DNA of 64,000 nt, taken from assembly GCA_963281255.1 (NCBI GenBank), contig OY725504.1:310001-374000 (forward strand), written 5' to 3'. The notes under the pieces were generated by a model. It saw only the letters and a program-made list of their open reading frames with translations. It was not told where the DNA came from and did not search any database. Position 1 is the stretch's first letter. Every line of letters begins with the position of its first letter. The position numbers and the translations under genes are program-made. Below are positions 1-64,000 of the stretch, piece by piece. This DNA comes from Aphrocallistes beatrix. Its lineage: Eukaryota > Porifera > Hexactinellida > Sceptrulophora > Aphrocallistidae.

Positions 1-193
1 AAATCCATAATTCTGACGAATTTATTATGATTTCTTGATCAAATAGCACTGATCTCTATAAAGTCGACTAACGAAATATTTAGGAAATTTGTTCTCTCAA
101 TCAAACTATTCTTGCATTTATATCAGAATGAGAGAACATATGGTGGGAGTAAACAAGTACAAATTAATAAAGTTTTAATATTTTTATACACAA

Positions 194-267
194 ACGCGCT
201 TCGCTTACTTGGCGCTGTGCGGCTTGCGGACACTACGTGTCTGCAGATTCGCTTTGCGGGCGCATGG
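194..267 (+). repeat. GC-rich hairpin-cluster repeat, copy 1
   Basis: A GC-rich island in AT-rich surroundings. It is built of short back-to-back inverted repeats with the order GCGCTTCGCTTACTT, GGCGCTGTGCGGC, then GCGGACAC-type arms and GCGGGCGC. Related copies lie at 35115-35190 (+) and 40228-40307 (-), with shortened copies near 40841-40892 and 43660-43702. I see no tRNA box B or open frame, so it is a structured repeat of unknown type. Confidence 0.6.
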
Positions 268-278
268 AGTTACTCAAT

Positions 279-540
279 CTAACCTATTTTGAGAATTGTT
301 TACTTAACGAATAATTTCTCATATGGATCTGAAAATGTAATATTCGAACTTTAAACCCCTGAAAGCCCCATGTAAACCGTTGGAAGCCACTCTCTAGCCT
401 ATTTTTGTAATTTGGTAAACAAAACTAAACAAATAATTTATCACATAGATTTGAAAATACGATTTTCAGAATCTACACCCTAAAAACCCCATGTCAATCG
501 TTGGAAGCCTGCATTTAGCACATTTTTCACAATTCGTCAA
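279..540 (+). repeat. Tandem repeat, unit about 118 bp, two full copies and a partial third
   Basis: Unit 1 (about 279-393) and unit 2 (about 394-513) share the order CTAxCCTATTTT, an AATAATTT run, GAAAAT, and CCCCATGTxAAxCGTTGGAAGCC in two blocks. A third copy starts at about 514 and fades. The copies are diverged by perhaps a quarter, so the duplication is old. The rest of 541-879 shows no gene; it holds two GGTGTGAAAAT words near 543 and 564. Confidence 0.6.
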
Positions 541-879
541 ATGGTGTGAAAATATGTATATGAAGGTGTGAAAATATTCACATTTTATTCCCATACACTA
601 TAATCAAATTAAGGCATCAAACATATTTTTTTGCAGAGGTGCGAAAATTTCGCTTAGATCTTAGAATTCAATCATAGTAGTATCATTTGACACCTGCATG
701 CCAATTTTCATATCTCTACGACTTGCCAATTCTTCAATCAATTCGGACAAACACAAAAAAAATCCTAGCGTTTTAATACATAAGCTATGTGGATCAATAA
801 AGTATCGAGAATGATGAACATAATTTTATAAGGAATAGCTGAGTTAACATAGACATTTATTGAATATTAGAATATAAAG

Positions 880-2175
880 TTAAAAGGCTTGGAGTATGTT
901 AATTTCTTTCCCATCCACTATAATTATTCTTTGTTTGGAGTCTACTGCTATACCTCGAGGGTAGTATAACTCTCCTGCTTCCTTCATTCCCTCTCTACCA
1001 ATCTTCTGTATCAGGATTCCGTCTGGAGAGAATATTCTGATAGAGTGACCACCATAATCACTAACCAGAATATTATCATAGGAATCTAGACATAAGGACC
1101 AAGCATTCTTGATGTCGTTTCCTGTAACTAGGGAGCGTATGAGAGTACCATCTAGCTTAAATATTTGGATTGGATCTGGATGGTAGTTATGGTCCCAGTG
1201 TATGTAGCTGAATAGAATAAACATTTGTTGTTTGTGTAGGATGATGTCTCGAGGAGTTGCATCTTTATCAAACGAGATAGCCTTCAGAATAATCTTCTTA
1301 GTAGGCTTGAGGCTGAGATCAAATATCTGTAATGTTAGAGACTTCTTAACACAAGCGTAGATATTAGATCCTTCTATAAATATTCCACGCATTAAAGTGT
1401 TAAGTTCCAATTTTTTAATTGTTTCCCCTTTCTTGTTTAGTTTGAGAAAATAATTGTTGAAATATGTAATCAGATAGATGTGGTCTTTATGAATCTTCAT
1501 GTATTGGCAGAGATTCATCTGTAGATTGCAGAGGGTTGAGTGGTGATTGCCTTCACTCGTGAAGACTTGTATTCTACCAGTATCTAAGGAATCCTCTCCT
1601 ACATAAATCAGCTGGCTAGTGGGATATATGCAGATTGCTGAAGTGTTGAATAGTTGATCTACTTTTCTACCATGCTTAACTCCATGCCAGATAGGTAGAG
1701 TCCTGCAAGCGTATGGATTAGGGACTTTCGGAAGATGACACTCTTCCAGTGTCCTCTCTATCTCTTCCATCTGACAGCTGATGGACACGTGAGGGAACGA
1801 AATCTGTTCTGAAAGGATCTTCTCCATTTCTTCTTCGATATTTTTTTGGGTTTTCTGCAGCAACATGTTAAGCCTGTTGGCATGTAACTTTTTTTCTGTG
1901 TCTTCTTTCAGCTGAGTCAGCTCTTCCAAGCTAACTTTCTGCTCGTTTATCTTCGCTTTGATTTCAGCTGGGATGGCATCCAACTCTGCCAAGAGTGCCA
2001 CTTCTCTTCGTGCCACCATTCCGTGGATCTGTCTGAAAGTGTCGCTGAGTTGTCTCTTCTTCTCTGCCACTTGTAGAGTCAGATCTTCTAGAGCTCTTTC
2101 CAATTCTGTGATGGAGACGTGTCGGGGATTTTGTGTGGTTGCAACTACTGGTGCTTGTGGGTACCTTGCTGCCAT
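880..2175 (-). CDS. Coiled-coil plus NHL-repeat protein (TRIM-like, without RING or B-box)
   Basis: One uninterrupted 431-residue frame. Residues about 20-145 are a charged heptad-rich coiled coil (ITELERALEDL, then an E/K-rich stretch). Residues about 170-431 form an NHL-type beta-propeller with repeats ending in phrases such as GRIQVFTSEG, SIRIFSPDG and YYPRGIAVDSKQRIIIVDG. The layout matches the C-terminal half of TRIM-NHL proteins, but nothing resembling a RING or B-box precedes the coiled coil. Four relatives lie at 23-27 and 41-45 kb; this one is much the most diverged. The start MAARYP matches the MAARY or MADRY found at residue 8 of those relatives. A TATA box sits about 70 bp upstream. 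Role: probably a scaffold or binding protein, inferred from architecture only. Confidence 0.85.
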   Translation of the reverse strand: MAARYPQAPVVATTQNPRHVSITELERALEDLTLQVAEKKRQLSDTFRQIHGMVARREVALLAELDAIPAEIKAKINEQKVSLEELTQLKEDTEKKLHANRLNMLLQKTQKNIEEEMEKILSEQISFPHVSISCQMEEIERTLEECHLPKVPNPYACRTLPIWHGVKHGRKVDQLFNTSAICIYPTSQLIYVGEDSLDTGRIQVFTSEGNHHSTLCNLQMNLCQYMKIHKDHIYLITYFNNYFLKLNKKGETIKKLELNTLMRGIFIEGSNIYACVKKSLTLQIFDLSLKPTKKIILKAISFDKDATPRDIILHKQQMFILFSYIHWDHNYHPDPIQIFKLDGTLIRSLVTGNDIKNAWSLCLDSYDNILVSDYGGHSIRIFSPDGILIQKIGREGMKEAGELYYPRGIAVDSKQRIIIVDGKEINILQAF

Positions 2176-2243
2176 TCTTTTCTTTTGTTCGTTGTAGAGT
2201 GTTTGTAGTTTGTTTGTTAGATAAATTAGTGAGTTTGTGAGTC

Positions 2244-2251
2244 TATTTATA
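2244..2251 (-). promoter_or_regulatory. TATA box of the NHL gene
   Basis: On the minus strand the sequence reads TGTATAAATAGAC, about 70 bp upstream of the ATG at 2175. Spacing and sequence fit a strong TATA box. It is also a near match to the CTATAAATAG word repeated across the window. Confidence 0.55.
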
Positions 2252-2488
2252 CATTTCTCTTAGATTAGTAATGAAACTAACATAGCTAATTGAATCTCCT
2301 TAGTTATCCCATTACACATGTGGTATGTAGTTACTTTCATTATTGTTAGATTCAGTTTCAAATAATTAATTCTTGTTTCTGTATTGTGTCATTATAAAAG
2401 TGAAAATGATATATTTTCCTGTGAGCTACCTGCTTTCTATCTTTTTTGAAATGAAAAATACCTCAACAATATTTGAGAAATGAAATGG

Positions 2489-2815
2489 CATACTTGCTAA
2501 CTCTTCCATTTCTCGCCTAACGGTTCTGATTTTTAACTCTTCTATTGGGCTAATCTCTTTAGGATTGTCCAGTTTTTACTTTAATTAAATTTCCCCATTA
2601 TGTCCCGCTTTTATTAAATCTATGTACAGGTGACTCCACTTAATTGGGACACTTTGGTCCCGGATATTTTGTTCCGATTAAGCGGAGTTCCCAATTAACC
2701 AATGAAATTTACTATTAACTACTGTGTAAGGGAACCATTCCGTTCCTGAAAACCTGTCCCGATTAAGCGGAGTTGACTGTATTATATTTGCTATTACGCT
2801 CGCTTTATCAAGTTA
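2489..2815 (+). mobile_element. MITE of the CATACTTGCCAACT family, interrupted by a pogo-like MITE
   Basis: The left end CATACTTGCTAACTCTTCC and interior (CTTCTATTGGGCTAAT, CCCCATTATGTCCCGC) match the family at 14.2, 27.2, 52.4, 57.3 and 60.0 kb. The right half is decayed: CTATTACG, then CGCTTTATCAAGTTAAC. Bases 2625-2781 are a separate inserted element at a TA in the conserved word CTATGTATA. Confidence 0.6.
2625..2781 (+). mobile_element. pogo-like MITE, TA target site
   Basis: It runs TA CAGGTGACTCCACTTAATTG to AAGCGGAGTTGACTG TA. The terminal inverted repeats and TA duplication are typical of Tc1/mariner-superfamily pogo elements. It is non-coding and related to the copies at 4304, 50131 and 56436. 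It is inserted into an older MITE. Confidence 0.65.
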
Positions 2816-2930
2816 ACTTTTTTCAAACTAAGCAACTTTTGATTGATATATCCTCTGATCGATAAATCTGATTGAAATATGTCTCAAATTTAAGACACAT
2901 CTTTTAAAGAATAAATTATACTAACTTGGC

Positions 2931-3103
2931 CACTGTATTTACCAAAGTGGACCATGAGTCACTGGGTCATGGGTCATGGGTCACGTACTGGGTCACTGTT
3001 TCACGTACTGGGTCACTGGGTCATGGGTCACACATGCAATGGGTCAGATGGGTCATGGGTCACTGTAAATGACCCATGGTCCACTCTGGTATTTACCAAG
3101 CAA
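2931..3103. repeat. Inverted-repeat element filled with a GGGTCA minisatellite
   Basis: Outer arms TTTACCAAAGTGGACCATG and CATGGTCCACTCTGGTA are inverted copies. Between them lie about fifteen short units of GGGTCACT or GGGTCATG. It looks like a MITE whose interior expanded into a minisatellite. It contains no gene. Confidence 0.6.
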
Positions 3104-3287
3104 AAATATTTAAACTAAATTAATAAAATATTTTTAACTACTGTTCTATAATCTATTCAGGAAAAGAGCATAATTATATAAATATTTTGCATATGTGAAA
3201 GTGATGAATTCTAGACTCTGAAGATAATTTTAATTTAGCTACTCATTCAATTTATTTATATCTCAAGTTCTAAAAATAGCTACAGAG

Positions 3288-4774
3288 TTATTTCCGTATA
3301 TCCTGTCGCTTGGGTTCTTGGGACAGAGATCTTCCTTTGCTGGAATACTTCTCTTCTGAGATCTTGTTGAGGTAGTATAGAGCCATGAGCGAGCAGAGAA
3401 TGCTATAAATAGATATTGTCTATAAATAGAATGTAGTAGACCAATGAAAATAGGTATCTCACTAGAAAGATTTTTTGTCTCAGTCGATTCGTTTTCTTAA
3501 GTTATGTGGATAAATTGAATTCTAATTACCAGATTTGTTTATAAATACAGTCGAACCTGCTATAACGGCCACTCTATATAACGGTCACCTGTCTATAGCG
3601 GTCACCAATGAACAGTCCCGTTCGAAATTCCATAATATTGAACCTGTGTATAGCGGTCACCTGCTCAACGCGGCCAGCGGCCACCCGTTTGTAGTCCTTT
3701 ACTGACCCTAAAACTGTCTATAACGGCCATCACCTTTTTAACCTTTTTATGTGTTTATTACAGTACCTGTTGCGAACGAAAAACAAATTTCATGTAATTA
3801 CTTCAAGTAGTAATGGATTTCTAAAACTTGATATTTATTGCACTACATTGATACCTTTTGGGGATTAAGACAATCACCTGTATATAACGGTCACCCGTGT
3901 ATAACGGCCAATTTTGTCCAGTCCCTTGGGTGGCCGTTATATACAGGTTCTACTGTAATTGTTCATCAATTGAGCATTTACAATAGATAAACAAACAAAC
4001 AAACAAACAAACAAACATTATATTACCTCACTGTCATAGAAACTCTGTGTACTAGCACTGAAGCGAATGCAGCTACTCCGATTGAAAACGCAACTAAACA
4101 AAATACCACAATCAATACGGAACTAAGAGAAGAGTTGGTTCCAGTTTACCTTCATAGACTTGGGATTGGAAATCATCTCCGAGCATCATTCTCTCGATAG
4201 CTCCTATCCCCTATATAGTGCACAGTAGTCTCCTTGTTTTAATTCAGGAAAACGAAAAGTAGCTGGTTGTGAAAATAAACAAAAGGTCACAAATAATAAT
4301 ATATACAGTCGACTCCGCTTAATAGGGTCACATCGGTCAGAAGACATTTTGGCCCGATTAAATGGAGAGCCTTATTAACCGAAAATAATTTGTATTAGCT
4401 TTTGTGTGAGAGTTATTCCGGTCCTACCAAAAGTGGCCCGATTAAGCGGTTGACCCGATTAAACAGTGACCCTATTAAGCGGAGTCGACTGTACATTCTA
4501 TTGAAGGTGTGAAAATAGTTTGTTTGTTTAGGAGTCTTGTTTACAACTCACCGTGAAAACAAACAAGAAGATATGTGAACCAATGAAGCCTGCAAGGATG
4601 GTCATTGGCTGACTGGATGCCAGCTGTCTCGAGAACATTTGCATGGCTGCGAATATGAGGACAGTGAGGAGCACACATAACATCAGCGTTCTTCCGTTGT
4701 TCAGTCCTATTTATAGAACAGAACTAACCAATCAGATTGAGTTGTGTGATGTATATATCCGTCTACTCACCCAT
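3288..4774 (-). CDS. KRTCAP2: KRTCAP2 homologue, oligosaccharyltransferase complex subunit (five exons)
   Basis: Rebuilt by eye. Coding exons on the minus strand are 4774-4771, 4706-4552, 4210-4150, 4093-4027 and 3402-3288. All introns are GT-AG and every phase agrees, giving 133 residues (human about 136). Diagnostic stretches are FAAMQMFSRQLAS, GFIGSHIFLFVF, LGDDFQSQVYE and MALYYLNKIS, which align with human MQMYSRQLAS, FGKGFQAKIFPE and GLYYINKIS. KRTCAP2 is a small multi-pass ER membrane subunit of the STT3A oligosaccharyltransferase; the hydrophobic segments are visible. The first coding exon supplies only ATGG. The introns before exons 2 and 5 end in CTATAAATAG or CTATTTATAG. Intron 2 holds a pogo MITE and intron 4 a second, longer one. 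It is divergent from SFSWAP. Confidence 0.85.
3546..3957 (+). mobile_element. pogo-like MITE with internal GGTCACC repeats
   Basis: Ends are TA CAGTCGAACCTGCTATAA and TATACAGGTTCTACTG TA. The interior repeats the TIR phrase (TATAACGGTCACC, CTATAGCGGTCACC) several times at each end, so the termini are multi-unit. It lies in KRTCAP2 intron 4. A partial copy in reverse orientation lies at 29697-29820. Confidence 0.7.
3989..4018 (+). repeat. (CAAA)n microsatellite
   Basis: About seven AAAC units. Similar AAAC/GTTT tracts recur at 5409-5433, 25457-25470 and 30540-30640. Confidence 0.8.
4304..4493 (+). mobile_element. pogo-like MITE (CAGTCGACTCCGCTTAAT family)
   Basis: Near-perfect terminal inverted repeats CAGTCGACTCCGCTTAATAG and its complement, bounded by TA. 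It is 190 bp, non-coding, and in KRTCAP2 intron 2. It looks the best preserved of this family in the window (others at 50131 and 56436). Confidence 0.75.
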
Positions 4775-4948
4775 TCTGTAACTGAGCAGTTGATACTAAA
4801 AATAGCTAAGCTAAGATGTAAATAATTATTAATTGTCAACCATTAGTCTTAAACTTATGCTAGAAAGTAACTAAATTTATCACTAAATTTTTCTTAAAAT
4901 AGATGATTCGCAAAATTAGTATTTGAACGAGGGATTTTGAGCCAATTT

Positions 4949-5351
4949 CATACTTACCAACCCCTCTTGAAATTTTCCCTGGATTTTGGGAGTGGAATCC
5001 CAGGATGTGATTATATTTTTAGTTTTAATGACTAAATTAGCATGAATTATAGACAGGTTAAATTTCGAATTTCGAGATCCAGGGAATTTCCTGGATTTTA
5101 AATAAAGGGGAATATATGTAATTAAAGATTTTGAAAAGGACAAGTAAACTATTTAAAAAAGGTACATCGTATGATATGTCGAAATTTGTGAGTCCAGGAA
5201 ATTTTCCAGGATCCCTGAAGACTTGCTAAATAATGAGGAACATAAAATTACTCAATAACTTCCCATAAACTATATTGCATGAATGGAAATTATTATGTAT
5301 AGGTTAGTTAAAGCTCAAAATCCCTGGTTCCCTGGAGGGTTGGTAAGTATG
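4949..5351 (+). mobile_element. Non-autonomous TIR element with CATACTTACCAACCC ends
   Basis: The left end CATACTTACCAACCCCTC and right end GAGGGTTGGTAAGTATG are inverted. Internal phrases such as ATTTTCCCTGGAT and CCAGGAAATT repeat in both orientations. It fills most of the 750-bp divergent spacer between KRTCAP2 and SFSWAP, so it may overlap their promoters. Confidence 0.65.
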
Positions 5352-5523
5352 CAGTTTATGAGTCTTATATGAGATATATGGGAATTGGTTTGGTTTGGTA
5401 TTTCTTGTAATAAACAAACAAACAAACAAACAGAGAACATTCACCTTTGTCGTTGTGGAAGGTTTTAATATACTCAAATGTATAACTACGTATTTGCACC
5501 ATTGGAATGTTAGTTCATCAATA

Positions 5524-8500
5524 ATGCAGTCTTCACGTCTTTCTCAACTAACCACTCAATTCCCGGAACTGTCTATCATTGGTTCCAGTTGCACTTTCCA
5601 TCAGGATGAGAGGAAGTACCTCGAAATAGAACAGGGCCTCCACCTCATACCATGGACGGGAAACACCTCACTTCTAGTTGACAGATATGACGCCAGATCA
5701 TTCCTGGACGACCAATCAAAATTCGGTCTGAAATCGAGTTTCCCTTTCAAACCGACGCAAGAAGAAATCGAGTTTGAACAGATGTGTGACAAAGAGAGAT
5801 ATTTGGAACTAAATACGGAACTAAGCGAGGTGGAAATTGGAACTGAAGAAGAGGAGAAGAGGGGATTGGAGAGTTTCGCGCAAATTCCGTACAATTACGA
5901 ACTGTCGCAAGGAACTCGAACTAAGAACGAAGTTGTCGGGACAGAAAATGTGAGTTGAAATTTGAGGATTTGATTGGTTCATTTCTATTGACAGGAGCAA
6001 GATTCTACCTGGATACAGGGACATGCATCTGGAATGTAAGCTCTTAGTTTCAGATTGAAGGTAAGAGTAAGTTATTAAGTAAAAAAGTTATTTTAAGAAT
6101 ACTGCACACAGATAATTCTAAATATATCTTTTTTCTAATTTCATTTCCTCATTTTTTTCTGAATTTTTTCAAAAATTATTTATTCATACGATGTCTAATT
6201 TGTTTATTGATAACTGTTTATCTTTTAGTCCGCTTCCAGATTCGAAAAATATCTATTTTTATTGGGATAATTATAAACTAACACCTCTTAACATCCCTCC
6301 TAACTGTAGAGTGGAGAAACAGTGACCAATGATAACACAGAATCCAATATTTTCACACCTTCACTCGCCCTCAAGATTCCTCCCAACATAGCAACGCCAG
6401 ACACGGAAAAAATGCACGCGATTATAGTGAAGACAGCTTCACACGTCGCTGAGAAAGGAAACCAATTGGAAATAATAATAAAAACAAAACAACAATTCAA
6501 TTCTTCCTTCGATTTCTTGAATTTAGAGGACACTCTCAACCCATATTATAAACACGTGAAAAGTTTGATTCTGAGTGGCGCATTCAAACCACTAAGTGGC
6601 AGCTTGCAAGGTGTGAACGAGAGAGTGGCAGGTGAGAAACTTAGTTAGTTATGCACATTTGTACGGAGAATACCGTTGAGTTCACATTAACCCGAGTACG
6701 AAATTATAAATTCCTTTGGACCACTATGGTATCCATAGTTCCCAGGTTTGAAACACTTTATAATATAAATAGACGCCCAAAGGCGCACAATTAAATACAA
6801 ATATCGACCAATTAAAATCCTTGCAAACTTGTAAAAAGTATAAATCTAAAAACTAATACAACAAATGCGTCTAAGACGTCACAGCACATTCCTAATGTTC
6901 ACTAAGGTAACTATGAGCATAAAATGAAACCTAACTAAGTTGGCTACTGCTTGGTTCCAGTTTAAGTTCCAGTTCTAGAGCTAAGCTCTGTGCCTACGGA
7001 AATTCTTTAGAGACGATTTCGTCATACCTCAGTTCCCTTGACTTCAACAGCTTTGGTTTCGATCTCAGTTCCGATATTCTGGCGGAATACTTAGGATCCA
7101 CTCTCAACTTCTCTTCTAACTCAGAACTGAGAATAGCTATATTCGATGCACCAGCTTGTTCTAATTTGGGACTTGCTGATCCAATTTTAGACTTTCCTGG
7201 TTCCAATTTGGGACTCGCTGATCCAATTTTAGATTTGGCTGTTCCCATATCTATCATTGAGAAAGAAGCTTCTAATTTTATTTCAGGTTTGATACTAAAA
7301 AAAGCTCCCTGTGAGCAGTACCCCACATCCTCCAATCCCATTGGTGGTTCCCCTACGCCACAGAACTCCACTAGGTACGGGTAATTGTGGCACACTGCTT
7401 CACACCACGTCATGAACTCATCACGCGTCCACTCGAACTTGTGGTCGGGGTGTCGGAATCCACTCAGGTTCTTGAACAGGATGTTGAACTCAGAGTTCGG
7501 GGTAGTTATCAAAACGTGTTTCGCTCTCAGTCGACCGAATATGGCAGCAGGTAACTGTGTCAATGTGTCCTCTTCCAAGTGCTCTATCACCTCGATTAGC
7601 GACACAAAATCAACACCTTCAATCCTGGGGTCCCAATCTGTCAGAGAGCCTCGGTATAGTGCTATTTTTAGAGGTGTTGTCCTGTTCTTGTTGTAATTTC
7701 CTTTCTTCGATTTTACCACGTGTTGACTCAATTCTAACATTTCAGTGTCGATGTCAACACCAAATATTTTCTGCAAAAAATCGTAATTTTTTCCTCTCAA
7801 AACGCGGATAAACTTTCCCTCAGCACAACCGAAATCGATTAGTTTTCGAGGTGTCACTTTTTCGATATATTTAGTACACAAGTTGTAGCGCTGTAAATAG
7901 AGTGGAGGGCTGAAAACTATTCCCGTTGTGTGGTCTTCTTTCTGATTAGTTCCACGTTCCTTTGGAGTCACTTCTGTTGCCATGGTAGCGTCTGGAATTA
8001 GACAATTTAGAATTGTATTAAGATCTAAGAAATATTATATTTCAACAGTTAAATAGTGGAGTCGTTTATTAGGAGTTACGTCCCTGGTTCTCAAGAATAC
8101 TTATAATGTAATCTCATTTCCTAACAAAAGTTCTGACACGAATTGCTACAATTGTGTTATAATTATAGACGTATATTCTATAAATAGTATATACCTATAA
8201 CTAAATGGCGCCCAAAGTGGCATGGCCATTGTCTATACTTAGGACTTAGTGCAGTGGTTCCCAACCTGGGATCCATGGACCCCTTAGTGGTCCACAGAAG
8301 ATATCAGGGGGTCGACAGGATTCGAAATTTTGTGCTACGGTTAATAGGAGGGGGGGGTCCACAGAACATAGAAATTTTTTTATAGGGCTCCACAGCCCAA
8401 AAAGGTTGAAAACCGCTGACTTATTGGTTAAAAAGGTGGTTCATCCATCTCCACACTGAACAATACCGGGAGAAATGTGTCGTTATTGACTGCCACCTCC

Positions 8501-11500
8501 CATGACACATCCTAAATGAACTCAGTGGCACGAGTTCTTTAGGAGGCACTGGAGTTTATTTGAAATCTTTCCGACAATTATACTGCATTCCCGTTTCGTT
8601 TTACGAATCCTTCGAATGGACTATCTACCTTGTCTCATCTCTTGGTGTCTATGTCTAATATTCCATTCAAAATATGCAGATTTATTTATTTTCCATTCAA
8701 AATATCAGTTTCTAAGGATCACTAACTAAACTGTATAATAATTCCATCAATGCCGCTATTCGGAGCGAAACAGTCAAGCATACCTTAGGCATAGAGAAAG
8801 TTCCAGAAATAGAAATATATTCAAATTAGGTACACATCAAATCTGACTTCTAAATCGTAGATTTGACACACACACATGATCCGTACTCATGTGTGTGTGT
8901 AGAATCAGATTTCAGATCTGATCCACTGCCCAATAGAATGGTAGCCACACAGACTTAATACAGAACTATGTCGATAAGATATCACTACACACTAACTCCA
9001 GCACATAATACACTATCCTAGTCCTAGACATGACCGACGAAAACTGTACAAACGACCCCAATGAAGTTAGGTCAAAATTCCCACAGCCAATCATTGCAGA
9101 GAATAGTGAGGATACGGAGCCGGAAGATATCAGATTCTCCCCCCCTCTCTACCGACAGCGATACAGCCTGGCGATAGATTTCATCAAAAAGGTTGGACCC
9201 GCTAAAGTGGTGGATTTCGGGTGTGCAGAGTGCAAATTCCTTTGGACCCTTCGTAACCATAGTTACGCGTATGTACGGGAGATTATTGGTGTTGATATTG
9301 ATAAGAATGTTCTAGAGCGACACCTTCAAGTGGCTAAACCTGTCACCAGTGAATATTTAATTAGGCGGGCAACACCTCTAAAAATAGCTCTATACCGAGG
9401 CTCTCTGACAGAGTGGGACCCCAGGATTGAAGGTGTTGATTTTGTGTCGCTAATCGAGGTGATAGAGCACTTGGAAGAGGACACATTGGCGCAGTTACCT
9501 GCTGCCATATTCGGTCGACTGAGAGCGAAACACGTTTTGATAACTACCCCGAACTCTGAGTTCAACATCCTGTTCAAGAACCTGAGTGGATTCCGACACC
9601 CCGACCACAAGTTCGAGTGGACGCGTGATGAGTTCATGACGTGGTGTGAAGCAGTGTGCCACAATTACCCGTACCTAGTGGAGTTCTGTGGCGTAGGGGA
9701 ACCACCAATGGGATTGGAGGATGTGGGGTACTGCTCACAGGGAGCTTTTTTTAGTATCAAACCTGAGATAAAAATAGAAACTTCTTTCTCAATGAAAGAG
9801 AAGGAGAATGGAGATGAAGCAAATGAATCAGAAGACACTGAGAGAGAATCTATATTTAGTAACATTGAAATACCACAGCTGATTATCAATACGGAACCAA
9901 CTAACACCTCTAAAGCGGAACCAACAGAAACAGCTGACACAGAACCAGAACCAAGTTCAGCTTACGAAGTTATAATTAGCACAGATTTTCCAATGGAGGA
10001 TCCATCCATAACTCCCACCCACAAGCTAATTTTAGAAATAGAGTACTATGCACATCAAATAGCGAAGAATGAATGGAGGAAACTGACTGAATTGTCAGAT
10101 GTTCGAGAGGAAGATTTGCATAGACACCCCGTGCATTCTGATTGGGTGAGTTTCGAACCTGGTACAGGGGAGGGACACATAATCGCATTTGTGTCCATTG
10201 AACAGCGACTCATGTCTTATCCACAGATAAGCGCGTTTGGAAATGTGGAGCATGTCTTGAACTCTGTTATCAGCTCACAGAGTGGCAACCTCAATTCGGA
10301 ACTAACACATTATAGAGTGGAACTAATGGAGGAGACAGGGTACAATGCTGACTCGGATGAAAAGGAAGGTGATACAAACTGGAACCAAGATGACCAGGTG
10401 GAATGGAACAATATTTTTCAGGAAAATGTTCCGGACAGAAGTTGTGCGCTTGTACCAGAGGATTGGGACAACGACGATTTGGAGAGTAAAGACTAATAGT
10501 TTTAACTATGTTTGCTAGGAATTGTCTATTAATAGAGTCATATTTTATTAACTTCCCATATCGTTTTAATTAATTCAATTAATAATAAAATTCTAAGATT
10601 ATATCCATTGTTTCTACAATGCATTCCAATGGCCGCAATTTGTCGTCAGTGAGAAAACATTCCAATGGTGGTGGGAGACATAAGGTGTATCATTTTCGTT
10701 ATCCCGATTCTGAAACTGAAACTGAAACTGGAACTGAGAGTTTGGTTGGGTTGAAGAAGGAAAGAAAGCTAAGACAGGAAGCAGAAGCTCAGAGCATTAG
10801 ATTGGCTGGTCTGTTGCATCGAGCTGTCACACCAACTGACACTTCGACACCTCGACAGAGCGACACAAAACCACCTTCACCGCCACCACCACAACAACAA
10901 CAAATGGATGAGCTTTCCTCGAGGGCGAATCAAATCGAAGAGAAGTTGGAACGGATGAAAGTACGTAAAGATTCCAGCCAATTATCTTCTCGCCTCGCTT
11001 CAATCAATCAACAGCTGTTCGAGTTGGAAAGTAGGCCTTCAAGCTCAGGAAATCAGGCGGGAGAGTTGCAGGAACAGCTGGAGCTGATTGAAGAAGCGAC
11101 CAATCGAATCGCTGCTAAAAATAGACATGCACCACCTAGAAGATGGTCTTCTCAAATGAGTCTCGATTCTGCCATGTCTAGCCGACACAATTCGAGTTTC
11201 ACACCTGACCAATCGCATGACAGAGTTTCCACACTGGAAATAGAACTCGACTCAACACGACAAGTTAAAGACGAACTGAAAAATCGGTTGGAACAAATGC
11301 TGGTTTATGCTAGGAGCCTTGAATCGGAACTAAAGAATCATAGTTCCGAATTGAATTTGGTCAGAAATGGGCGAGAGCAATCATTCCGAGAATTGTCGAG
11401 TGAGAGACACAAAGTGTCTGAATTAGCCACAATTTTGGGGCAAGAAAAGGATACGTCACTCCATTTCCAAGAATTGTCTAAAAAATTGCAAATAAAATTT

Positions 11501-14500
11501 AAGAGGTGTCAAACAGAATTGCGAAATTTCGAATTTGAAAATGAACAGCTTTTACAACAAAACTCTAATTTGCGCGCTGAATTCAAGCATGAAATATTCA
11601 GTAAAAATACGGTTGAAGATTTGAGGCGTGAAAATATGCAACTAAAATATGAACTCGAAGATGAAAGGTCAAAATTGAGGTCAGTTCGTGAGATTCAAGA
11701 GAAAATGGGCGCCAGGTATAGGTGTGAAATGGAAGAAATTTCAAACACGAAAGAACGATTGGTTCACGAAAAAAACAATTTTGAAAAACAAAACTTTGAA
11801 TTTACTCAAAAAACGCGAGAAATTGAAATTCTTCGCGAAACAGTGAACACACAACATCAACAAATCGAGCAAATGAAAGAAGACCAAAGTTCTATTTTGA
11901 GAGCGACCGGCAGTGAAGTGGATCTGTTGATGGATACATATGGCATCCGACACCAAATTCCTGAATTCTCAAGTGGCACACTCAGAGGGTTGGAAAATGA
12001 GCCAAGAAAGTGGATTGCAGATTTGTTGGGTAAACTGAAATGGTTGCAATCTGAAATAAAGCGAGCTCAATTCAAGGACAGTATTTAACATATATATTCA
12101 CTTAACACCTATTCTTGAGATATTAAAATAATATATTTACGAAAACAATACTTAATTGTTTGTCATTTCAAGGTGTGAAACAACAACAATCATGTTTCTA
12201 AACAAAACGTGTTAGTAGTACTTATTATTAATTAAATATATTATTAGGTGTGAATATACGACACATCTAACCAATGTATTCCTTGTTTGTGTGTATATAA
12301 ACCAAATTTGTTACTCAAAATAATGTACACAAATTCAGGTTTAGAAGTGTTAATATTTACTAATTGTATAGAATATCCAACTCCACCACCACCACATTCC
12401 GATCCCGCTCCAGGGTATCCAGGGCGTAACCAACCTCAAAATGTAACAGTACCCGACATTCCTCAGGGAATACCTGGTAACCAGAGAGAGCTCACATAAT
12501 AAATTTCCGTTTATTTCTCTCTATTTATACATTCTATTTATAGACCTCACAGCTGAGTCTAATTCTAGTTCGGGCGGGGAAATGGAACTGCACCCGCTGC
12601 TCAGATATAGTTCCAGTTCCGGTTCTAAATTTAAACCGATTCCAGTCAAGGCGAAGCGACGGCAGAAAGCTAAGCTATTTTTAGAACGCATTAAGAAGGA
12701 AACTAGAACTGAATCAGCTGATTTTGCGCGGGAAACGGATAATGACACCGGAAGAGAGGTACTAATTTTAGTTACAAATTTGTACATACAGTAGCTATAA
12801 ATATGTTTCGTTTTTTGGATGATCGAAAAATCCATGATACTATAAATAGAACAGGTGTGAAGTGGCATGGTGGCTGGGACACAATTCTGAGTATGTCTGT
12901 TTGTTTTGATCAGACACGAGAAGTGTCGATTTAATACAAACAAATCTATACACACATTTTGAATAGCAACTCCATAACAGAGAAGTATCTTCGATAGTGT
13001 GATGTAGCTAATATTAGCTACAGACATACTGTACTAAATTTAGAATCGGGACATAAGGGTGCACAAGAAGTGTTTGTAATCCCAGATATGATGTTATAAT
13101 ATTTTGAACTTGGAGTACTGCTAATAGAGAAAACACATTGTACTTGTAGTACTATGTGGTAACTATGTATTATTAATACAATGTTCCATTGTACACTCAA
13201 TATACAACACTACTCTCTCCCTTGAAAACATAATTAGTTAATTATTTGAAAAATGTTCCACTTCCAAAATCTCATTTCTATTAATCTTTTCAAGCTGCCA
13301 GCTGGTGTATATATCACACCTCCTCCACCTGATCTTCAACAGCTGATCGACAAAGTGGCATACCAAGTGGTTTCTAGCACCAGTGAGTCGTTTGAAAGAC
13401 ATTTAAAGGAAGGAGGGAATTCCATCTATGATTTCTTGTATCCAAGCAACCAATACAATGCGTACTATCGAGTACGGAAAGGAATGTTCAAGAAAGATGA
13501 AAACATTCCACAGAAGGTAGTTCTAATTATAGAAACGTACCTCGAATTAGAAAAATTTGATGCACACAATTATATTTTTTTCTCATAAATTCCCAATAAA
13601 ATCGTAGAATGTTGTTTACTAATTATATTTTGAATTTATTTACTAAACAATTGTTTATTTTAGGAAGTATTAGAGCAAGGGAGGAGTGAATTGGTTCCAA
13701 TTTCATTCTCGTTTCAGAAGAAAGTGAACAACAAAGATTTGGAACAGAAAGTCTATCTTGGCGGAGATTCTAGTTCCGGTGAAGAAGAGGAGAAGGTAGG
13801 AGAGGTGTTCCATTCGTACTATAAATAGAATGTTTACGCTCTGTTTACAGATGAACCAACCGAGAACTCATGAATGTGACAACAGAGATCATGGCAATGG
13901 TAGGTGTTTATTGGTATTCATTATTGTATCATAAATTTTACAAAACAAAACATGTAAATGCAATAGATAATTTAAATAACTTCTAGTTACAATTATAATA
14001 ATAAATTAAAACAGGGTTTTTTAAGGGCGATCATGGTGTAAAAATTACACCACGAATTTTGGGAGTTACACCACGATTTGGGTCGGCCGCTGCAGCGTGG
14101 GCAATATTTTGTTAATATTTTTTCGGTGGTTACACCGTGATTAAGCTGAGTTACACCAAGGTCTCAACCTTAAAAAAACCCTGAATTAGAAATTTTTATG
14201 ATCTCTGCCAACTTGCCAACTGTCCCGGGGTTTTTTCACTCTACTATTGAGCTAATTTTCTCAAGTGTCCCGCTTTACATTAAGTTTCTCCATTACATAA
14301 ATCCCACTTTTATTTATTCTATGTATAATAATGTATAATATGTCCCGCGAAATTCAACGCTGCGTCCCGCTTTTATCACGGCTCAAGTTGGCATGTATTC
14401 TCTCCATCTTATCAATACAAAAGCAAAGAAGGCAGTTGATATAGCAATTAACATTTGACTGACTAAACTCAAATTCCACTAAGCACCGTCACTAATGCAA

Positions 14501-17500
14501 AACTTGATCATCTGCCTTTGATAAAAACTAAGATTATCTAATATTTCAGTGCATAGCATAACGCGTGGTGTATTATGCTTTCCTCTGTAAGAATAAGATC
14601 ACAATTTGGACTATACTTCATAACTCAATGAAACATAATACTCTATAGGTTTTAATAGAATTTATTAACTGTACTATCGAGTTTATTTCATCTCGAATCT
14701 CTCTGAAATGACTACTAGGGCGAAATTGATTGCAAAGCGTGCTGAAAAGACTAAAAATTTCCTTTCTTACATTTCTAAAAATAGAATTAACGATTCTGGT
14801 ACTGCCTCACAAGTACTGCCACTCGATCCAAATGAAGTGGACGCACCCACACAGCCACGAGACCACATCGAGAGGACGATGAGTGTCCCAATCCTATCGC
14901 TTGAAACGAAGAGAAAGTTATCAGGGAAAACAGCTAGCCAACCATTAATGTCCTTTTCAAAGTATGACCTTTATCCTGGTTCTGATTCTGAAGAGGATTT
15001 AGATCTGATGTCAATGAGTGGGGAACCGAACTATGTCGACTTAAGCATGATACAGGACCCCAGCGTCCGTAAGTCCGTCCGAATCACGAAAGCTATTCTC
15101 ACAAAGTCGACGAATGAGCTACGAGCATATTCTGATTCCTTGAAGTTCCCACAATTCGATGATGAAGTCGTAGCGGGTAAACCTGAGGACGACATTCAAA
15201 CTGAAGATGTTTCCATGTCAGAAGAAAGCACTCAGATAGCGAGAAACCGATTAAGATCGTCCGTTTCCGTTTCCAGGCCCTTTAGAATCCCTCCGCTCCC
15301 CAAAACCGCGACAGAAAACGATCGGAACAGGGTCAGGGTCCTTCAAGAAATTCTCAACACAGAGATCGACTACATTCGCTGCTTAAGGAAACTCGTAGCG
15401 CTTCGAGACTTAGTAGCAGCCAATGGGAGCACGCTTGGCCTCAATGAAGAACAGGTGGAACGGATGTTCGCCGGAATTCCAGACATCCTGGACAGTCACG
15501 AGATGTTCTACATGTCTATGAGCGGGAAACTGAAACAGATGCCGGAAGATTTTAATATCGTCCTGCTGGAATTCGGGCCTGATTGCATTTCCGCGTTCTC
15601 TCGAGAAATAGTGACTATTTCCTACACAAAATACTCAGCACACTTCACTTCTGTCTTGGACCAAATCGTAAAGCAACAGATGGCGAACGAAAATTTCACT
15701 AAAATGATTAAAAAATTTGAGTCAGACATGAATGAGAGTTTGAAGACAGCATTGCTAAGGCCGATAGAGATATTTCCTAAATACATATACTTGGTTGGGG
15801 AGCTGTTAAGGTACACTGATGCTTCACATTCCGATCATTGCTCTCTTGGAAACGCACTTGCGGGGTTAGAAAGTATGGCGATTCGTTTGGGGGTGATTCG
15901 ACGTGAAAGCGAATTGAAGGAACAATTCTTACAGTTGCAATCACGAATTATCACGATCGGGAAAGACTTTTTTCGCTCTGGATCACGAAAATTAATCCGT
16001 ATCGAACCGGTGATAAAACTATCGCGTAAAAATGGAAGAATAAAGCCAAAATTCCGCTATATTTTCATCTTCAACGATCACATACTTTGCCTAAGAGGAG
16101 CGAAACGTCCATTCATGCAGGAAATGCTCGTTCCCGATTTAGAAAGTGGAGCAACCCTTTTGAGTCAATACTTCTTAGAGTGGTCAACGCCGATTGAGAG
16201 TGTGGACGTGAAAGTTCGCGAAAAAGCTGAGAACCTTCGAGTGTACCGTGAGATAGTCAAAATACTCAACGAGGAGCTTTCCCAGAAGAAGACGGACTTA
16301 GATATCTTGAAACAAATCGATCTTCTAGTCACTCAGCTCTACGGGGACTACCAAGGGCTCACTAAGGTGAATGTACAGAATTCCATCGCACATCTATCAC
16401 ACGACTTGAAAAGTGACTTAATCTACACCTCGACACAGAAATCACACGCCATTGAAATAAACCTGACGCGTGGCCCGAGGCAAAAACGCTACATCTACTA
16501 TCTAGGTTCAATCGATAGTTTGAAAGAGTTCGTTCTAACATTCCGCTACTCCAAGCTACGCATGCAGCCTGAAAATATTCAAGGATGGCTAACCTTTTCG
16601 CCGGAGTCAGAACATAAGATGAAATATCTCCACAACCATCCGATGCAAGTGGATTACCATACGGTTGATACGATGTACGCTAACTGTAGTGTTATCTGTG
16701 CCACTCTTGTTCACGAAGGAATAGTATGGCTGTGCTGTGGAAATCTCCGCTTGGGATTAATCATAATCTTAAACACGCAAGGCAAAACCATTGAAAAGAT
16801 CCTACAACACAAAGTTTGCGCCGAGAGAATTTCAGTGGTACATTTTATGCCAGCTTTTCAGTCTACGAATGAGTGTTTCGAAGTGAGTTGGGTTTACCCC
16901 ACCGTGTGGGTAGGAACAGAAAGCGGAAAACTCTACATATTCGACGCCACTATTCCGACACGAATCGATTTAAACGTGGAAACGGACTGTCCAGACACGA
17001 TTGTTTCAATGGAGAATTTTGAAGACACGATGTTCATTGGGCTAGCTAATGGAGATTTAATGGTGTTCGATTTAGGCGAGGATTCGCAATGGGACGGGAT
17101 ATGTCGCTTCAGTATGAACATTAGTGAGCTGAGCATCTCGTCCATTCACGTTATAACAGAGTCACTGTGGTGTTTCAGCGGGAATCGTGCATTCATTTTC
17201 TCACCGACACAGCTAAATATAGTCGAAACTGTTACTATAAATAACGACCCTTCATTACACGTTTTACTTACAGCGCCGTTCGGAAATGCGATTTGGTTGT
17301 GCATGAAACAAACTTCTGAGCTCCTCTTGTTCCATGTGCTACACAAGGAGATATTACAGACAGTCAGTTTGAATCGGTTCTTCAAGCAAATGAAAATGGA
17401 AGGTTTGATCGAGAATGAAGCGATAAAAATCAGTTCTCTTCTCGCTACTCATGGCTCATTATGGGTGGGGACAACAGAAGGAATTATTCTCAATTATGAA

Positions 17501-20500
17501 CTACATGACGGAGTTCCTGTGTTCGTCGGACAGACTTCTATGTCTCGAGATTCTCACATTGAAGGAGCGAAAGAGTTTCTGTTTATTTCTAAAAATATCG
17601 GACAGAGGTGTGCTCCGAAATTTCAGAATCCTAGGCGGGATCCTGACATGTTAGAACTAGATGATGGCTACTGGACACAAACCCAAATGAAACAACAAAA
17701 CGCCTGCAAAGCGCCGAGCATTCCATCAGCCTTCGAGGCGTCGAATATTCTCCTGGAGGGGGACTTGAAGATTCAAAGAGTCAGTTCGGACCCGACAAAG
17801 ACAGAAGAAGGTTTGCCTCGCGATTTCACATCTCCTCTCGCTCCGAATAGCGCTCGTAAACGCCCGCTGTCACAAACCAGTTCCTTCCCGCCTAAATTAA
17901 ACGCCACACCTCAAACACGACACAACAGTTTTCCGCTCACAAGTGATGCCATGTACGACAATCAATTCAAACCGAGCGAAGAGACGATCCAAGAACGAAG
18001 TTTTGAAGACTCAACGCACATTGACCCAAATTCTCCTGTACAGAACAATTCAACGTTTAAAGATATCAAACTGGATGAAGCGATTCCTCCCGTTATTTCC
18101 GGGATTAATCCACCACCACCAAAACCACCTCGATTCCAGCCACACCAATCCTCTGAATCGCTGCCATTGAACGGACACGTGGACGACTTAGTTCCAATTG
18201 GAACTGAGATGAGGCAAGGACGTTCTAGTGTTTCTTCTGACGTTACTTATGAAGAAATTAGGCAAAGAAATCTATCAGCTGAGTACAGCCAATCATCTTT
18301 AGAGGATTCTGAGAATTCCACAGCTAACAACAGCCTAGCTTCCAATGCAGGGCCCGTCTCCATCAAACAGACTCCGAAACCATTCAGCTCCAAGTTCATA
18401 GACCTAACCAACCCCTCGCACACTGAAAAGATTTGGGAAATGGTGGAAGACGTGAAACTCGACAAGAAATCGTATACCCGAGATCCATACGTTATAATGA
18501 AGAGCCCAAGTAAGACATTCCAAAGCCCCCAGATTGAAACTATGACCAAGAAAGAGGAACAGGAAGCATCTCCTTACGTCCAACTCTCCAGTTTTGTGAA
18601 TAAACCACGGGAGCGCTCGAAAACTGAGATAGGAAACCTAGACGGAGAGGGACCCGAGGGAAGAAAACCCCTCATTCCCGAATACTCGATGATTCGCCGG
18701 AATCTGACACAGACAGACGACATGGAACAAGTGCCTCATTTAGTTCCGCCTACAGCCAATGAATACTTTGTCCTTTCTTCTGAAACTCGCAACTCTAACT
18801 CCTACAGACCGAAGAAGAGAAGTGTTCCCAACTTGTCAGAGTCAGGAATGAAAGTGTTTCCCACTAAGAGACAGGTGTCTGGGGTCTACACTAAACTGAA
18901 AATGAACGAAGCTTTGGATTTAGAAGCCCCCACTTATGAGCGATTAATCCTGAATTCGGACGGAAGGCCTATCTCAATCTCGCCGGACCGTAAACTGAAA
19001 TACCGACGGACTAAATCCGATTCGGTGCCAATCCAAAATAAACTTAGTATCACAACACCTAAAAATAGCAATGAACCGTTGAGCGAGCGAGAGAGTGCTT
19101 GGATGGACATTCACTTGGACAGCTACTACGTGCTGTCAGCTGGAGGAGGGTATTTTGATTGGCGGGTGGAAGGCAATAAGCCATCACACAATGACGCCAC
19201 TAATCCAACGCTAATCCTGTGGGAGCTGCCTATCACGCATAATCTGTAGCTATTTATAGCATGCTGGGACTATTAATAGGTTTTATTCATGACGTTGTAA
19301 TATATCTTCATTTATGTGTTTGGAATTAATGTTTTTTGAGACATTCCTGTTGTCATAACTGTTACTAACAAAAGAAAGTTAAGAATGGAGATTGTATTTA
19401 ATTATATTTGGTGTCCCAGAGGTGTGAAGATGGATTTCGACACCGCAGAATCTGTACCTGACAATACACATTAAATATTCCGTACAACACACAGCATAGA
19501 TGAAGTAATATCCAAGGTTCTTAATGTTGTCTCGTTCGTAGTAGAGCTATTCTCTAACATTGAGATTCAATAATACCACGAACTGTGGACTCATTAATAC
19601 ATTCAAGTTCTAGCATCTTATTATAGAACTTGCACAACACGATACTCCATATAACAAAAAGTACGGAGAGCATGCTCCTTAGAAATACAAAGAACAACTT
19701 CTTAAAAGTACGGAGCGCATAATACATTATTATTAATTAACTTCATAGAAGAGCTGTGAGCGCACTAAATAGGAAATGCGAGCTATGCAAACAAACTACT
19801 ACGTATTTCATTTCAATGAAGTTTGTTTAGATATCTTTCTTAATTTTATCAGGAAATTAAGATGAATAAAAAAATATCGGCGCTTCTAGGGAGGTCTGGA
19901 TTAATAATGCTTACATATCCGCGCAATAAAGTACATTTTGAATCATTCCGATTAAGTGTTTTAGGTTGGAAACCCTAAAAGTGTAAGGTGTGTTCTATAA
20001 ATAGAATAGACCCCTAAGCAAAAATTGGATAGTATTAATAAGCCAACTCGATTTTGTCTAGGGTCGATTCTATTTAAAGAATAGATCCCACACTTTACAG
20101 TTTCCCCGCCCAAAATTACTTAACCGGAAATGAGTCAGCAAAATCCATGGTCCGAATCGGTATAAGATAGTATGAGTGTGAGGTTACAACAATTGACGGG
20201 AGTCAAAGGTAGAAATTCAATTATGTTTTAGACTGGAAGAGTGAGTGCATCCAGACTACGAGGAGGAAGAGAGTAGCCGAGTTTATGCAGAAAATAAAAG
20301 ATAAGAAATCCAGAAAGACAGGAAAACTGAAAATGAAACCTAAAAAGGTGTCAGGCACCACTGAACTGTACCAGCCTGAGTTCCCTACCGATGCACCAGC
20401 AGAGAGGAAGGTCTACCACCAACCCCCAGTACAGTACGGTGAGTATTGAGTCAATCAAATACTATTACAGTACAAGCTTATAGTCTTCCAGTACCAAGCA

Positions 20501-21274
20501 CTATCCTGTACAGTAGCGCACTTTATGGCTGTGGACTCTATGCAGTATTCCTATATTCTGTGTACCCCTGATATCTTCCGTGGACCACTAAGGGTCCATG
20601 GATTCTGGGTTGGGACCAATTGAGCACCTCCTCAGCTTTATACACAATGAATAACTTATACATAATTAGCATGCTGATTAAATATTCAGTTGTTGTTGTT
20701 GTTGTTGTTGTTATTGTAGTGTTTATAAATGTCCAACCAATGAAATGCGCTGTTATAAATTTCAGAAGTGGGCTGTTGGCTATAAATTCACTGCGTAATA
20801 CAGGTCGACACTATTTATTCACTTCATTGAGTCTGCACTTCTCATGAGAATCCTGGATACACAGCTACCACGTGTGCTGGGAGGGAAGATTGTTGTTTGA
20901 GGCAATCTTGTAGCGAATTCTGAGACAATTTTATGGAAGCTATTTTGAAAAAGAAAAAATTGCTACCTTTAGTCTCAGTAAATATCAGAATTTGATATCT
21001 TAAACTTTCAACACACAAGTACATTCAAATTTTGCAGTTTAAATTTGTGAATTTGTCTTAATACTGAATTAATGTTAATATGCTAGTAATTGGGTGTTGT
21101 AGGTAATTGCAATATTATTGTGATACAACATGTATGTGTTATTGTTTGTGTTTACATTTCACAGAAGTACAGAAGGCAGAACAGAGCAGAGAATCTGATT
21201 GGAGGACAGTCTCTAGTCTCAGCTACCAGGACACTCATGCAGATGTGACTCCAGATAAAATTAGGCATAAATAA
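5524..21274 (+). CDS. SFSWAP: SFSWAP (suppressor-of-white-apricot) splicing regulator, nine exons
   Basis: Rebuilt from exons 5524-5949, 6310-6631, 12372-12476, 12544-12758, 13295-13516, 13664-13795, 13851-13899, 20232-20438 and 21165-21274. All are GT-AG and all phases agree, giving 595 residues. Exon 1 is the DRY_EERY domain (EQGLHLIPWTGNTSLLVDRY, CDKERYLELNTEL). Exon 2 is SURP1 (KMHAIIVKTASHVAEKG, DFLNLEDTLNPYYK). Exon 5 is SURP2 (PPPPDLQQLIDKVAYQV, NQYNAYY), preceded by the family's LPAGV. Exon 6 carries VPISFSFQKK and an acidic run. Exon 8 has RRKRVAEFMQKIK, matching the family's RKRKAALFLQTLK. The C-terminal RS-rich region of vertebrate SFSWAP is not seen. Introns 2 (5.7 kb) and 7 (6.3 kb) hold four other genes. 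The upstream frame stays open to 5395, so a further 5' exon is possible. Confidence 0.85.
6994..7983 (-). CDS. HENMT1: HENMT1-like small-RNA 2'-O-methyltransferase, short paralogue
   Basis: Intronless 329-residue frame inside SFSWAP intron 2, antisense to it. HEN1-family enzymes methylate the 3'-terminal 2'-OH of piRNAs in animals. Seen: FSPPLYLQRYNL near the N terminus, SAM site IDFGCAEGKF, GVDID, the metal-binding EVIEHLEE with later HPDHKFEWTRDE, TPNSEFNILF, and GVGEPPMGLEDVGYCSQ. After the catalytic domain (to about residue 235) the tail differs from its neighbour. It carries a tandem KSKIGSASPKLE repeat and lacks the conserved C-terminal segment of HENMT1. It lies head to head with the full-length paralogue at 9030. 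About 420 bp (7255-7677) is almost identical to that gene although the flanks have diverged. Whether it is active cannot be told; all motif residues I checked are present. Confidence 0.85.
   Translation of the reverse strand: MATEVTPKERGTNQKEDHTTGIVFSPPLYLQRYNLCTKYIEKVTPRKLIDFGCAEGKFIRVLRGKNYDFLQKIFGVDIDTEMLELSQHVVKSKKGNYNKNRTTPLKIALYRGSLTDWDPRIEGVDFVSLIEVIEHLEEDTLTQLPAAIFGRLRAKHVLITTPNSEFNILFKNLSGFRHPDHKFEWTRDEFMTWCEAVCHNYPYLVEFCGVGEPPMGLEDVGYCSQGAFFSIKPEIKLEASFSMIDMGTAKSKIGSASPKLEPGKSKIGSASPKLEQAGASNIAILSSELEEKLRVDPKYSARISELRSKPKLLKSRELRYDEIVSKEFP
8252..8418 (+). mobile_element. hAT-type MITE (CAGTGGTTCCCAACC ends)
   Basis: The left end CAGTGGTTCCCAACCTGGG and right end AAGGTTGAAAACCGCTG are inverted. 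Flanks ACTTAGTG and ACTTATTG form an 8-bp target duplication with one change. Termini and duplication size are those of hAT elements. A reverse fragment is at 20568-20620 and a distinct relative at 57781-57959. It sits between the two HENMT1 genes. Confidence 0.75.
8838..8925. repeat. Imperfect palindrome with CA/TG repeats at its centre
   Basis: ACACACACATG, then seven bases, then CATGTGTGTGTGT form a hairpin. Outer arms hold AAATCTGA and CAGATTT words. It lies about 110 bp upstream of the full-length HENMT1 gene. It may be structural only. Confidence 0.45.
9030..10496 (+). CDS. HENMT1: HENMT1, small-RNA 2'-O-methyltransferase, full-length paralogue
   Basis: Intronless, 488 residues, in SFSWAP intron 2. 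The catalytic domain spans about residues 35-250: FSPPLYRQRYSL, VVDFGCAECKF, GVDID, EVIEHLEE, TPNSEFNILF, HPDHKFEWTRDE, GVGEPPMGLEDVGYCSQ. The E, E, H and later H of the HEN1 metal site are all present. The SAM loop has Cys where the paralogue has Gly (AECKF against AEGKF). After an acidic, Glu/Thr-rich linker (about 260-330) comes IEQRLMSYPQISAFGNVEHV near residues 390-410. This matches the conserved C-terminal segment of vertebrate HENMT1 (RLLAYPKLN) and is absent from the paralogue at 6994. The protein should act on piRNAs, protecting their 3' ends. No introns, in contrast to typical animal HENMT1 genes, suggests a retrogene origin (inference). Confidence 0.88.
   Translation: MTDENCTNDPNEVRSKFPQPIIAENSEDTEPEDIRFSPPLYRQRYSLAIDFIKKVGPAKVVDFGCAECKFLWTLRNHSYAYVREIIGVDIDKNVLERHLQVAKPVTSEYLIRRATPLKIALYRGSLTEWDPRIEGVDFVSLIEVIEHLEEDTLAQLPAAIFGRLRAKHVLITTPNSEFNILFKNLSGFRHPDHKFEWTRDEFMTWCEAVCHNYPYLVEFCGVGEPPMGLEDVGYCSQGAFFSIKPEIKIETSFSMKEKENGDEANESEDTERESIFSNIEIPQLIINTEPTNTSKAEPTETADTEPEPSSAYEVIISTDFPMEDPSITPTHKLILEIEYYAHQIAKNEWRKLTELSDVREEDLHRHPVHSDWVSFEPGTGEGHIIAFVSIEQRLMSYPQISAFGNVEHVLNSVISSQSGNLNSELTHYRVELMEETGYNADSDEKEGDTNWNQDDQVEWNNIFQENVPDRSCALVPEDWDNDDLESKD
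10619..12088 (+). CDS. Uncharacterised coiled-coil protein
   Basis: Intronless 489-residue frame, 122 bp after HENMT1 and on the same strand, inside SFSWAP intron 2. I do not recognise the family. The N terminus is basic and Ser-rich, followed by an SETETETGTES acidic patch and a PPSPPPPQQQQ linker (about residues 85-95). Short coiled coils lie at about 95-165. A long one runs at about 205-420, with regular heptads and many Glu, Gln, Arg and Lys. The C terminus ends in EPRKWIADLLGKLKWLQSEI, an amphipathic helix. The architecture resembles centrosomal or ciliary coiled-coil proteins, but that is only a resemblance. Several GGAACT-type codon pairs recur here and in the HENMT1 and SFSWAP exons. 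Confidence 0.75.
   Translation: MHSNGRNLSSVRKHSNGGGRHKVYHFRYPDSETETETGTESLVGLKKERKLRQEAEAQSIRLAGLLHRAVTPTDTSTPRQSDTKPPSPPPPQQQQMDELSSRANQIEEKLERMKVRKDSSQLSSRLASINQQLFELESRPSSSGNQAGELQEQLELIEEATNRIAAKNRHAPPRRWSSQMSLDSAMSSRHNSSFTPDQSHDRVSTLEIELDSTRQVKDELKNRLEQMLVYARSLESELKNHSSELNLVRNGREQSFRELSSERHKVSELATILGQEKDTSLHFQELSKKLQIKFKRCQTELRNFEFENEQLLQQNSNLRAEFKHEIFSKNTVEDLRRENMQLKYELEDERSKLRSVREIQEKMGARYRCEMEEISNTKERLVHEKNNFEKQNFEFTQKTREIEILRETVNTQHQQIEQMKEDQSSILRATGSEVDLLMDTYGIRHQIPEFSSGTLRGLENEPRKWIADLLGKLKWLQSEIKRAQFKDSI
12089..12371. other. Rest of SFSWAP intron 2
   Basis: AT-rich, no further gene seen. Holds two AGGTGTGAA words (12171, 12246). The intron ends in TTGTATAG at 12371. Confidence 0.6.
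14012..14183 (+). mobile_element. hAT-type MITE (CAGGGTTTTTTAAGG ends)
   Basis: The left end CAGGGTTTTTTAAGGGCG and right end CCTTAAAAAAACCCTG are inverted. Flanking AATTAAAA and AATTAGAA are an 8-bp target duplication with one change. The interior repeats GTTACACC and GGTGTAA words. It lies in SFSWAP intron 7. Confidence 0.7.
14204..14399 (+). mobile_element. MITE of the CATACTTGCCAACT family
   Basis: Contains the family phrases CTATTGAGCTAATTTTCTC, GTGTCCCGCTTT, AATTCAACGCTGCGTCCCGC and the right end CTCAAGTTGGCATGTAT. The left end is worn. It is about 120 bp after the hAT MITE in SFSWAP intron 7. Confidence 0.65.
14708..19249 (+). CDS. Rho guanine-nucleotide exchange factor of the ARHGEF10/ARHGEF17 type
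   Basis: Intronless 1513-residue frame inside SFSWAP intron 7. Residues about 205-405 are a DH domain (RVRVLQEILNTEIDYIRCL opening helix; LKTALLRPIEIFPKYIYLV as the late conserved helix). About 415-615 fits the PH-like domain that follows (KLIRIEPVIKLSRK, RYIFIFNDHILCLRG). About 640-990 is a WD40-like beta-propeller (TVWVGTESGKLYIFDA, GLANGDLMVFDLG, SLWVGTTEGIILNYEL). After a long Ser/Pro-rich region (1000-1460) the C terminus YVLSAGGGYFDWR and TLILWELPI resembles the closing propeller strand of ARHGEF10. These proteins activate Rho-family GTPases. A 4.5-kb gene with no intron, where relatives usually have many, suggests a retrocopy that stayed functional (inference). Which paralogue it corresponds to is open. 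Confidence 0.85.
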   Translation: MTTRAKLIAKRAEKTKNFLSYISKNRINDSGTASQVLPLDPNEVDAPTQPRDHIERTMSVPILSLETKRKLSGKTASQPLMSFSKYDLYPGSDSEEDLDLMSMSGEPNYVDLSMIQDPSVRKSVRITKAILTKSTNELRAYSDSLKFPQFDDEVVAGKPEDDIQTEDVSMSEESTQIARNRLRSSVSVSRPFRIPPLPKTATENDRNRVRVLQEILNTEIDYIRCLRKLVALRDLVAANGSTLGLNEEQVERMFAGIPDILDSHEMFYMSMSGKLKQMPEDFNIVLLEFGPDCISAFSREIVTISYTKYSAHFTSVLDQIVKQQMANENFTKMIKKFESDMNESLKTALLRPIEIFPKYIYLVGELLRYTDASHSDHCSLGNALAGLESMAIRLGVIRRESELKEQFLQLQSRIITIGKDFFRSGSRKLIRIEPVIKLSRKNGRIKPKFRYIFIFNDHILCLRGAKRPFMQEMLVPDLESGATLLSQYFLEWSTPIESVDVKVREKAENLRVYREIVKILNEELSQKKTDLDILKQIDLLVTQLYGDYQGLTKVNVQNSIAHLSHDLKSDLIYTSTQKSHAIEINLTRGPRQKRYIYYLGSIDSLKEFVLTFRYSKLRMQPENIQGWLTFSPESEHKMKYLHNHPMQVDYHTVDTMYANCSVICATLVHEGIVWLCCGNLRLGLIIILNTQGKTIEKILQHKVCAERISVVHFMPAFQSTNECFEVSWVYPTVWVGTESGKLYIFDATIPTRIDLNVETDCPDTIVSMENFEDTMFIGLANGDLMVFDLGEDSQWDGICRFSMNISELSISSIHVITESLWCFSGNRAFIFSPTQLNIVETVTINNDPSLHVLLTAPFGNAIWLCMKQTSELLLFHVLHKEILQTVSLNRFFKQMKMEGLIENEAIKISSLLATHGSLWVGTTEGIILNYELHDGVPVFVGQTSMSRDSHIEGAKEFLFISKNIGQRCAPKFQNPRRDPDMLELDDGYWTQTQMKQQNACKAPSIPSAFEASNILLEGDLKIQRVSSDPTKTEEGLPRDFTSPLAPNSARKRPLSQTSSFPPKLNATPQTRHNSFPLTSDAMYDNQFKPSEETIQERSFEDSTHIDPNSPVQNNSTFKDIKLDEAIPPVISGINPPPPKPPRFQPHQSSESLPLNGHVDDLVPIGTEMRQGRSSVSSDVTYEEIRQRNLSAEYSQSSLEDSENSTANNSLASNAGPVSIKQTPKPFSSKFIDLTNPSHTEKIWEMVEDVKLDKKSYTRDPYVIMKSPSKTFQSPQIETMTKKEEQEASPYVQLSSFVNKPRERSKTEIGNLDGEGPEGRKPLIPEYSMIRRNLTQTDDMEQVPHLVPPTANEYFVLSSETRNSNSYRPKKRSVPNLSESGMKVFPTKRQVSGVYTKLKMNEALDLEAPTYERLILNSDGRPISISPDRKLKYRRTKSDSVPIQNKLSITTPKNSNEPLSERESAWMDIHLDSYYVLSAGGGYFDWRVEGNKPSHNDATNPTLILWELPITHNL
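19250..20231. other. Rest of SFSWAP intron 7, downstream of the RhoGEF gene
   Basis: No gene seen. A CTATTTATAG word lies directly after the RhoGEF stop (about 19250) and a CTATAAATAG near 19993; an AGGTGTGAA word is at 19420. The intron ends TTATGTTTTAG before exon 8. Confidence 0.5.
20568..20620 (-). mobile_element. Fragment of the CAGTGGTTCCCAACC hAT-type MITE
   Basis: Reads CCATGGACCC and GTGGTCCACGGAAGATATCAG on the minus strand in two pieces, matching the left half of the copy at 8252-8418. It lies in SFSWAP intron 8. Confidence 0.55.
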
Positions 21275-23044
21275 GAATTTTGTTCTTATTTTAAACACAA
21301 TCTTATTTCGTATTTTGAAATTAAACTTCTTCCAATTCAATTACATAGAAAGCAAGGGAATGAGTTTACACGTGGGTATAGGTGTCACATTGCGAATCAA
21401 CCAATTAAAATTCTATCTGCATTTTTCACACCTTACTTGAGAACGTTGAACAAAAATTTTTACAATTTTCTATTCTTTAATAATTGACAAAGGTAGTAGA
21501 GATATAATCGAATACAGTCAACTCCGTTTCCGTTTCACTAGAACAAATATACAGAGAGCGGAATAGCTGTAAAGTTTGTATGAAAGTTGTAACTCCAACC
21601 TAGAACTAGATTTAGTTTAAAGGATAAATTGCTGAGAATCCAAAAGACACAACTAGCATTGAAATAATTGGAGTCATTCCCATCAGTGGAAATGTCTGTA
21701 AGATGCTTTGAAATTATGATGCTAGCACTCGTCCGCATAATTTGCAATAACCAACCAATCTATGAGTTAGTTAAATGATGGGAAGACAGACTAAACTCTC
21801 AATCATAAAATTTCCCTAAATCTCCCGTACTTTTCAATAACAACAGTGTCATACTATCTCAGCTATGTTCCCATTGCTCTTGTGTAATCCTAAAGCTAAA
21901 CTATGAGAAGACAGATCAAACTTTGAAACATAAAATTTCCCTAAATCTACCGTTCTTTTCAATGACAGAATTGCTCTTGTGATAATCTCTTATTGAACGC
22001 TGCTAAGTTAAAGCAGGATTCTCAATGGGAGAAGGGAAGTAGAGAACATTCAGCACATAACTAACAGTACAACTAACTTCTTATGTCATCATAGATGAGA
22101 TATAATGAAGTAAGGAGACATACGTTTAGTTTAGCTAAGTTTTGATATAGTAAATCTGCAGATGAGCACTAATCCTACAAATTACATTGATAAGTTAAGA
22201 GCGAGAAATCTCGTTTAGAATAACACTAAATATTAGACCAAATTAAGGGCGATTAATGATAATGACAATAAGAGGACTAAATTTGTAAAGCTTAAGTGTA
22301 AAGTTGAGAAGCAGAAATTGAATTAGAAGTGAACTGTTCGTTTCTTGAGATTCCACCACAGACGACACAATTCTAACACTAACAACCGACACATCTCCAA
22401 ACTTAGAGTCAATACTAGCAGCTAGCTGATTGGACTGGAAGTGTTAAGGGATAGTATGTCTCAATTGGAACTAAACAAATAGAAAATTAGAGAATCCCAG
22501 ATGTCTGAAAACTTTGTGACAATGGAGGATCCTACACATTCCTGAGAATGAAACTGTAACTAACTACAGAATCACTCCTGGAAATGTGTTATATAAATAA
22601 ATCGAGGAGACGAACACATCAATTAGGAATTCATCTAAAAATAGAACTCATTCCTTATACATAAACAGAATGACAGGTGTTCTCTGTAATATTCCGCCAA
22701 TGGAATAGTGAGCCCAGTTGGACCGTTAAAGAACAGTGAACAGTCAGATAGGCTTGTTTAAACTAATTTCACACAAATCTCTATCAATTAAGAGGTTAAG
22801 ATGGACTATTACAGAACATGGAGGATTTGAAAACTGAAAAATTAGAAAACGCACTGACTAGATTGACTAATAATAAACAAAGCTTTAATGATACAATATC
22901 AAATAAACAAACGTGAATGTAGAAACAAATAATAACATATAAATTGAAATGAAAGTCATTCGAAAGAGTCCACGATCAGTCACAGCAGCTGCTTTCTGGA
23001 CAGTCTGAAGAAGAGTCGATCGAGTTCAGCAGACAGAACAGTTC
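21275..23044. other. Intergenic region after SFSWAP, with a tandem duplication
   Basis: No gene seen. A worn pogo-like end (TACAGTCAACTCCGTTT) lies at about 21514. Bases about 21775-21890 and 21901-21985 are diverged direct copies sharing GAAGACAGA, CATAAAATTTCCCTAAATCT and ATTGCTCTTGTG. The remainder is AT-rich. Confidence 0.5.
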
Positions 23045-23122
23045 GATAAACCTAGGCAACGGGTTACCCAGTGCATTCCCTCCTCTCCTCTGAGCTATAA
23101 ATAGATATGTCTATAAATAGAA
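23045..23122 (-). pseudogene. Stray copy of the MEF2 intron-7/exon-8 boundary
   Basis: On the minus strand this reads the doubled CTATTTATAG acceptor followed by GGAATGCACTGGGTAACCCG. It closely matches MEF2 exon 8 and the last 30 bases of its intron (30060-30122). Beyond about 60 bp the match fades and the frame soon stops. It is a duplicated exon edge, not a working exon in any gene I can see. Confidence 0.55.
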
Positions 23123-23258
23123 GCAACAATCAGAGAGAACGTAGTGAATAGAATTAATAATAAACAAAGTTGTGATGGACAATATCAAATAAACAAACAT
23201 GTAAAAGCAAATAATAACAAAATTGAAAAGAAAAACAAATTATTAGATTAGGAACAAG

Positions 23259-23975
23259 TTAATTGGAAAATATTTGGAGTTGGAATTCATCAAAAGGTGC
23301 TACTACCACGAGTTTGAGATTCATGAGAGCTATGCCTAGTGGATTCAATAAGGGACCACTATCTAGAAACTGTCCTATCGTGTGGAGGAGTGCTCCATTT
23401 GGAGAGAACACTTTGATGCAGTGATCCTCATCATCGCAGAAAATAAAATTCTTCTCTTTGTCCAAACAAAAGAACCAGGCTTTATTAACTTGCATTCCTG
23501 CATCATGTGTGATGATGGAGCGTAGCTTGTCTCCAGCGTGAGAGAATATGTACATGCAGGGAGAATCAGATTCACTGAGGATATAAACTTCTTCTGCAGT
23601 TAGCTTCACGTCACAAGGATATCTCATTGATTCGTGAGTTATGGAATGTTTGAAGTTTAGTGACTCGTCTACGATTTGGATTCTGTGATTGAGAGAATCT
23701 GCGATATAGAGATCTCCGTTGTCTGAGACAGTGAGTTGTCTAGGATTGTTGAACATTCCATCTGTAGATCCCTGACCCAATAACGCAGCCACGGGATGGA
23801 TGTCTGCTTCTATTTTGAAGTGGAACACTCCGTGTGCTCCTATGTCTGTTACGTATACGTTATTCCTATGGAATGCTATACCCCATGGACATACCATACG
23901 TACATGCGTGAAACTATTCAGGAAATCGCCTCTCTCGGAATATATTGACACCCTAGCCAACCATAATCCTCCTAA
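23259..23975 (-). pseudogene. NHL-repeat gene copy, 5' truncated
   Basis: The NHL propeller is intact from RVSIYSERGDFLNSF to the C terminus LVVVAPFDEFQLQIFSN and closely matches the copies at 25.5, 41 and 43.8 kb. The coiled-coil half and the first NHL phrase (AIDE, NIYVAEGG) are missing. Homology breaks at about 23975, and the next recognisable sequence upstream is a fossil integrase fragment. The open frame extends to 24023 through unrelated sequence. Its 3' flank (GTTAATTGGAAAATATTTGG) is shared with the 25.5-kb copy. It is most likely a pseudogene unless a promoter and start were recruited. Confidence 0.75.
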
Positions 23976-24139
23976 CTTTTTAGCTGTCCACAAACTCCCG
24001 AGGAGAATGTGCCCGCTTTCCAAAAGATCTCCCAGACAAGAATCTATCGGAGATGTAGGTTGTCTCCCAGAACATAGTAAGTGTGGTGAACTTCCTGTAG
24101 ATTCGTTTCCACATTATTACAATAAAAGCTTATTTCGGG

Positions 24140-24770
24140 GAGAATGCTGGCAATTGATTCCTTGCTAAGCACCCGATCGAGCATGAGGCACCTGGAAACC
24201 TGTTTACCCACTCTATACTCCGTTCAGCCAAGCCATCGACTTGTGGGTGATATGGAGTTGTATGCTTCTTCTCAATCCCACTTCCTCACACATCATTCTG
24301 ATTTCGGCCAATCAACAATCCTTGCTCTGATCGCTAAGCAAGACACTCGGCACTCCATGCCCTCGGAAAATCCACCCTTTTTGAACTCACTAACGAGGGA
24401 GCTCGCTTTCTGATATTTCAACGGGACAGCTTCTATGCACCGAGTGAAGACGTCTATAATTAGAAGGAAATATCGATATTCCTCGTCTGCACATTGTAAC
24501 GTGGAGATATTCACAGCAACGAATTCGCTCGGACCAATACCACTTCTCTGGAAGGTTTCAAGAGAGACCTTAGCGGTGTTTGAAGGATTAACAAAATATT
24601 CCATGAAGCAGCCATTGCGTAGATAGTTAATGGGTTCTTGCTCGTGGAAGGTTTATCAGAAAGTTCTTGCTGGATTCGTCTCAAGAAGTGACAATGTTTA
24701 TCAGAAATTCTCGAAAATCGAATTCTTTCGGGCCATTCCATAAAGCAAGGTTTCATGAGGGACAAAATCC
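24140..24770 (-). mobile_element. Fossil LTR-retrotransposon fragment (integrase region, Ty3/Gypsy-like)
   Basis: Minus-strand frames show an integrase-core-like stretch (YFLLIIDVFTRCIEAVPL) and the region before it. No reverse transcriptase, gag or LTRs are visible nearby. The fragment is broken in several places and looks old. It adjoins the truncated NHL copy, so it may have been involved in that rearrangement. Confidence 0.6.
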
Positions 24771-25529
24771 CACATGGCTAACTAAGTGCAGCCTTGAGAA
24801 ATGAGATGAGAAGTCTAAGGATTAATAAGGGCTATTAACACCACCTCAGGATTTGATAGTTTATGAATTTTAGTGGTTATCACACCAGACCACAGAATTG
24901 TCAGTACTGCTGACTCTGCTAACGGATTTGTTAAATAAGATTCATTGCTATGTCAGACAAAGTAATTGATTGTCTCTTCATGGAACAACCTTAGAAGAGA
25001 AGTCTAAGAAATCTAGAAAGTAAAGTTAGGAATTGAGTGGTACAAGTCAAGAATGTTTCAGCGTTAACGGAATATTCGTCTCAGAAACCTAAGTTGTATG
25101 TACAATGTGTGAAAAGTGAGTGCTTTTAGGAGTGAAATATGATGAGGAGACCGAAGTTGCATTTGAAAGGAGGAATGGAGCTGGAAACCAGGTGTCAAGG
25201 AGGCTTTTGAGGTGGAGAATTAAAGTGGTCACGTGGTATCATGGCATTTAGACGCATGATAATGTAATCATGGGATTTTACACTACAGCCGTAGCTTATG
25301 TACAAGCTTGTAGTGTCTAGATGTTCTTGATTCTTAGCCGCTATGACTCAAATCATCCGAAAATGGGAATACAGTGAATGCCAGTTACATTCTCATTCAC
25401 GCATTAGATACGATAGCGACCAATCTTCCGCCATTCATGTTTCAGAGAAATCAACACAAACAAACAAACAAGGAAAAGTTACTGATAATAGAATTGAATA
25501 GAAAAGTATGTTATTAGATTAGAACTCAG
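24771..25529. other. Intergenic, nothing recognised
   Basis: AT-rich sequence with no convincing exon, RNA gene or TIR pair. A short AAAC microsatellite lies at about 25457. Confidence 0.5.
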
Positions 25530-26783
25530 TTAATTGGAAAATATTTGGAGTTTGAATTCATCTTCAGGTGCTACTACCACGAGTTTGAGATTCATGAGAG
25601 CTATGCCTTCTGGAATCATATATATATCACTATCTTGAAACTGTCCTATCGTGTGGAGGAGTGCTCCATTTGGAGAGAACACTTTGATGCAGTGATCCTC
25701 ACCATCGCAGAAAATAAAATTCTTCTCTTTGTCCAAACAAAAGAACCAGGCTTTATTAACTTGCATTCCTCCACCATGTGTGATGATGGAGCGTAGCTTG
25801 TCTCCATCGTGAGAGAATATGTGCATGCAGGGAGAATCAGTGGAACTGAGGATATAAAATTCTTCTGCAGTTAGCTTGACGTCACGAGGATATCTCATTG
25901 ATTCGTGAGTCATGGAATGTTTGAAGTTTAGTGACTCGTCTACGATTTGAATTCTGTGATTGCCATAATCTGCGATATAGAGATCTCCGTTGTCTGAGAC
26001 AGTGAGTTGTCTAGGATTGTTGAACATTCCATCTGTAGATCCCTTACCCAATAACGCAGCCACGGGATGGATATCTGCTTCTATTTTGAAGTGGAACACT
26101 CCGGGTGCAAATGTGTCTGTCACGTATACGTTATTCCTATGGAATGCTATACCCCATGGGTATCTCATACGTTCATGAGTGAAACTATTCAGGAAATCGC
26201 CTCTCTCTGAAAATATTGAAACTCTAGCGAACCTAGATTCTCCTTCAGCGACATAAATATGATTGGTTGAGTCATCAATAGCGACTCCATTAGGAAACTA
26301 AAGCTGTCCAGGATTCTTTCCTTCCTTTCCTACAGCTACTATTCGTTGCATTTGTTGGTATTGGGGGATGACTGGCACTGTCTCTTCTACAACATCTCCC
26401 AGAGCTAAGATCAGCTGCTCCAGCTCTTCACTCTCTCCCTGGAATTTCAGTCGTGTCTCAGGTTGAGGTAGTCTCAACTCTGTTAGTTTTGTTTCAATAT
26501 CTGCGAGCATTCTTTCCTGCAAATCTCGGAGTTCGTTGTCCTTTATGTCTCGCTCAATATTTGCTTTGGTTGTTAGAAGTTCTTGTTCCTTCTGTGTGCG
26601 GTGTAGTTCTCGTGCGGCCATTTCGAGGCGTCTCTCGTTTGCTTCAGTGAGGACAGTCATTCGTCGGTGGTTCACACATGCGACCACTCTGTCGAAGAAG
26701 TGGTTTATGTGCACCTCAATGGGATCCACGGGTTGTGGTTCGTCGTGATAACGAGCAGCCATTTCCAATATTAGAATGTACAA
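25530..26783 (-). pseudogene. Coiled-coil plus NHL-repeat gene with one in-frame stop
   Basis: The whole 418-codon frame aligns with the intact copies at 40993 and 43798. It has a coiled-coil N terminus (MAARYHDEPQ, then ERRLEMAARE) and an NHL propeller to FKLQIFSN. The only break seen is a TAG at 26298-26300, where the intact copies continue GELSSPHGVAIDE. Before and after it the same frame stays open. The 5' flank keeps the family promoter block (TGCCACTGTAACTATAAGAA, about 26850-26880). A single stop in an otherwise clean frame suggests recent inactivation, a polymorphism, a sequencing error, or two separate products. The homologous start may be the second Met at 26762. Confidence 0.75.
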
Positions 26784-27194
26784 ATAGAGATAGAATATAA
26801 TTGTTCACTAATTTGGTAGATTTGATTTTTAATAGAATACAAAAGTTAGAGTTCTTATAGTTACAGTGGCAGAGATAAGAATGTATTGAGTTTCATTATA
26901 TATTCACATTATGGATAGATTCAGTGTCTACCTATTCTAAAATGGTTCATCACTTTTAATTGTTGCACCATGTACACTGATAATTGCTTAGCTACAGTGC
27001 AACCTCAGTTAAATGAACTAAGACACGCAAATACCTACAATTCCAGAATATTTAAAAATATATTTGAAATTGTGACGTTTTGTTTTCATATCATGATGTT
27101 CGATACAAATCGTGAGATTTGAGTGATCTGTCGTGAGTCAATGATGATATTGTGTGAGTTGACTTTCAGCAAAGTAGATAATCCTAATGAAATT
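26784..27194. other. Upstream region of the NHL copy
   Basis: Holds the promoter block shared with the 41- and 43.8-kb copies (about 26850-26880) and a worn pogo-like end TACAGTGCAACCTCAGTTAA at about 26994. Nothing else recognised. Confidence 0.5.
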
Positions 27195-27413
27195 CATCCA
27201 TGCCAACTTGAGCCATGATGAAAGCGGGACGCAGCGTTAAATTTCGCGGGACATGGCGGGACGCAATAGAAAAGTATTATACATAGAGCCAAAAAAAGCG
27301 GGACATAATGGGGAAATTTCTTGTAAAAGCGGGACACTCCTGAGAAAATTAACTCAATAGAAGAGTGAAAAAAGCGGGACGTCCCGCCAAAAACGGGACA
27401 GTTGGCAAGTATG
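27195..27413 (-). mobile_element. MITE of the CATACTTGCCAACT family
   Basis: Complete copy in reverse orientation, from CATGCCAACTTGAGCCATG to GACAGTTGGCAAGTATG. It carries the family's repeated GCGGGAC words. Confidence 0.7.
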
Positions 27414-28315
27414 GAAATTACAAATCAAAATTACAAATCAAGAGTGGATTAGTGCACGTGCTTTTCGGGATTATGAATAGCGAACTTTTGTCTAACGTAT
27501 ATTTGGTTAATGGATTTTTGTCAGTCAATCAAATTTCTAGTTTAGAGTGATTCTAACTTGTTTATGTGTATTGCCTCGGGTCTATTACATATTAAATAGT
27601 TATATAAAATTCTGCCGTTAGATTAAAACCCAGGAATTGTATTGGTATCCACATTTGTCACATTTTGAGGCAAGGTGTGAAAATATTAATAAGCCTTACA
27701 TTAGGCTAGAGTGATTCTAAATGTCATTGTGCTACCATATAAAGAATACATGGTCTAATCAGAGAGGATCGACATTATACGCTACCTACAAGCAATGCTT
27801 CGTTTAGATTGAACCACAATCTCCCAAATTCCCAATTCATGCACATAGCTCCTCGTAGAGATGGTTCCAGCTGGAAATATCGAAAAGAATAAGACCCAAA
27901 CCTGTGAAGTAGGAATATAACTAAAACCTGGTAAGTAGAATTAAGACCTAAAATGCAACACAGTACTCCCTTTTCTTTTTTTTTAACTGGCACTTTCAGA
28001 CTCAATTGAACACTATTTCAAACCTCAAAATGCCCAGTTCTCTCTCCAAACAATTTCAGGTCTCATTCCTACTTCGAAAATATTTTAGATCCTATTCGTA
28101 CTTCAAAATATTTTAGTTTTATTCCGATTTCCATTAGCGAGGTTCTACCAGAGTAAACCAATGGAATCGCGTAATTGAATGAAGAAGTGTCATATATAAA
28201 TTTAATAGAGTAAAACTCAGATACATGAAAGTGTGAGATTATGCACACATACAAATACATAAAAACACTACAACACTCATCACTGCTCTACTCTACAACT
28301 CTAGCTCTCTCCAAC
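27414..28315. other. Spacer downstream of MEF2
   Basis: No gene seen. An AGGTGTGAA word is at 27673. Around 28020-28130 a diverged short tandem of TTTCAGGTCTCATTC / TTTTAGATCCTATTCG phrases occurs. Confidence 0.45.
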
Positions 28316-31300
28316 TCAAACCAGCTCTTCAGAGTTGCTGAGGAGTGCCTTCTTTCTCGGTAAGCTGTCCACATTCAAATCTTCCAGAGAAGCATGCTCC
28401 ATTGGTCTAAAGGAAAACAACAACAACAATAAACACAAACAAATAAGAGTCGGTCTGCAGAGGTAGGATGGAGTGGAACAGAAACGAACCGTTTATTGCT
28501 GGCATCCGTGTCAGCATAGGCCTCTCCGCTGGAAGGGGGAGAAGGCATGTTAGCCACGTCCTGTAGCTCTCTGTCCGAGCTGCGAGGGACAGAGGGCTGT
28601 GAGTGGAGGAGAGAGGGATTGATGAGGCGAATGGAGCTGATGGGGAACTCAGCTGGCTTGTTCAGGTATTCGGACGGGGAGTAGAAAGCAGCTCCTAGTC
28701 CCGGAGTTATCTGTGGGATGTGCTGGTAGTAGTTCATCTAGACAAGACAGGCGTAAACCATGGATACATGTGCTGAATTCTATTCACCCAAACTCCACTG
28801 AGTTGCATGTTATTGAGGTTTGGAAGGAGAGTTCCTCACCTGTAGGTGTGGTGCATTCATGAATGAGAGAGTGGGGTTGCCTTGTTGGATCTGAGAAGAG
28901 GGAAGCAGAGAATGCGAGCTGCCGTTAGGAGGAACCTGACCGTTCAGTTTGGACTGAAGAGCAGTTCTCGTGGACTCGTTTATCCCCGGAGCGGGACCTT
29001 TCCGCCGTGAACGGATTGGCTAGAAAAACACTCAGTTAGAAACGGGACTAACAACACAGTTTTAGTGCAGATCCTAGTATAGGACATGTCTTATGTCATG
29101 ATCGACCAATGATGTACTTCCTGCGAGATCCTGGAAATTGTATTGGACCAAATTGCAGCAAATTTGAACCATATATTCCTTAACTAGTGGAGATTTGCAC
29201 TTGGATCCAAATTTTACATCTCTTCATGAAAAGTGTCAAATTGTATTAGCTAATTAAAATAGAAACACAATCTCACTCACAGTTGGGTTTGCACTGCTGG
29301 CAGTGTCAGAGAGTGACGTCATGGTGTCCGTGTTCTGTCCTGGACTGAGAATGGAGAGCTGTGGAGGAACACGAGACACAGGAGATATCCCCGTGTCTCC
29401 GTCTGCCTCGCCTAACGCCTCGCTTAGATCCACTCGTCCCAGGAGAGAGTGAGTGATGGGATGAGTGGAGACTTTGTGGTTCACACCGTTCAAGCTTATT
29501 TCAGGAAGTTGAACGAGTTCTGAGTTAGTGAATCCTTCTGCTTCCTGCAGAAAAGAATCAAATATAAACAATGACGTCATAATTTCATGATGAATCGACA
29601 TTTTCGTCTCAGCTCAGAACTTAGTGGAGCCATAACCAAAAGACTCCCAAATGGCAAAAAATCAGCTTTCTGCGCCTGGCAGTTTCTTCAACAATTCGAA
29701 GGTGATGGACGTTATAGACAGGTAGTGGCCGTTATACACAGTTTTAGAGTCAGTAAGGGACTATAAACGGGTGACCGCTGGCTGCGTTGAGCAGGTGACA
29801 GTTATAGCAGGTTCGACTGTATATATATACGTATAGATTAATCGAGTTTTAATATTAAGGATAATAACAGACACAGCGTACTAAATATAGCTACACACTG
29901 CACAGTACCTGATTGGCGAGCATAGCAGGACTATTCTCCTCGTCAAGACTCTGATCGTCTAGTTCGGAGGGAGATAGGGGGACGGGGTCAGGGTCTGTCT
30001 TTATCTGTTTCTGAATGTCAGCTCGAGTTAGCGCGGATGCGTGAGACAACGGAATCAGGTTACCCATTGCATTCCCTTCCCTCTCTTCTGGAGCTATAAA
30101 TAGATATGTCTATAAATAGAACTGATTTTGCTTTCTTACTTAGACATGACATCAGTAACATTACTCAATCTTTTGCGCAATATATAAAACTAAATAGTAT
30201 ACCAGGATTAAAGTAGCTAATTTTAGAAATAATATCACATTGCAAATTCTTCAATTAACATGATGTATTGTTCTAAAAATAGACCTGCAGAGAAGTTGTT
30301 GATCCCTAGTCCGAAAGGCGTATACGCAGCAGAGCTGAAGAAGTCCATTCCGTCGCTAGTGAAGACCATTTCTCTCGGGGTCTGCATGTTAATGTTGGGA
30401 GTGTGCAGGTGGCTGCTGGCCATTATCATGCCTTGACTGACTGCTTTATCACCAGCCAGTGTCCTAGCAACCGTAGTGGTCTATTGAAATGTAAGGAATG
30501 TAAATGGTATTTCTAGTATTTGTATGTATGTTGTCTGCTGTTTGTTTATTTTCTCGATTGTTTGTTTGTTTGTTTTTGTTTTAGTTTGTTTGTTTGTTAG
30601 TTTGTTTGTTTGTTTATTTATTTGTTTGTTTGTTTGTCTTCAGTTTACAACTTACCACAGGGATCCCTTTAGAGTTGGAAACAACAATCTTGAGTGGTTT
30701 GGTGGTCGATGGCACACGGTTCGCTTTAGGGTTGGGTGGAGCCTTTGATGCCATGGGAAGTGTCAAAGTCAGATTACCAGATTCTATCACCTAAACACAG
30801 TAAATGATTGGTCAAAAGAGAGATTAACTGTGGTATATCTTTAGGATGCAATTCATCAAAAAAACAGAGAAATATTGGATTTTAGCACTGTTTAAAGTGA
30901 GGAGAAAAACGAGAAAAAAAGTCTAAATATTGCAGATTCTTCAAATTTTGACGAAATGATTGTAATATGTATTTTTCAAAAATGGAATGAATAAAAAATC
31001 CTGAGGAGAGTATGAATAAACTAAACTATTTATAGCGATTTTTCAAGGATAATATCTTAATGCCCAAATAAGGAAGCATATCTCAACATATAAATACAAA
31101 GGATGCTAAATTTAGAAAAGTGTCTACCTTCAATCGCTCCGACTTCTGAATGTCCCTCTCAGGAGGAGGACTGCTGATGGAGGAGAGGTCGGTAGCTGAT
31201 TGGACAGATCTGGGGCTTGCATCTTCCAGGTGACTAGGAATGGCGACTGGCATTTTCTGAGGTAAAATCTAAAAATATGATTCGTGTCAAAAATAAACTT

Positions 31301-34283
31301 TAAGAAAATCGACTGAATAAGCAAGTTGCAATTTACACTCGTGTGATTCGTCGTAAAATTCGAATTTATTTCCTGTGTAATGACGTCAATAAGAAATACT
31401 CAACAGAAGTCATTCAGATTAATGTTAGTATTCGTTATGTTGCTTTCAACGTTTCTCAATCTTATTGAAAGATTAAATTACGAACATCGATTCAAACCGT
31501 AGAAACGAATACAAGGCAGCAACAAGGTGTGAAGTGGTTCGATTGGGACTAAAATGGTCAGTTGAAACAGTCCCTTTTTTGATCAAACGAAAAAGTACTG
31601 GAATTAGATAGTATTTTCGCCGTTCAGATTAGAGAGGGTTTATATGCTAATTCAGGAGTACAACTCACAGGGTTCTGATACTGCATTCTTATGTCCTGCG
31701 AGTGTATCTTGGTAGGATCTACCAGAGCGTGTTGGTACATGGTTGGATGTAGCATACGAGGGTCTAACTGAGGCTTGTACTGTTGGTCCAGTATCACCTG
31801 TTGATGGTTGAACATTGCACGCACTCCGTCATAACCCTTGATATAAATAGAATGTTGATAAAAATAGAATCTGAATTCTGAAACAATGAACTTGTTAAAA
31901 GATGTAAATTTGCAATCTGACAAGATTTATAAATAGATCTGTGGATATAAATAGAAACTATTCTAATATAAATAGAGAGATTGAACTATAAATTGAATTT
32001 CTATAGAAATATTTAATTCATCAGAATAATTCAATTTCCCAGATATCCAGTATTTACCTCATCGATAAATTATAAGGGAGCCGCACATTTGCGCACAATT
32101 AAATCAATATTTGACAATTCATACAACTGTAAACTACCAATTTAGTAGAAGCATGGCATCGGGGATTTCAAAGCACAAGTGGATGCCATCACCCTACAAT
32201 CTGGAAATTCATAGATTGCCTTAAAACAGAGCAGGTAGCGTTGAGTTAAAACAGATTAAGTTAATGTACGCAACTGTGAATGGTAAAACTGTACGCAAAC
32301 GTGCTATAGACCCAAATTATAATTATCAGTTCAATGCTACGTGTAATACATAGTGGATTTCTACTGGGAGCTATCACGTTACTGGCCTTGTACAGTGATG
32401 TAATACACAAAAGCAGGCAAACTGGAACTATTACTGGAACCAACTCACCATGTCCTGTACTGGAGTTTCCACATCATCATCTGATCCAAGCGCGATAGTA
32501 TGGATTTTCTAAAAATAGATATGGCACAATCTAATTATAGAAGGAAATGCAGCATTCCTGGCTTTCACTATGGCGACTGATAAAACTTTACAGGAAATTA
32601 CCCACGAACAATTCAAAGAAAATGATCTTGCATTTTGAAACAAACTTTGAGCAAACACAACAGAATACAACACCTGTTCTATCAATATGCATACAGTTGC
32701 AATGATTTATGACTTTATTTAAACTATGCAATAAAAATAGTGATACGAAGCTATTTTTAGAATTTTCAGTTCGATCAGTTCAGAGAAATGTTTTCAAATT
32801 CCAAAAGGAGATGGGAGCATAAAACGAATACAGAACCAAATATAGGATTTTCCAAAAGGAAATTGACTCATCATTATTTAATTATTCATGAAAATGAATT
32901 ATGAACTGAAACACAAAATCAATATTTAACATTCTATTGCGCGTCATTTCTCTTCAATCAATAATATTTCAATGTTTGATCAACAGTAATATTTTAAAAC
33001 TTGGAAATAGCAACTCATTTTTAGATATCAAAGATATCTTCACCAATTATTTGCTTTTTAAATGTTTAAAATTATCCTCCAATTCTATAAATAGATCTGA
33101 CGATTCGCAATGTATCCAATAGCAAAGCTCTATTATTAACAAATAAGACTCGAAACGTCAAATTTCCTTACAAAAAACTCCTCAAAACTTGCAAAACTCA
33201 GAGGAACAGCACAATTCTACCACACACGCCACTATACATATTATCTACATGATATTAGCATATGGCATAAGTTCCAATAATAACATGACGTCAACTAAAC
33301 TCAATGAAAGTCAGAAGTTACAAACCTTAGCCATATCCTCATTGGTCAGCGCCTCGTCTGGATGTGGATGTGAGACGTACTTCTGAAGAATAGCATTCAT
33401 GTCCGTACTCGAGTATTGGAATAGTTTGTTATTCTTCGGCATTATTATAACTGAAATTTGACAGTCACAAAGTACACTCAGCTGATATGCTTTTCTGAAC
33501 AGACCCAGTTTCCGTTTCATGAAAGTGATCTGAAAACAAAATGATTGAGATAAGTTATCCGAATTTAGAAATTCCCTGATTATAAAAGTGATTTGGAAGG
33601 CTGTACTTTATAATGGTGCATTCCAATCTATGCAATGTGAAACCCGTTATAATTTTAAGTCACAATGCACTACCATGAAACTATTAATAATCTAAATTTA
33701 ACAGATGCCCAAATAAGGTACTCCGTTGGATTTGCTTGTTCAATAAATTTACTTGAGAATCCAACTATGGGGCATGATAGGAAACAATCTCATACAAATA
33801 AATTTCATCATTTTCACACTTAATATACAAATTTTCCTCACAAATACATGAGAAACGTACCATGGTTACCACCATATCGTAATGGAATGCATGACATTTG
33901 AATCCATAATTTTGTAGTGTCTACTATTATTAGATATGACACTATAATAAGGAAGCCAACTGATTGGCTAGGTTTCATGACTAAAAATATCGATTTGAGA
34001 TTCTCAAACTATGCAAATCCTCGTAGCTATTCATTTCAATGTTGCTGGACATAATACATACAAATATTTATATATAAAGTATCAGTTATTTGAACTCAAA
34101 ATCTCACTAATTATGAGGTAGAACTGTTTAATATCAAAATCAGATGGGATAAGCTAAAAACTAGCAAAATACACACAGAATTTAAGCTCGAAATACAAAA
34201 ATAGAATAGGAGTGCTATTTTGAACTGACCTGTCTATTCCTGTTATCAGGAATTCTCTCAATTGGAATCTTTTTCCGACCCAT
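28316..34283 (-). CDS. MEF2: MEF2 MADS-box transcription factor, twelve coding exons
   Basis: Rebuilt on the minus strand: 34283-34230, 33529-33326, 32508-32449, 31836-31669, 31256-31128, 30790-30656, 30480-30285, 30093-29909, 29544-29281, 29019-28840, 28737-28490, 28406-28316. All introns are GT-AG and all phases agree, giving 637 residues. Exon 1 gives MGRKKIPIERIPDNRNRQ. Exon 2 gives TFMKRKLGLFRKAYQLSVLC, then NNKLFQYSSTDM. The exon 1/2 boundary after RNRQ and the 204-bp exon 2 match vertebrate MEF2. The rest is a Ser/Pro-rich activation region with a basic RSRRKG patch in exon 10. MEF2 binds CTA(A/T)4TAG, the word that is strikingly abundant in this window, including at two of its own 3' splice sites. 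The donor of exon 11 (GTTCGT) is weak, and the last exon is the least certain. Confidence 0.88.
29697..29820 (-). mobile_element. Partial pogo-like MITE in MEF2 intron 8
   Basis: Ends in TATAGCAGGTTCGACTG TA and contains AGGTGACAGTTATAG. It matches one half of the element at 3546-3957; the other end is missing. Confidence 0.55.
30540..30640 (+). repeat. (GTTT)n microsatellite in MEF2 intron 6
   Basis: Several interrupted runs of TTTG/GTTT, close to the exon 6 donor at 30656. On the transcribed strand they are AAAC repeats. Confidence 0.8.
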
Positions 34284-34432
34284 TATAGAACAACAAACGT
34301 AATTGAAATGAAAATAGTAGAAAAACCTAAAATAGGGATTAATATTAATTCGTGAAAAGCCTATTTTGATACTTCGCGCTAAACTGAGTTTAGTTCTGGA
34401 TTTGGTTTGGTTAGCAAATCGCTTCTACTGTG

Positions 34433-34480
34433 ACTGAGAATTTCAGATATTAGCGGGGTAATATCTCTGAAATTCTCAGT
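34433..34480. promoter_or_regulatory. Long hairpin in the MEF2 upstream region
   Basis: Arms ACTGAGAATTTCAGATATTA and TAATATCTCTGAAATTCTC (then AGT) are inverted with a two-base bulge and a GCGGG loop. It lies about 150-200 bp upstream of the MEF2 ATG, so it falls in the promoter or 5' UTR. Function unknown. Confidence 0.5.
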
Positions 34481-34483
34481 GGT

Positions 34484-35114
34484 AGTCAGTGGAAATACGT
34501 ACTGAACTAGAATGGTACATTTCTATGAGAATTTTGGTTGTTTGAGTTTAGAGATAGATTGGAATGGTGAGTGTGAACACTCTCTGGAAACCAACACTTA
34601 AATTTGAAATAAATACTAACACATACATCATGTCGACAATAAACTTATCAATATAAAATAAAAATATCCAATTCTAAATTGAAAATTTCGAGAATTCTTG
34701 ATAATTATGCGAAATTTATTTATAGCGACTTTGTACGAAACCTATACATTAGCAGGTATTAGAATGAAATGCGAGAATATGTGTGCAGATATACAACTAT
34801 AATTGTTAACTAATTATTCTAAATTTACCTTTGAAGGTAGGAGCGAATCTATAACTGTATCTCTCAGTTACTAAAATAGAATTATATAAATATAACTAGA
34901 CCATAGCCTATTTATAGTATAGCCACCATGGCCTGCTTAGGCCTACAAGTGTGCTATTCTATATTTAGCACACTCATTCCTATAAAAGAAAGAAATCGAG
35001 TTTAGAAATACAGATTTATACGTTTCAATTATAGAAAAGCTAGCTAATGATTGGTGGGATTTATATGCTCGGGAAATCACCAAAATTCTGTCCATTCAAC
35101 TTAACTATCTCTAC
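34484..35114. other. Upstream of MEF2, no gene seen
   Basis: AT-rich. Contains a CTATTTATAG word at about 34909. Could hold non-coding 5' exons of MEF2, which I cannot identify from sequence alone. Confidence 0.4.
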
Positions 35115-35190
35115 AAGCGCGTTGCTTGCTTGCGCTGCATGGCTGGCGGACACTTTGTGTTCGCACGAGTCGCCCTCAGGGCGCCTGTGA
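35115..35190 (+). repeat. GC-rich hairpin-cluster repeat, copy 2
   Basis: Same order of elements as at 194-267: AAGCGCGTTGCTTGCTTGC, then GGCGGACACTTTGTGTTCGC, then GTCGCCCTCAGGGCGCC. The last two are near-perfect hairpins. Confidence 0.65.
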
Positions 35191-35234
35191 TGAAATAAGA
35201 ATAATAATAGCTTATGTCAGACATAGTACGTAGA

Positions 35235-35411
35235 TACAGTCAGTCCTCTCTAATTGTCCACTTCTCTAATTGCCCAGGTTCTCTATTTGTCCAATGCCAG
35301 AATGGGAGTACTATGTACACACACTTCGAATTCTCTAATTGTCCAGGGTTCTCAAATTGTCCACTTAGGACCCATTACCTAATGGTGGACAATTAGAGAG
35401 GACTTAGTGTA
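35235..35411 (+). mobile_element. pogo-like MITE (CTCTCTAATTGTCCAC ends)
   Basis: TA CAGTCAGTCCTCTCTAAT to ATTAGAGAGGACTTAGTG TA. Terminal inverted repeats flank a non-coding core that repeats AATTGTCCA in several places. Confidence 0.7.
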
Positions 35412-36392
35412 TTGGATAATTTTGTTCGTTGGGATGCCACCTTCGATGATATTCCATACAAACTTATTGGCTATAGTGATATATTGGATATGGTGATAAT
35501 TTGGCTCAAAATCCCATGCCCCCATACTATCACTATATCCAATATCTACTGTGCAACCTTGTTGTGCTTGGACAGCCCATGTCACCTTTCATTCTCGGAT
35601 ATGGGTACAGTATATACTCGAATAGTGGCCGGGGGGATTCTTCATTTTAGCCCCATTTGTCACCTGAAGAAAAAATGATAATTCAGATTTAATTAAAACC
35701 CACGCTTTGCGAGGTGTTTTGTTGCGTCATTTCCGGTTTAAGCTATTTTGAACGGGGAAGCCATACAAGTTACTATAAATAGAAAAAAACACCAAGTCAG
35801 CCGAGGTAATTAATTAAGAGAATTTTAGAAGGAAATAACCGCACGAATGATTCAACAATAGTAGAAGGGAAGAGTTCAATATTAATCTCTATTAAAGAGG
35901 CAACAAAAGTCTCTAGCACCATCTTTGGGGTCTATTCGAGGTAACACGGTATGACTGAAATCTCTCTTATTTATTCCTTATAAAATCAACGTGTACTAAC
36001 TCACAGTTAATATCTCACAACTAATGGAGTCTTGTACTGTGGGTATCAGCTGTCTTGGTTGCAAAGACTAATGAATGGAATGTTAGCGACTAGCATAGCA
36101 TCTCTTTAATATGAACGTAATTCTACTTGAAAATATAACTCAATGATCAGTGATAACAGTGTCATAATCAATAAGCTATATATCCCCCAAAAAAGGAAAT
36201 GAAGAAGTTATTCGATTAGCTAACTTCTTTTAATTCTTTGATGATTCGAGTGGAGTGGTTGTGTTGGTAAAATAGGAATTGTGGGAATCGCACAATCCTC
36301 ATTAGTTAATGTTATTTACCAAGCCAAAATCCACTACAAGTTGCGGTGTAAGTCGCTACATTTTCGTGAGAAAAGTTTGCTTCATAGGAATA
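35412..36392. other. Intergenic with a hairpin
   Basis: Words GATATATTGGATATGGTGAT and ATCACTATATCCAATATC (about 35478-35546) are inverted. A CTATAAATAG is at about 35775. No gene seen. Confidence 0.45.
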
Positions 36393-36568
36393 TACAGTGG
36401 AATTCGCTTATTAGCAACTCGAGTTTTGCTCATAAAATGGTTGCTAATACGCGAAGTTGCTATTAGGGAACATAATTAACACAAAATCTTCACCTGAGAC
36501 CTGAAGATTGGTTGCTAATAGAGCGATATTGCTAATAAGGGAGTTACTAATAAGCAAATTCCACTGTA
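36393..36568 (+). mobile_element. pogo-like MITE (GGAATTCGCTTATTAGCAA ends)
   Basis: TA CAGTGGAATTCGCTTATTAG to CTAATAAGCAAATTCCACTG TA. Non-coding. A second copy in opposite orientation is at 53076-53250. Confidence 0.7.
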
Positions 36569-36797
36569 CTTTGACTTGAAACTGTTTATATGTAAATAAA
36601 AGTACAGTTAAAACAGACCCACTTTTCAGGTTAACTCTACATTAGGATTTTAGCTTTCCCGAATGATTGGCTGTTTCGTCTGCAGGACTCTTGAGTAAGT
36701 CATGTGTCCTAGAGACACTCCGTTTAAAACTGTCACCTGACACCTCATTCTACCCAATAACATATGCAAATATATCGAAGTATAATTATAATATAAA

Positions 36798-37946
36798 CTA
36801 TTGGAGTGCGACAAACTCAATACTAGACTCTAGCAAACTAAACATTGTATTTTCTCCCAGGAACTGCTGTGTTAGTTCCAACTCATTCACCTTCACAACA
36901 ACCTTAGTGCCAGGTTGGAATTGTTGCTTTTCCACATCCTCAGGAATCTTGAATACCCCATAGAACTTGTGTCCATAATCAACATAAATTTGATCGCCGG
37001 AAATGTTGAATACAATTCCAGTAACATTTTTCTTCCTTGGATCGCCCATTAGCATCAGATTGGAGGTACGCAACATTTCTTCGAAGCTAACATCTCCCAT
37101 TGTGTCGCTTGCAATTCCAGTTTTATCCGATTTAGTTCCAATTCCTGGAAGATATTCGTTGATGGAGTCTGGGATACTGGCATCTTTGAATCTGTATTCT
37201 GGAATTTCGAGTGGGGGCTTGGCTTCAGTTTCATCCATGGTTTCGATTTCAGTTGTAACCTTTTCTTTTTCTTCTTCTTCGATTCTAGTTTCAATAAAAA
37301 ATTCAGTTCCATCGGTGGAATCTGCATCGTAAATAGACTCAGCATTATTTTGACTAAATCCATGGTTGCGGTTACGCTTTGATCGCATTTTGGAGTTAGT
37401 ATCAAATTCAATGTTTTTGCCGCCAAGAAAGTCCTCGTATAAAGGCGTATCTTCATTTTGGTTCCGTTTAAAAGTCTTGAAGGAATTCAGAGAACCTGTG
37501 ATGGGGTTGCCTCTATAAGTTTTCAGTGGTACATTCTCTTCTGAGAAATCTAAAAAGTTTAAAGCTAATCGCCACTTTTCGTCCTTCACTTCTTTCAATG
37601 CCACAGGTTCTGAATCTTTCGTTCCGTCTTTTGGTTTTATCGGCGGCTTTTTAGCTCTATCACTATCTTTAGTTTCAGCATTCATGAATTCTAAGCTCAA
37701 TTTATCAATTTCTTCGTCCCGCATTTTTTTCTTCAAAATATTTTGCTTGGTTTTTTGTCCGGTATTTGGAATTTCGTCTAAATATTCGTTCACTGCACGC
37801 CAAAACTTTTCCCTTTTCACCTGAGAAGGTGTGGGTTCCTTTTTGTTGGATTCGTGTCGAGTTTGAGTGACACATGAAGTGGTTACTGACAGGTTTATTC
37901 GATAGACATAAGTGTTCCGATAAAACGCGTATAAAAATCTATTCAT
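36798..37946 (-). CDS. MRPS28: Mitochondrial small-subunit ribosomal protein S28 (bS1m)
   Basis: Single-exon frame of 382 residues. The C-terminal 125 residues carry the conserved part: SFEEMLRTSNLMLMGDP, KNVTGIVFNISGDQIYVDYG, FYGVFKIPE, GTKVVVKVNELELTQQFLG. These align with human MRPS28 (SFASMLRHSPLTQMGP, LYIDFGGKFHCV, LDLELTSRFLGA). The N terminus MNRFLYAFYRNTYVYR is basic, aromatic and free of acids, as expected of a mitochondrial presequence. About 230 residues of charged, low-complexity sequence lie between, making it about twice the vertebrate length. The protein belongs to the mitoribosome small subunit. Confidence 0.85.
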   Translation of the reverse strand: MNRFLYAFYRNTYVYRINLSVTTSCVTQTRHESNKKEPTPSQVKREKFWRAVNEYLDEIPNTGQKTKQNILKKKMRDEEIDKLSLEFMNAETKDSDRAKKPPIKPKDGTKDSEPVALKEVKDEKWRLALNFLDFSEENVPLKTYRGNPITGSLNSFKTFKRNQNEDTPLYEDFLGGKNIEFDTNSKMRSKRNRNHGFSQNNAESIYDADSTDGTEFFIETRIEEEEKEKVTTEIETMDETEAKPPLEIPEYRFKDASIPDSINEYLPGIGTKSDKTGIASDTMGDVSFEEMLRTSNLMLMGDPRKKNVTGIVFNISGDQIYVDYGHKFYGVFKIPEDVEKQQFQPGTKVVVKVNELELTQQFLGENTMFSLLESSIEFVALQ

Positions 37947-38024
37947 TTGTAACTATTCAAAATCATAAATTAATTCCTGTTTCAATTTGGATATAATTAG
38001 CCCTAAATATTTAAACCAGTAAAT

Positions 38025-38240
38025 GGGTGTACCTAATTTCCGGGACGGGACGGCATCCCGTCCCAGAAATTAGGCATCTCAACCCGTCCCGTCCCAGAAA
38101 TTAGGCATCTTAACCCGTCCCGGAAATTAGGTACATTTTCTGTCCCGTCCCGGAGATTAGGCATCTTGACTTGTTCCGTCCCGGAAATTAGGTACCTGAT
38201 GATTCCGTCCCGTCCAGTCCCGGAAATTAGGCATGCCCCC
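38025..38240. repeat. TIR element built of CCCGTCCCGGAAATTAGGCAT tandem units
   Basis: The ends GGGTGTACCTAATTTCCGGG and CCGGAAATTAGGCATGCCCC are inverted. The interior is about six imperfect units of roughly 30-36 bp. The same family occurs inside the composite at 42581-43075, where it has duplicated its target. This is an unclassified non-autonomous element with a minisatellite core. Confidence 0.65.
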
Positions 38241-38329
38241 AATAAATAATTCCAATACCTGACGTTTATTATTGTTTGTGTTTTATTTTTAAACTTGGAC
38301 AAATTTAAAACGTCATTTTTTAATAATTT

Positions 38330-38540
38330 AAACCGGGGAACAGGATTTTATCCAATTCTCCATCACAGGGCCGGCGCCCTGATCCAGTTGGTACGGTTTT
38401 AATCGGACCAAAAGTGGCCCCAGGTTGGTCCTTTTAAACTGGACAACTAAAAAGTGGTTTAAAAAGTGGTCCGGTTGGTTAGGTAAAAACCGGACCACTT
38501 CTGAAACCATGGTGTCGGCGCTACAACACCTTAAGACTGT
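38330..38540. repeat. Inverted-repeat segment rich in CCGGACCA words
   Basis: Contains AGGGCCGGCGCCCT (a palindrome), TTTTAATCGGACCAAAAGTGG and, inverted, AAAACCGGACCACTTCTG, with GGTGTCGGCGCT near the end. Probably a decayed MITE; ends not resolved. Confidence 0.4.
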
Positions 38541-38649
38541 ATACATATTCGTTACAGTCTTTTTCTTAAAGTGCTCAACTCCCATACATCATGTATAATA
38601 TTAATGTTATTCGAGTTACAATTTCGAATATAATAAGTGTTCGGGTGGT

Positions 38650-40524
38650 TCAGTTGAAGTCACTGGAAGTTGGTGGCCGATGCTTCATCAAATCTGACCA
38701 CAAAATAGTGTCAGAATAAGCGCCACTTTTCAGTTCTTCACTCAGCCTTTCAAGAGTGAGTATGTCATCGTCCTCTGAAAGATCTGTGTCGTTGTGTCCG
38801 TCTATATCTTGAATAGGCAGATCAGAATCAGAGGAATTGTCCTCTATAACTTGAGGTTCTAACTGCTGGTTTATTTGAACACTTTCTGAAGGTTTCCAAG
38901 CCTGATTCTTTACTGATATAACAGATTCTCCAGATTTATGATTCCTTTCAAATTCATTTGGAACTTCAAATGAATCTTCATTTGACTTTGCAGTTCCAAG
39001 CAAGAAGAAATCACTCAAATTCGTTTGAGTTACTATTTTTAGACTTGGACCCTTGGTGTCTTCGAAATTCTTCACTTTATTCGCATCACATTCATCAGAA
39101 TCAATCACCTCTGTGATTTCTAACACCTCGATATTTTTAGCATCATGTTCTATCTTGGGATCTTGGCTATAGAATATATTGTATTCGCTCACACTGTTTC
39201 TCAGGACAGAATTCTGAATTTCAGGAGATGGCACTTTTCGTGCAGAATTGCTCGTAACTTCGCTTTTATACTTTCTCAGCATAAGCCTATCGAAGTAGGA
39301 AAGGTTCTGATTGGGTTGGAAAGCGGGCAATTCTATTGGCTTACGCTGTTGCATAGGTTCCGTGGATGACGTCATGGTTTCAGTTTCAGTTTCAGATTTG
39401 GCGTTTCTCCAATCATTCAGGGCTTCTTTGAAAGAATTGGCGCTTTGTGATTCGTCATAGCAACCGTCCAGCAAGGAATGTTTCACAGGTGATACAGCAT
39501 TCCTTTGGAAAGCTTCTGTCTCTAGGGTATCATTTGCTATTGGAATGGAGTGAGAAATTTGTGATTTTTCACACTTAGGAGGGTGAGGTATATTTTTAGT
39601 ATCAACATTCGTATTTTCTGTCAGGAATTTGAATTTTCTCGCTTTTCTAGGATTACTCTTCATGTCCTTCACGAGCTGTTGTGCATGAGTGGTCACAAAC
39701 CCTGTCTGTCCATTGGCCCAGAAAGAATTCGTATTAGTAGGCTTATTCTATAGAAATACACAAGTACAGTCACCTCCCATCACAGCCAAGCAGTGGCGTA
39801 GCCAGGGGCGCCGAACTTTGCGAAATATATGGGTCATTTAGGCGTTCTAGGGGAGCTCACCCTTAAAATTTGATTGCGTCTATGGGCCCCTCCACTCCCC
39901 CCCGGGTTCGGAGCCTATGGGCGTAGCCAGCTCCAGACTTTTGGTGGTGCATCGGTGGTGGTCTCCTCTTCAAGGTGATACGCGGGGTTGTCTCATTCGA
40001 CCTCACCACCTAGCACCACCTTGCACCACCTTGACTACGCCTCTGCAGCCAAGTCGAATATAATGCAGAATTAAAACATCGTGAATTTGATTATATTGAA
40101 CGGGCGTAGATACAGTAGAACATCAAAATTTTATAAATTGACAAATTTGGTGATTTTTCGAGCGATATCGATTTTAACACTAAGACAGACATATTTAGAG
40201 ATCTCCCTTATAATTAACCAATGTGATCCCAGGCGACCGAAGGGAGCCTCCAGCGGACACAAAGTGCCCGCCAGCCGCGCAGCGTAAGCAAGCGAAGCGC
40301 GCTTGTAATCTAAGATGTTTAAAACAATAGCTATTGTAACTAACTGGAGCTATTATCAGGATGTGTACCTTGTTATTCTCCCTCTTCTTCCTGTCACTCT
40401 CAAGTTGTCTCCGCAGGGAGACCAATCTCTCTTCCATAGCAGCTGCTTCTGACTCTAATCTCTCCACAGCTGATTTCTCACCTCTCACCTGCCTTCCCTT
40501 CCAGCTACCAGACTGACTGTCCAT
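38650..40524 (-). CDS. Uncharacterised two-exon protein with N-terminal coiled coil
   Basis: Exons 40524-40369 and 39747-38650 join in phase 0 through a GT-AG intron, giving 417 residues. Residues about 15-52 form a charged helix (RLESEAAAMEERLVSLRRQL). The junction region reads NSFWANGQTGF. Then comes KSNPRKARKFKF, later SANSFKEALNDWRN and LSYFDRLMLRKY, and an acidic C terminus with ILTLERLSEELKSG. The helix followed by a Trp-Gly-Gln motif and a SFxEALxxWR motif faintly recalls ZBBX-type ciliary proteins, but no B-box zinc ligands are present and I would not name it on that. The intron holds a hAT-type element (39791-40045) and a GC-rich hairpin repeat. Confidence 0.7.
39791..40045 (+). mobile_element. 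hAT-type element with CAGTGGCGTAGCCAG end
   Basis: Starts CAGTGGCGTAGCCAGG and ends TTGACTACGCCTCTG. Both flanks carry CAGCCAAG, an exact 8-bp target duplication. A second GGGCGTAGCCAG start inside (about 39919) suggests two related pieces merged. Non-coding. Confidence 0.65.
40228..40307 (-). repeat. GC-rich hairpin-cluster repeat, copy 3
   Basis: On the minus strand reads AAGCGCGCTTCGCTTGCTTA, GCTGCGCGGCTGGCGGGCAC, TTTGTGTCCGCTGGAGGC, CTTCGGTCGCCTGG. It has the same element order as the copies at 194 and 35115. It lies in an intron. Confidence 0.6.
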
Positions 40525-40992
40525 CAGTCACAACTAAGCTAAGAAAAGTGACACAATTCTCTAAGCCAGTGGCTAACTGGGGTACGGGTACAGTCAGGGG
40601 TTTATCTAGGTGCTCGGTCGGCGCTTAAATGTGTCAGCCTGGTATCGTCCGCGGAGCCAAGGTGTTTGCTGTCTACTATTTTCTGATTGTTTAATGAAAT
40701 ATCTGAGAACGATGCCCCCGACCCCAGATGCCCTGGGTATTTGATTCTACGACCCCGGATTTCATTGAACAGACCTAACCAAATCATAGTACATTCCTGC
40801 AACCTCCCCTGTTCCCACATAATACTATATATACCGTGTGCAAGCTAGCGAGTACTTGTATCCATTGAGTCGCCCTGTGGGCGCCTGAGATAGCAAATAA
40901 TTCAGAGGGAAACTTATAATGTAAATATTCAATAACAAAACAAACAAACTTGTAAAAGTTACTAATTATAGAACTGAATAGAGAGTAAATCA
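40525..40992. other. Downstream flank of the NHL gene, shared with the next unit
   Basis: From about 40780 this matches 43570 onward (ACATTCCTGC, CCTGTTCCCACAT, ACCGTGTGCAAGCTAGCGAG, GAGTCGCCCTGTGG). It marks the left part of the segmental duplication. No gene. Confidence 0.55.
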
Positions 40993-42264
40993 CTAATTAA
41001 GAACAAGTTTATTGGAGAATATTTGGAGTTGGAATTCGTCGTCAGGTGCTACTACCACGAGTTTGAGATCCAAGATGGCAATGCCTTGTGGATTCAAAAG
41101 ACTAATGAACCCAGTGGCTTGAGACTGAGTTCCGTGGAGAAGTGACCCATCAGGAGAGAACACGTTGAGACAGTGACCCATGCTGTCGCTGATAATCAAA
41201 TTCTTCGCGCGGTCAAGACAGAAGAAGTGGGCTTGACTAACTTGCGTTCCTTCACCACGTGTGATGATGGAGCGTAGCTTGTCTCCAGCGTGAGAGAATA
41301 TGTGCAAGCATGGAGAATCAGTGGAACTGAGGATATAAACTTCTTCTGCAGTTAGCTTGACGTCACAAGGATCTCTCATTGATTCGTGAGTTATAGAATG
41401 TTTGAAGTTTAGTGAGTCGTCTACGATTTGGATTCTGTGATTGTCAGAATCTGCGATATAGAGATCTCCGTTGTCTGAGATAGTGAGTTGTCTAGGATAG
41501 TTGAACATTCCATCTGTAGATCCCTCACCCAATAACGCAGCCACGGGATGGATGTCTGCTTCTATTTTGAAGTGGAACACTCCGTGTACTTCTATGTCTG
41601 TAACGTATACGTTATTCCTATGGAATGCTATACCCCATGGACATACCATACGTTCATGCGTGAAACTATTCAGGAAATTGCCACTCTCTGAAAATATTGA
41701 CACTCTAGCGAACCCAGATCCTCCTTCAGCGACATAAATATTATTGGTTGATTCATCGATAGCGACTCCATGAGGACTGCTAAGCTCTCCAGGATTCTTT
41801 CCTTTCTTCCCTACAGCTACCGCTTGTTCTATCTGTTGGTATTGGGGGATGACTGGCACTGTCTCTTCTACAACATCTCCCAGAGCTAAGATCAGCTGCT
41901 CCAGCTCTTCACTCACTCCCTGGAATTTCAGTCGTGTCTCAGGTTGAGGTAGTCTTAACTCTGTTATTTTCGCTTCAATATCTGCGAGGATTCTTTCCTG
42001 CAAATCTCGGAGTTCGTTGTCTTTGATCTTTCGCTCAACTTCCGCCTTTACGTAAATAAGTTCTTGCTCCTTCTGTGATCGGTGTGGTTCTCGTGCGGCC
42101 ATTTCGAGGCGTCTCTCGTTTGCTTCAGCGAGGACAGTCATTCGTCGGTGGTTCACACATGCGACCACTCTGTCGAAGAAGTGGTTTATGTGCACCTCAA
42201 TGGGATCCACGAGTTGTGGTTCGTCGGGATAACGATCAGCCATTTCCAATATTAGAATGTACAA
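40993..42264 (-). CDS. Coiled-coil plus NHL-repeat protein (TRIM-like), intact copy 1
   Basis: Single-exon frame of 423 residues. Residues about 15-140 are helical, with a conserved HINHFFDRVVACVNHRR opening and a long charged coiled coil. Residues about 150-420 make NHL repeats: SPHGVAIDESTNNIYVAEGG, CPWGIAFHRNNVYVTDI, NYPRQLTISDNGDLYIADSD, GHCLNVFSPDGSLL, LNPQGIAILDLKLVVVAPDD. No RING or B-box. The frame begins MYILILEMADRYP; the inner Met (42243) matches the start of the diverged copy at 880-2175, so either may be used. Its partner at 43798 lies in the same orientation within a longer duplication that includes both flanks. The promoter block TGCCACTGTAACTATAAGAA lies about 80-95 bp upstream. 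Confidence 0.88.
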   Translation of the reverse strand: MYILILEMADRYPDEPQLVDPIEVHINHFFDRVVACVNHRRMTVLAEANERRLEMAAREPHRSQKEQELIYVKAEVERKIKDNELRDLQERILADIEAKITELRLPQPETRLKFQGVSEELEQLILALGDVVEETVPVIPQYQQIEQAVAVGKKGKNPGELSSPHGVAIDESTNNIYVAEGGSGFARVSIFSESGNFLNSFTHERMVCPWGIAFHRNNVYVTDIEVHGVFHFKIEADIHPVAALLGEGSTDGMFNYPRQLTISDNGDLYIADSDNHRIQIVDDSLNFKHSITHESMRDPCDVKLTAEEVYILSSTDSPCLHIFSHAGDKLRSIITRGEGTQVSQAHFFCLDRAKNLIISDSMGHCLNVFSPDGSLLHGTQSQATGFISLLNPQGIAILDLKLVVVAPDDEFQLQIFSNKLVLN

Positions 42265-42580
42265 ATAGAGATAGAAGGTAATTGTTCACTAAGTTTAGAA
42301 GATTTGAGTTGTGTTAGTTGAATACAAATGTTAGAGTTCTTATAGTTACAGTGGCAGGGATAAAACCTTCTATTTCAGCATTAAAATGCATGCATCTTAT
42401 CAATCATCAATTCATAACCGCCCATCACAGCCCACTTAATGTTGTAGCGTGACTAATTAATTATTTTGTCTATTTTTGACTACAAGTATAACAATATTAA
42501 TATTCTTCAGTGGAGTTAGTAGTTACTATTTTTATCTCAATCTTAATTTAGCTAGTGTTAAGTATTTGCTGTGTATAATA

Positions 42581-43075
42581 CAGTAGAACCTCGTTTTAAT
42601 CAATAAAATACCAGAGGACGGTTGAAATTTATTCGTATAACAAAGAGTGATTCACATGTATTTTCCCAGTAGAGGGGGATAAAAGGGCATGCCTAATTTC
42701 CGGGACGGGACGGGATCCCGTCCAGGAAATTAGGCATCTTAACCAGTCCCGTCCTGGAGATTAGGCATCACCAGTGGCGTAGCCAGACCCGGACCAACCC
42801 GGGCCTGGGCCCGGGCGTCAGCCTTGTGCTCCTGGCTAAGCTTTCGAATTTTCGAATGTTGAAATTCTTGGACCATGGAAGCAGGCCCGGGCATCACAAA
42901 CGCTCTGGCTACGCCACTGATCTTGACTCGTCCCATCCCGGAAATTAGGTATCTAGATTTTCCGGGACGGTCCCGTCCCGTTCTGGAAATTAGGCATGCC
43001 CCAGTAGAGGATAAAGTATGTGTTCGTATTATGGAGTTTTGTATTATCCGTGTTCGGATTAACTGGGTTCTCCTG
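42581..43075 (+). mobile_element. Three-layer nested transposon: pogo-like MITE, TIR minisatellite element, CAGTGGCGTAGCCAG element
   Basis: The outer element starts TA CAGTAGAACCTCG at 42581 and ends GGGTTCTCCTG at 43075. It is split by 42685-43002, an element with GGGCATGCCTAATTTCC ends that duplicated about fifteen target bases (CAGTAGAGG...ATAAA on both sides). That element is in turn split by 42772-42919, which has inverted CAGTGGCGTAGCCAG ends. The duplicated NHL unit at 45355 preserves the uninterrupted site (GTGTATAATACATACAT), confirming the outer boundaries. Confidence 0.75.
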
Positions 43076-43136
43076 CACATACATTATGGTGTGATCAGAA
43101 ATGGCGCTAAAATGACCTCACAAATCTTTCTTTAAA

Positions 43137-43325
43137 TACAGTAGAACCTCTATAAGTGGGGTCTCTATATTTTGGGAACCTTTATGCGGGGCAAATTTAA
43201 GCCATCTTTATTCGTTTTCATACAAATGAATCTCTAAGTAGGCAAGTGGAGGAGATAAAAAATTCAGAAATGATTTTCCGATTCAAATTAACCTCTTTAA
43301 TGGGGGGACAGGTGGTGGAAGAGCA
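43137..43325 (+). mobile_element. pogo-like MITE, left end and core
   Basis: TA CAGTAGAACCTCTATAAGTG with the internal AACCTTTATGCGGGG and AACCTCTTTAATGGGG phrases. The right terminus is not clear. Confidence 0.5.
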
Positions 43326-43797
43326 TAACAGGGTGATGAGTAATCATTTTTTTATGAGAGTTGTATCATATGTGAGGAATATTAATATACACATGCTATT
43401 AAAATTTCAGGATTCTATCACCTAAAATGGCTGAGTTATGGTCGAAAAACTGGGGAAGTATAATGGAAGAAATTTAGAAAAGTCACACTCCCTGTAGCCT
43501 CTATCGGGGAATTCATGGCGCCACTCCTGGGCATTCACGGGTTTGCCAGAGTTACTTCGGCCCCGGATTTTTCGGGAGGTACATTCCTGCGATCTTTCCT
43601 GTTCCCACATCACATTATATGTATGTTTAATTGTAAGGATATACCGTGTGCAAGCTAGCGAGTACTTGTGTCCATTGAGTCGCCCTGTGGACGCCTGAGA
43701 TACAAATAATTCAGAGGGAAACTTATAATGTAAATATTCAATAACGAAACAAACTTGTAAAAGTTACTAATAATAGAACTGAATAGAGAGTAAATCA

Positions 43798-45066
43798 CTA
43801 ATTAAGAACAAGTTTATTGGAGAATATTTGGAGTTGGAATTCGTCGTCAGGTGCTACTACCACGAGTTTGAGATCCAAGATGGCAATGCCTTGTGGATTC
43901 ATAAGACTAATGAACCCAGTGGCTTGAGACTGAGTTCCGTGGAGAAGTGACCCATCAGGAGAGAACGCGTTGATACAGTGACCCATGCTGTCGCTGATAA
44001 TCAAATTCTTTGCGCGGTCAAGACAGAAGAAGTGGGCTTGACTAACTTGCGTTCCTTCACCACGTGTGATGATGGAGCGTAGCTTGTCTCCAGCGTGAGA
44101 GAATATGTGCAAGCATGGAGAAACATCAGGACAGAGGATGTAAACTTCTTCTGCAGTTAGCTTGACGTCATAGGGATTCCTTATTGATTCGTGGGAAATA
44201 GAATGTTTGAAGTTTAGTGACTCGTCTACGATTTGGATTCTGTTATTGTTAGAATCTGCGATATAGAGATCTCCGTTGTCTGAGACAGTGAGTTGCCTAG
44301 GATGGTTGAACATTCCATTTGTAGATCCCCTACCCAATAACGCAGCCACGGGATGGATGTCTGCTTCTATTTTGAAGTGGAACACTCCGTCTGATCTTAT
44401 GTCTGTCACGTATACGTTATTCCTATGGAATGCTATACCCCAAGGACATACCATACGTTCATGCGAGAAACTATTCAGAAAATCGCCCCTCTCTGAAAAT
44501 ATTGACACTCTAGCGAACCCAGATCCTCCTTCAGCGACATAAATGTGATTGGATGTTTCATCAATAGCGACTCCATGAGGACTGCTAAGCTCTCCAGGAT
44601 TCTTTCCTTTCTTCCCTACAGCTACCGTTTGTTCTATTTGTTGGTATTGGGGGATGACTGGCACTGTCTCTTCTACAACATCTCCCAGAGCAAAGATCAG
44701 ATGCTCCAGCTCTTCACTCACTCCCTGGAATTTCAGTCGTGTCTCAGGTTGGGGTATTCTCAACTCTGCTAGTCTTGCTTCAATATCTCCAAGCATTCCT
44801 TCTTGCAATCCTTGGAGTTCGTTGTCTTTGATATTGCGCTCAATTTCTGTCTTCACTCCAACAAGTTCTTGCTCCTTCTGTGCGCGGTGTGGCTCTCGTG
44901 CGGCCATTTCGAGGCGTCTCTCGTTTGCTTCAGTGAGGATAGTCATTCGTCGGTAGTTCACACATGTGACCACTCTGTCGAAGAAGTGGTTTATGTGCAC
45001 CTCAATGGGATCCACGAGTTGTGGTTCGTCGTGATAAGCAGCCATTTCCAATATTAGAATGTGCAA
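43798..45066 (-). CDS. Coiled-coil plus NHL-repeat protein (TRIM-like), intact copy 2
   Basis: Single-exon frame of 422 residues, very close to the copy at 40993 throughout, including its last 30 residues (IAILDLKLVVVAPDDEF then QLQIFSNKLVLN). Differences concentrate in the coiled coil (GVKTEIERNIKDNELQGLQE against VKAEVERKIKDNELRDLQE) and in one NHL blade (CPDVSPCLHI against SSTDSPCLHI). The frame begins MHILILEMAAYHDE; the inner Met is at 45045. The same promoter block lies upstream at about 45125-45150, so the two genes are probably expressed alike. Both start regions and 3' flanks are duplicated, which argues for unequal exchange rather than retroposition. Confidence 0.88.
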   Translation of the reverse strand: MHILILEMAAYHDEPQLVDPIEVHINHFFDRVVTCVNYRRMTILTEANERRLEMAAREPHRAQKEQELVGVKTEIERNIKDNELQGLQEGMLGDIEARLAELRIPQPETRLKFQGVSEELEHLIFALGDVVEETVPVIPQYQQIEQTVAVGKKGKNPGELSSPHGVAIDETSNHIYVAEGGSGFARVSIFSERGDFLNSFSHERMVCPWGIAFHRNNVYVTDIRSDGVFHFKIEADIHPVAALLGRGSTNGMFNHPRQLTVSDNGDLYIADSNNNRIQIVDESLNFKHSISHESIRNPYDVKLTAEEVYILCPDVSPCLHIFSHAGDKLRSIITRGEGTQVSQAHFFCLDRAKNLIISDSMGHCINAFSPDGSLLHGTQSQATGFISLMNPQGIAILDLKLVVVAPDDEFQLQIFSNKLVLN

Positions 45067-45464
45067 ATAGAGATAGAAGATAATTGTTCACTAAGATTAG
45101 ATTTTTAATAGAATACAAATGATAGAGTTCTTATAGTTACAGTGGCAGAGATAAGAATGTGTATATCAGCATAAAAATGCATGAATCTTATCAATCATCA
45201 ATTCATAAACGCCCATCACAGCCTACTTAATGTTGTAGTGTGACCAATGAATTTTTGTATATTTTTGACTACAACTTTAATATAATATTCTTCAGTGGTA
45301 GATTCTATTTTTATCTCAATCTTATTTAGCTAGTTTTTGCTGTGTATAATACATACATGATGATAGGATAAGAAATGGCGTTGAAATAACGTCTCGAATC
45401 AAGATAATGGCCTCCAAAAACAGAATTAGACATTGTTTAAATTATATCTTTCATTTACTAATTT
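45067..45464. other. Upstream flank of NHL copy 2; empty insertion site
   Basis: Matches 42265-42580 plus 43078-43130. At about 45365 it carries the unoccupied version of the site filled by the composite transposon at 42581-43075. No gene. Confidence 0.6.
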
Positions 45465-46001
45465 TCAATCTGAATTACTAAATTCTTCTCCATCACTTTC
45501 CATACTAAAACTATTCGCACTCTCACTTGCCTCGTCTGAACTAGGGTAATTGCTTTCTAACGATTTCGTGCCACTATCCTTCATCAACATGTCTAAAAAT
45601 CCTTTCTTATCGAAAGATGAAATCATCCGAGATTTTTTTGCTTCAGTTTTTGCGGTTTTCAATTCTGCGTCCATTTTTTTCTGTTCTTTACTGACTGCAT
45701 TGAATAATTGCACGACGCCTTTGGTGGCCAACAATTGAAATTTTCGTTCCTGAGCCATATCTAGGACTGATGGCTTTTTGCGCGCTTTTTGATACTTTTG
45801 GCGCCTTTCTGAGAGTTGGATTTTCCTCTTTGCGTGGCGGGCTAATAACTGATTGGTTGATCGCTGACTTTTGGCGCGAGAAAGGATTGGATTTAGTTCA
45901 CATTCCATTGCGTTTGGTTGGTCGTTGAGGATTTTGTTAAGGATGTTAACGAAGCCGTCTTTCATAACAGGCGCCGAATTTCCTAAATTTGGAACTGACA
46001 T
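45465..46001 (-). CDS. RRP15: RRP15-like ribosomal RNA processing protein
   Basis: Single-exon frame of 178 residues. The core QERKFQLLATKGVVQLFNAV, then SKEQKKMD, corresponds to human RRP15 LQRIATRGVVQLFNAVQKHQ. FVNILNKILNDQ near the N terminus matches the family's short helix (AMAKVLNKK). SRMISSFDKKGFLDMLM matches AKLISTVSKKDFISVL. The middle is Lys/Arg-rich as expected of a nucleolar protein, and the end is acidic and Ser-rich. RRP15 acts in pre-60S maturation. It is shorter than human RRP15 because the acidic N-terminal region is reduced. Confidence 0.85.
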   Translation of the reverse strand: MSVPNLGNSAPVMKDGFVNILNKILNDQPNAMECELNPILSRAKSQRSTNQLLARHAKRKIQLSERRQKYQKARKKPSVLDMAQERKFQLLATKGVVQLFNAVSKEQKKMDAELKTAKTEAKKSRMISSFDKKGFLDMLMKDSGTKSLESNYPSSDEASESANSFSMESDGEEFSNSD

Positions 46002-46786
46002 AGTTCCACTTCAATCTTAAAATAGACAGCAAATTAAAATATTCAATAATATAGCCGAGATTTCCTATTCTATTAATATTACCAATCAATTACGTAGTTA
46101 TTGCTAAACAATATTAGTTAAATGCAGAATTGTAACTGCTGATTTACCTTCAGCACATCTCCCACCTATTGGGTGTGGAATAAACCCATTAATGAATACG
46201 GATAAATAGAGGAATCTAGCTGAGTGGATTTGTTGGTATTTGTGAAATTATTCCTCGAAAGGTACATATGAACTCAGTGGTTTATTTTCGAATAGTTACT
46301 TTCGGCCTCTACGCTTAATAGATCCCACATGGTCCATTTTCCATCCAGCGTGGCTGAGGTAACAACCAACTTAGAAGACTCCCCTTTTTAGTGGAAGCGA
46401 TTTATCATTTCCGTGAATCGAGGGTAGAATTGGGGTATCTCAAGGGTTTATAAGTTAGAGATGGACTATGGATTGTGATTACATAGTGGCAAGTTGTTAT
46501 AAATCTCTATGGATCCAGCTGTCCAATGAAACAGAGACATTTTCACCTCATAAAAGGAGTTTCAAATATATATACTACAACGAATAATTGTGAGTAATAA
46601 GACGATAGTTTAAACAAAAATAATTCCGTTGAATGATTTCTGCTAAAAAACTCGTAATTTTTATTCAATTTTTAGGCCAAAGAAGACCTTTAAAGGTAAA
46701 CCTCTCCTATTTCCGATAATATATGAATAAACTTCTTCCAAATAACAGTAAATATTAATAATTAAAACAAACAAGTACAAAAATAA
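46002..46786. other. Spacer between RRP15 and GOLGA7
   Basis: AT-rich. No gene, RNA or TIR pair recognised. Confidence 0.5.
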
Positions 46787-47179
46787 TCACATACAGTATT
46801 GGATTTCAATACACCTCAGCCCTCGCTCCATTGGGTCGCAAATTTTCACACCTAGAGGTTCATACACATCTTTATTCTGCTGCACCACATAGAGCGACAC
46901 TCTGTCGACACATTTCTCATAATGGGTTTGGACACAGAAGAATATTGTATAGGCGGTGAAGCAACCAAGACAGCCTTCCAGATAGGCTCTACAGTTCAAA
47001 CGTTCTGCGTCTGCAAAGATGTCGTTGATATGCGTTACCGTCTCTTGGAATTGCCTTTCTGGAACTTTGCCTCTTAGTTCCTGCGGTAGTTCCGTATTGA
47101 AGCGACATGCCGTTCCTTCAGTATAGTCGCGAGAGAGAAATAGCTTCATTGGCTCAATAGGCGCTGAAAAGGTTGCCAT
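46787..47179 (-). CDS. GOLGA7: GOLGA7/ERF4-family palmitoyltransferase partner
   Basis: Single-exon frame of 130 residues (human 137). Conserved run: KLFLSRDYTEGTACRF, LPQELRGKVPERQFQETV, INDIFADAERLNCRAYLEGC, LGCFTAYTIFFCVQTHYEKC, KDVYEPLGVKICDPMERGLR. These align throughout with human GOLGA7 ([50 protein letters not shown]). The protein forms a complex with the DHHC9 palmitoyltransferase on Golgi membranes that palmitoylates Ras; the Cys cluster around CLGCF is the site palmitoylated in the family. The C terminus IEIQYCM is shorter than in human. A TTCACACCT word lies in the coding region. Confidence 0.9.
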   Translation of the reverse strand: MATFSAPIEPMKLFLSRDYTEGTACRFNTELPQELRGKVPERQFQETVTHINDIFADAERLNCRAYLEGCLGCFTAYTIFFCVQTHYEKCVDRVSLYVVQQNKDVYEPLGVKICDPMERGLRCIEIQYCM

Positions 47180-47794
47180 AACAACTATGAACTAATAGAT
47201 AATTTAAAGATTGTCTCACTTATAATATATCAGCTGTTTTAAGCCTAATAAACCTGAAAATAGACTTGGAGAAAAGTGATGAACAATACCAGATTGTTAT
47301 CTAACAACGCCATTGTTCATTGGTATGGTGTCGCGATAATGTGGTTTCATAATAAAACATTCACACCTGAATGAAGGAAATTGAATCGAGTTGTACCGGA
47401 GGTAGTAATGATAAATCATAATTTCACATTTCCCTTCAAAACGCGACAAATTGGGTTGACCAATGAAATTTCACCTATTATAGGCAAAATTTCTACCAGT
47501 CCTACCTAGCTAGCCTTATTAGAATCGGGAAAACTCAGAAAAACGAAAATTCTTCACAATATTGAATCACAAAATTCTTCCTGTTATATGGTCGGTGATA
47601 AACTTAATCTCTAATTGGGCGATTGAGTCATTGAAAGGACTGCCATTGATGGAGTTTATTCTCACAAGGTATTTATATAGCCATCACGTGAATTTGTGAA
47701 ATTATGGGTTATCAACTTTTACAATTAAACTTATTTATAAAGTGGTTACATACGCTAAATAACCTAGAGCGGGAAAAAATGTGGAAGTTGGGAT
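47180..47794. other. Upstream of GOLGA7, no gene seen
   Basis: AT-rich. A TCACACCT word lies at 47361. No exon recognised. Confidence 0.45.
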
Positions 47795-47960
47795 CAGGGG
47801 CGGTCACAGGAATTTTCCAAATCGGGGCGAGTCGGGGCCAAAGGAAAAAAATCCGGGGGCCTTACTATGATTTTGGCTTAGGTGGTTGAATGAAATCCGG
47901 GGCCGCAGAATCAAACTCGGGGCAAATGCCCCGGATGCCCCCCCCCTGGGGCCGCCCCTG
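47795..47960 (+). mobile_element. hAT-type MITE (CAGGGGCGGTCACAGG ends)
   Basis: Begins CAGGGGCGGTCACAGG and ends GGGGCCGCCCCTG, with GTTGGGAT exactly repeated on both sides as an 8-bp target duplication. Non-coding, GC-rich. The exact duplication suggests a fairly recent insertion. Confidence 0.75.
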
Positions 47961-48310
47961 GTTGGGATATGACTATTAGAGATATTATAGTCAGGCCAGG
48001 GTATCCCAGGAATTCGGAAAAGCCGAGACGGGGTGAGACCAAGGAAAATTCACCCCTATCCCTAATGCAGGCATATGGAACCCTTGCTCACAGAATAAAA
48101 CCCAGTACCCAGGGCAAATACTCTGGATCCCCCCCCCTGTGTGTCACACAAATTCCTGATATTACGTTTAGACCCCTATCTTTACGGTTATTTCAGTTAC
48201 ATCTGAAAACCTTACCGTGGCACTAAAATACAAATATGATGAATCCATGGTACTAAGGTCCCAAAACGGCGCCTGTAATAATATTGGCACTTATTTCGTT
48301 ACTATTTGAA

Positions 48311-48441
48311 ATTTTAACCGTAGAATGCCCACTGGGGACACAGTGTCAGTATCGCGGATATCTCCCAGCCATTTTCTATGGCACCGAGGCCTTTATAAAA
48401 GTGCGAAGCCATATAAATTCTAGGCATTCTACAGTTAAAAT
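48311..48441. mobile_element. Short TIR element (ATTTTAACCGTAGAATGCC ends)
   Basis: Arms ATTTTAACCGTAGAATGCC and GGCATTCTACAGTTAAAAT differ at one position. 131 bp, non-coding. Superfamily not determined. Confidence 0.6.
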
Positions 48442-49387
48442 GAGCAAAATTATTACAATAGCAGCCTGATAATGATGTCTAACATTCCTAACTTAAAATA
48501 GAATCATGAGATTTAGCCACGTAGTGTAGGAATCTACGTTGAATTCTGATGTGAATGTAGAACCCACATCGAGACGAATTAGTTACAAAGGAATTTAATT
48601 ATACATCACAAGGTTCAACTCTGATAAGACTTCCCTCGCATTATGATGACATCAAATTGAGGACACAACCAAGAACTTTAATACATGATGGAATTAATCT
48701 ATAATATTCGGGATAAAAAAGTGTTTCTTCAACAAATATATGTTAATTGTGCAACTAATAGCATTTAGTCGTAACATTCCTATTATCTCTCATTTCGATT
48801 ACGCAACAATATCACAATCTGCATTTGTGTTAATAATAAACTTATTGATTCGTAGGCATATTATATAATTTCATGACGTCATTATATTAGGTATATGCGT
48901 CAATGGAATAATACTTCGTGTGTGGTCTTATCATCACTTTCGTATGGCTCGACCAGACAATACGACAACAAAACGAAGCCAATTACGATGTTATGTCAAA
49001 ATATCTCTTACTCTACTGGTTGTGGAGATAAAAGTGGATTACTATGGGATAAATCCACATTCCATTGTTGCTAAGCAACATACTTCGGAATTCTATCTTT
49101 AGGCCTATTTTTCACATGCATTGAAGGAATCCCAATGGGATATTATGCATATTTGAGAAAAAATCATTTCTGAGATGAAACCTCAACAAATGATTTAGAA
49201 TAGGCCTTCCAATAGAAATAGTATTAGTTTCAATATAGCATAGAGATAATGCTGAATCAAATCTTACCGGACCACAAGTGTAAAAAATGATACAGGATTA
49301 ATTAGTTACCAAGATAAATCGAGGGGTATTATTAAACTCTGTTTTGGAAATTTCGGCGATTTTTGTTTGATTTTATCACTTTCCGAC
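48442..49387. other. Upstream of the ATF7IP-like gene, nothing recognised
   Basis: AT-rich. One TGACGTCA word at 48874. No exon or repeat pair seen. Confidence 0.45.
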
Positions 49388-52300
49388 ATGTCGAAATCGT
49401 TATCTTCTGGATCAGGGAAAAAGAGGTTTGCGAAATATTCATAAAAATTTCCATCTCGAAAAATTTTACTTGAAATTTTGTTCTATTTAGGCGAGTCGAT
49501 TTCACTAATTTAGAATCTGCAGTGCAAGGTGAGTGAAATTATCAATTTTCTAGTTTCCTTATTTTGCTTTGAGAACGGATAAAAAATGACTCTGCCTTAG
49601 ATCTAAAATTATTGGCAATCAACAGTATACATCTATTATCATATACTCCAAGAACTTTCTAAATTAGAATATATATTCACAATTTACGGGCTTATTCTTA
49701 CCATAATACTAAAATAACCCCGTAAATTGTGATATGTTGAGAATCGCCTTTCAATATTTCTACGTATATGACTGGCCATAACTCAGAAATCTTGCGTAAT
49801 AGATAAGTTTAGCATTCTTATTGCTCGACCAACGGACCGATATATTTTTAGTAACATGATACTAAGTTGGGCTGGATTGGAATGTATGGAAGATTATCGT
49901 CATGTTTATCTTGTCGAAATTTGATTTTATAAGCAACAGTTTTTCTGTCGATTACTGAAATCAACATGGATATACTATTTATTCATAAAAGAATCAATAT
50001 TTCGATAAGATAGCCATAACAAGTAGTCCTTAATAGAAATGGTACATCTTCCGTATCAATCCAAAGACCGTAGAGCGAAAATGGGGTATACCAGGGTTGT
50101 ATTATACAACTCTCTTAAACTAAAATTACATATAGTCGACTCCGCTTAATGGGGTCACTATTTAAACGGGCTACTTTTGACAGGACCGGAATATCACTCA
50201 CACATAGAAGCTAATACAAACTATTTCGGTTAATAGAGTTCTCCGCTAAATCGGGCCAAAATGTCCTCTGACCGATGTGACCATATGAAGCGGAGTCGAC
50301 TGTATTTTAGCATTAAATAACATTATACACCAAGGGGACCAAAGTATTTGAATACTTCATTCTTTCACATACAAATTTTACTATAATGGGTCTATTCATG
50401 AAGAGGATTTATTAATTCTAAACGGTATTATATAAGCTAATCGGATTCCAGGATTCGAATAGTACACATTCGAATTAGTCACAGTTGAATATTTCTAACT
50501 AATCATTCATTTCCAACTTTTGTAATTATCAATCAGTGCCACCTTGTGCCACATACGCCCATTTTAACTGCAATGTAGGATGTTGATGAATCGCCTATGG
50601 TGGCTCAAACTGATAAGAATATTCATTGAATTGAGTAATTTATTAAATATGTTCAACTATGACTAATTCGAAAAGATTTCGAATCTGAATCAGACTTCTA
50701 GTATCTCAAATAGAACGTATTACTCTTCCTGAAAAGATCCAATTTAGTATTATTTGTATGGGAAAAAGTGTTCTAATCCTTTTGCCTTTTGTCCGGTTGG
50801 TGTAGTTTCGAAAAATGTGAGAAATTTCGCGCTCAAACGAGCGAATTGCGTTCATGAATGAATTCTTCGTTATAGCTGTAGTAGAAATTCAGATCACGTA
50901 CGGTACATGCCGTACTGCTCTTGCCAGCATGCATGGCACCAAATATTTATGACGTCATTGATACCCTAGAAATGGTATTGAAATTAGAACCTAGTATGTT
51001 CTATTTTTACTACTAATCAGAGCAAGCCTAACACAGGGTAACGGAACAGGCACAAAGATATGTAATATAACCCCGCTCAGGGAATAATGACGTCATATTT
51101 ACATGCAAACATAACATGGTTGTTGATCGTGACAATTCCATACGGCATTCGCATAACGAATATGAGATCAAATTAGGCGCCACTGTAACAGGAATGCCTG
51201 ATCTCTGAATATTATTGGAGGTTACTTCGTGCTTTCTCCACATTTGAAATATGCTCATGTAGCCATGAGCTGTCTCAACCTGTAATTTAACTAAATCGTG
51301 TGGTGGCAAGTGACAAATCGTGAGTTATAGGAGAATAGTATTACACAGTGGTTCTAAATTGTAAGAGTTGAGAGGCTGATGTATAGTATAGAATATTAGG
51401 CCTATTTCTTTGTAACTTTACTATTCCTGACGAACCAAAGCATGCCGATTACTAATAGTCCTTAGAAATGCTAAAAATGTTCGTCAGGAATGACGCCTAC
51501 AATCTAGTATCGATTTCTGGTTGGTCCGTAATGTGAATAACGTATTTGATGAGGTCATCAGTGAGTAACGATCTGTTAATGACGTCATAGCAAATTGTTA
51601 GAACCTTTTCCTTGACTTCAGTACTCAATTAGAACTATTTGTAACATTTTCATAACTAACTCCGCTGTGAAATTTGGAGAATTTAGAATCTCACTTTCTA
51701 TTTTGATCCAAGTATTTTTGAACTTTACTTCTGTGATCCAAACCGTAGAATTGGCACGAAAACAGCTCATAAGATCCAAATGATGTCGCTACGCATCAAG
51801 ATGACCCAAAATGTCAGTACATTTAATTAAATTTGAATAAATAATTGCTTCGAATCATTAAAACGATTGAACTTCTTTTGAGTTAATCACTGTAGCCAAT
51901 GTTTGAGATTAGATAATCGAAGGCGCCAAACTATGATGGCTTATATCTTCAACACCTTTTAGGCGGGAAATATGAGAATGTTGACGATGCGATTGCGCAG
52001 AGTTTGATTCCAAAATTGGAAGGGATGAGTCTATCTTTAGATCAACTCCAGAATCGACTGATGAAACTTGACAGAGAGAACAAACTTTTGAGGAAAGAAA
52101 CTGAAAATCTCCGTCTCAAATCTACAGTTTTACCCAAATCTGTCAAAATTGTACGTTGAAATCAGATACAGTACCCTCGTTAATCCGAAAACTTTATTTC
52201 TTACAATCTGAACACCCAAAATATGATCTTATTCGCCTCTATGCATTGAATCTACGTTTATAACCTTATATCTCTCTCAATAAGATTGAGAAACCTCGTT

Positions 52301-55300
52301 CGAAAAGCAATTATAACAAATAGTATCCTATTAATATTCTAACAACTAATTTATTATAGTTAATACCCCATTGAATAGTGTTATTAGCTAGGGTGTACTG
52401 TACCTATGTACTCATTACGAGGGAATATTGCATACTTGTTAACCTCTGCAAGGAAAAAAGCGGGACATAAGTAGTATTTTAGCGGGACTTTGGGGTTTTT
52501 AGCTGGACATAGTTATTTGTATTAGTCTTATAAGAAAAGTGGGACAATTCCACTTTTTGGAACGTTTTCGCGGGACATACTTTCAACGTATGTCCGAAAA
52601 AGCGGGACGTCCCGCCAAAAATGGGACTGTTGGCAAGTATGATATCGGGATATAGATATTTGATTCTCATTTCCCTATTTTATGAGCCAATCTCATTCGA
52701 TACATTGAAAATCTATTCGGGTTTGTTTGAGAAAATTTAGCTTACAAAGCGTTCTATAATTTTAATGCGAATACCTAAAATAATCGGATTTTGGCTCAAA
52801 TTTGCTTGGCAGTATACTGACTTGCTAAAAGGGATGAAATTAAACTAATCTGGAATTTAGACTGGCTCACTGTCAATGTTTGCCATTGTGTCATGTTACT
52901 TGTCTCTTCTACAGGAATGCCCGAAGTGTAAGAATACTATAAATACTCCAAACGAGTTCATCTCACATCTTGAATCAGCACACTTCTACGTGGAACAGGT
53001 TTGTGAACACTCAACTCTCTTCCCAAAATGCCAGGGGAGCCACAAGCGGTATGGCGAGCGTACCTCTTTTTAGAGTACAGTGGAATTTGCTTATTAACAA
53101 CCCCCTTATTAGCAATATCGCTCTATTAGCAACCAATTTTCAGGTCCCAGGTGAAGATTTTGTGTTAATTCTGTTCCCTTATTAGCAACTTCGCGTATTA
53201 GCAACCATTTTATGAGCAAAACTCGAGTTGCTAATAAGCGAATTCCACTAGTCCGACATAATTGGAGCACTTTTGGATAGTTCCGCCATTGCCAGAACAC
53301 ATTTCATTACCTGGCACGAAGTAGCAGGACCCGTATCTGCTACTGCGTAGTCGGATCACATTCCAATCCCTGGTGCATCATAGCAGTTCCTCTAAAACGC
53401 CCATGAAATTCGCATAAATCAACTTTAGTCGCCGAACCACTTTTTGATTTGCTGTGCCGCGCCTGAATGCATTCCTTTTTCTGATTTTACCACTCAATTT
53501 TTGTTTCTTGTTTTACTAATTTTGATTTTGAGCTGAGATGTTTGTAATCTTTTTTAATTCTATAACAACGTATACGTAACATAGGAATGTGTGATTGACA
53601 GAGCTAATCCCGTATCAGTTGTCGAGACTAAAGTGGTACCCAGTGTCCCGCTTGCTCCCTCATTCGGAGAACCACTCCCAGAATCCCCCAAGTCCCTTAG
53701 AACAGGCAGGATTCCCAGGAAACAACCACAAGCAAATACAGACACTACCAACAATGTAAGAAATAGGCTCATATAATTAGGAACCACGAATAGGCATACT
53801 TGACTATACTCACTTATTCTTAGTCTTATTGGTTATCTGCCCATTGGCGGATTTAAGGGGGCACGTACCCCCCTTGAAAAGTTACAGCATTAAATATTTT
53901 CACATTCAAACCCGCAAATACCGAAGTTGGATGATACAGTATATTTAGAAAATATTTGGTAAAAATAATGGTTTCAAATAGATGTTATTAAATATTATAC
54001 GGTAATCGATATTAGAATCAGAGTCCAAAATGTTTCGTTGGGTGAAAACCTGTCAAAGGCTCTGTGCCCCCCCTTGCTGCCTGTAGAGTTTCCCTATTAT
54101 AGGAGATGCCGTGTGGTATGAACTTCGTGTAACGGTAATGCAGAAATGGTTCGACTTTTCGAAAAAGGAAATAGTTCGAATTGCAGATTTAGGAAATAGC
54201 TCGACTTTTTATCATTAGGATTAATGGTGGGTTTTATGTGAACTATTTCCTTTTTTGGAAAGTCGAAATATTTCCACCATACCCGTGTAACGACGTCCGT
54301 GTGTCTGTCTGAAATCTACTGGACAGAATTGGACCAAATTTTGACTCTGCATATATCCAACTTAAGTCAAAATTTGGTCCAATTATATCAAAGTTTTCCG
54401 ATGTTTTAAGCTAATTACATTTTATATCATCTAGTCACTTGCTGCAGTTGTACATTCGATAGTCGATTGGCATTTTCTATCAAGCAAGATTTATTTTTTT
54501 ACATTTTATTCTTCTCTTTAGGCGCCAACCATTGAAAAACGCGTTCCAGTCACAGAACAGTTGGCGCCAACTCCCGCTTACTCAATCAGAATGCCTACCC
54601 ACACACCTACTCATTGCCCCAGACAGCCAATCAGACTCCCAGGTCCATACCAGCATAACATGACCCCAGACATAGTTAATACGCGACCACATCTCAACCA
54701 AGTGCCTAGGATGAAATTCTCATACAAACAACCACAAACTCCTGTTTATAGCCTCACCCCTACCCACTCACCGATGCATTCCATCACGAAGCAAGCGTAT
54801 CCAGGGAGTGTGCAGAGTCCTAATAAGGAAGTGAGAACATCTCCGAGTCAGAGTGGGACCATCGCTCGAGCTAGAACGGCTGCACCACTTTCCAAAACCA
54901 GCCCAAAAGTGTCTCATATCTCACCAAGTGGTTCACTCGCACGTACACCCATTCACGCCCCTAGCAACGCACTCCGCGCAAATATGTCACCCATTGACCT
55001 AACTGAGACACGAAGCGACACTGAACCACCTCTCGCCAACCCAGCAGAGACACAATCTAACTACCAAACACCTCTCAAATACAACCCTTCCCTCCCGATT
55101 CCCCAAGTCACTGTTACAATCAACTCAAATGGGAATTTGGTTATCTCATGGTCCCTTACGAAGGAACAGAATATCTCTGTTGTTTCGAGTTACGAGATAC
55201 GAGCATTCCAAACAGCTGATAGATCTTCTGCACCTGTTGGCGAATGGAAACGCATTGGATTGGTACGTGCGATGTGTCCGCCAATGGCTTGCACCATGTG

Positions 55301-55400
55301 TCGGATTGCCACAGGGAAACTCTACTCATTTGTGGTGCGTTCCATTGACAAATTTGGTTGGCATGGACAGTTCTCTGAGGTCCAATCAATTCAAGTTTAA
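49388..55400 (+). CDS. ATF7IP: ATF7IP (MCAF/windei)-like SETDB1 partner with a C2H2 finger, six exons
   Basis: Exons 49388-49425, 49491-49528, 51963-52150, 52915-52998, 53585-53755 and 54522-55400 join in consistent phase (465 residues). The start MSKSLSSGSGKKR is basic. Exon 3 forms a coiled coil (SLSLDQLQNRLMKLDRENKL), the type of segment that binds SETDB1 in this family. Exon 4 encodes CPKCKNTINTPNEFISHLES then AH, a C2H2 finger pattern not usual in ATF7IP. The last exon is Pro/Thr/Ser-rich and ends in a fibronectin-III domain: VTINSNGNLVISWSL, VSSYEIRAFQ, WKRIGLVRAMCPPMACTMC, GKLYSFVVRSIDKFGWHG. This matches the ATF7IP C terminus (WKKIGEVKALPLPMACTL, YYFAVRAKDIYGRFG). The family links SETDB1 to heterochromatin. 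The first two exons are tiny and least certain. The protein is much shorter than human ATF7IP. Confidence 0.8.
49674..49734. repeat. Hairpin in ATF7IP-like intron 2
   Basis: TATTCACAATTTACGGGCTT and AACCCCGTAAATTGTGATA are inverted with a short AT-rich loop. Confidence 0.5.
50131..50304 (+). mobile_element. pogo-like MITE (CAGTCGACTCCGCTTAAT family)
   Basis: TA TAGTCGACTCCGCTTAATG to AAGCGGAGTCGACTG TA. Same family as 4304-4493 and 56436-56650. In ATF7IP-like intron 2. Confidence 0.7.
52431..52641 (-). mobile_element. MITE of the CATACTTGCCAACT family, diverged
   Basis: CATACTTGTTAACCTCTGC to GGGACTGTTGGCAAGTATG with repeated GCGGGAC words. In ATF7IP-like intron 3. Confidence 0.6.
53076..53250 (-). 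mobile_element. pogo-like MITE (GGAATTCGCTTATTAGCAA family), second copy
   Basis: TA CAGTGGAATTTGCTTATTAA to CTAATAAGCGAATTCCACTA. Close to 36393-36568 in opposite orientation. In ATF7IP-like intron 4. Confidence 0.7.
53842..54090 (+). mobile_element. Probable hAT-type relic (TTGGCGGATTTAAGGGGGC end)
   Basis: Begins CATTGGCGGATTTAAGGGG and ends TGTGCCCCCCCTTGCTGCC. Typical terminal phrases, but neither TIR nor target duplication is clean. Confidence 0.4.
54115..54292. mobile_element. TIR element with GACTTTCxAAAAAGGAAATAG arms
   Basis: ATGGTTCGACTTTTCGAAAA, GGAAATAGTT and, inverted, AACTATTTCCTTTTTTGGAA, AGTCGAAATATTTCCACCAT. In ATF7IP-like intron 5. Confidence 0.5.
54328..54383. repeat. 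56-bp inverted repeat with perfect 19-bp arms
   Basis: ATTGGACCAAATTTTGACT and AGTCAAAATTTGGTCCAAT are exact complements around an 18-base spacer. It lies about 140 bp upstream of the last ATF7IP-like exon. Confidence 0.65.
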
Positions 55401-56435
55401 TTCGACTCTTTTTGGGTTTTTAATATTATTGTTCTATAAAGACATTGTCAGTCACAATTAATATCCACTACATATATATGTTCCGTCCTCGATTATTCTA
55501 GGAAAATTTAATGTTTATGTTTGTTTTAAGAAGTAAACACATACTTTGTGCCACTCTGACACTTTATGGACACCAAATAGGACACTTTATTGGGGCATTA
55601 GTCTGGTTTAAGATGAAACTTCTCATGGTTCATTGTCTGTATAATAGTCTCTCTTGATAGCAATAATCCATTGTGTGAAACAGTGACATAATATTTTGAG
55701 CCTAATCTATCTTATTTCCACCTTGATACCTCACAAGTAGAATATATTCTCCTCTGAGAAACTGAGTACGTCATTAGATTTATTCCAGGGAGATGTAGTC
55801 ACAGCCCCTTAAATTTCTGGGAATCTTTTAGGGGACTATTGCGTAGGGATTGTATGCTTGGCCAGTGGCGTAGGGTCTACCCCTGTTCTTCCCTGGAATA
55901 TTGTAATTCTTGCTGGGACAACTTTTATCTTTTCCCCGGCTCACACTGAGTCACACTCAGGAATGGATATGGCGTAATTCCCCTAAGCTATTTGTCGGAA
56001 CCAATGCAAGTATGCTCTCCTTTTCCTAATGTTATGCTACACTACCTCATCTCTCACAATTACTCTACGACACACCGTTATACCCCGCCCAAATAATTCC
56101 AAATCGAAGCTGGATATATATGATATCTCACAAATTTGCATAATGCAGAGTTCTCCCAGGCCGTTACGGCATTTTGGGCCGATGTGTCTTCGGAAAGATG
56201 ATTAACCCCTTTTAAATACATAAATCTATATATAGAATGTCTAATATAACAAATACCAATGACCTATCAGTGGATAAATGCAGTTGTAATAGCATTGTAG
56301 AACACTGGATATTAACTACTGTGTATAGGTACCGGTACGCAGTAGCGTAGCCAGAAGAGCACAGGGGGACAACACCCCCCGTTAGGATTTAGTACGACAT
56401 TTTGTGAGTCATTTTATAGTCATTTTCTCGAGAAT
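55401..56435. other. Downstream of the ATF7IP-like gene
   Basis: No gene seen. A CCAGTGGCGTAGGGTCTACC fragment lies near 55863, and a CAGTAGCGTAGCCAGAAGAG end at 56341. The latter may pair with CTGCCACGCCACTTC near 56780, enclosing the pogo MITE below. Confidence 0.45.
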
Positions 56436-56650
56436 TACAGTCGACTCCACTGAATAGGGTCACTCATAGCATTCTATATACTAGTATATAGAATGCTATG
56501 GGTCACTGTTTAATCCGGCCACTTTTGGCAGGACCAGAATAGCTCTCACACATAGAAGCTAATACAAAATATTTTTGGTTAATAGGGTTCGCTTAATTGG
56601 GGAAAAATGTCCTCTGACCGATGTGACCCTATTAAGCGGAGTCGACTGTA
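56436..56650 (+). mobile_element. pogo-like MITE carrying a small palindromic insertion
   Basis: TA CAGTCGACTCCACTGAATAG to TATTAAGCGGAGTCGACTG TA. Compared with 4304 and 50131 it has 43 extra bases: a perfect 36-bp palindrome (56465-56500) plus a repeated GGTCACT. It appears to sit inside a CAGTAGCGTAGCCAG-type relic (56341-about 56795). Confidence 0.7.
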
Positions 56651-57326
56651 ATACTAACTTCGATGAATCTGGGAATTTATACAATAAATGTGTCAGTGTC
56701 TAATGGGCTTACAGCGACCCCAGATCTCCAACTGGAGGATGTTACCCCCCTCTCTCTCCCTCCCTCGTCAGAAAATCCTGCCACGCCACTTCCCACACAC
56801 CTTTAAATTCCTGGGGATAACCCTGTAATCATGAATTGGGATAATCTCATATCCAAATTTCTCTTTTCAAGATTATCACAAATTGAAACGAATTATAAAC
56901 CATATCAACATTCTAAAGTAGTTGTTTAGTATACTTTTAATTTAATTTCTGTCTGTCGTGTGGGAACAGTACCCACATCTTCATGCAAAGATATCTCTCA
57001 CATTTCTATAAATGCTACTTTCATCAATCTGCATGATTTACATCTCTGTTAATGTGTTTGATGGAAACAGTGCCCACTTGTAGTATACGTCAGCACAGTC
57101 TATTAGAGAGTCTTGTTGTGAAACAACCAGCATGGCTGACGTATAGACTGGAGCTGTACAGGATACTAATTGCCTAGACATTCAATGATGTTTTGATTTT
57201 GCTCCATAATTTATGAGTTTATATGAATATTAAGTATGTGCCAGGATTACTGTGGGTGGAATTTTAAATACCCATTCCCACAGGAATTCTGTGGGAATAC
57301 TCACAGATTTCCACATGTGGGAATAC

Positions 57327-57546
57327 CATACTTGCCAACTGTCATATTTTTTAGCGTGACGTCCCGCTTTTTTCACTCTTCTATTGAGCTAATTTTCTCG
57401 AGTGTCCCGCTTTTACATGAAATTTCTCCATTACATATATCCCGTTTTTTTTGATTCTATGTATAATACTTTCTATTGCGTCCCGCCATGTCCCGCGAAT
57501 TCAACGCTGCTTCCCGCTTTTATCATGGCTCAAGTTGGCATGTATG
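57327..57546 (+). mobile_element. MITE of the CATACTTGCCAACT family
   Basis: CATACTTGCCAACTGTCATA to GCTCAAGTTGGCATGTATG, complete. It interrupts a region of short GGGAATxCCCAC palindromic repeats (57250-57610). Confidence 0.7.
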
Positions 57547-57704
57547 GAATTCCCTTAGGTTTAAAGTCATTCCCATTCCATATAGGAATACCCACAGATT
57601 CCCATTACCATGGCAACCCTACTATCTCGTTATTTCTCCAAGATAATATTTTCTAGCAGAACGGGTTTCTGTGTATCCAAGATATTTCACAACGTGGCCC
57701 TGAG

Positions 57705-58067
57705 TACAGTCAGGGTCGCTTATTGTGAACCACCAGGGGACCAAAAAATATGTTCATAATATAGATACTTCATATTAAGCCAGTGGTTCCCAACCTCTTT
57801 TACCTCGTGCACACCCTGACACCTAAAAATTATTTTGTGCACCCCAGGACCCTCCTAAGTCTGAAAAACTCTATTGATCCGACTTGTCATTGCAATAAGG
57901 ACAAATCCTTGTCCCGTGCACCCCTAGGGGGTTCATGCACCCCAGTTTGGGAACCGCTGTATTAAGCGAACTTGATTCAATACAAATTCTATTTTTAAAT
58001 GAAATTGGGACCAGGAGGTTAGTTCATAATAAACGAATGTTCATATTAAGCGACCACCCTGACTGTA
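57705..58067 (+). mobile_element. pogo-like MITE interrupted by a hAT-type MITE
   Basis: Outer: TA CAGTCAGGGTCGCTTATTG to AAGCGACCACCCTGACTG TA. Inner (57781-57959): CAGTGGTTCCCAACCTC to TTTGGGAACCGCTG, flanked by exact 8-bp copies of TATTAAGC. Order of insertion is therefore clear. Confidence 0.8.
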
Positions 58068-59136
58068 TTTGGATCTTGAACGTCTCTTCGGGTTAATTAT
58101 TGTCGACATTTAGTTCCATTTCTTATCAGACCATTTAGACCTGATTGTCTGAGTTATAAATTCTTTGCAAATTATTGTCTATGCTGACCAGAAAAGTTCA
58201 ACATTTTTCTGGGAAAAAACATTGAATTTTCAGAATTGTTAAATACCTCGGGTCAGTTTATTTCCTCTGGCAAAGTTTGCTAAATTAAATTTGCTTGCAT
58301 CGATGGAGTTAAATTTGAAACCACAAAACCGAATCCTGAGTAACTGCTATTCCCAGCCATCAAGGTTGAGGATTATTGGAAACTTTATTATTGTTCTTAT
58401 CCCAAACTATACTGCAAAGGGAAGTTGAGGTAGGAAATAAGTTTAGGTACTTTCAAACTTGGAATTTCCATTGACAGAATGGCAAATATAATTATATTCC
58501 TAAAATATCTTCCTGAATTTCCCTACAGTACCTTGAGTTAATTATCTCACTGAAAATGTTCTCAATTCTGTTAAGGTAGACAAAATTTTACGTGACAAAA
58601 AATTACCTTTGTTTTTTACAGCATGATTATACATTTATGTATAATGTTAATTATAACCCACCTTTCGTTATTACATCATCTCGCAAAGGAATTTTCAACT
58701 AACTCCTTGTATGTGGTGTATTGAGTTGAAACTATATATGTAAATTATATATGTTATAACTGTAGTTTCCTTACAATTACCATATACAACTACCTCTGAA
58801 TTCAGATTTACCTTAAATTACCTTATTTAGTTTCAGTATTATTTAGCCCCCTTATCACTTTCCTTGAAATTTACCCTAGATAATATTACATTCCATAAGT
58901 CTGCTGTTGTAGCTAACGTATATGTTATGATTTATCATAATTTTACACGGTTATTTCCATCCTTTAGGATTATTTAGGGAAAGTTTGGGAATTCTAATTT
59001 GATTACTCTCTTCAATTGAACTTAGCACAAATGATTTATATTTTTATTTTAAAAGGTCACGAAAAATTGTATTTGTTCGAGATACGTGAAGTTGCTTGAA
59101 GTAATTTCGGTATGATAGAACTTTGAGTTTTAAAAT
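58068..59136. other. Intergenic, nothing recognised
   Basis: AT-rich sequence without a convincing exon or TIR pair. Confidence 0.45.
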
Positions 59137-59597
59137 TATATATGTTGCAGTCAGAATGCGTTTCCAGTCGAAACACATTTCGACGGACTTTCTACCCAAA
59201 CTAGATTTATGCAGGACAGGAATTATCATTTACTTTAAATTAGTACACTGAAGTTAAAAATAACCCATGATATTCTATTTCCAGTGGAAACGCATTTTGA
59301 CTAGTCGAAACGCGTTTCTGTATTATAGTTATTTTTAACTTCAGTGTACTATAATACAGTCAGGGTCGCTTCTTATGAACTCGCTTAATATGAACATTCA
59401 TTTATTATGAACTAACCTCCTCGTCCCAATTTAATTTTTTAGATAGGATTTGTATTAAATCAAGTTCGCTTAATATGAAGTATCTCTATTATGAACAGAT
59501 TTTTTGGTCCCCTGGTGGTTCACAATAAGCGACCCTGACTGTAAGTGTAATAATAAGCGTTTCGACTGGAAACGCATTCCGACTGCAACATATACAA
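59137..59597. mobile_element. Nested inverted-repeat cluster with three elements
   Basis: Outer arms ATATATGTTGCAGTCAGAAT, GCGTTTCCAGTCGAAAC and their complement near 59597. Inside are a TACACTGAAGTTAAAAATAA pair (59244-59348), typical of mariner-like ends, and a pogo-like MITE (59355-59543, CAGTCAGGGTCGCTTCTT ends). The outer motif GACTAGTCGAAACGCGTTTC recurs inside the second. Confidence 0.6.
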
Positions 59598-59969
59598 ACT
59601 ATTTTGATCTGGATAAAGGATTAGGTCCTAACAACTCAGTGAAATTCTCATGATAATTAGGAGCAGGTATAGAACATAATAATCTAATACTTTTGTTCAA
59701 TCTTCTGAGCATTTGAATCTTTCTAGAACTCAATACCATTTCTGATCAAGGAAAATGTTCCTTTGTTCTTTAGGATACGGAGTTATAACGTCTCTATAGA
59801 AATCAGCTAGTTAGTATTATCAGTGAACATTACTCCGTTAATAGTATGGCATGCTTTGAATCTCAAAAATTCTGTGAAATTATGAACCAAAAAATTATAA
59901 ACCACCTGATTATATTGTCACAAAATATATTCGATTTTCTAAGATATCATTTTCCACGAATTCTATAAG

Positions 59970-60166
59970 CATACTTGCCAACTCTCCCGCTTTTTTCACT
60001 CTTCTATTGAGCTAATTTTTACGAGTGTCCCGCTTTTACATGAAATTTCCCCATTATGTCCCGCTTTTTTATTTCAATGTATAGTACATTTCTATTGCGT
60101 CCCGCCATGTCCCGCCAAATTCAACGCTGAGTCCCGCTCTTATCATGGCTCAGGTTGGCATGTATG
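59970..60166 (+). mobile_element. MITE of the CATACTTGCCAACT family
   Basis: CATACTTGCCAACTCTCCCG to GCTCAGGTTGGCATGTATG, complete and well preserved. Confidence 0.7.
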
Positions 60167-60602
60167 TATAAGTTATAATCAAGTTGACCTAACTATATTA
60201 TTCTATATTATTAATAATTATTGAAGCAATCTGATTCCGAGTTCTCAGTACGGATCACATGTTGATTATAAAACTCAGCTCATTATTAAGGCTAATCTTA
60301 AAAGGAATCTTCTTTTGTAGTTTCTACACACAGGAATTCTCAGAGAGTATCAAAAAGGATTCTCCTCTTCAACAACAAATTATTGAATAAATTATTCTTA
60401 ATTTGTCTCAGTTCTATCCTTCCCTTTTTCCTACCCTTATTCTACCCCCTTACCACTTCTAACGTCATGTTATTATAAAGATACATTACCTCGTATCCAA
60501 TCACATTCCAATTGCCTTATATTATCCCTATGCAACCAGCACTTACATCATATATCATCAGCAATTGAGCCAATCCACTGTCTCGCTTCTCACACAACTG
60601 AG

Positions 60603-60610
60603 TATAAATA
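60603..60610 (+). promoter_or_regulatory. TATA box of the NDE1-like gene
   Basis: AGTATAAATAGAAAC about 75 bp before the ATG at 60680. Sequence and spacing fit a core promoter. Confidence 0.55.
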
Positions 60611-60679
60611 GAAACTTTCTAGGCTAAAATTAGGTGTAAATTAGTCAACTTATTATTATTAATACTTTTAAGCAAATAA

Positions 60680-60795
60680 ATGGCCGAGATCGTAGATCAG
60701 GAATTCATTCAACTTTTCGAGCAAAATATCACTTTTGAGAACAAAGATGAAGAAGTCAAATATTGGAAAGGAATTGCTCTTGATTGCCATCAAAA
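60680..60795 (+). CDS. Probable first exon of an NDE1/NDEL1-type dynein regulator (partial)
   Basis: ATG followed by 38 complete codons and a GTGAGT donor, ending in phase 2. It reads MAEIVDQEFIQLFEQN, then FENKDEEVKYWKGIALDCHQ. The stretch DEEVKYWKGIAL resembles the start of NDE1 and NDEL1 (EEEANYWKDLA, KEETAYWKELS), adaptors of LIS1 and dynein whose long coiled coil follows directly. The rest of the gene is not recognisable before the window ends, so the first intron would exceed 3 kb. The match is short and the identification tentative. Confidence 0.5.
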
Positions 60796-63700
60796 GTGAG
60801 TTTAAAAATTTAAATTTAATATTTATATATTCTTAAATATTCTTAAATATTCAAATATACGATTGTCAGTTCTATTTGTTTTTTGGATAAACAATTTGTT
60901 TATTTTACTCTCGAATTTTGTTTGTTTGAATCAAGATTTAATCAACAAATACATTCACACTGATTGATTAAAATTATTCTGAATTCTAGTCTACTAAACC
61001 ATATTTTGTCTATTTTAACCAAAAGCGTCGCGTTTATATTTTTAGTACTAATATCTCAATTATTCATATTAATAATAACTATTCATATTTAATAATGCGA
61101 AATCATGTTTAGGTCACAGTCGCGCCATAATTGCTTTAAATTGTCTGGCATTTCTTCCGCATTCTTTTGATTATAAATTGCCTGCCGACATTCTATGTAG
61201 CCCAACAGAGCAGCTTTGTTCTGATTGGCTATTTCCCTTGGACCAATTAAAGTGCATTTTTAACAGCTGGGATATTTATTAATTCTCCCAACATCTTAAT
61301 GTCCAATGCTATTATCGACTGAAGTTGTCGAGTTTAAAATTGTGATGCGTTAAACTCTCTGATTAATTACAGAAATATTCAATTAATTAACTTGAATCAA
61401 TAATAACTTTAAAATGCTTCCACTGAGAAAGCTTTACGGTGAATATCAAATTATGTTTACCTCCGCTAATGAAATTATATCATTCATTGTTATTACATTG
61501 ATTGGACGAAAACAACCTCAAATTTTGAAACTCAAGACCAAACAAACCTACCTCAGATGAAGTACGAAGAAAATTGTCTCCATTCGGTTTCCGTTTTGAT
61601 GAGCAAAGAGCTGTAATGTAGTCTTTTTGATTATTTAAAATTGTTTTGTGCGTTGGCATAGATACTCTGACCTTTCTGCAGGTTAAACTACCTAAAATCG
61701 TATCACGTGTTTAGTCATAAGGAAGGTTCTTAGAATTATTACTAAGATTTGAAATTCAACCCAGCGTGTATTGCACAACTCAAAATATCTCAATAGCCAA
61801 TAACATTTCATCTTTAGTGGGATGACGTGTTAGTAAAGTAGAATAGAATTCTGTAATTAGCTATTTTTAATTAATTTGTTGAATTAATATTCATTTATCT
61901 TCGATTCATAAAGTTTCGCTCAGAGACACAATGACGTTTTTAAAAAAACGATGACTTTATTCCACTTCTTTCTTGCTATGAAACTATCATGTGCTGTATC
62001 CACGTATTGCCATTTCATTCACATTTTCAAATGCTTCTTTCTTCACATTATCTTTCGTTCAGTGTAGAATTATCGGGAAATTTGGATATTATTAATAATT
62101 AGATTCAATTAAATCTTTTCCTCAACCAATCATTATCTGATTCACACATTCAATTATCTGATACAGTGAGTCATTTATCTAAAGTAAAAAATTCCAAATA
62201 TTTAAGATTAGTGGATTTGCGTTATCTCCAGACATGATTCCATAAATGTTTAATGAATAATTATTTTAAGATACCACCTGTCTATGATCCGATTGGCTAA
62301 AGGATGTGAAAACATTTACAGACAGAATTTTGGGGGGGTAAATTTGGAATAATGAGAATGTCTTATTTGACTTTTAGAACATGTCTCTATATCATTATGC
62401 AATGATATACCATACCGTTATGGAGCCATCCTAGGAGATCTCTGACCTATTTTATGGTTGTGTTGCAACTACATTTCATTATAAATTTCAACGAATCAGG
62501 GTTGGTAGTGTCAATGATACTTGAAAGTGTAAAATCATTGTGATTTAAGTTACAGTTCTTAATCATCATTAGCAAGGAAGGATAGAGCAAATTTTTGAAC
62601 TTATGTAACTTTCTAAATAGCATTTCACTTAATTTGGTTAAAATAACTAAAATGACTTGTAAGTTATAATTAAGATAAATTTGATCTTCACCGAGAAAAG
62701 TTTCTATAAAATGGCTGATGTTTATTTCTGAAAAATAACTAACTATCAACAAACAAACAAACATTAATATTGATGCGTTTAAAACACATTTTAAAGCATA
62801 TTATGCTATTATAATCACAAATTATACTCAATTCGTTACTTCAAACAAATAAACAATGCCTATCTGTTGACACAAATAATAATCGACTGAACTGTAGACA
62901 CAACTTGTTTACACTGGTTTAGCTTGTTGTTATTTCCCTTAACTAACTTATCCAGTGGAAACTCATTATCATTATCAATTCAAACTTGCGACCATAAGAT
63001 TTCATAAGATCAAACTGAATCCATTGATGCAGCATTCTGCACTTTCCATTCGTTCTAATTAGTCGGAACTTCGACGCTATCAGTTATTCCAAGTTTGGCT
63101 TCAAACGGTTCGAAATGTATGCCATCTCTACTGTGACACCTTCGGCGTCCTGGCTTTGTTTAGGAATATTGTCGAATTCGCTGAGATTTCCTAGAATCAA
63201 ACCAGCTCTTTTGAAATCTTAAATGTGTCTCGAATTACTTGCTAGCTTAAAATGCAATTTTATTGTTAAAAGTATAATTGTTTCTTCAGTTCAATCTGAA
63301 CGTAATCGAGACGAAATTATAGGAGTTGAACTCGAGCATATTGTCTTTACTGTTTAGGATCTGTTTTTCCTTACTTAATTAGTATCAATAACGCATGGCA
63401 ATACTCTTTAGACATTTCAGTAACTGTCTTTGTTAGTAAAATTCAGCTATCACGGAACGATTTATCAAAACGTATTTGAAGAGATGTTAGCAAGTATGAT
63501 CTCAGTTTGTTAGAGAAATCATAGGGAGATACAGCTGCCAATAAATCTACCAAATATCTGGCAAAATCTCTTTTCATTCGTCGTTTGCTGTTAGAACCTA
63601 AAACATCCTAGTTAGATCAGCTGGGGTTTGTCTAAATTAGGATTTTCGATGTTAAGGTTTTACAGCAAGACCTGACATCATGTCACATGGAGAAATAGGA

Positions 63701-64000
63701 AGTTCTTTAGAAAATACCTCAGTTTCACTGAGGATATGTGGTTAGCAGGTGCTCTCTTATAGTACATATGCACATACCACAATTATACCCGTCTATTAGT
63801 TATGCAATGTCAACTTCCTTATTTAGTCTAGCTATTAGCGTGCTTGTGTTTTAAGATAGTTTCCCCGTGCATTAATTAGCTGATATCTCCATACATTAGC
63901 ATCAGGATACTGTACTGCTGCATGAAAGAGATAGTTCCTGATCTAAATTCCATAAATTTTCAAATTCTAAATCGAGAGGTTTACGGTCATAGGTGCATAT
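60796..64000. other. Probable first intron or intergenic region, to window end
   Basis: AT-rich. Two possible minus-strand exons are noted: 62727-62447, after a TTATTTTTCAG acceptor, with a helical, HEAT-like reading (LVILTKLSEMLFRKLHKFKN); and 63190-63084, after TTGATTCTAG, reading EFDNIPKQSQDAEGVTVEMA. Neither is tied to a known gene. Nothing else recognised. Confidence 0.35.

What the first reader, a model, noticed from the sequence alone, without database searches (positions are those of the whole stretch)
3403..35784. CTA(A/T)4TAG word forms 3' splice sites in several unrelated introns
The ten-base word CTATAAATAG/CTATTTATAG/CTAAAAATAG occurs about thirty times by eye; at one-third GC I would expect about four. 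In my exon models it is exactly the intron end at KRTCAP2 introns 1 and 4, SFSWAP intron 3 and MEF2 introns 2 and 7. In KRTCAP2 intron 4, MEF2 intron 7 and SFSWAP intron 3 it is doubled at about 13-18 bp spacing. Because it ends in AG on both strands, it could act as an acceptor in either direction. It equals the MEF2 binding site and a good TATA box, so one word may be serving several roles.
Basis: partly seen in the sequence, partly recalled or inferred. Interest (0 to 1): 0.75.

Follow-up and report, generated by a model that had tools for sequence, protein, structure and literature searches.

The report
Palindrome marks one chromosome end
A short mirror-image DNA word that looks like the landing site of the MEF2 protein is concentrated near one end of the chromosomes of this animal and often also serves as the cut point at the end of introns, which hints at an unknown chromosome-end system.

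Summary
CTAWWWWTAG occurs 50 times in the window, 1.95 expected. A small gene finder without an acceptor model ends 20 of 113 introns of the surrounding word-rich region exactly at the word, against 49 of 1405 other AGs in those introns. Three such junctions in one NEDD4-like gene align without a gap to solved homologues.

Acceptor use is the smaller half. Few word ends precede coding sequence (27 of 356), and intergenic words carry the same symmetric flanks, TTCTAWWWWTAGAA. Position-only searches of the 100.5 Mb genome put the word near ONE end of chromosomes: TTCTATAAATAGAAC 28 of 30 and TTCTAAAAATAGAAS 24 of 27 within 1 Mb of ends assigned from other searches on 13 chromosomes (about 20% expected); a one-base near-miss gives 4 of 34, RRM exons 15 of 73. 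The other six chromosomes agree on thinner data.

Best reading: a MEF2-type DNA site kept across a terminal domain of about 0.6-0.8 Mb and reused as a 3' splice site inside genes. What the domain does is not shown; gene regulation and a pairing-centre-like role both remain open.

The parts
3270..35782 (.). Dense stretch: 45 of the window's 50 CTAWWWWTAG words. Part of a larger word-rich region on the same contig (C18 about 226-346, 374-384 and 426-456 kb; the window is C18:310001-374000)
3403..3429 (-). Word doublet (3403-3412, 3420-3429, spacing 17) at the end of KRTCAP2 intron 4; phase favours 3420-3429 as acceptor
4707..4716 (-). Word upstream of a KRTCAP2 exon with Pfam Keratin_assoc match; intron 1 acceptor or TATA box
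12521..12543 (+). SFSWAP intron 3 end: word 12534-12543 with imperfect copy CTATTTATAC 12521-12530 (spacing 13)
   Evidence: acceptor use is inferred
30094..30119 (-). Word doublet (spacing 16) at the end of MEF2 intron 7; followed by predicted coding exon APEEREGNAMG...
32509..32540 (-). Word doublet (spacing 22) at the end of MEF2 intron 2
23095..23120 (.). Word doublet identical over 28 bp to the MEF2 intron 7 doublet; the sequence next to it resembles the following MEF2 exon, so it looks like a copied piece of MEF2; a further copy at C18:547700
   Evidence: likeness judged by eye
28315..34283 (-). MEF2 gene, one of two loci with MADS (PF00319) matches in the genome; exon 1 about 34283-34230, exon 2 from about 33529
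3291..4710 (-). KRTCAP2 exons
5362..13585 (+). Exons assigned to SFSWAP (DRY_EERY 5362-5955, SURP 6310-6645, SURP 13250-13585); other long frames lie between, and that the second SURP belongs to the same gene is assumed

Best explanation
CTAWWWWTAG is the core of a 14-bp palindromic DNA site, TTCTAWWWWTAGAA, of the kind bound by MEF2-class MADS dimers. This genome keeps the site in a domain of about 0.6-0.8 Mb near one end of its chromosomes (clear on 13 of 19, thinner on six) and near background elsewhere; on C18, the only domain sampled at length, it runs at about 1.3 per kb, mostly in non-coding DNA. Shown: the excess, the one-end placement, the exactness of the core, and the use as acceptors. 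Inferred: that a MADS protein (most simply MEF2) binds it, and that binding is what keeps it. Because each half reads TAG, a site lying at the end of an intron in its T-rich orientation makes a good 3' splice site, and about one in six modelled introns of the word-rich region ends in one. What the domain does is least certain. I lean slightly to a chromosome-scale role (a cis platform at one end, working like the nematode pairing centres) over plain regional gene regulation, because the domain runs across unrelated genes and appears at one end only.
For: Window 50 against 1.95; genome 11838 against 4740 reversed control. First 1.86 Mb of C1: 100 words, 54/Mb, close to the control's 47/Mb, so the excess sits elsewhere. 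Doublet searches (lists capped at 100 places, of 166 and 126 matches) placed doublets near one end of most contigs (lengths). Single-site searches with other patterns: TTCTATAAATAGAAC 40 sites, 30 on the 13 chromosomes with an assigned end, 28 within 1 Mb of it, 2 near the other end, 6.0 expected; TTCTAAAAATAGAAS 39 sites, 24 of 27, none near the other end, 5.4 expected. Controls: near-miss TTTTATAAATAGAA 48 sites, 4 of 34, 6.8 expected; RRM exons 15 of 73, 14.6 expected, and 25 of 73 near the opposite end; homeodomain exons 0 of 9. Sharpness: the exact class is 205 in 160 kb of word-rich sequence against 17 in 104 kb, single-base half variants at most 2.1-fold, CArG boxes not enriched. Intergenic words have the same TT/AA flanks as intronic ones. 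The MEF2 MADS/MEF2 domain is intact, best match a MEF2D chain, 1.4e-31.
Against: No binding, expression, Hi-C or meiotic data. The words favour intron 3' ends beyond what matched TAG context gives (acceptor OR 3.3, last 50 nt OR 3.0), which a pure DNA-site model does not predict. Other words are enriched in the same region (ACAAACAA 5.8x, GGTGTGAA 5.3x, CAGCTGA 3.7x), so the domain may differ from the rest in several ways. Some sites lie off the rule (C16:3.21 Mb, C18:3.53 Mb, C8:2.27 Mb, C4:2.39 Mb, C10:3.74 Mb). C1, C3 and C7 have several interior sites, and C17 and C19 rest on two sites each. L028 (C16:127-137 kb), inside a domain by position, has only 1 word in 10 kb, and C18:384-426 kb is sparse.
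Confidence: 0.55

Rival explanations
1. Regional gene regulation: the terminal domains hold genes co-regulated by MEF2, and the words are ordinary enhancer and promoter sites of those genes.
For: Density is higher in introns (2.43/kb) and within 500 bp upstream of predicted starts (1.95/kb) than in other intergenic DNA (1.02/kb). Other TF-like words (GGTGTGAA, CAGCTGA) are enriched in the same stretch. A myosin heavy chain gene and both MADS loci lie in domains. On C19, not among the 13 assigned chromosomes, two homeodomain exons (3.22 and 3.33 Mb) lie near the two words at that end.
Against: The genes are unrelated and several look like housekeeping genes (KRTCAP2, SFSWAP, MRP-S35, RRP15). 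On the 13 assigned chromosomes homeodomain exons are 0 of 9 within 1 Mb of the assigned end. A tissue programme does not by itself predict one end of many chromosomes.
Confidence: 0.3
2. RNA-level splice element: CUAWWWWUAG is a 3' splice-site signal, and the other copies are acceptors of unrecognised exons or splicing regulators.
For: 20 of 113 introns end in it; matched TAG tests p=0.005 and 0.0018; T-rich orientation 16:1 at acceptors; gap-free homologous junctions.
Against: Only 27 of 356 word ends have clearly coding sequence after them; intergenic words share the full symmetric flanks; 33 words lie in predicted coding exons (predictions imperfect); a spliceosome acts on all chromosomes, yet modelled introns outside the word-rich region use it 1 of 41 times (partly circular).
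Confidence: 0.12
3. By-product of a regional process such as biased conversion, mutation bias or a recombination-rich chromosome end, without a function of the word.
For: Simple-repeat words are also denser in the region; the domain is defined by position.
Against: A one-base change loses the placement and most of the excess (48 sites against 32 for its reversed control; 4 of 34 at the assigned end). Of the twelve commonest xyzWWWW palindrome classes shown, only AGTWWWWACT has a higher ratio (21 against 1), and 16 of its 21 copies form one tandem array at C18:280.8-281.7 kb. A bias that makes one exact frame with a free centre is hard to imagine.
Confidence: 0.12
4. A transposon or introner family carries the word.
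For: One dispersed family carries CTAAAAATAG...CTAAATTTAG, and a few doublets are local copies.
Against: That family is listed mainly in the interior of C2 and C4 (capped list). In the word-rich region 65 of 205 words lie in locally repeated sequence, which makes up 37% of it; over the 264 kb 76 of 235, with 39% repeated. Flank preference is weak beyond two bases.
Confidence: 0.04

Closest known systems
Caenorhabditis elegans meiotic pairing centres (ZIM/HIM-8 motif clusters)
   Same: A short DNA motif enriched near one end of chromosomes (nematode facts from passages of PMC3820632).
   Different: There the four proteins each serve one or two chromosomes and are C2H2 zinc-finger proteins; here one MADS-type palindrome is shared by the chromosomes, and no meiotic role has been tested. 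Nothing suggests that the host is a nematode, but the species is not identified.
MEF2 binding site CTA(A/T)4TAG (YTAWWWWTAR)
   Same: Exact core, and the window holds a MEF2 gene with an intact DNA-binding domain. The site consensus is recalled, not taken from a call.
   Different: Known (recalled) as scattered gene-regulatory sites; concentration at one chromosome end and use as splice acceptor did not appear in the rows listed by two paper searches.
Spliceosomal 3' splice site
   Same: AG end, T-rich upstream, exon follows.
   Different: Normally a loose pyrimidine tract; here a fixed 10-base palindrome, common only in the word-rich region among the introns modelled.

Membership tests
MEF2 binding site | Core CTAWWWWTAG, tolerant mainly at the outer base, not CArG (recalled) | tested here: met
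   exact class about 8-fold; outer-base variants ATA 2.1x and TTA 1.8x; CCW6GG 28 against 44 (both strands counted). The 8-fold is partly circular because the region was chosen by word count
MEF2 binding site | A MEF2 protein able to bind exists in the genome | tested here: met
   MADS/MEF2 domain, two exons joined by eye, aligns without gaps to a solved MEF2D chain
MEF2 binding site | Occupied by MEF2 in cells | not testable with these tools
   needs ChIP or CUT&RUN
Nematode-type pairing centre | Short motif clustered near one end of each chromosome | tested here: met
   clear on 13 chromosomes, thinner on the other six
Nematode-type pairing centre | Different motifs and proteins for different chromosomes | tested here: not met
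   the same core words occur at the assigned ends of most chromosomes; finer differences not examined
Nematode-type pairing centre | Bound by ZIM/HIM-8 zinc-finger proteins | not tested
   not searched
Nematode-type pairing centre | Needed for homologue pairing and synapsis | not testable with these tools
   needs cytology
Spliceosomal 3' splice site | Intron end followed by an in-frame exon | tested here: met
   20 of 113 introns; three gap-free junctions against NEDD4
Introner or transposon end | Homology between copies extends beyond the word | tested here: not met
   flank preference weak beyond two bases; words not tied to locally repeated sequence; one dispersed family is an exception
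TATA box | Fixed distance of about 30 bp to the start of transcription | tested here: inconclusive
   no peak among 50-bp bins upstream of 49 predicted starts, but the starts are rough and are translation starts

The most novel reading that the evidence does not exclude
An animal outside the nematodes marks one end of each of its chromosomes with thousands of MADS-type palindromes that recruit a protein for a chromosome-scale task such as homologue pairing or anchoring, and this chromosomal code has spread into genes so far that the spliceosome now uses it as the 3' splice site of about a sixth of the introns there.
Probability: 0.2. Interest if true: 0.92.

Novelty: new variant of a known kind. 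Interest (0 to 1): 0.74.

Why it matters
How chromosomes find their partners, or how one end is told from the other, is known in sequence terms in very few organisms (recalled). A single exact palindrome that labels one end of the chromosomes would give a directly testable handle in another animal. It would also be a case of one DNA sequence under two constraints at once, a protein-binding palindrome and a splice acceptor, which bears on how intron ends evolve.

Tried and rejected
Composition artefact: rejected by shuffles and by the reversed and near-miss controls.

Gene density as cause of the end bias: rejected; RRM exons are not enriched near the assigned ends (15 of 73, 14.6 expected) and are commoner near the opposite ends (25 of 73; one search scored 150 of 179 candidates). 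ORF cover is alike in word-rich and other samples (0.355 and 0.333).

Developmental-regulator domains: homeodomain exons 0 of 9 near the assigned ends; but on C19, not among the 13, two lie near the word-bearing end.

T-box-like word as a second end marker: its doublets (309+304 matches; only the first 100 places, on C1 and C2, were listed) are mostly a dispersed repeat, so they are no support.

AGTWWWWACT, a palindrome with a higher dense/other ratio (21 against 1), proved to be mostly one tandem array.

First gene-finder version chained unrelated genes and was replaced by one with an intron-length cost.

Identifying the species: paper searches by assembly size found nothing; one search on glass sponges gave a single paper, of which I saw passages only and which did not help. 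A sponge is a guess from chromosome number, few homeoboxes and gene types, set beside a listing of sponge genomes.

Cautions: the word-rich region of C18 was chosen after seeing word counts, so contrasts of the word itself between it and other sequence are circular in part. The other set (104 kb) holds L028, which by position lies in the C16 domain, and 350-370 kb of C18. The 13 assigned ends came from capped lists, some from two doublets only (C13, C14, C15), and for C18 from the window; the tests use other patterns but can share single sites with them. A repeat family was set aside by eye. Sites on the six unassigned chromosomes were left out of the 30, 27, 34, 73 and 9.
Full report
Setting. 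The window is C18:310001-374000 of a 100.5 Mb genome in 28 contigs. I saw the lengths of C1-C20; 19 of them are 2.8-12.5 Mb and together hold nearly the whole genome. A COX1 frame with eleven in-frame TGA codons lies on C28.

The observation. CTAWWWWTAG occurs 50 times in the window, 1.95 expected; the three named words with their complements occur 30 times. The count stays high to both sides: 235 in the 264 kb C18:210001-474000, against 0 to 2 per 10 kb in five samples elsewhere; a further piece on C16, fetched because it holds a doublet, has 8 in 3 kb. Genome-wide there are 11838, against 4740 for the pattern read backwards.

Acceptor use. As a first test without gene models, word ends with non-coding sequence before them were asked whether the next 60 bases look clearly coding: 27 of 356 do, against 105 of 3665 other TAGs, 26 of 766 TAGs preceded by WWWW, and 128 of 2586 CAGs. 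A small gene finder, given GT and AG but no acceptor preferences, learned the donor AG|GTRAGT by itself. In the word-rich region 20 of its 113 better introns end exactly at the word, 1 of 41 outside; other AGs within the same introns are words in 49 of 1405 cases. Restricted to TAGs with at least three T in the seven bases before, the figures are 19 of 60 acceptors and 35 of 226 decoys, p=0.005; with at least four T the difference is weak (16 of 43 and 23 of 105, p=0.045), and with five it is not significant (6 of 22 and 4 of 32). Against other xyzWWWWTAG strings in the same introns, the word is over-represented at the acceptor (20 words and 19 others there, 31 and 96 more than 50 nt away; OR 3.3) and in the 50 bases before it (24 and 25; OR 3.0). 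Some of the latter are second members of doublets, where the choice of acceptor is uncertain. Homology confirms junctions outside the window: a NEDD4-like HECT protein joined over three word acceptors aligns to NEDD4 chains without a gap across all three; a cadherin piece with two word acceptors aligns to CELSR1 without a gap at either; a myosin tail segment with two word acceptors matches Pfam with 214 residues on 214 positions, alignment not shown.

Not mainly a splice signal. Most word ends fail the coding test. Density per kilobase in the word-rich region is 0.58 in predicted exons, 2.43 in introns, 1.95 within 500 bp upstream of predicted starts and 1.02 in other intergenic DNA. Intergenic and intronic words share the same symmetric flanks: T at -1 in 53% and 60%, T at -2 in 49% and 57%, with 33% as background. 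The exact core is what counts: 205 in 160 kb of word-rich region and 17 in 104 kb of other sequence, while single-base half variants differ at most 2.1-fold and centre and spacer variants 0.9- to 1.6-fold. The word-rich region was delimited by eye from the word counts, so this contrast is partly circular; the variants and the genome-wide searches are not. One other palindrome class, AGTWWWWACT, has a higher ratio (21 against 1), but 16 of its 21 copies form one tandem array; 65 of the 205 words lie in locally repeated sequence, which makes up 37% of the region, so the word is not tied to repeats.

One end of the chromosomes. Two doublet searches, whose lists stop at 100 of 166 and 100 of 126 matches, gather near one end of most contigs: left on C2, C4, C12, C14, C16, right on C6, C8, C9, C10, C11, C13, C15; C18 (left) was taken from the window (with lengths). 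The second search also hit a dispersed repeat, mostly in the interior of C2, which I set aside by eye. With these 13 ends fixed, single-site searches gave: TTCTATAAATAGAAC 40 sites, 30 on the 13 chromosomes, 28 within 1 Mb of the fixed end, 6.0 expected, 25 of them within 0.6 Mb; TTCTAAAAATAGAAS 39 sites, 27 on the 13, 24 within 1 Mb, 5.4 expected. The remaining six chromosomes lean the same way on fewer sites (C1 right, C3 left, C7 left, C17 left, C19 right, C20 left); C17 and C19 rest on two sites each, and C1, C3 and C7 have interior sites too. Changing one base of the core, TTTTATAAATAGAA, gave 48 sites (reversed control 32), 4 of 34 near the fixed ends, and few near any end (8 of 48). RRM exons (15 of 73 near the fixed ends, 25 of 73 near the opposite ones) and homeodomain exons (0 of 9) do not follow the word; on C19, outside the 13, two homeodomain exons do lie near the word-bearing end.

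What it is. The sequence is a MEF2-type site in core and length (recalled consensus); a MEF2 gene with an intact DNA-binding domain sits inside the C18 domain, and the only other PF00319 locus found (two exon pieces, one with a stop inside; whether SRF or other was not tested) lies 0.44 Mb from the assigned end of C10. That a MEF2 dimer binds the domain words is an inference. The acceptor use follows naturally from a palindrome whose halves end in TAG, when it lies T-rich side up at an intron end (16 T-rich, 1 A-rich, 3 even). Why intron ends should be favoured beyond matched context is not explained by this.

What the domain does. A terminal domain at one end, crossing unrelated genes, works in outline like the pairing centres of C. 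elegans, which lie near one end and recruit their proteins through short motifs (passages of PMC3820632; PMC13387615 passages, speak of clusters of such motifs). It is not filed as a pairing centre: the motif does not differ between chromosomes as far as seen, and neither proteins nor meiosis were tested. Regional transcription under MEF2 is about as likely. Paper searches on MEF2 motifs with sponges and on MEF2 with splice acceptors brought nothing relevant in the 10 and 8 rows listed, of 110 and 119 papers; only those listings were seen, so absence from print is not shown.

Noticed in passing
genome-wide, e.g. C1:913260-913301: Most of the 100 listed places (of 613 matches) of AGGTGTGAAN{0,30}AGGTGTGAA are one dispersed unit, AGGTGTGAAAAATTGTTTTCCATTTTTTTTGCAG followed by AGGTGTGAA; it looks like a minimal intron (GTGTGA...TTTTTGCAG) between direct repeats, possibly an introner.
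   Followed up: no
23095-23120, and C18:547700 (L003): A piece that resembles the end of MEF2 intron 7 with the start of the next exon sits near the NHL-repeat gene family and occurs again beside another copy of it.
   Followed up: partly
6997-8034 (-) and 9009-10493 (+): Two long methyltransferase frames (HEN1-like by recall), near-identical over part of their length, in opposite orientation between the two SURP exons assigned to SFSWAP.
   Followed up: no
window, many places: Other strongly over-represented words: ATGACGTCAT, ACGTATACGT, AAAGCGGGAC, CATTCC (palindromes are counted twice there).
   Followed up: no
C6, C11, C16, C18: 5 of 9 homeodomain exons on the 13 assigned chromosomes lie within 0.6 Mb of the end opposite to the word-rich one, and 23 of 73 RRM exons do too.
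   Followed up: partly
C18:280774-281686 (L011-L012): Tandem array of ACTAAGTAAA/ACTTAGTTTT units, source of an apparent AGTWWWWACT excess.
   Followed up: partly
left ends of most of C2-C20: Contig starts share a subtelomere-like repeat (CACTGTACCCCCCCACAGGG..., AAAATGCTCACTTTCACTTTGC...); none of the 20 first 200 bases has TTAGGG or CCCTAA.
   Followed up: no
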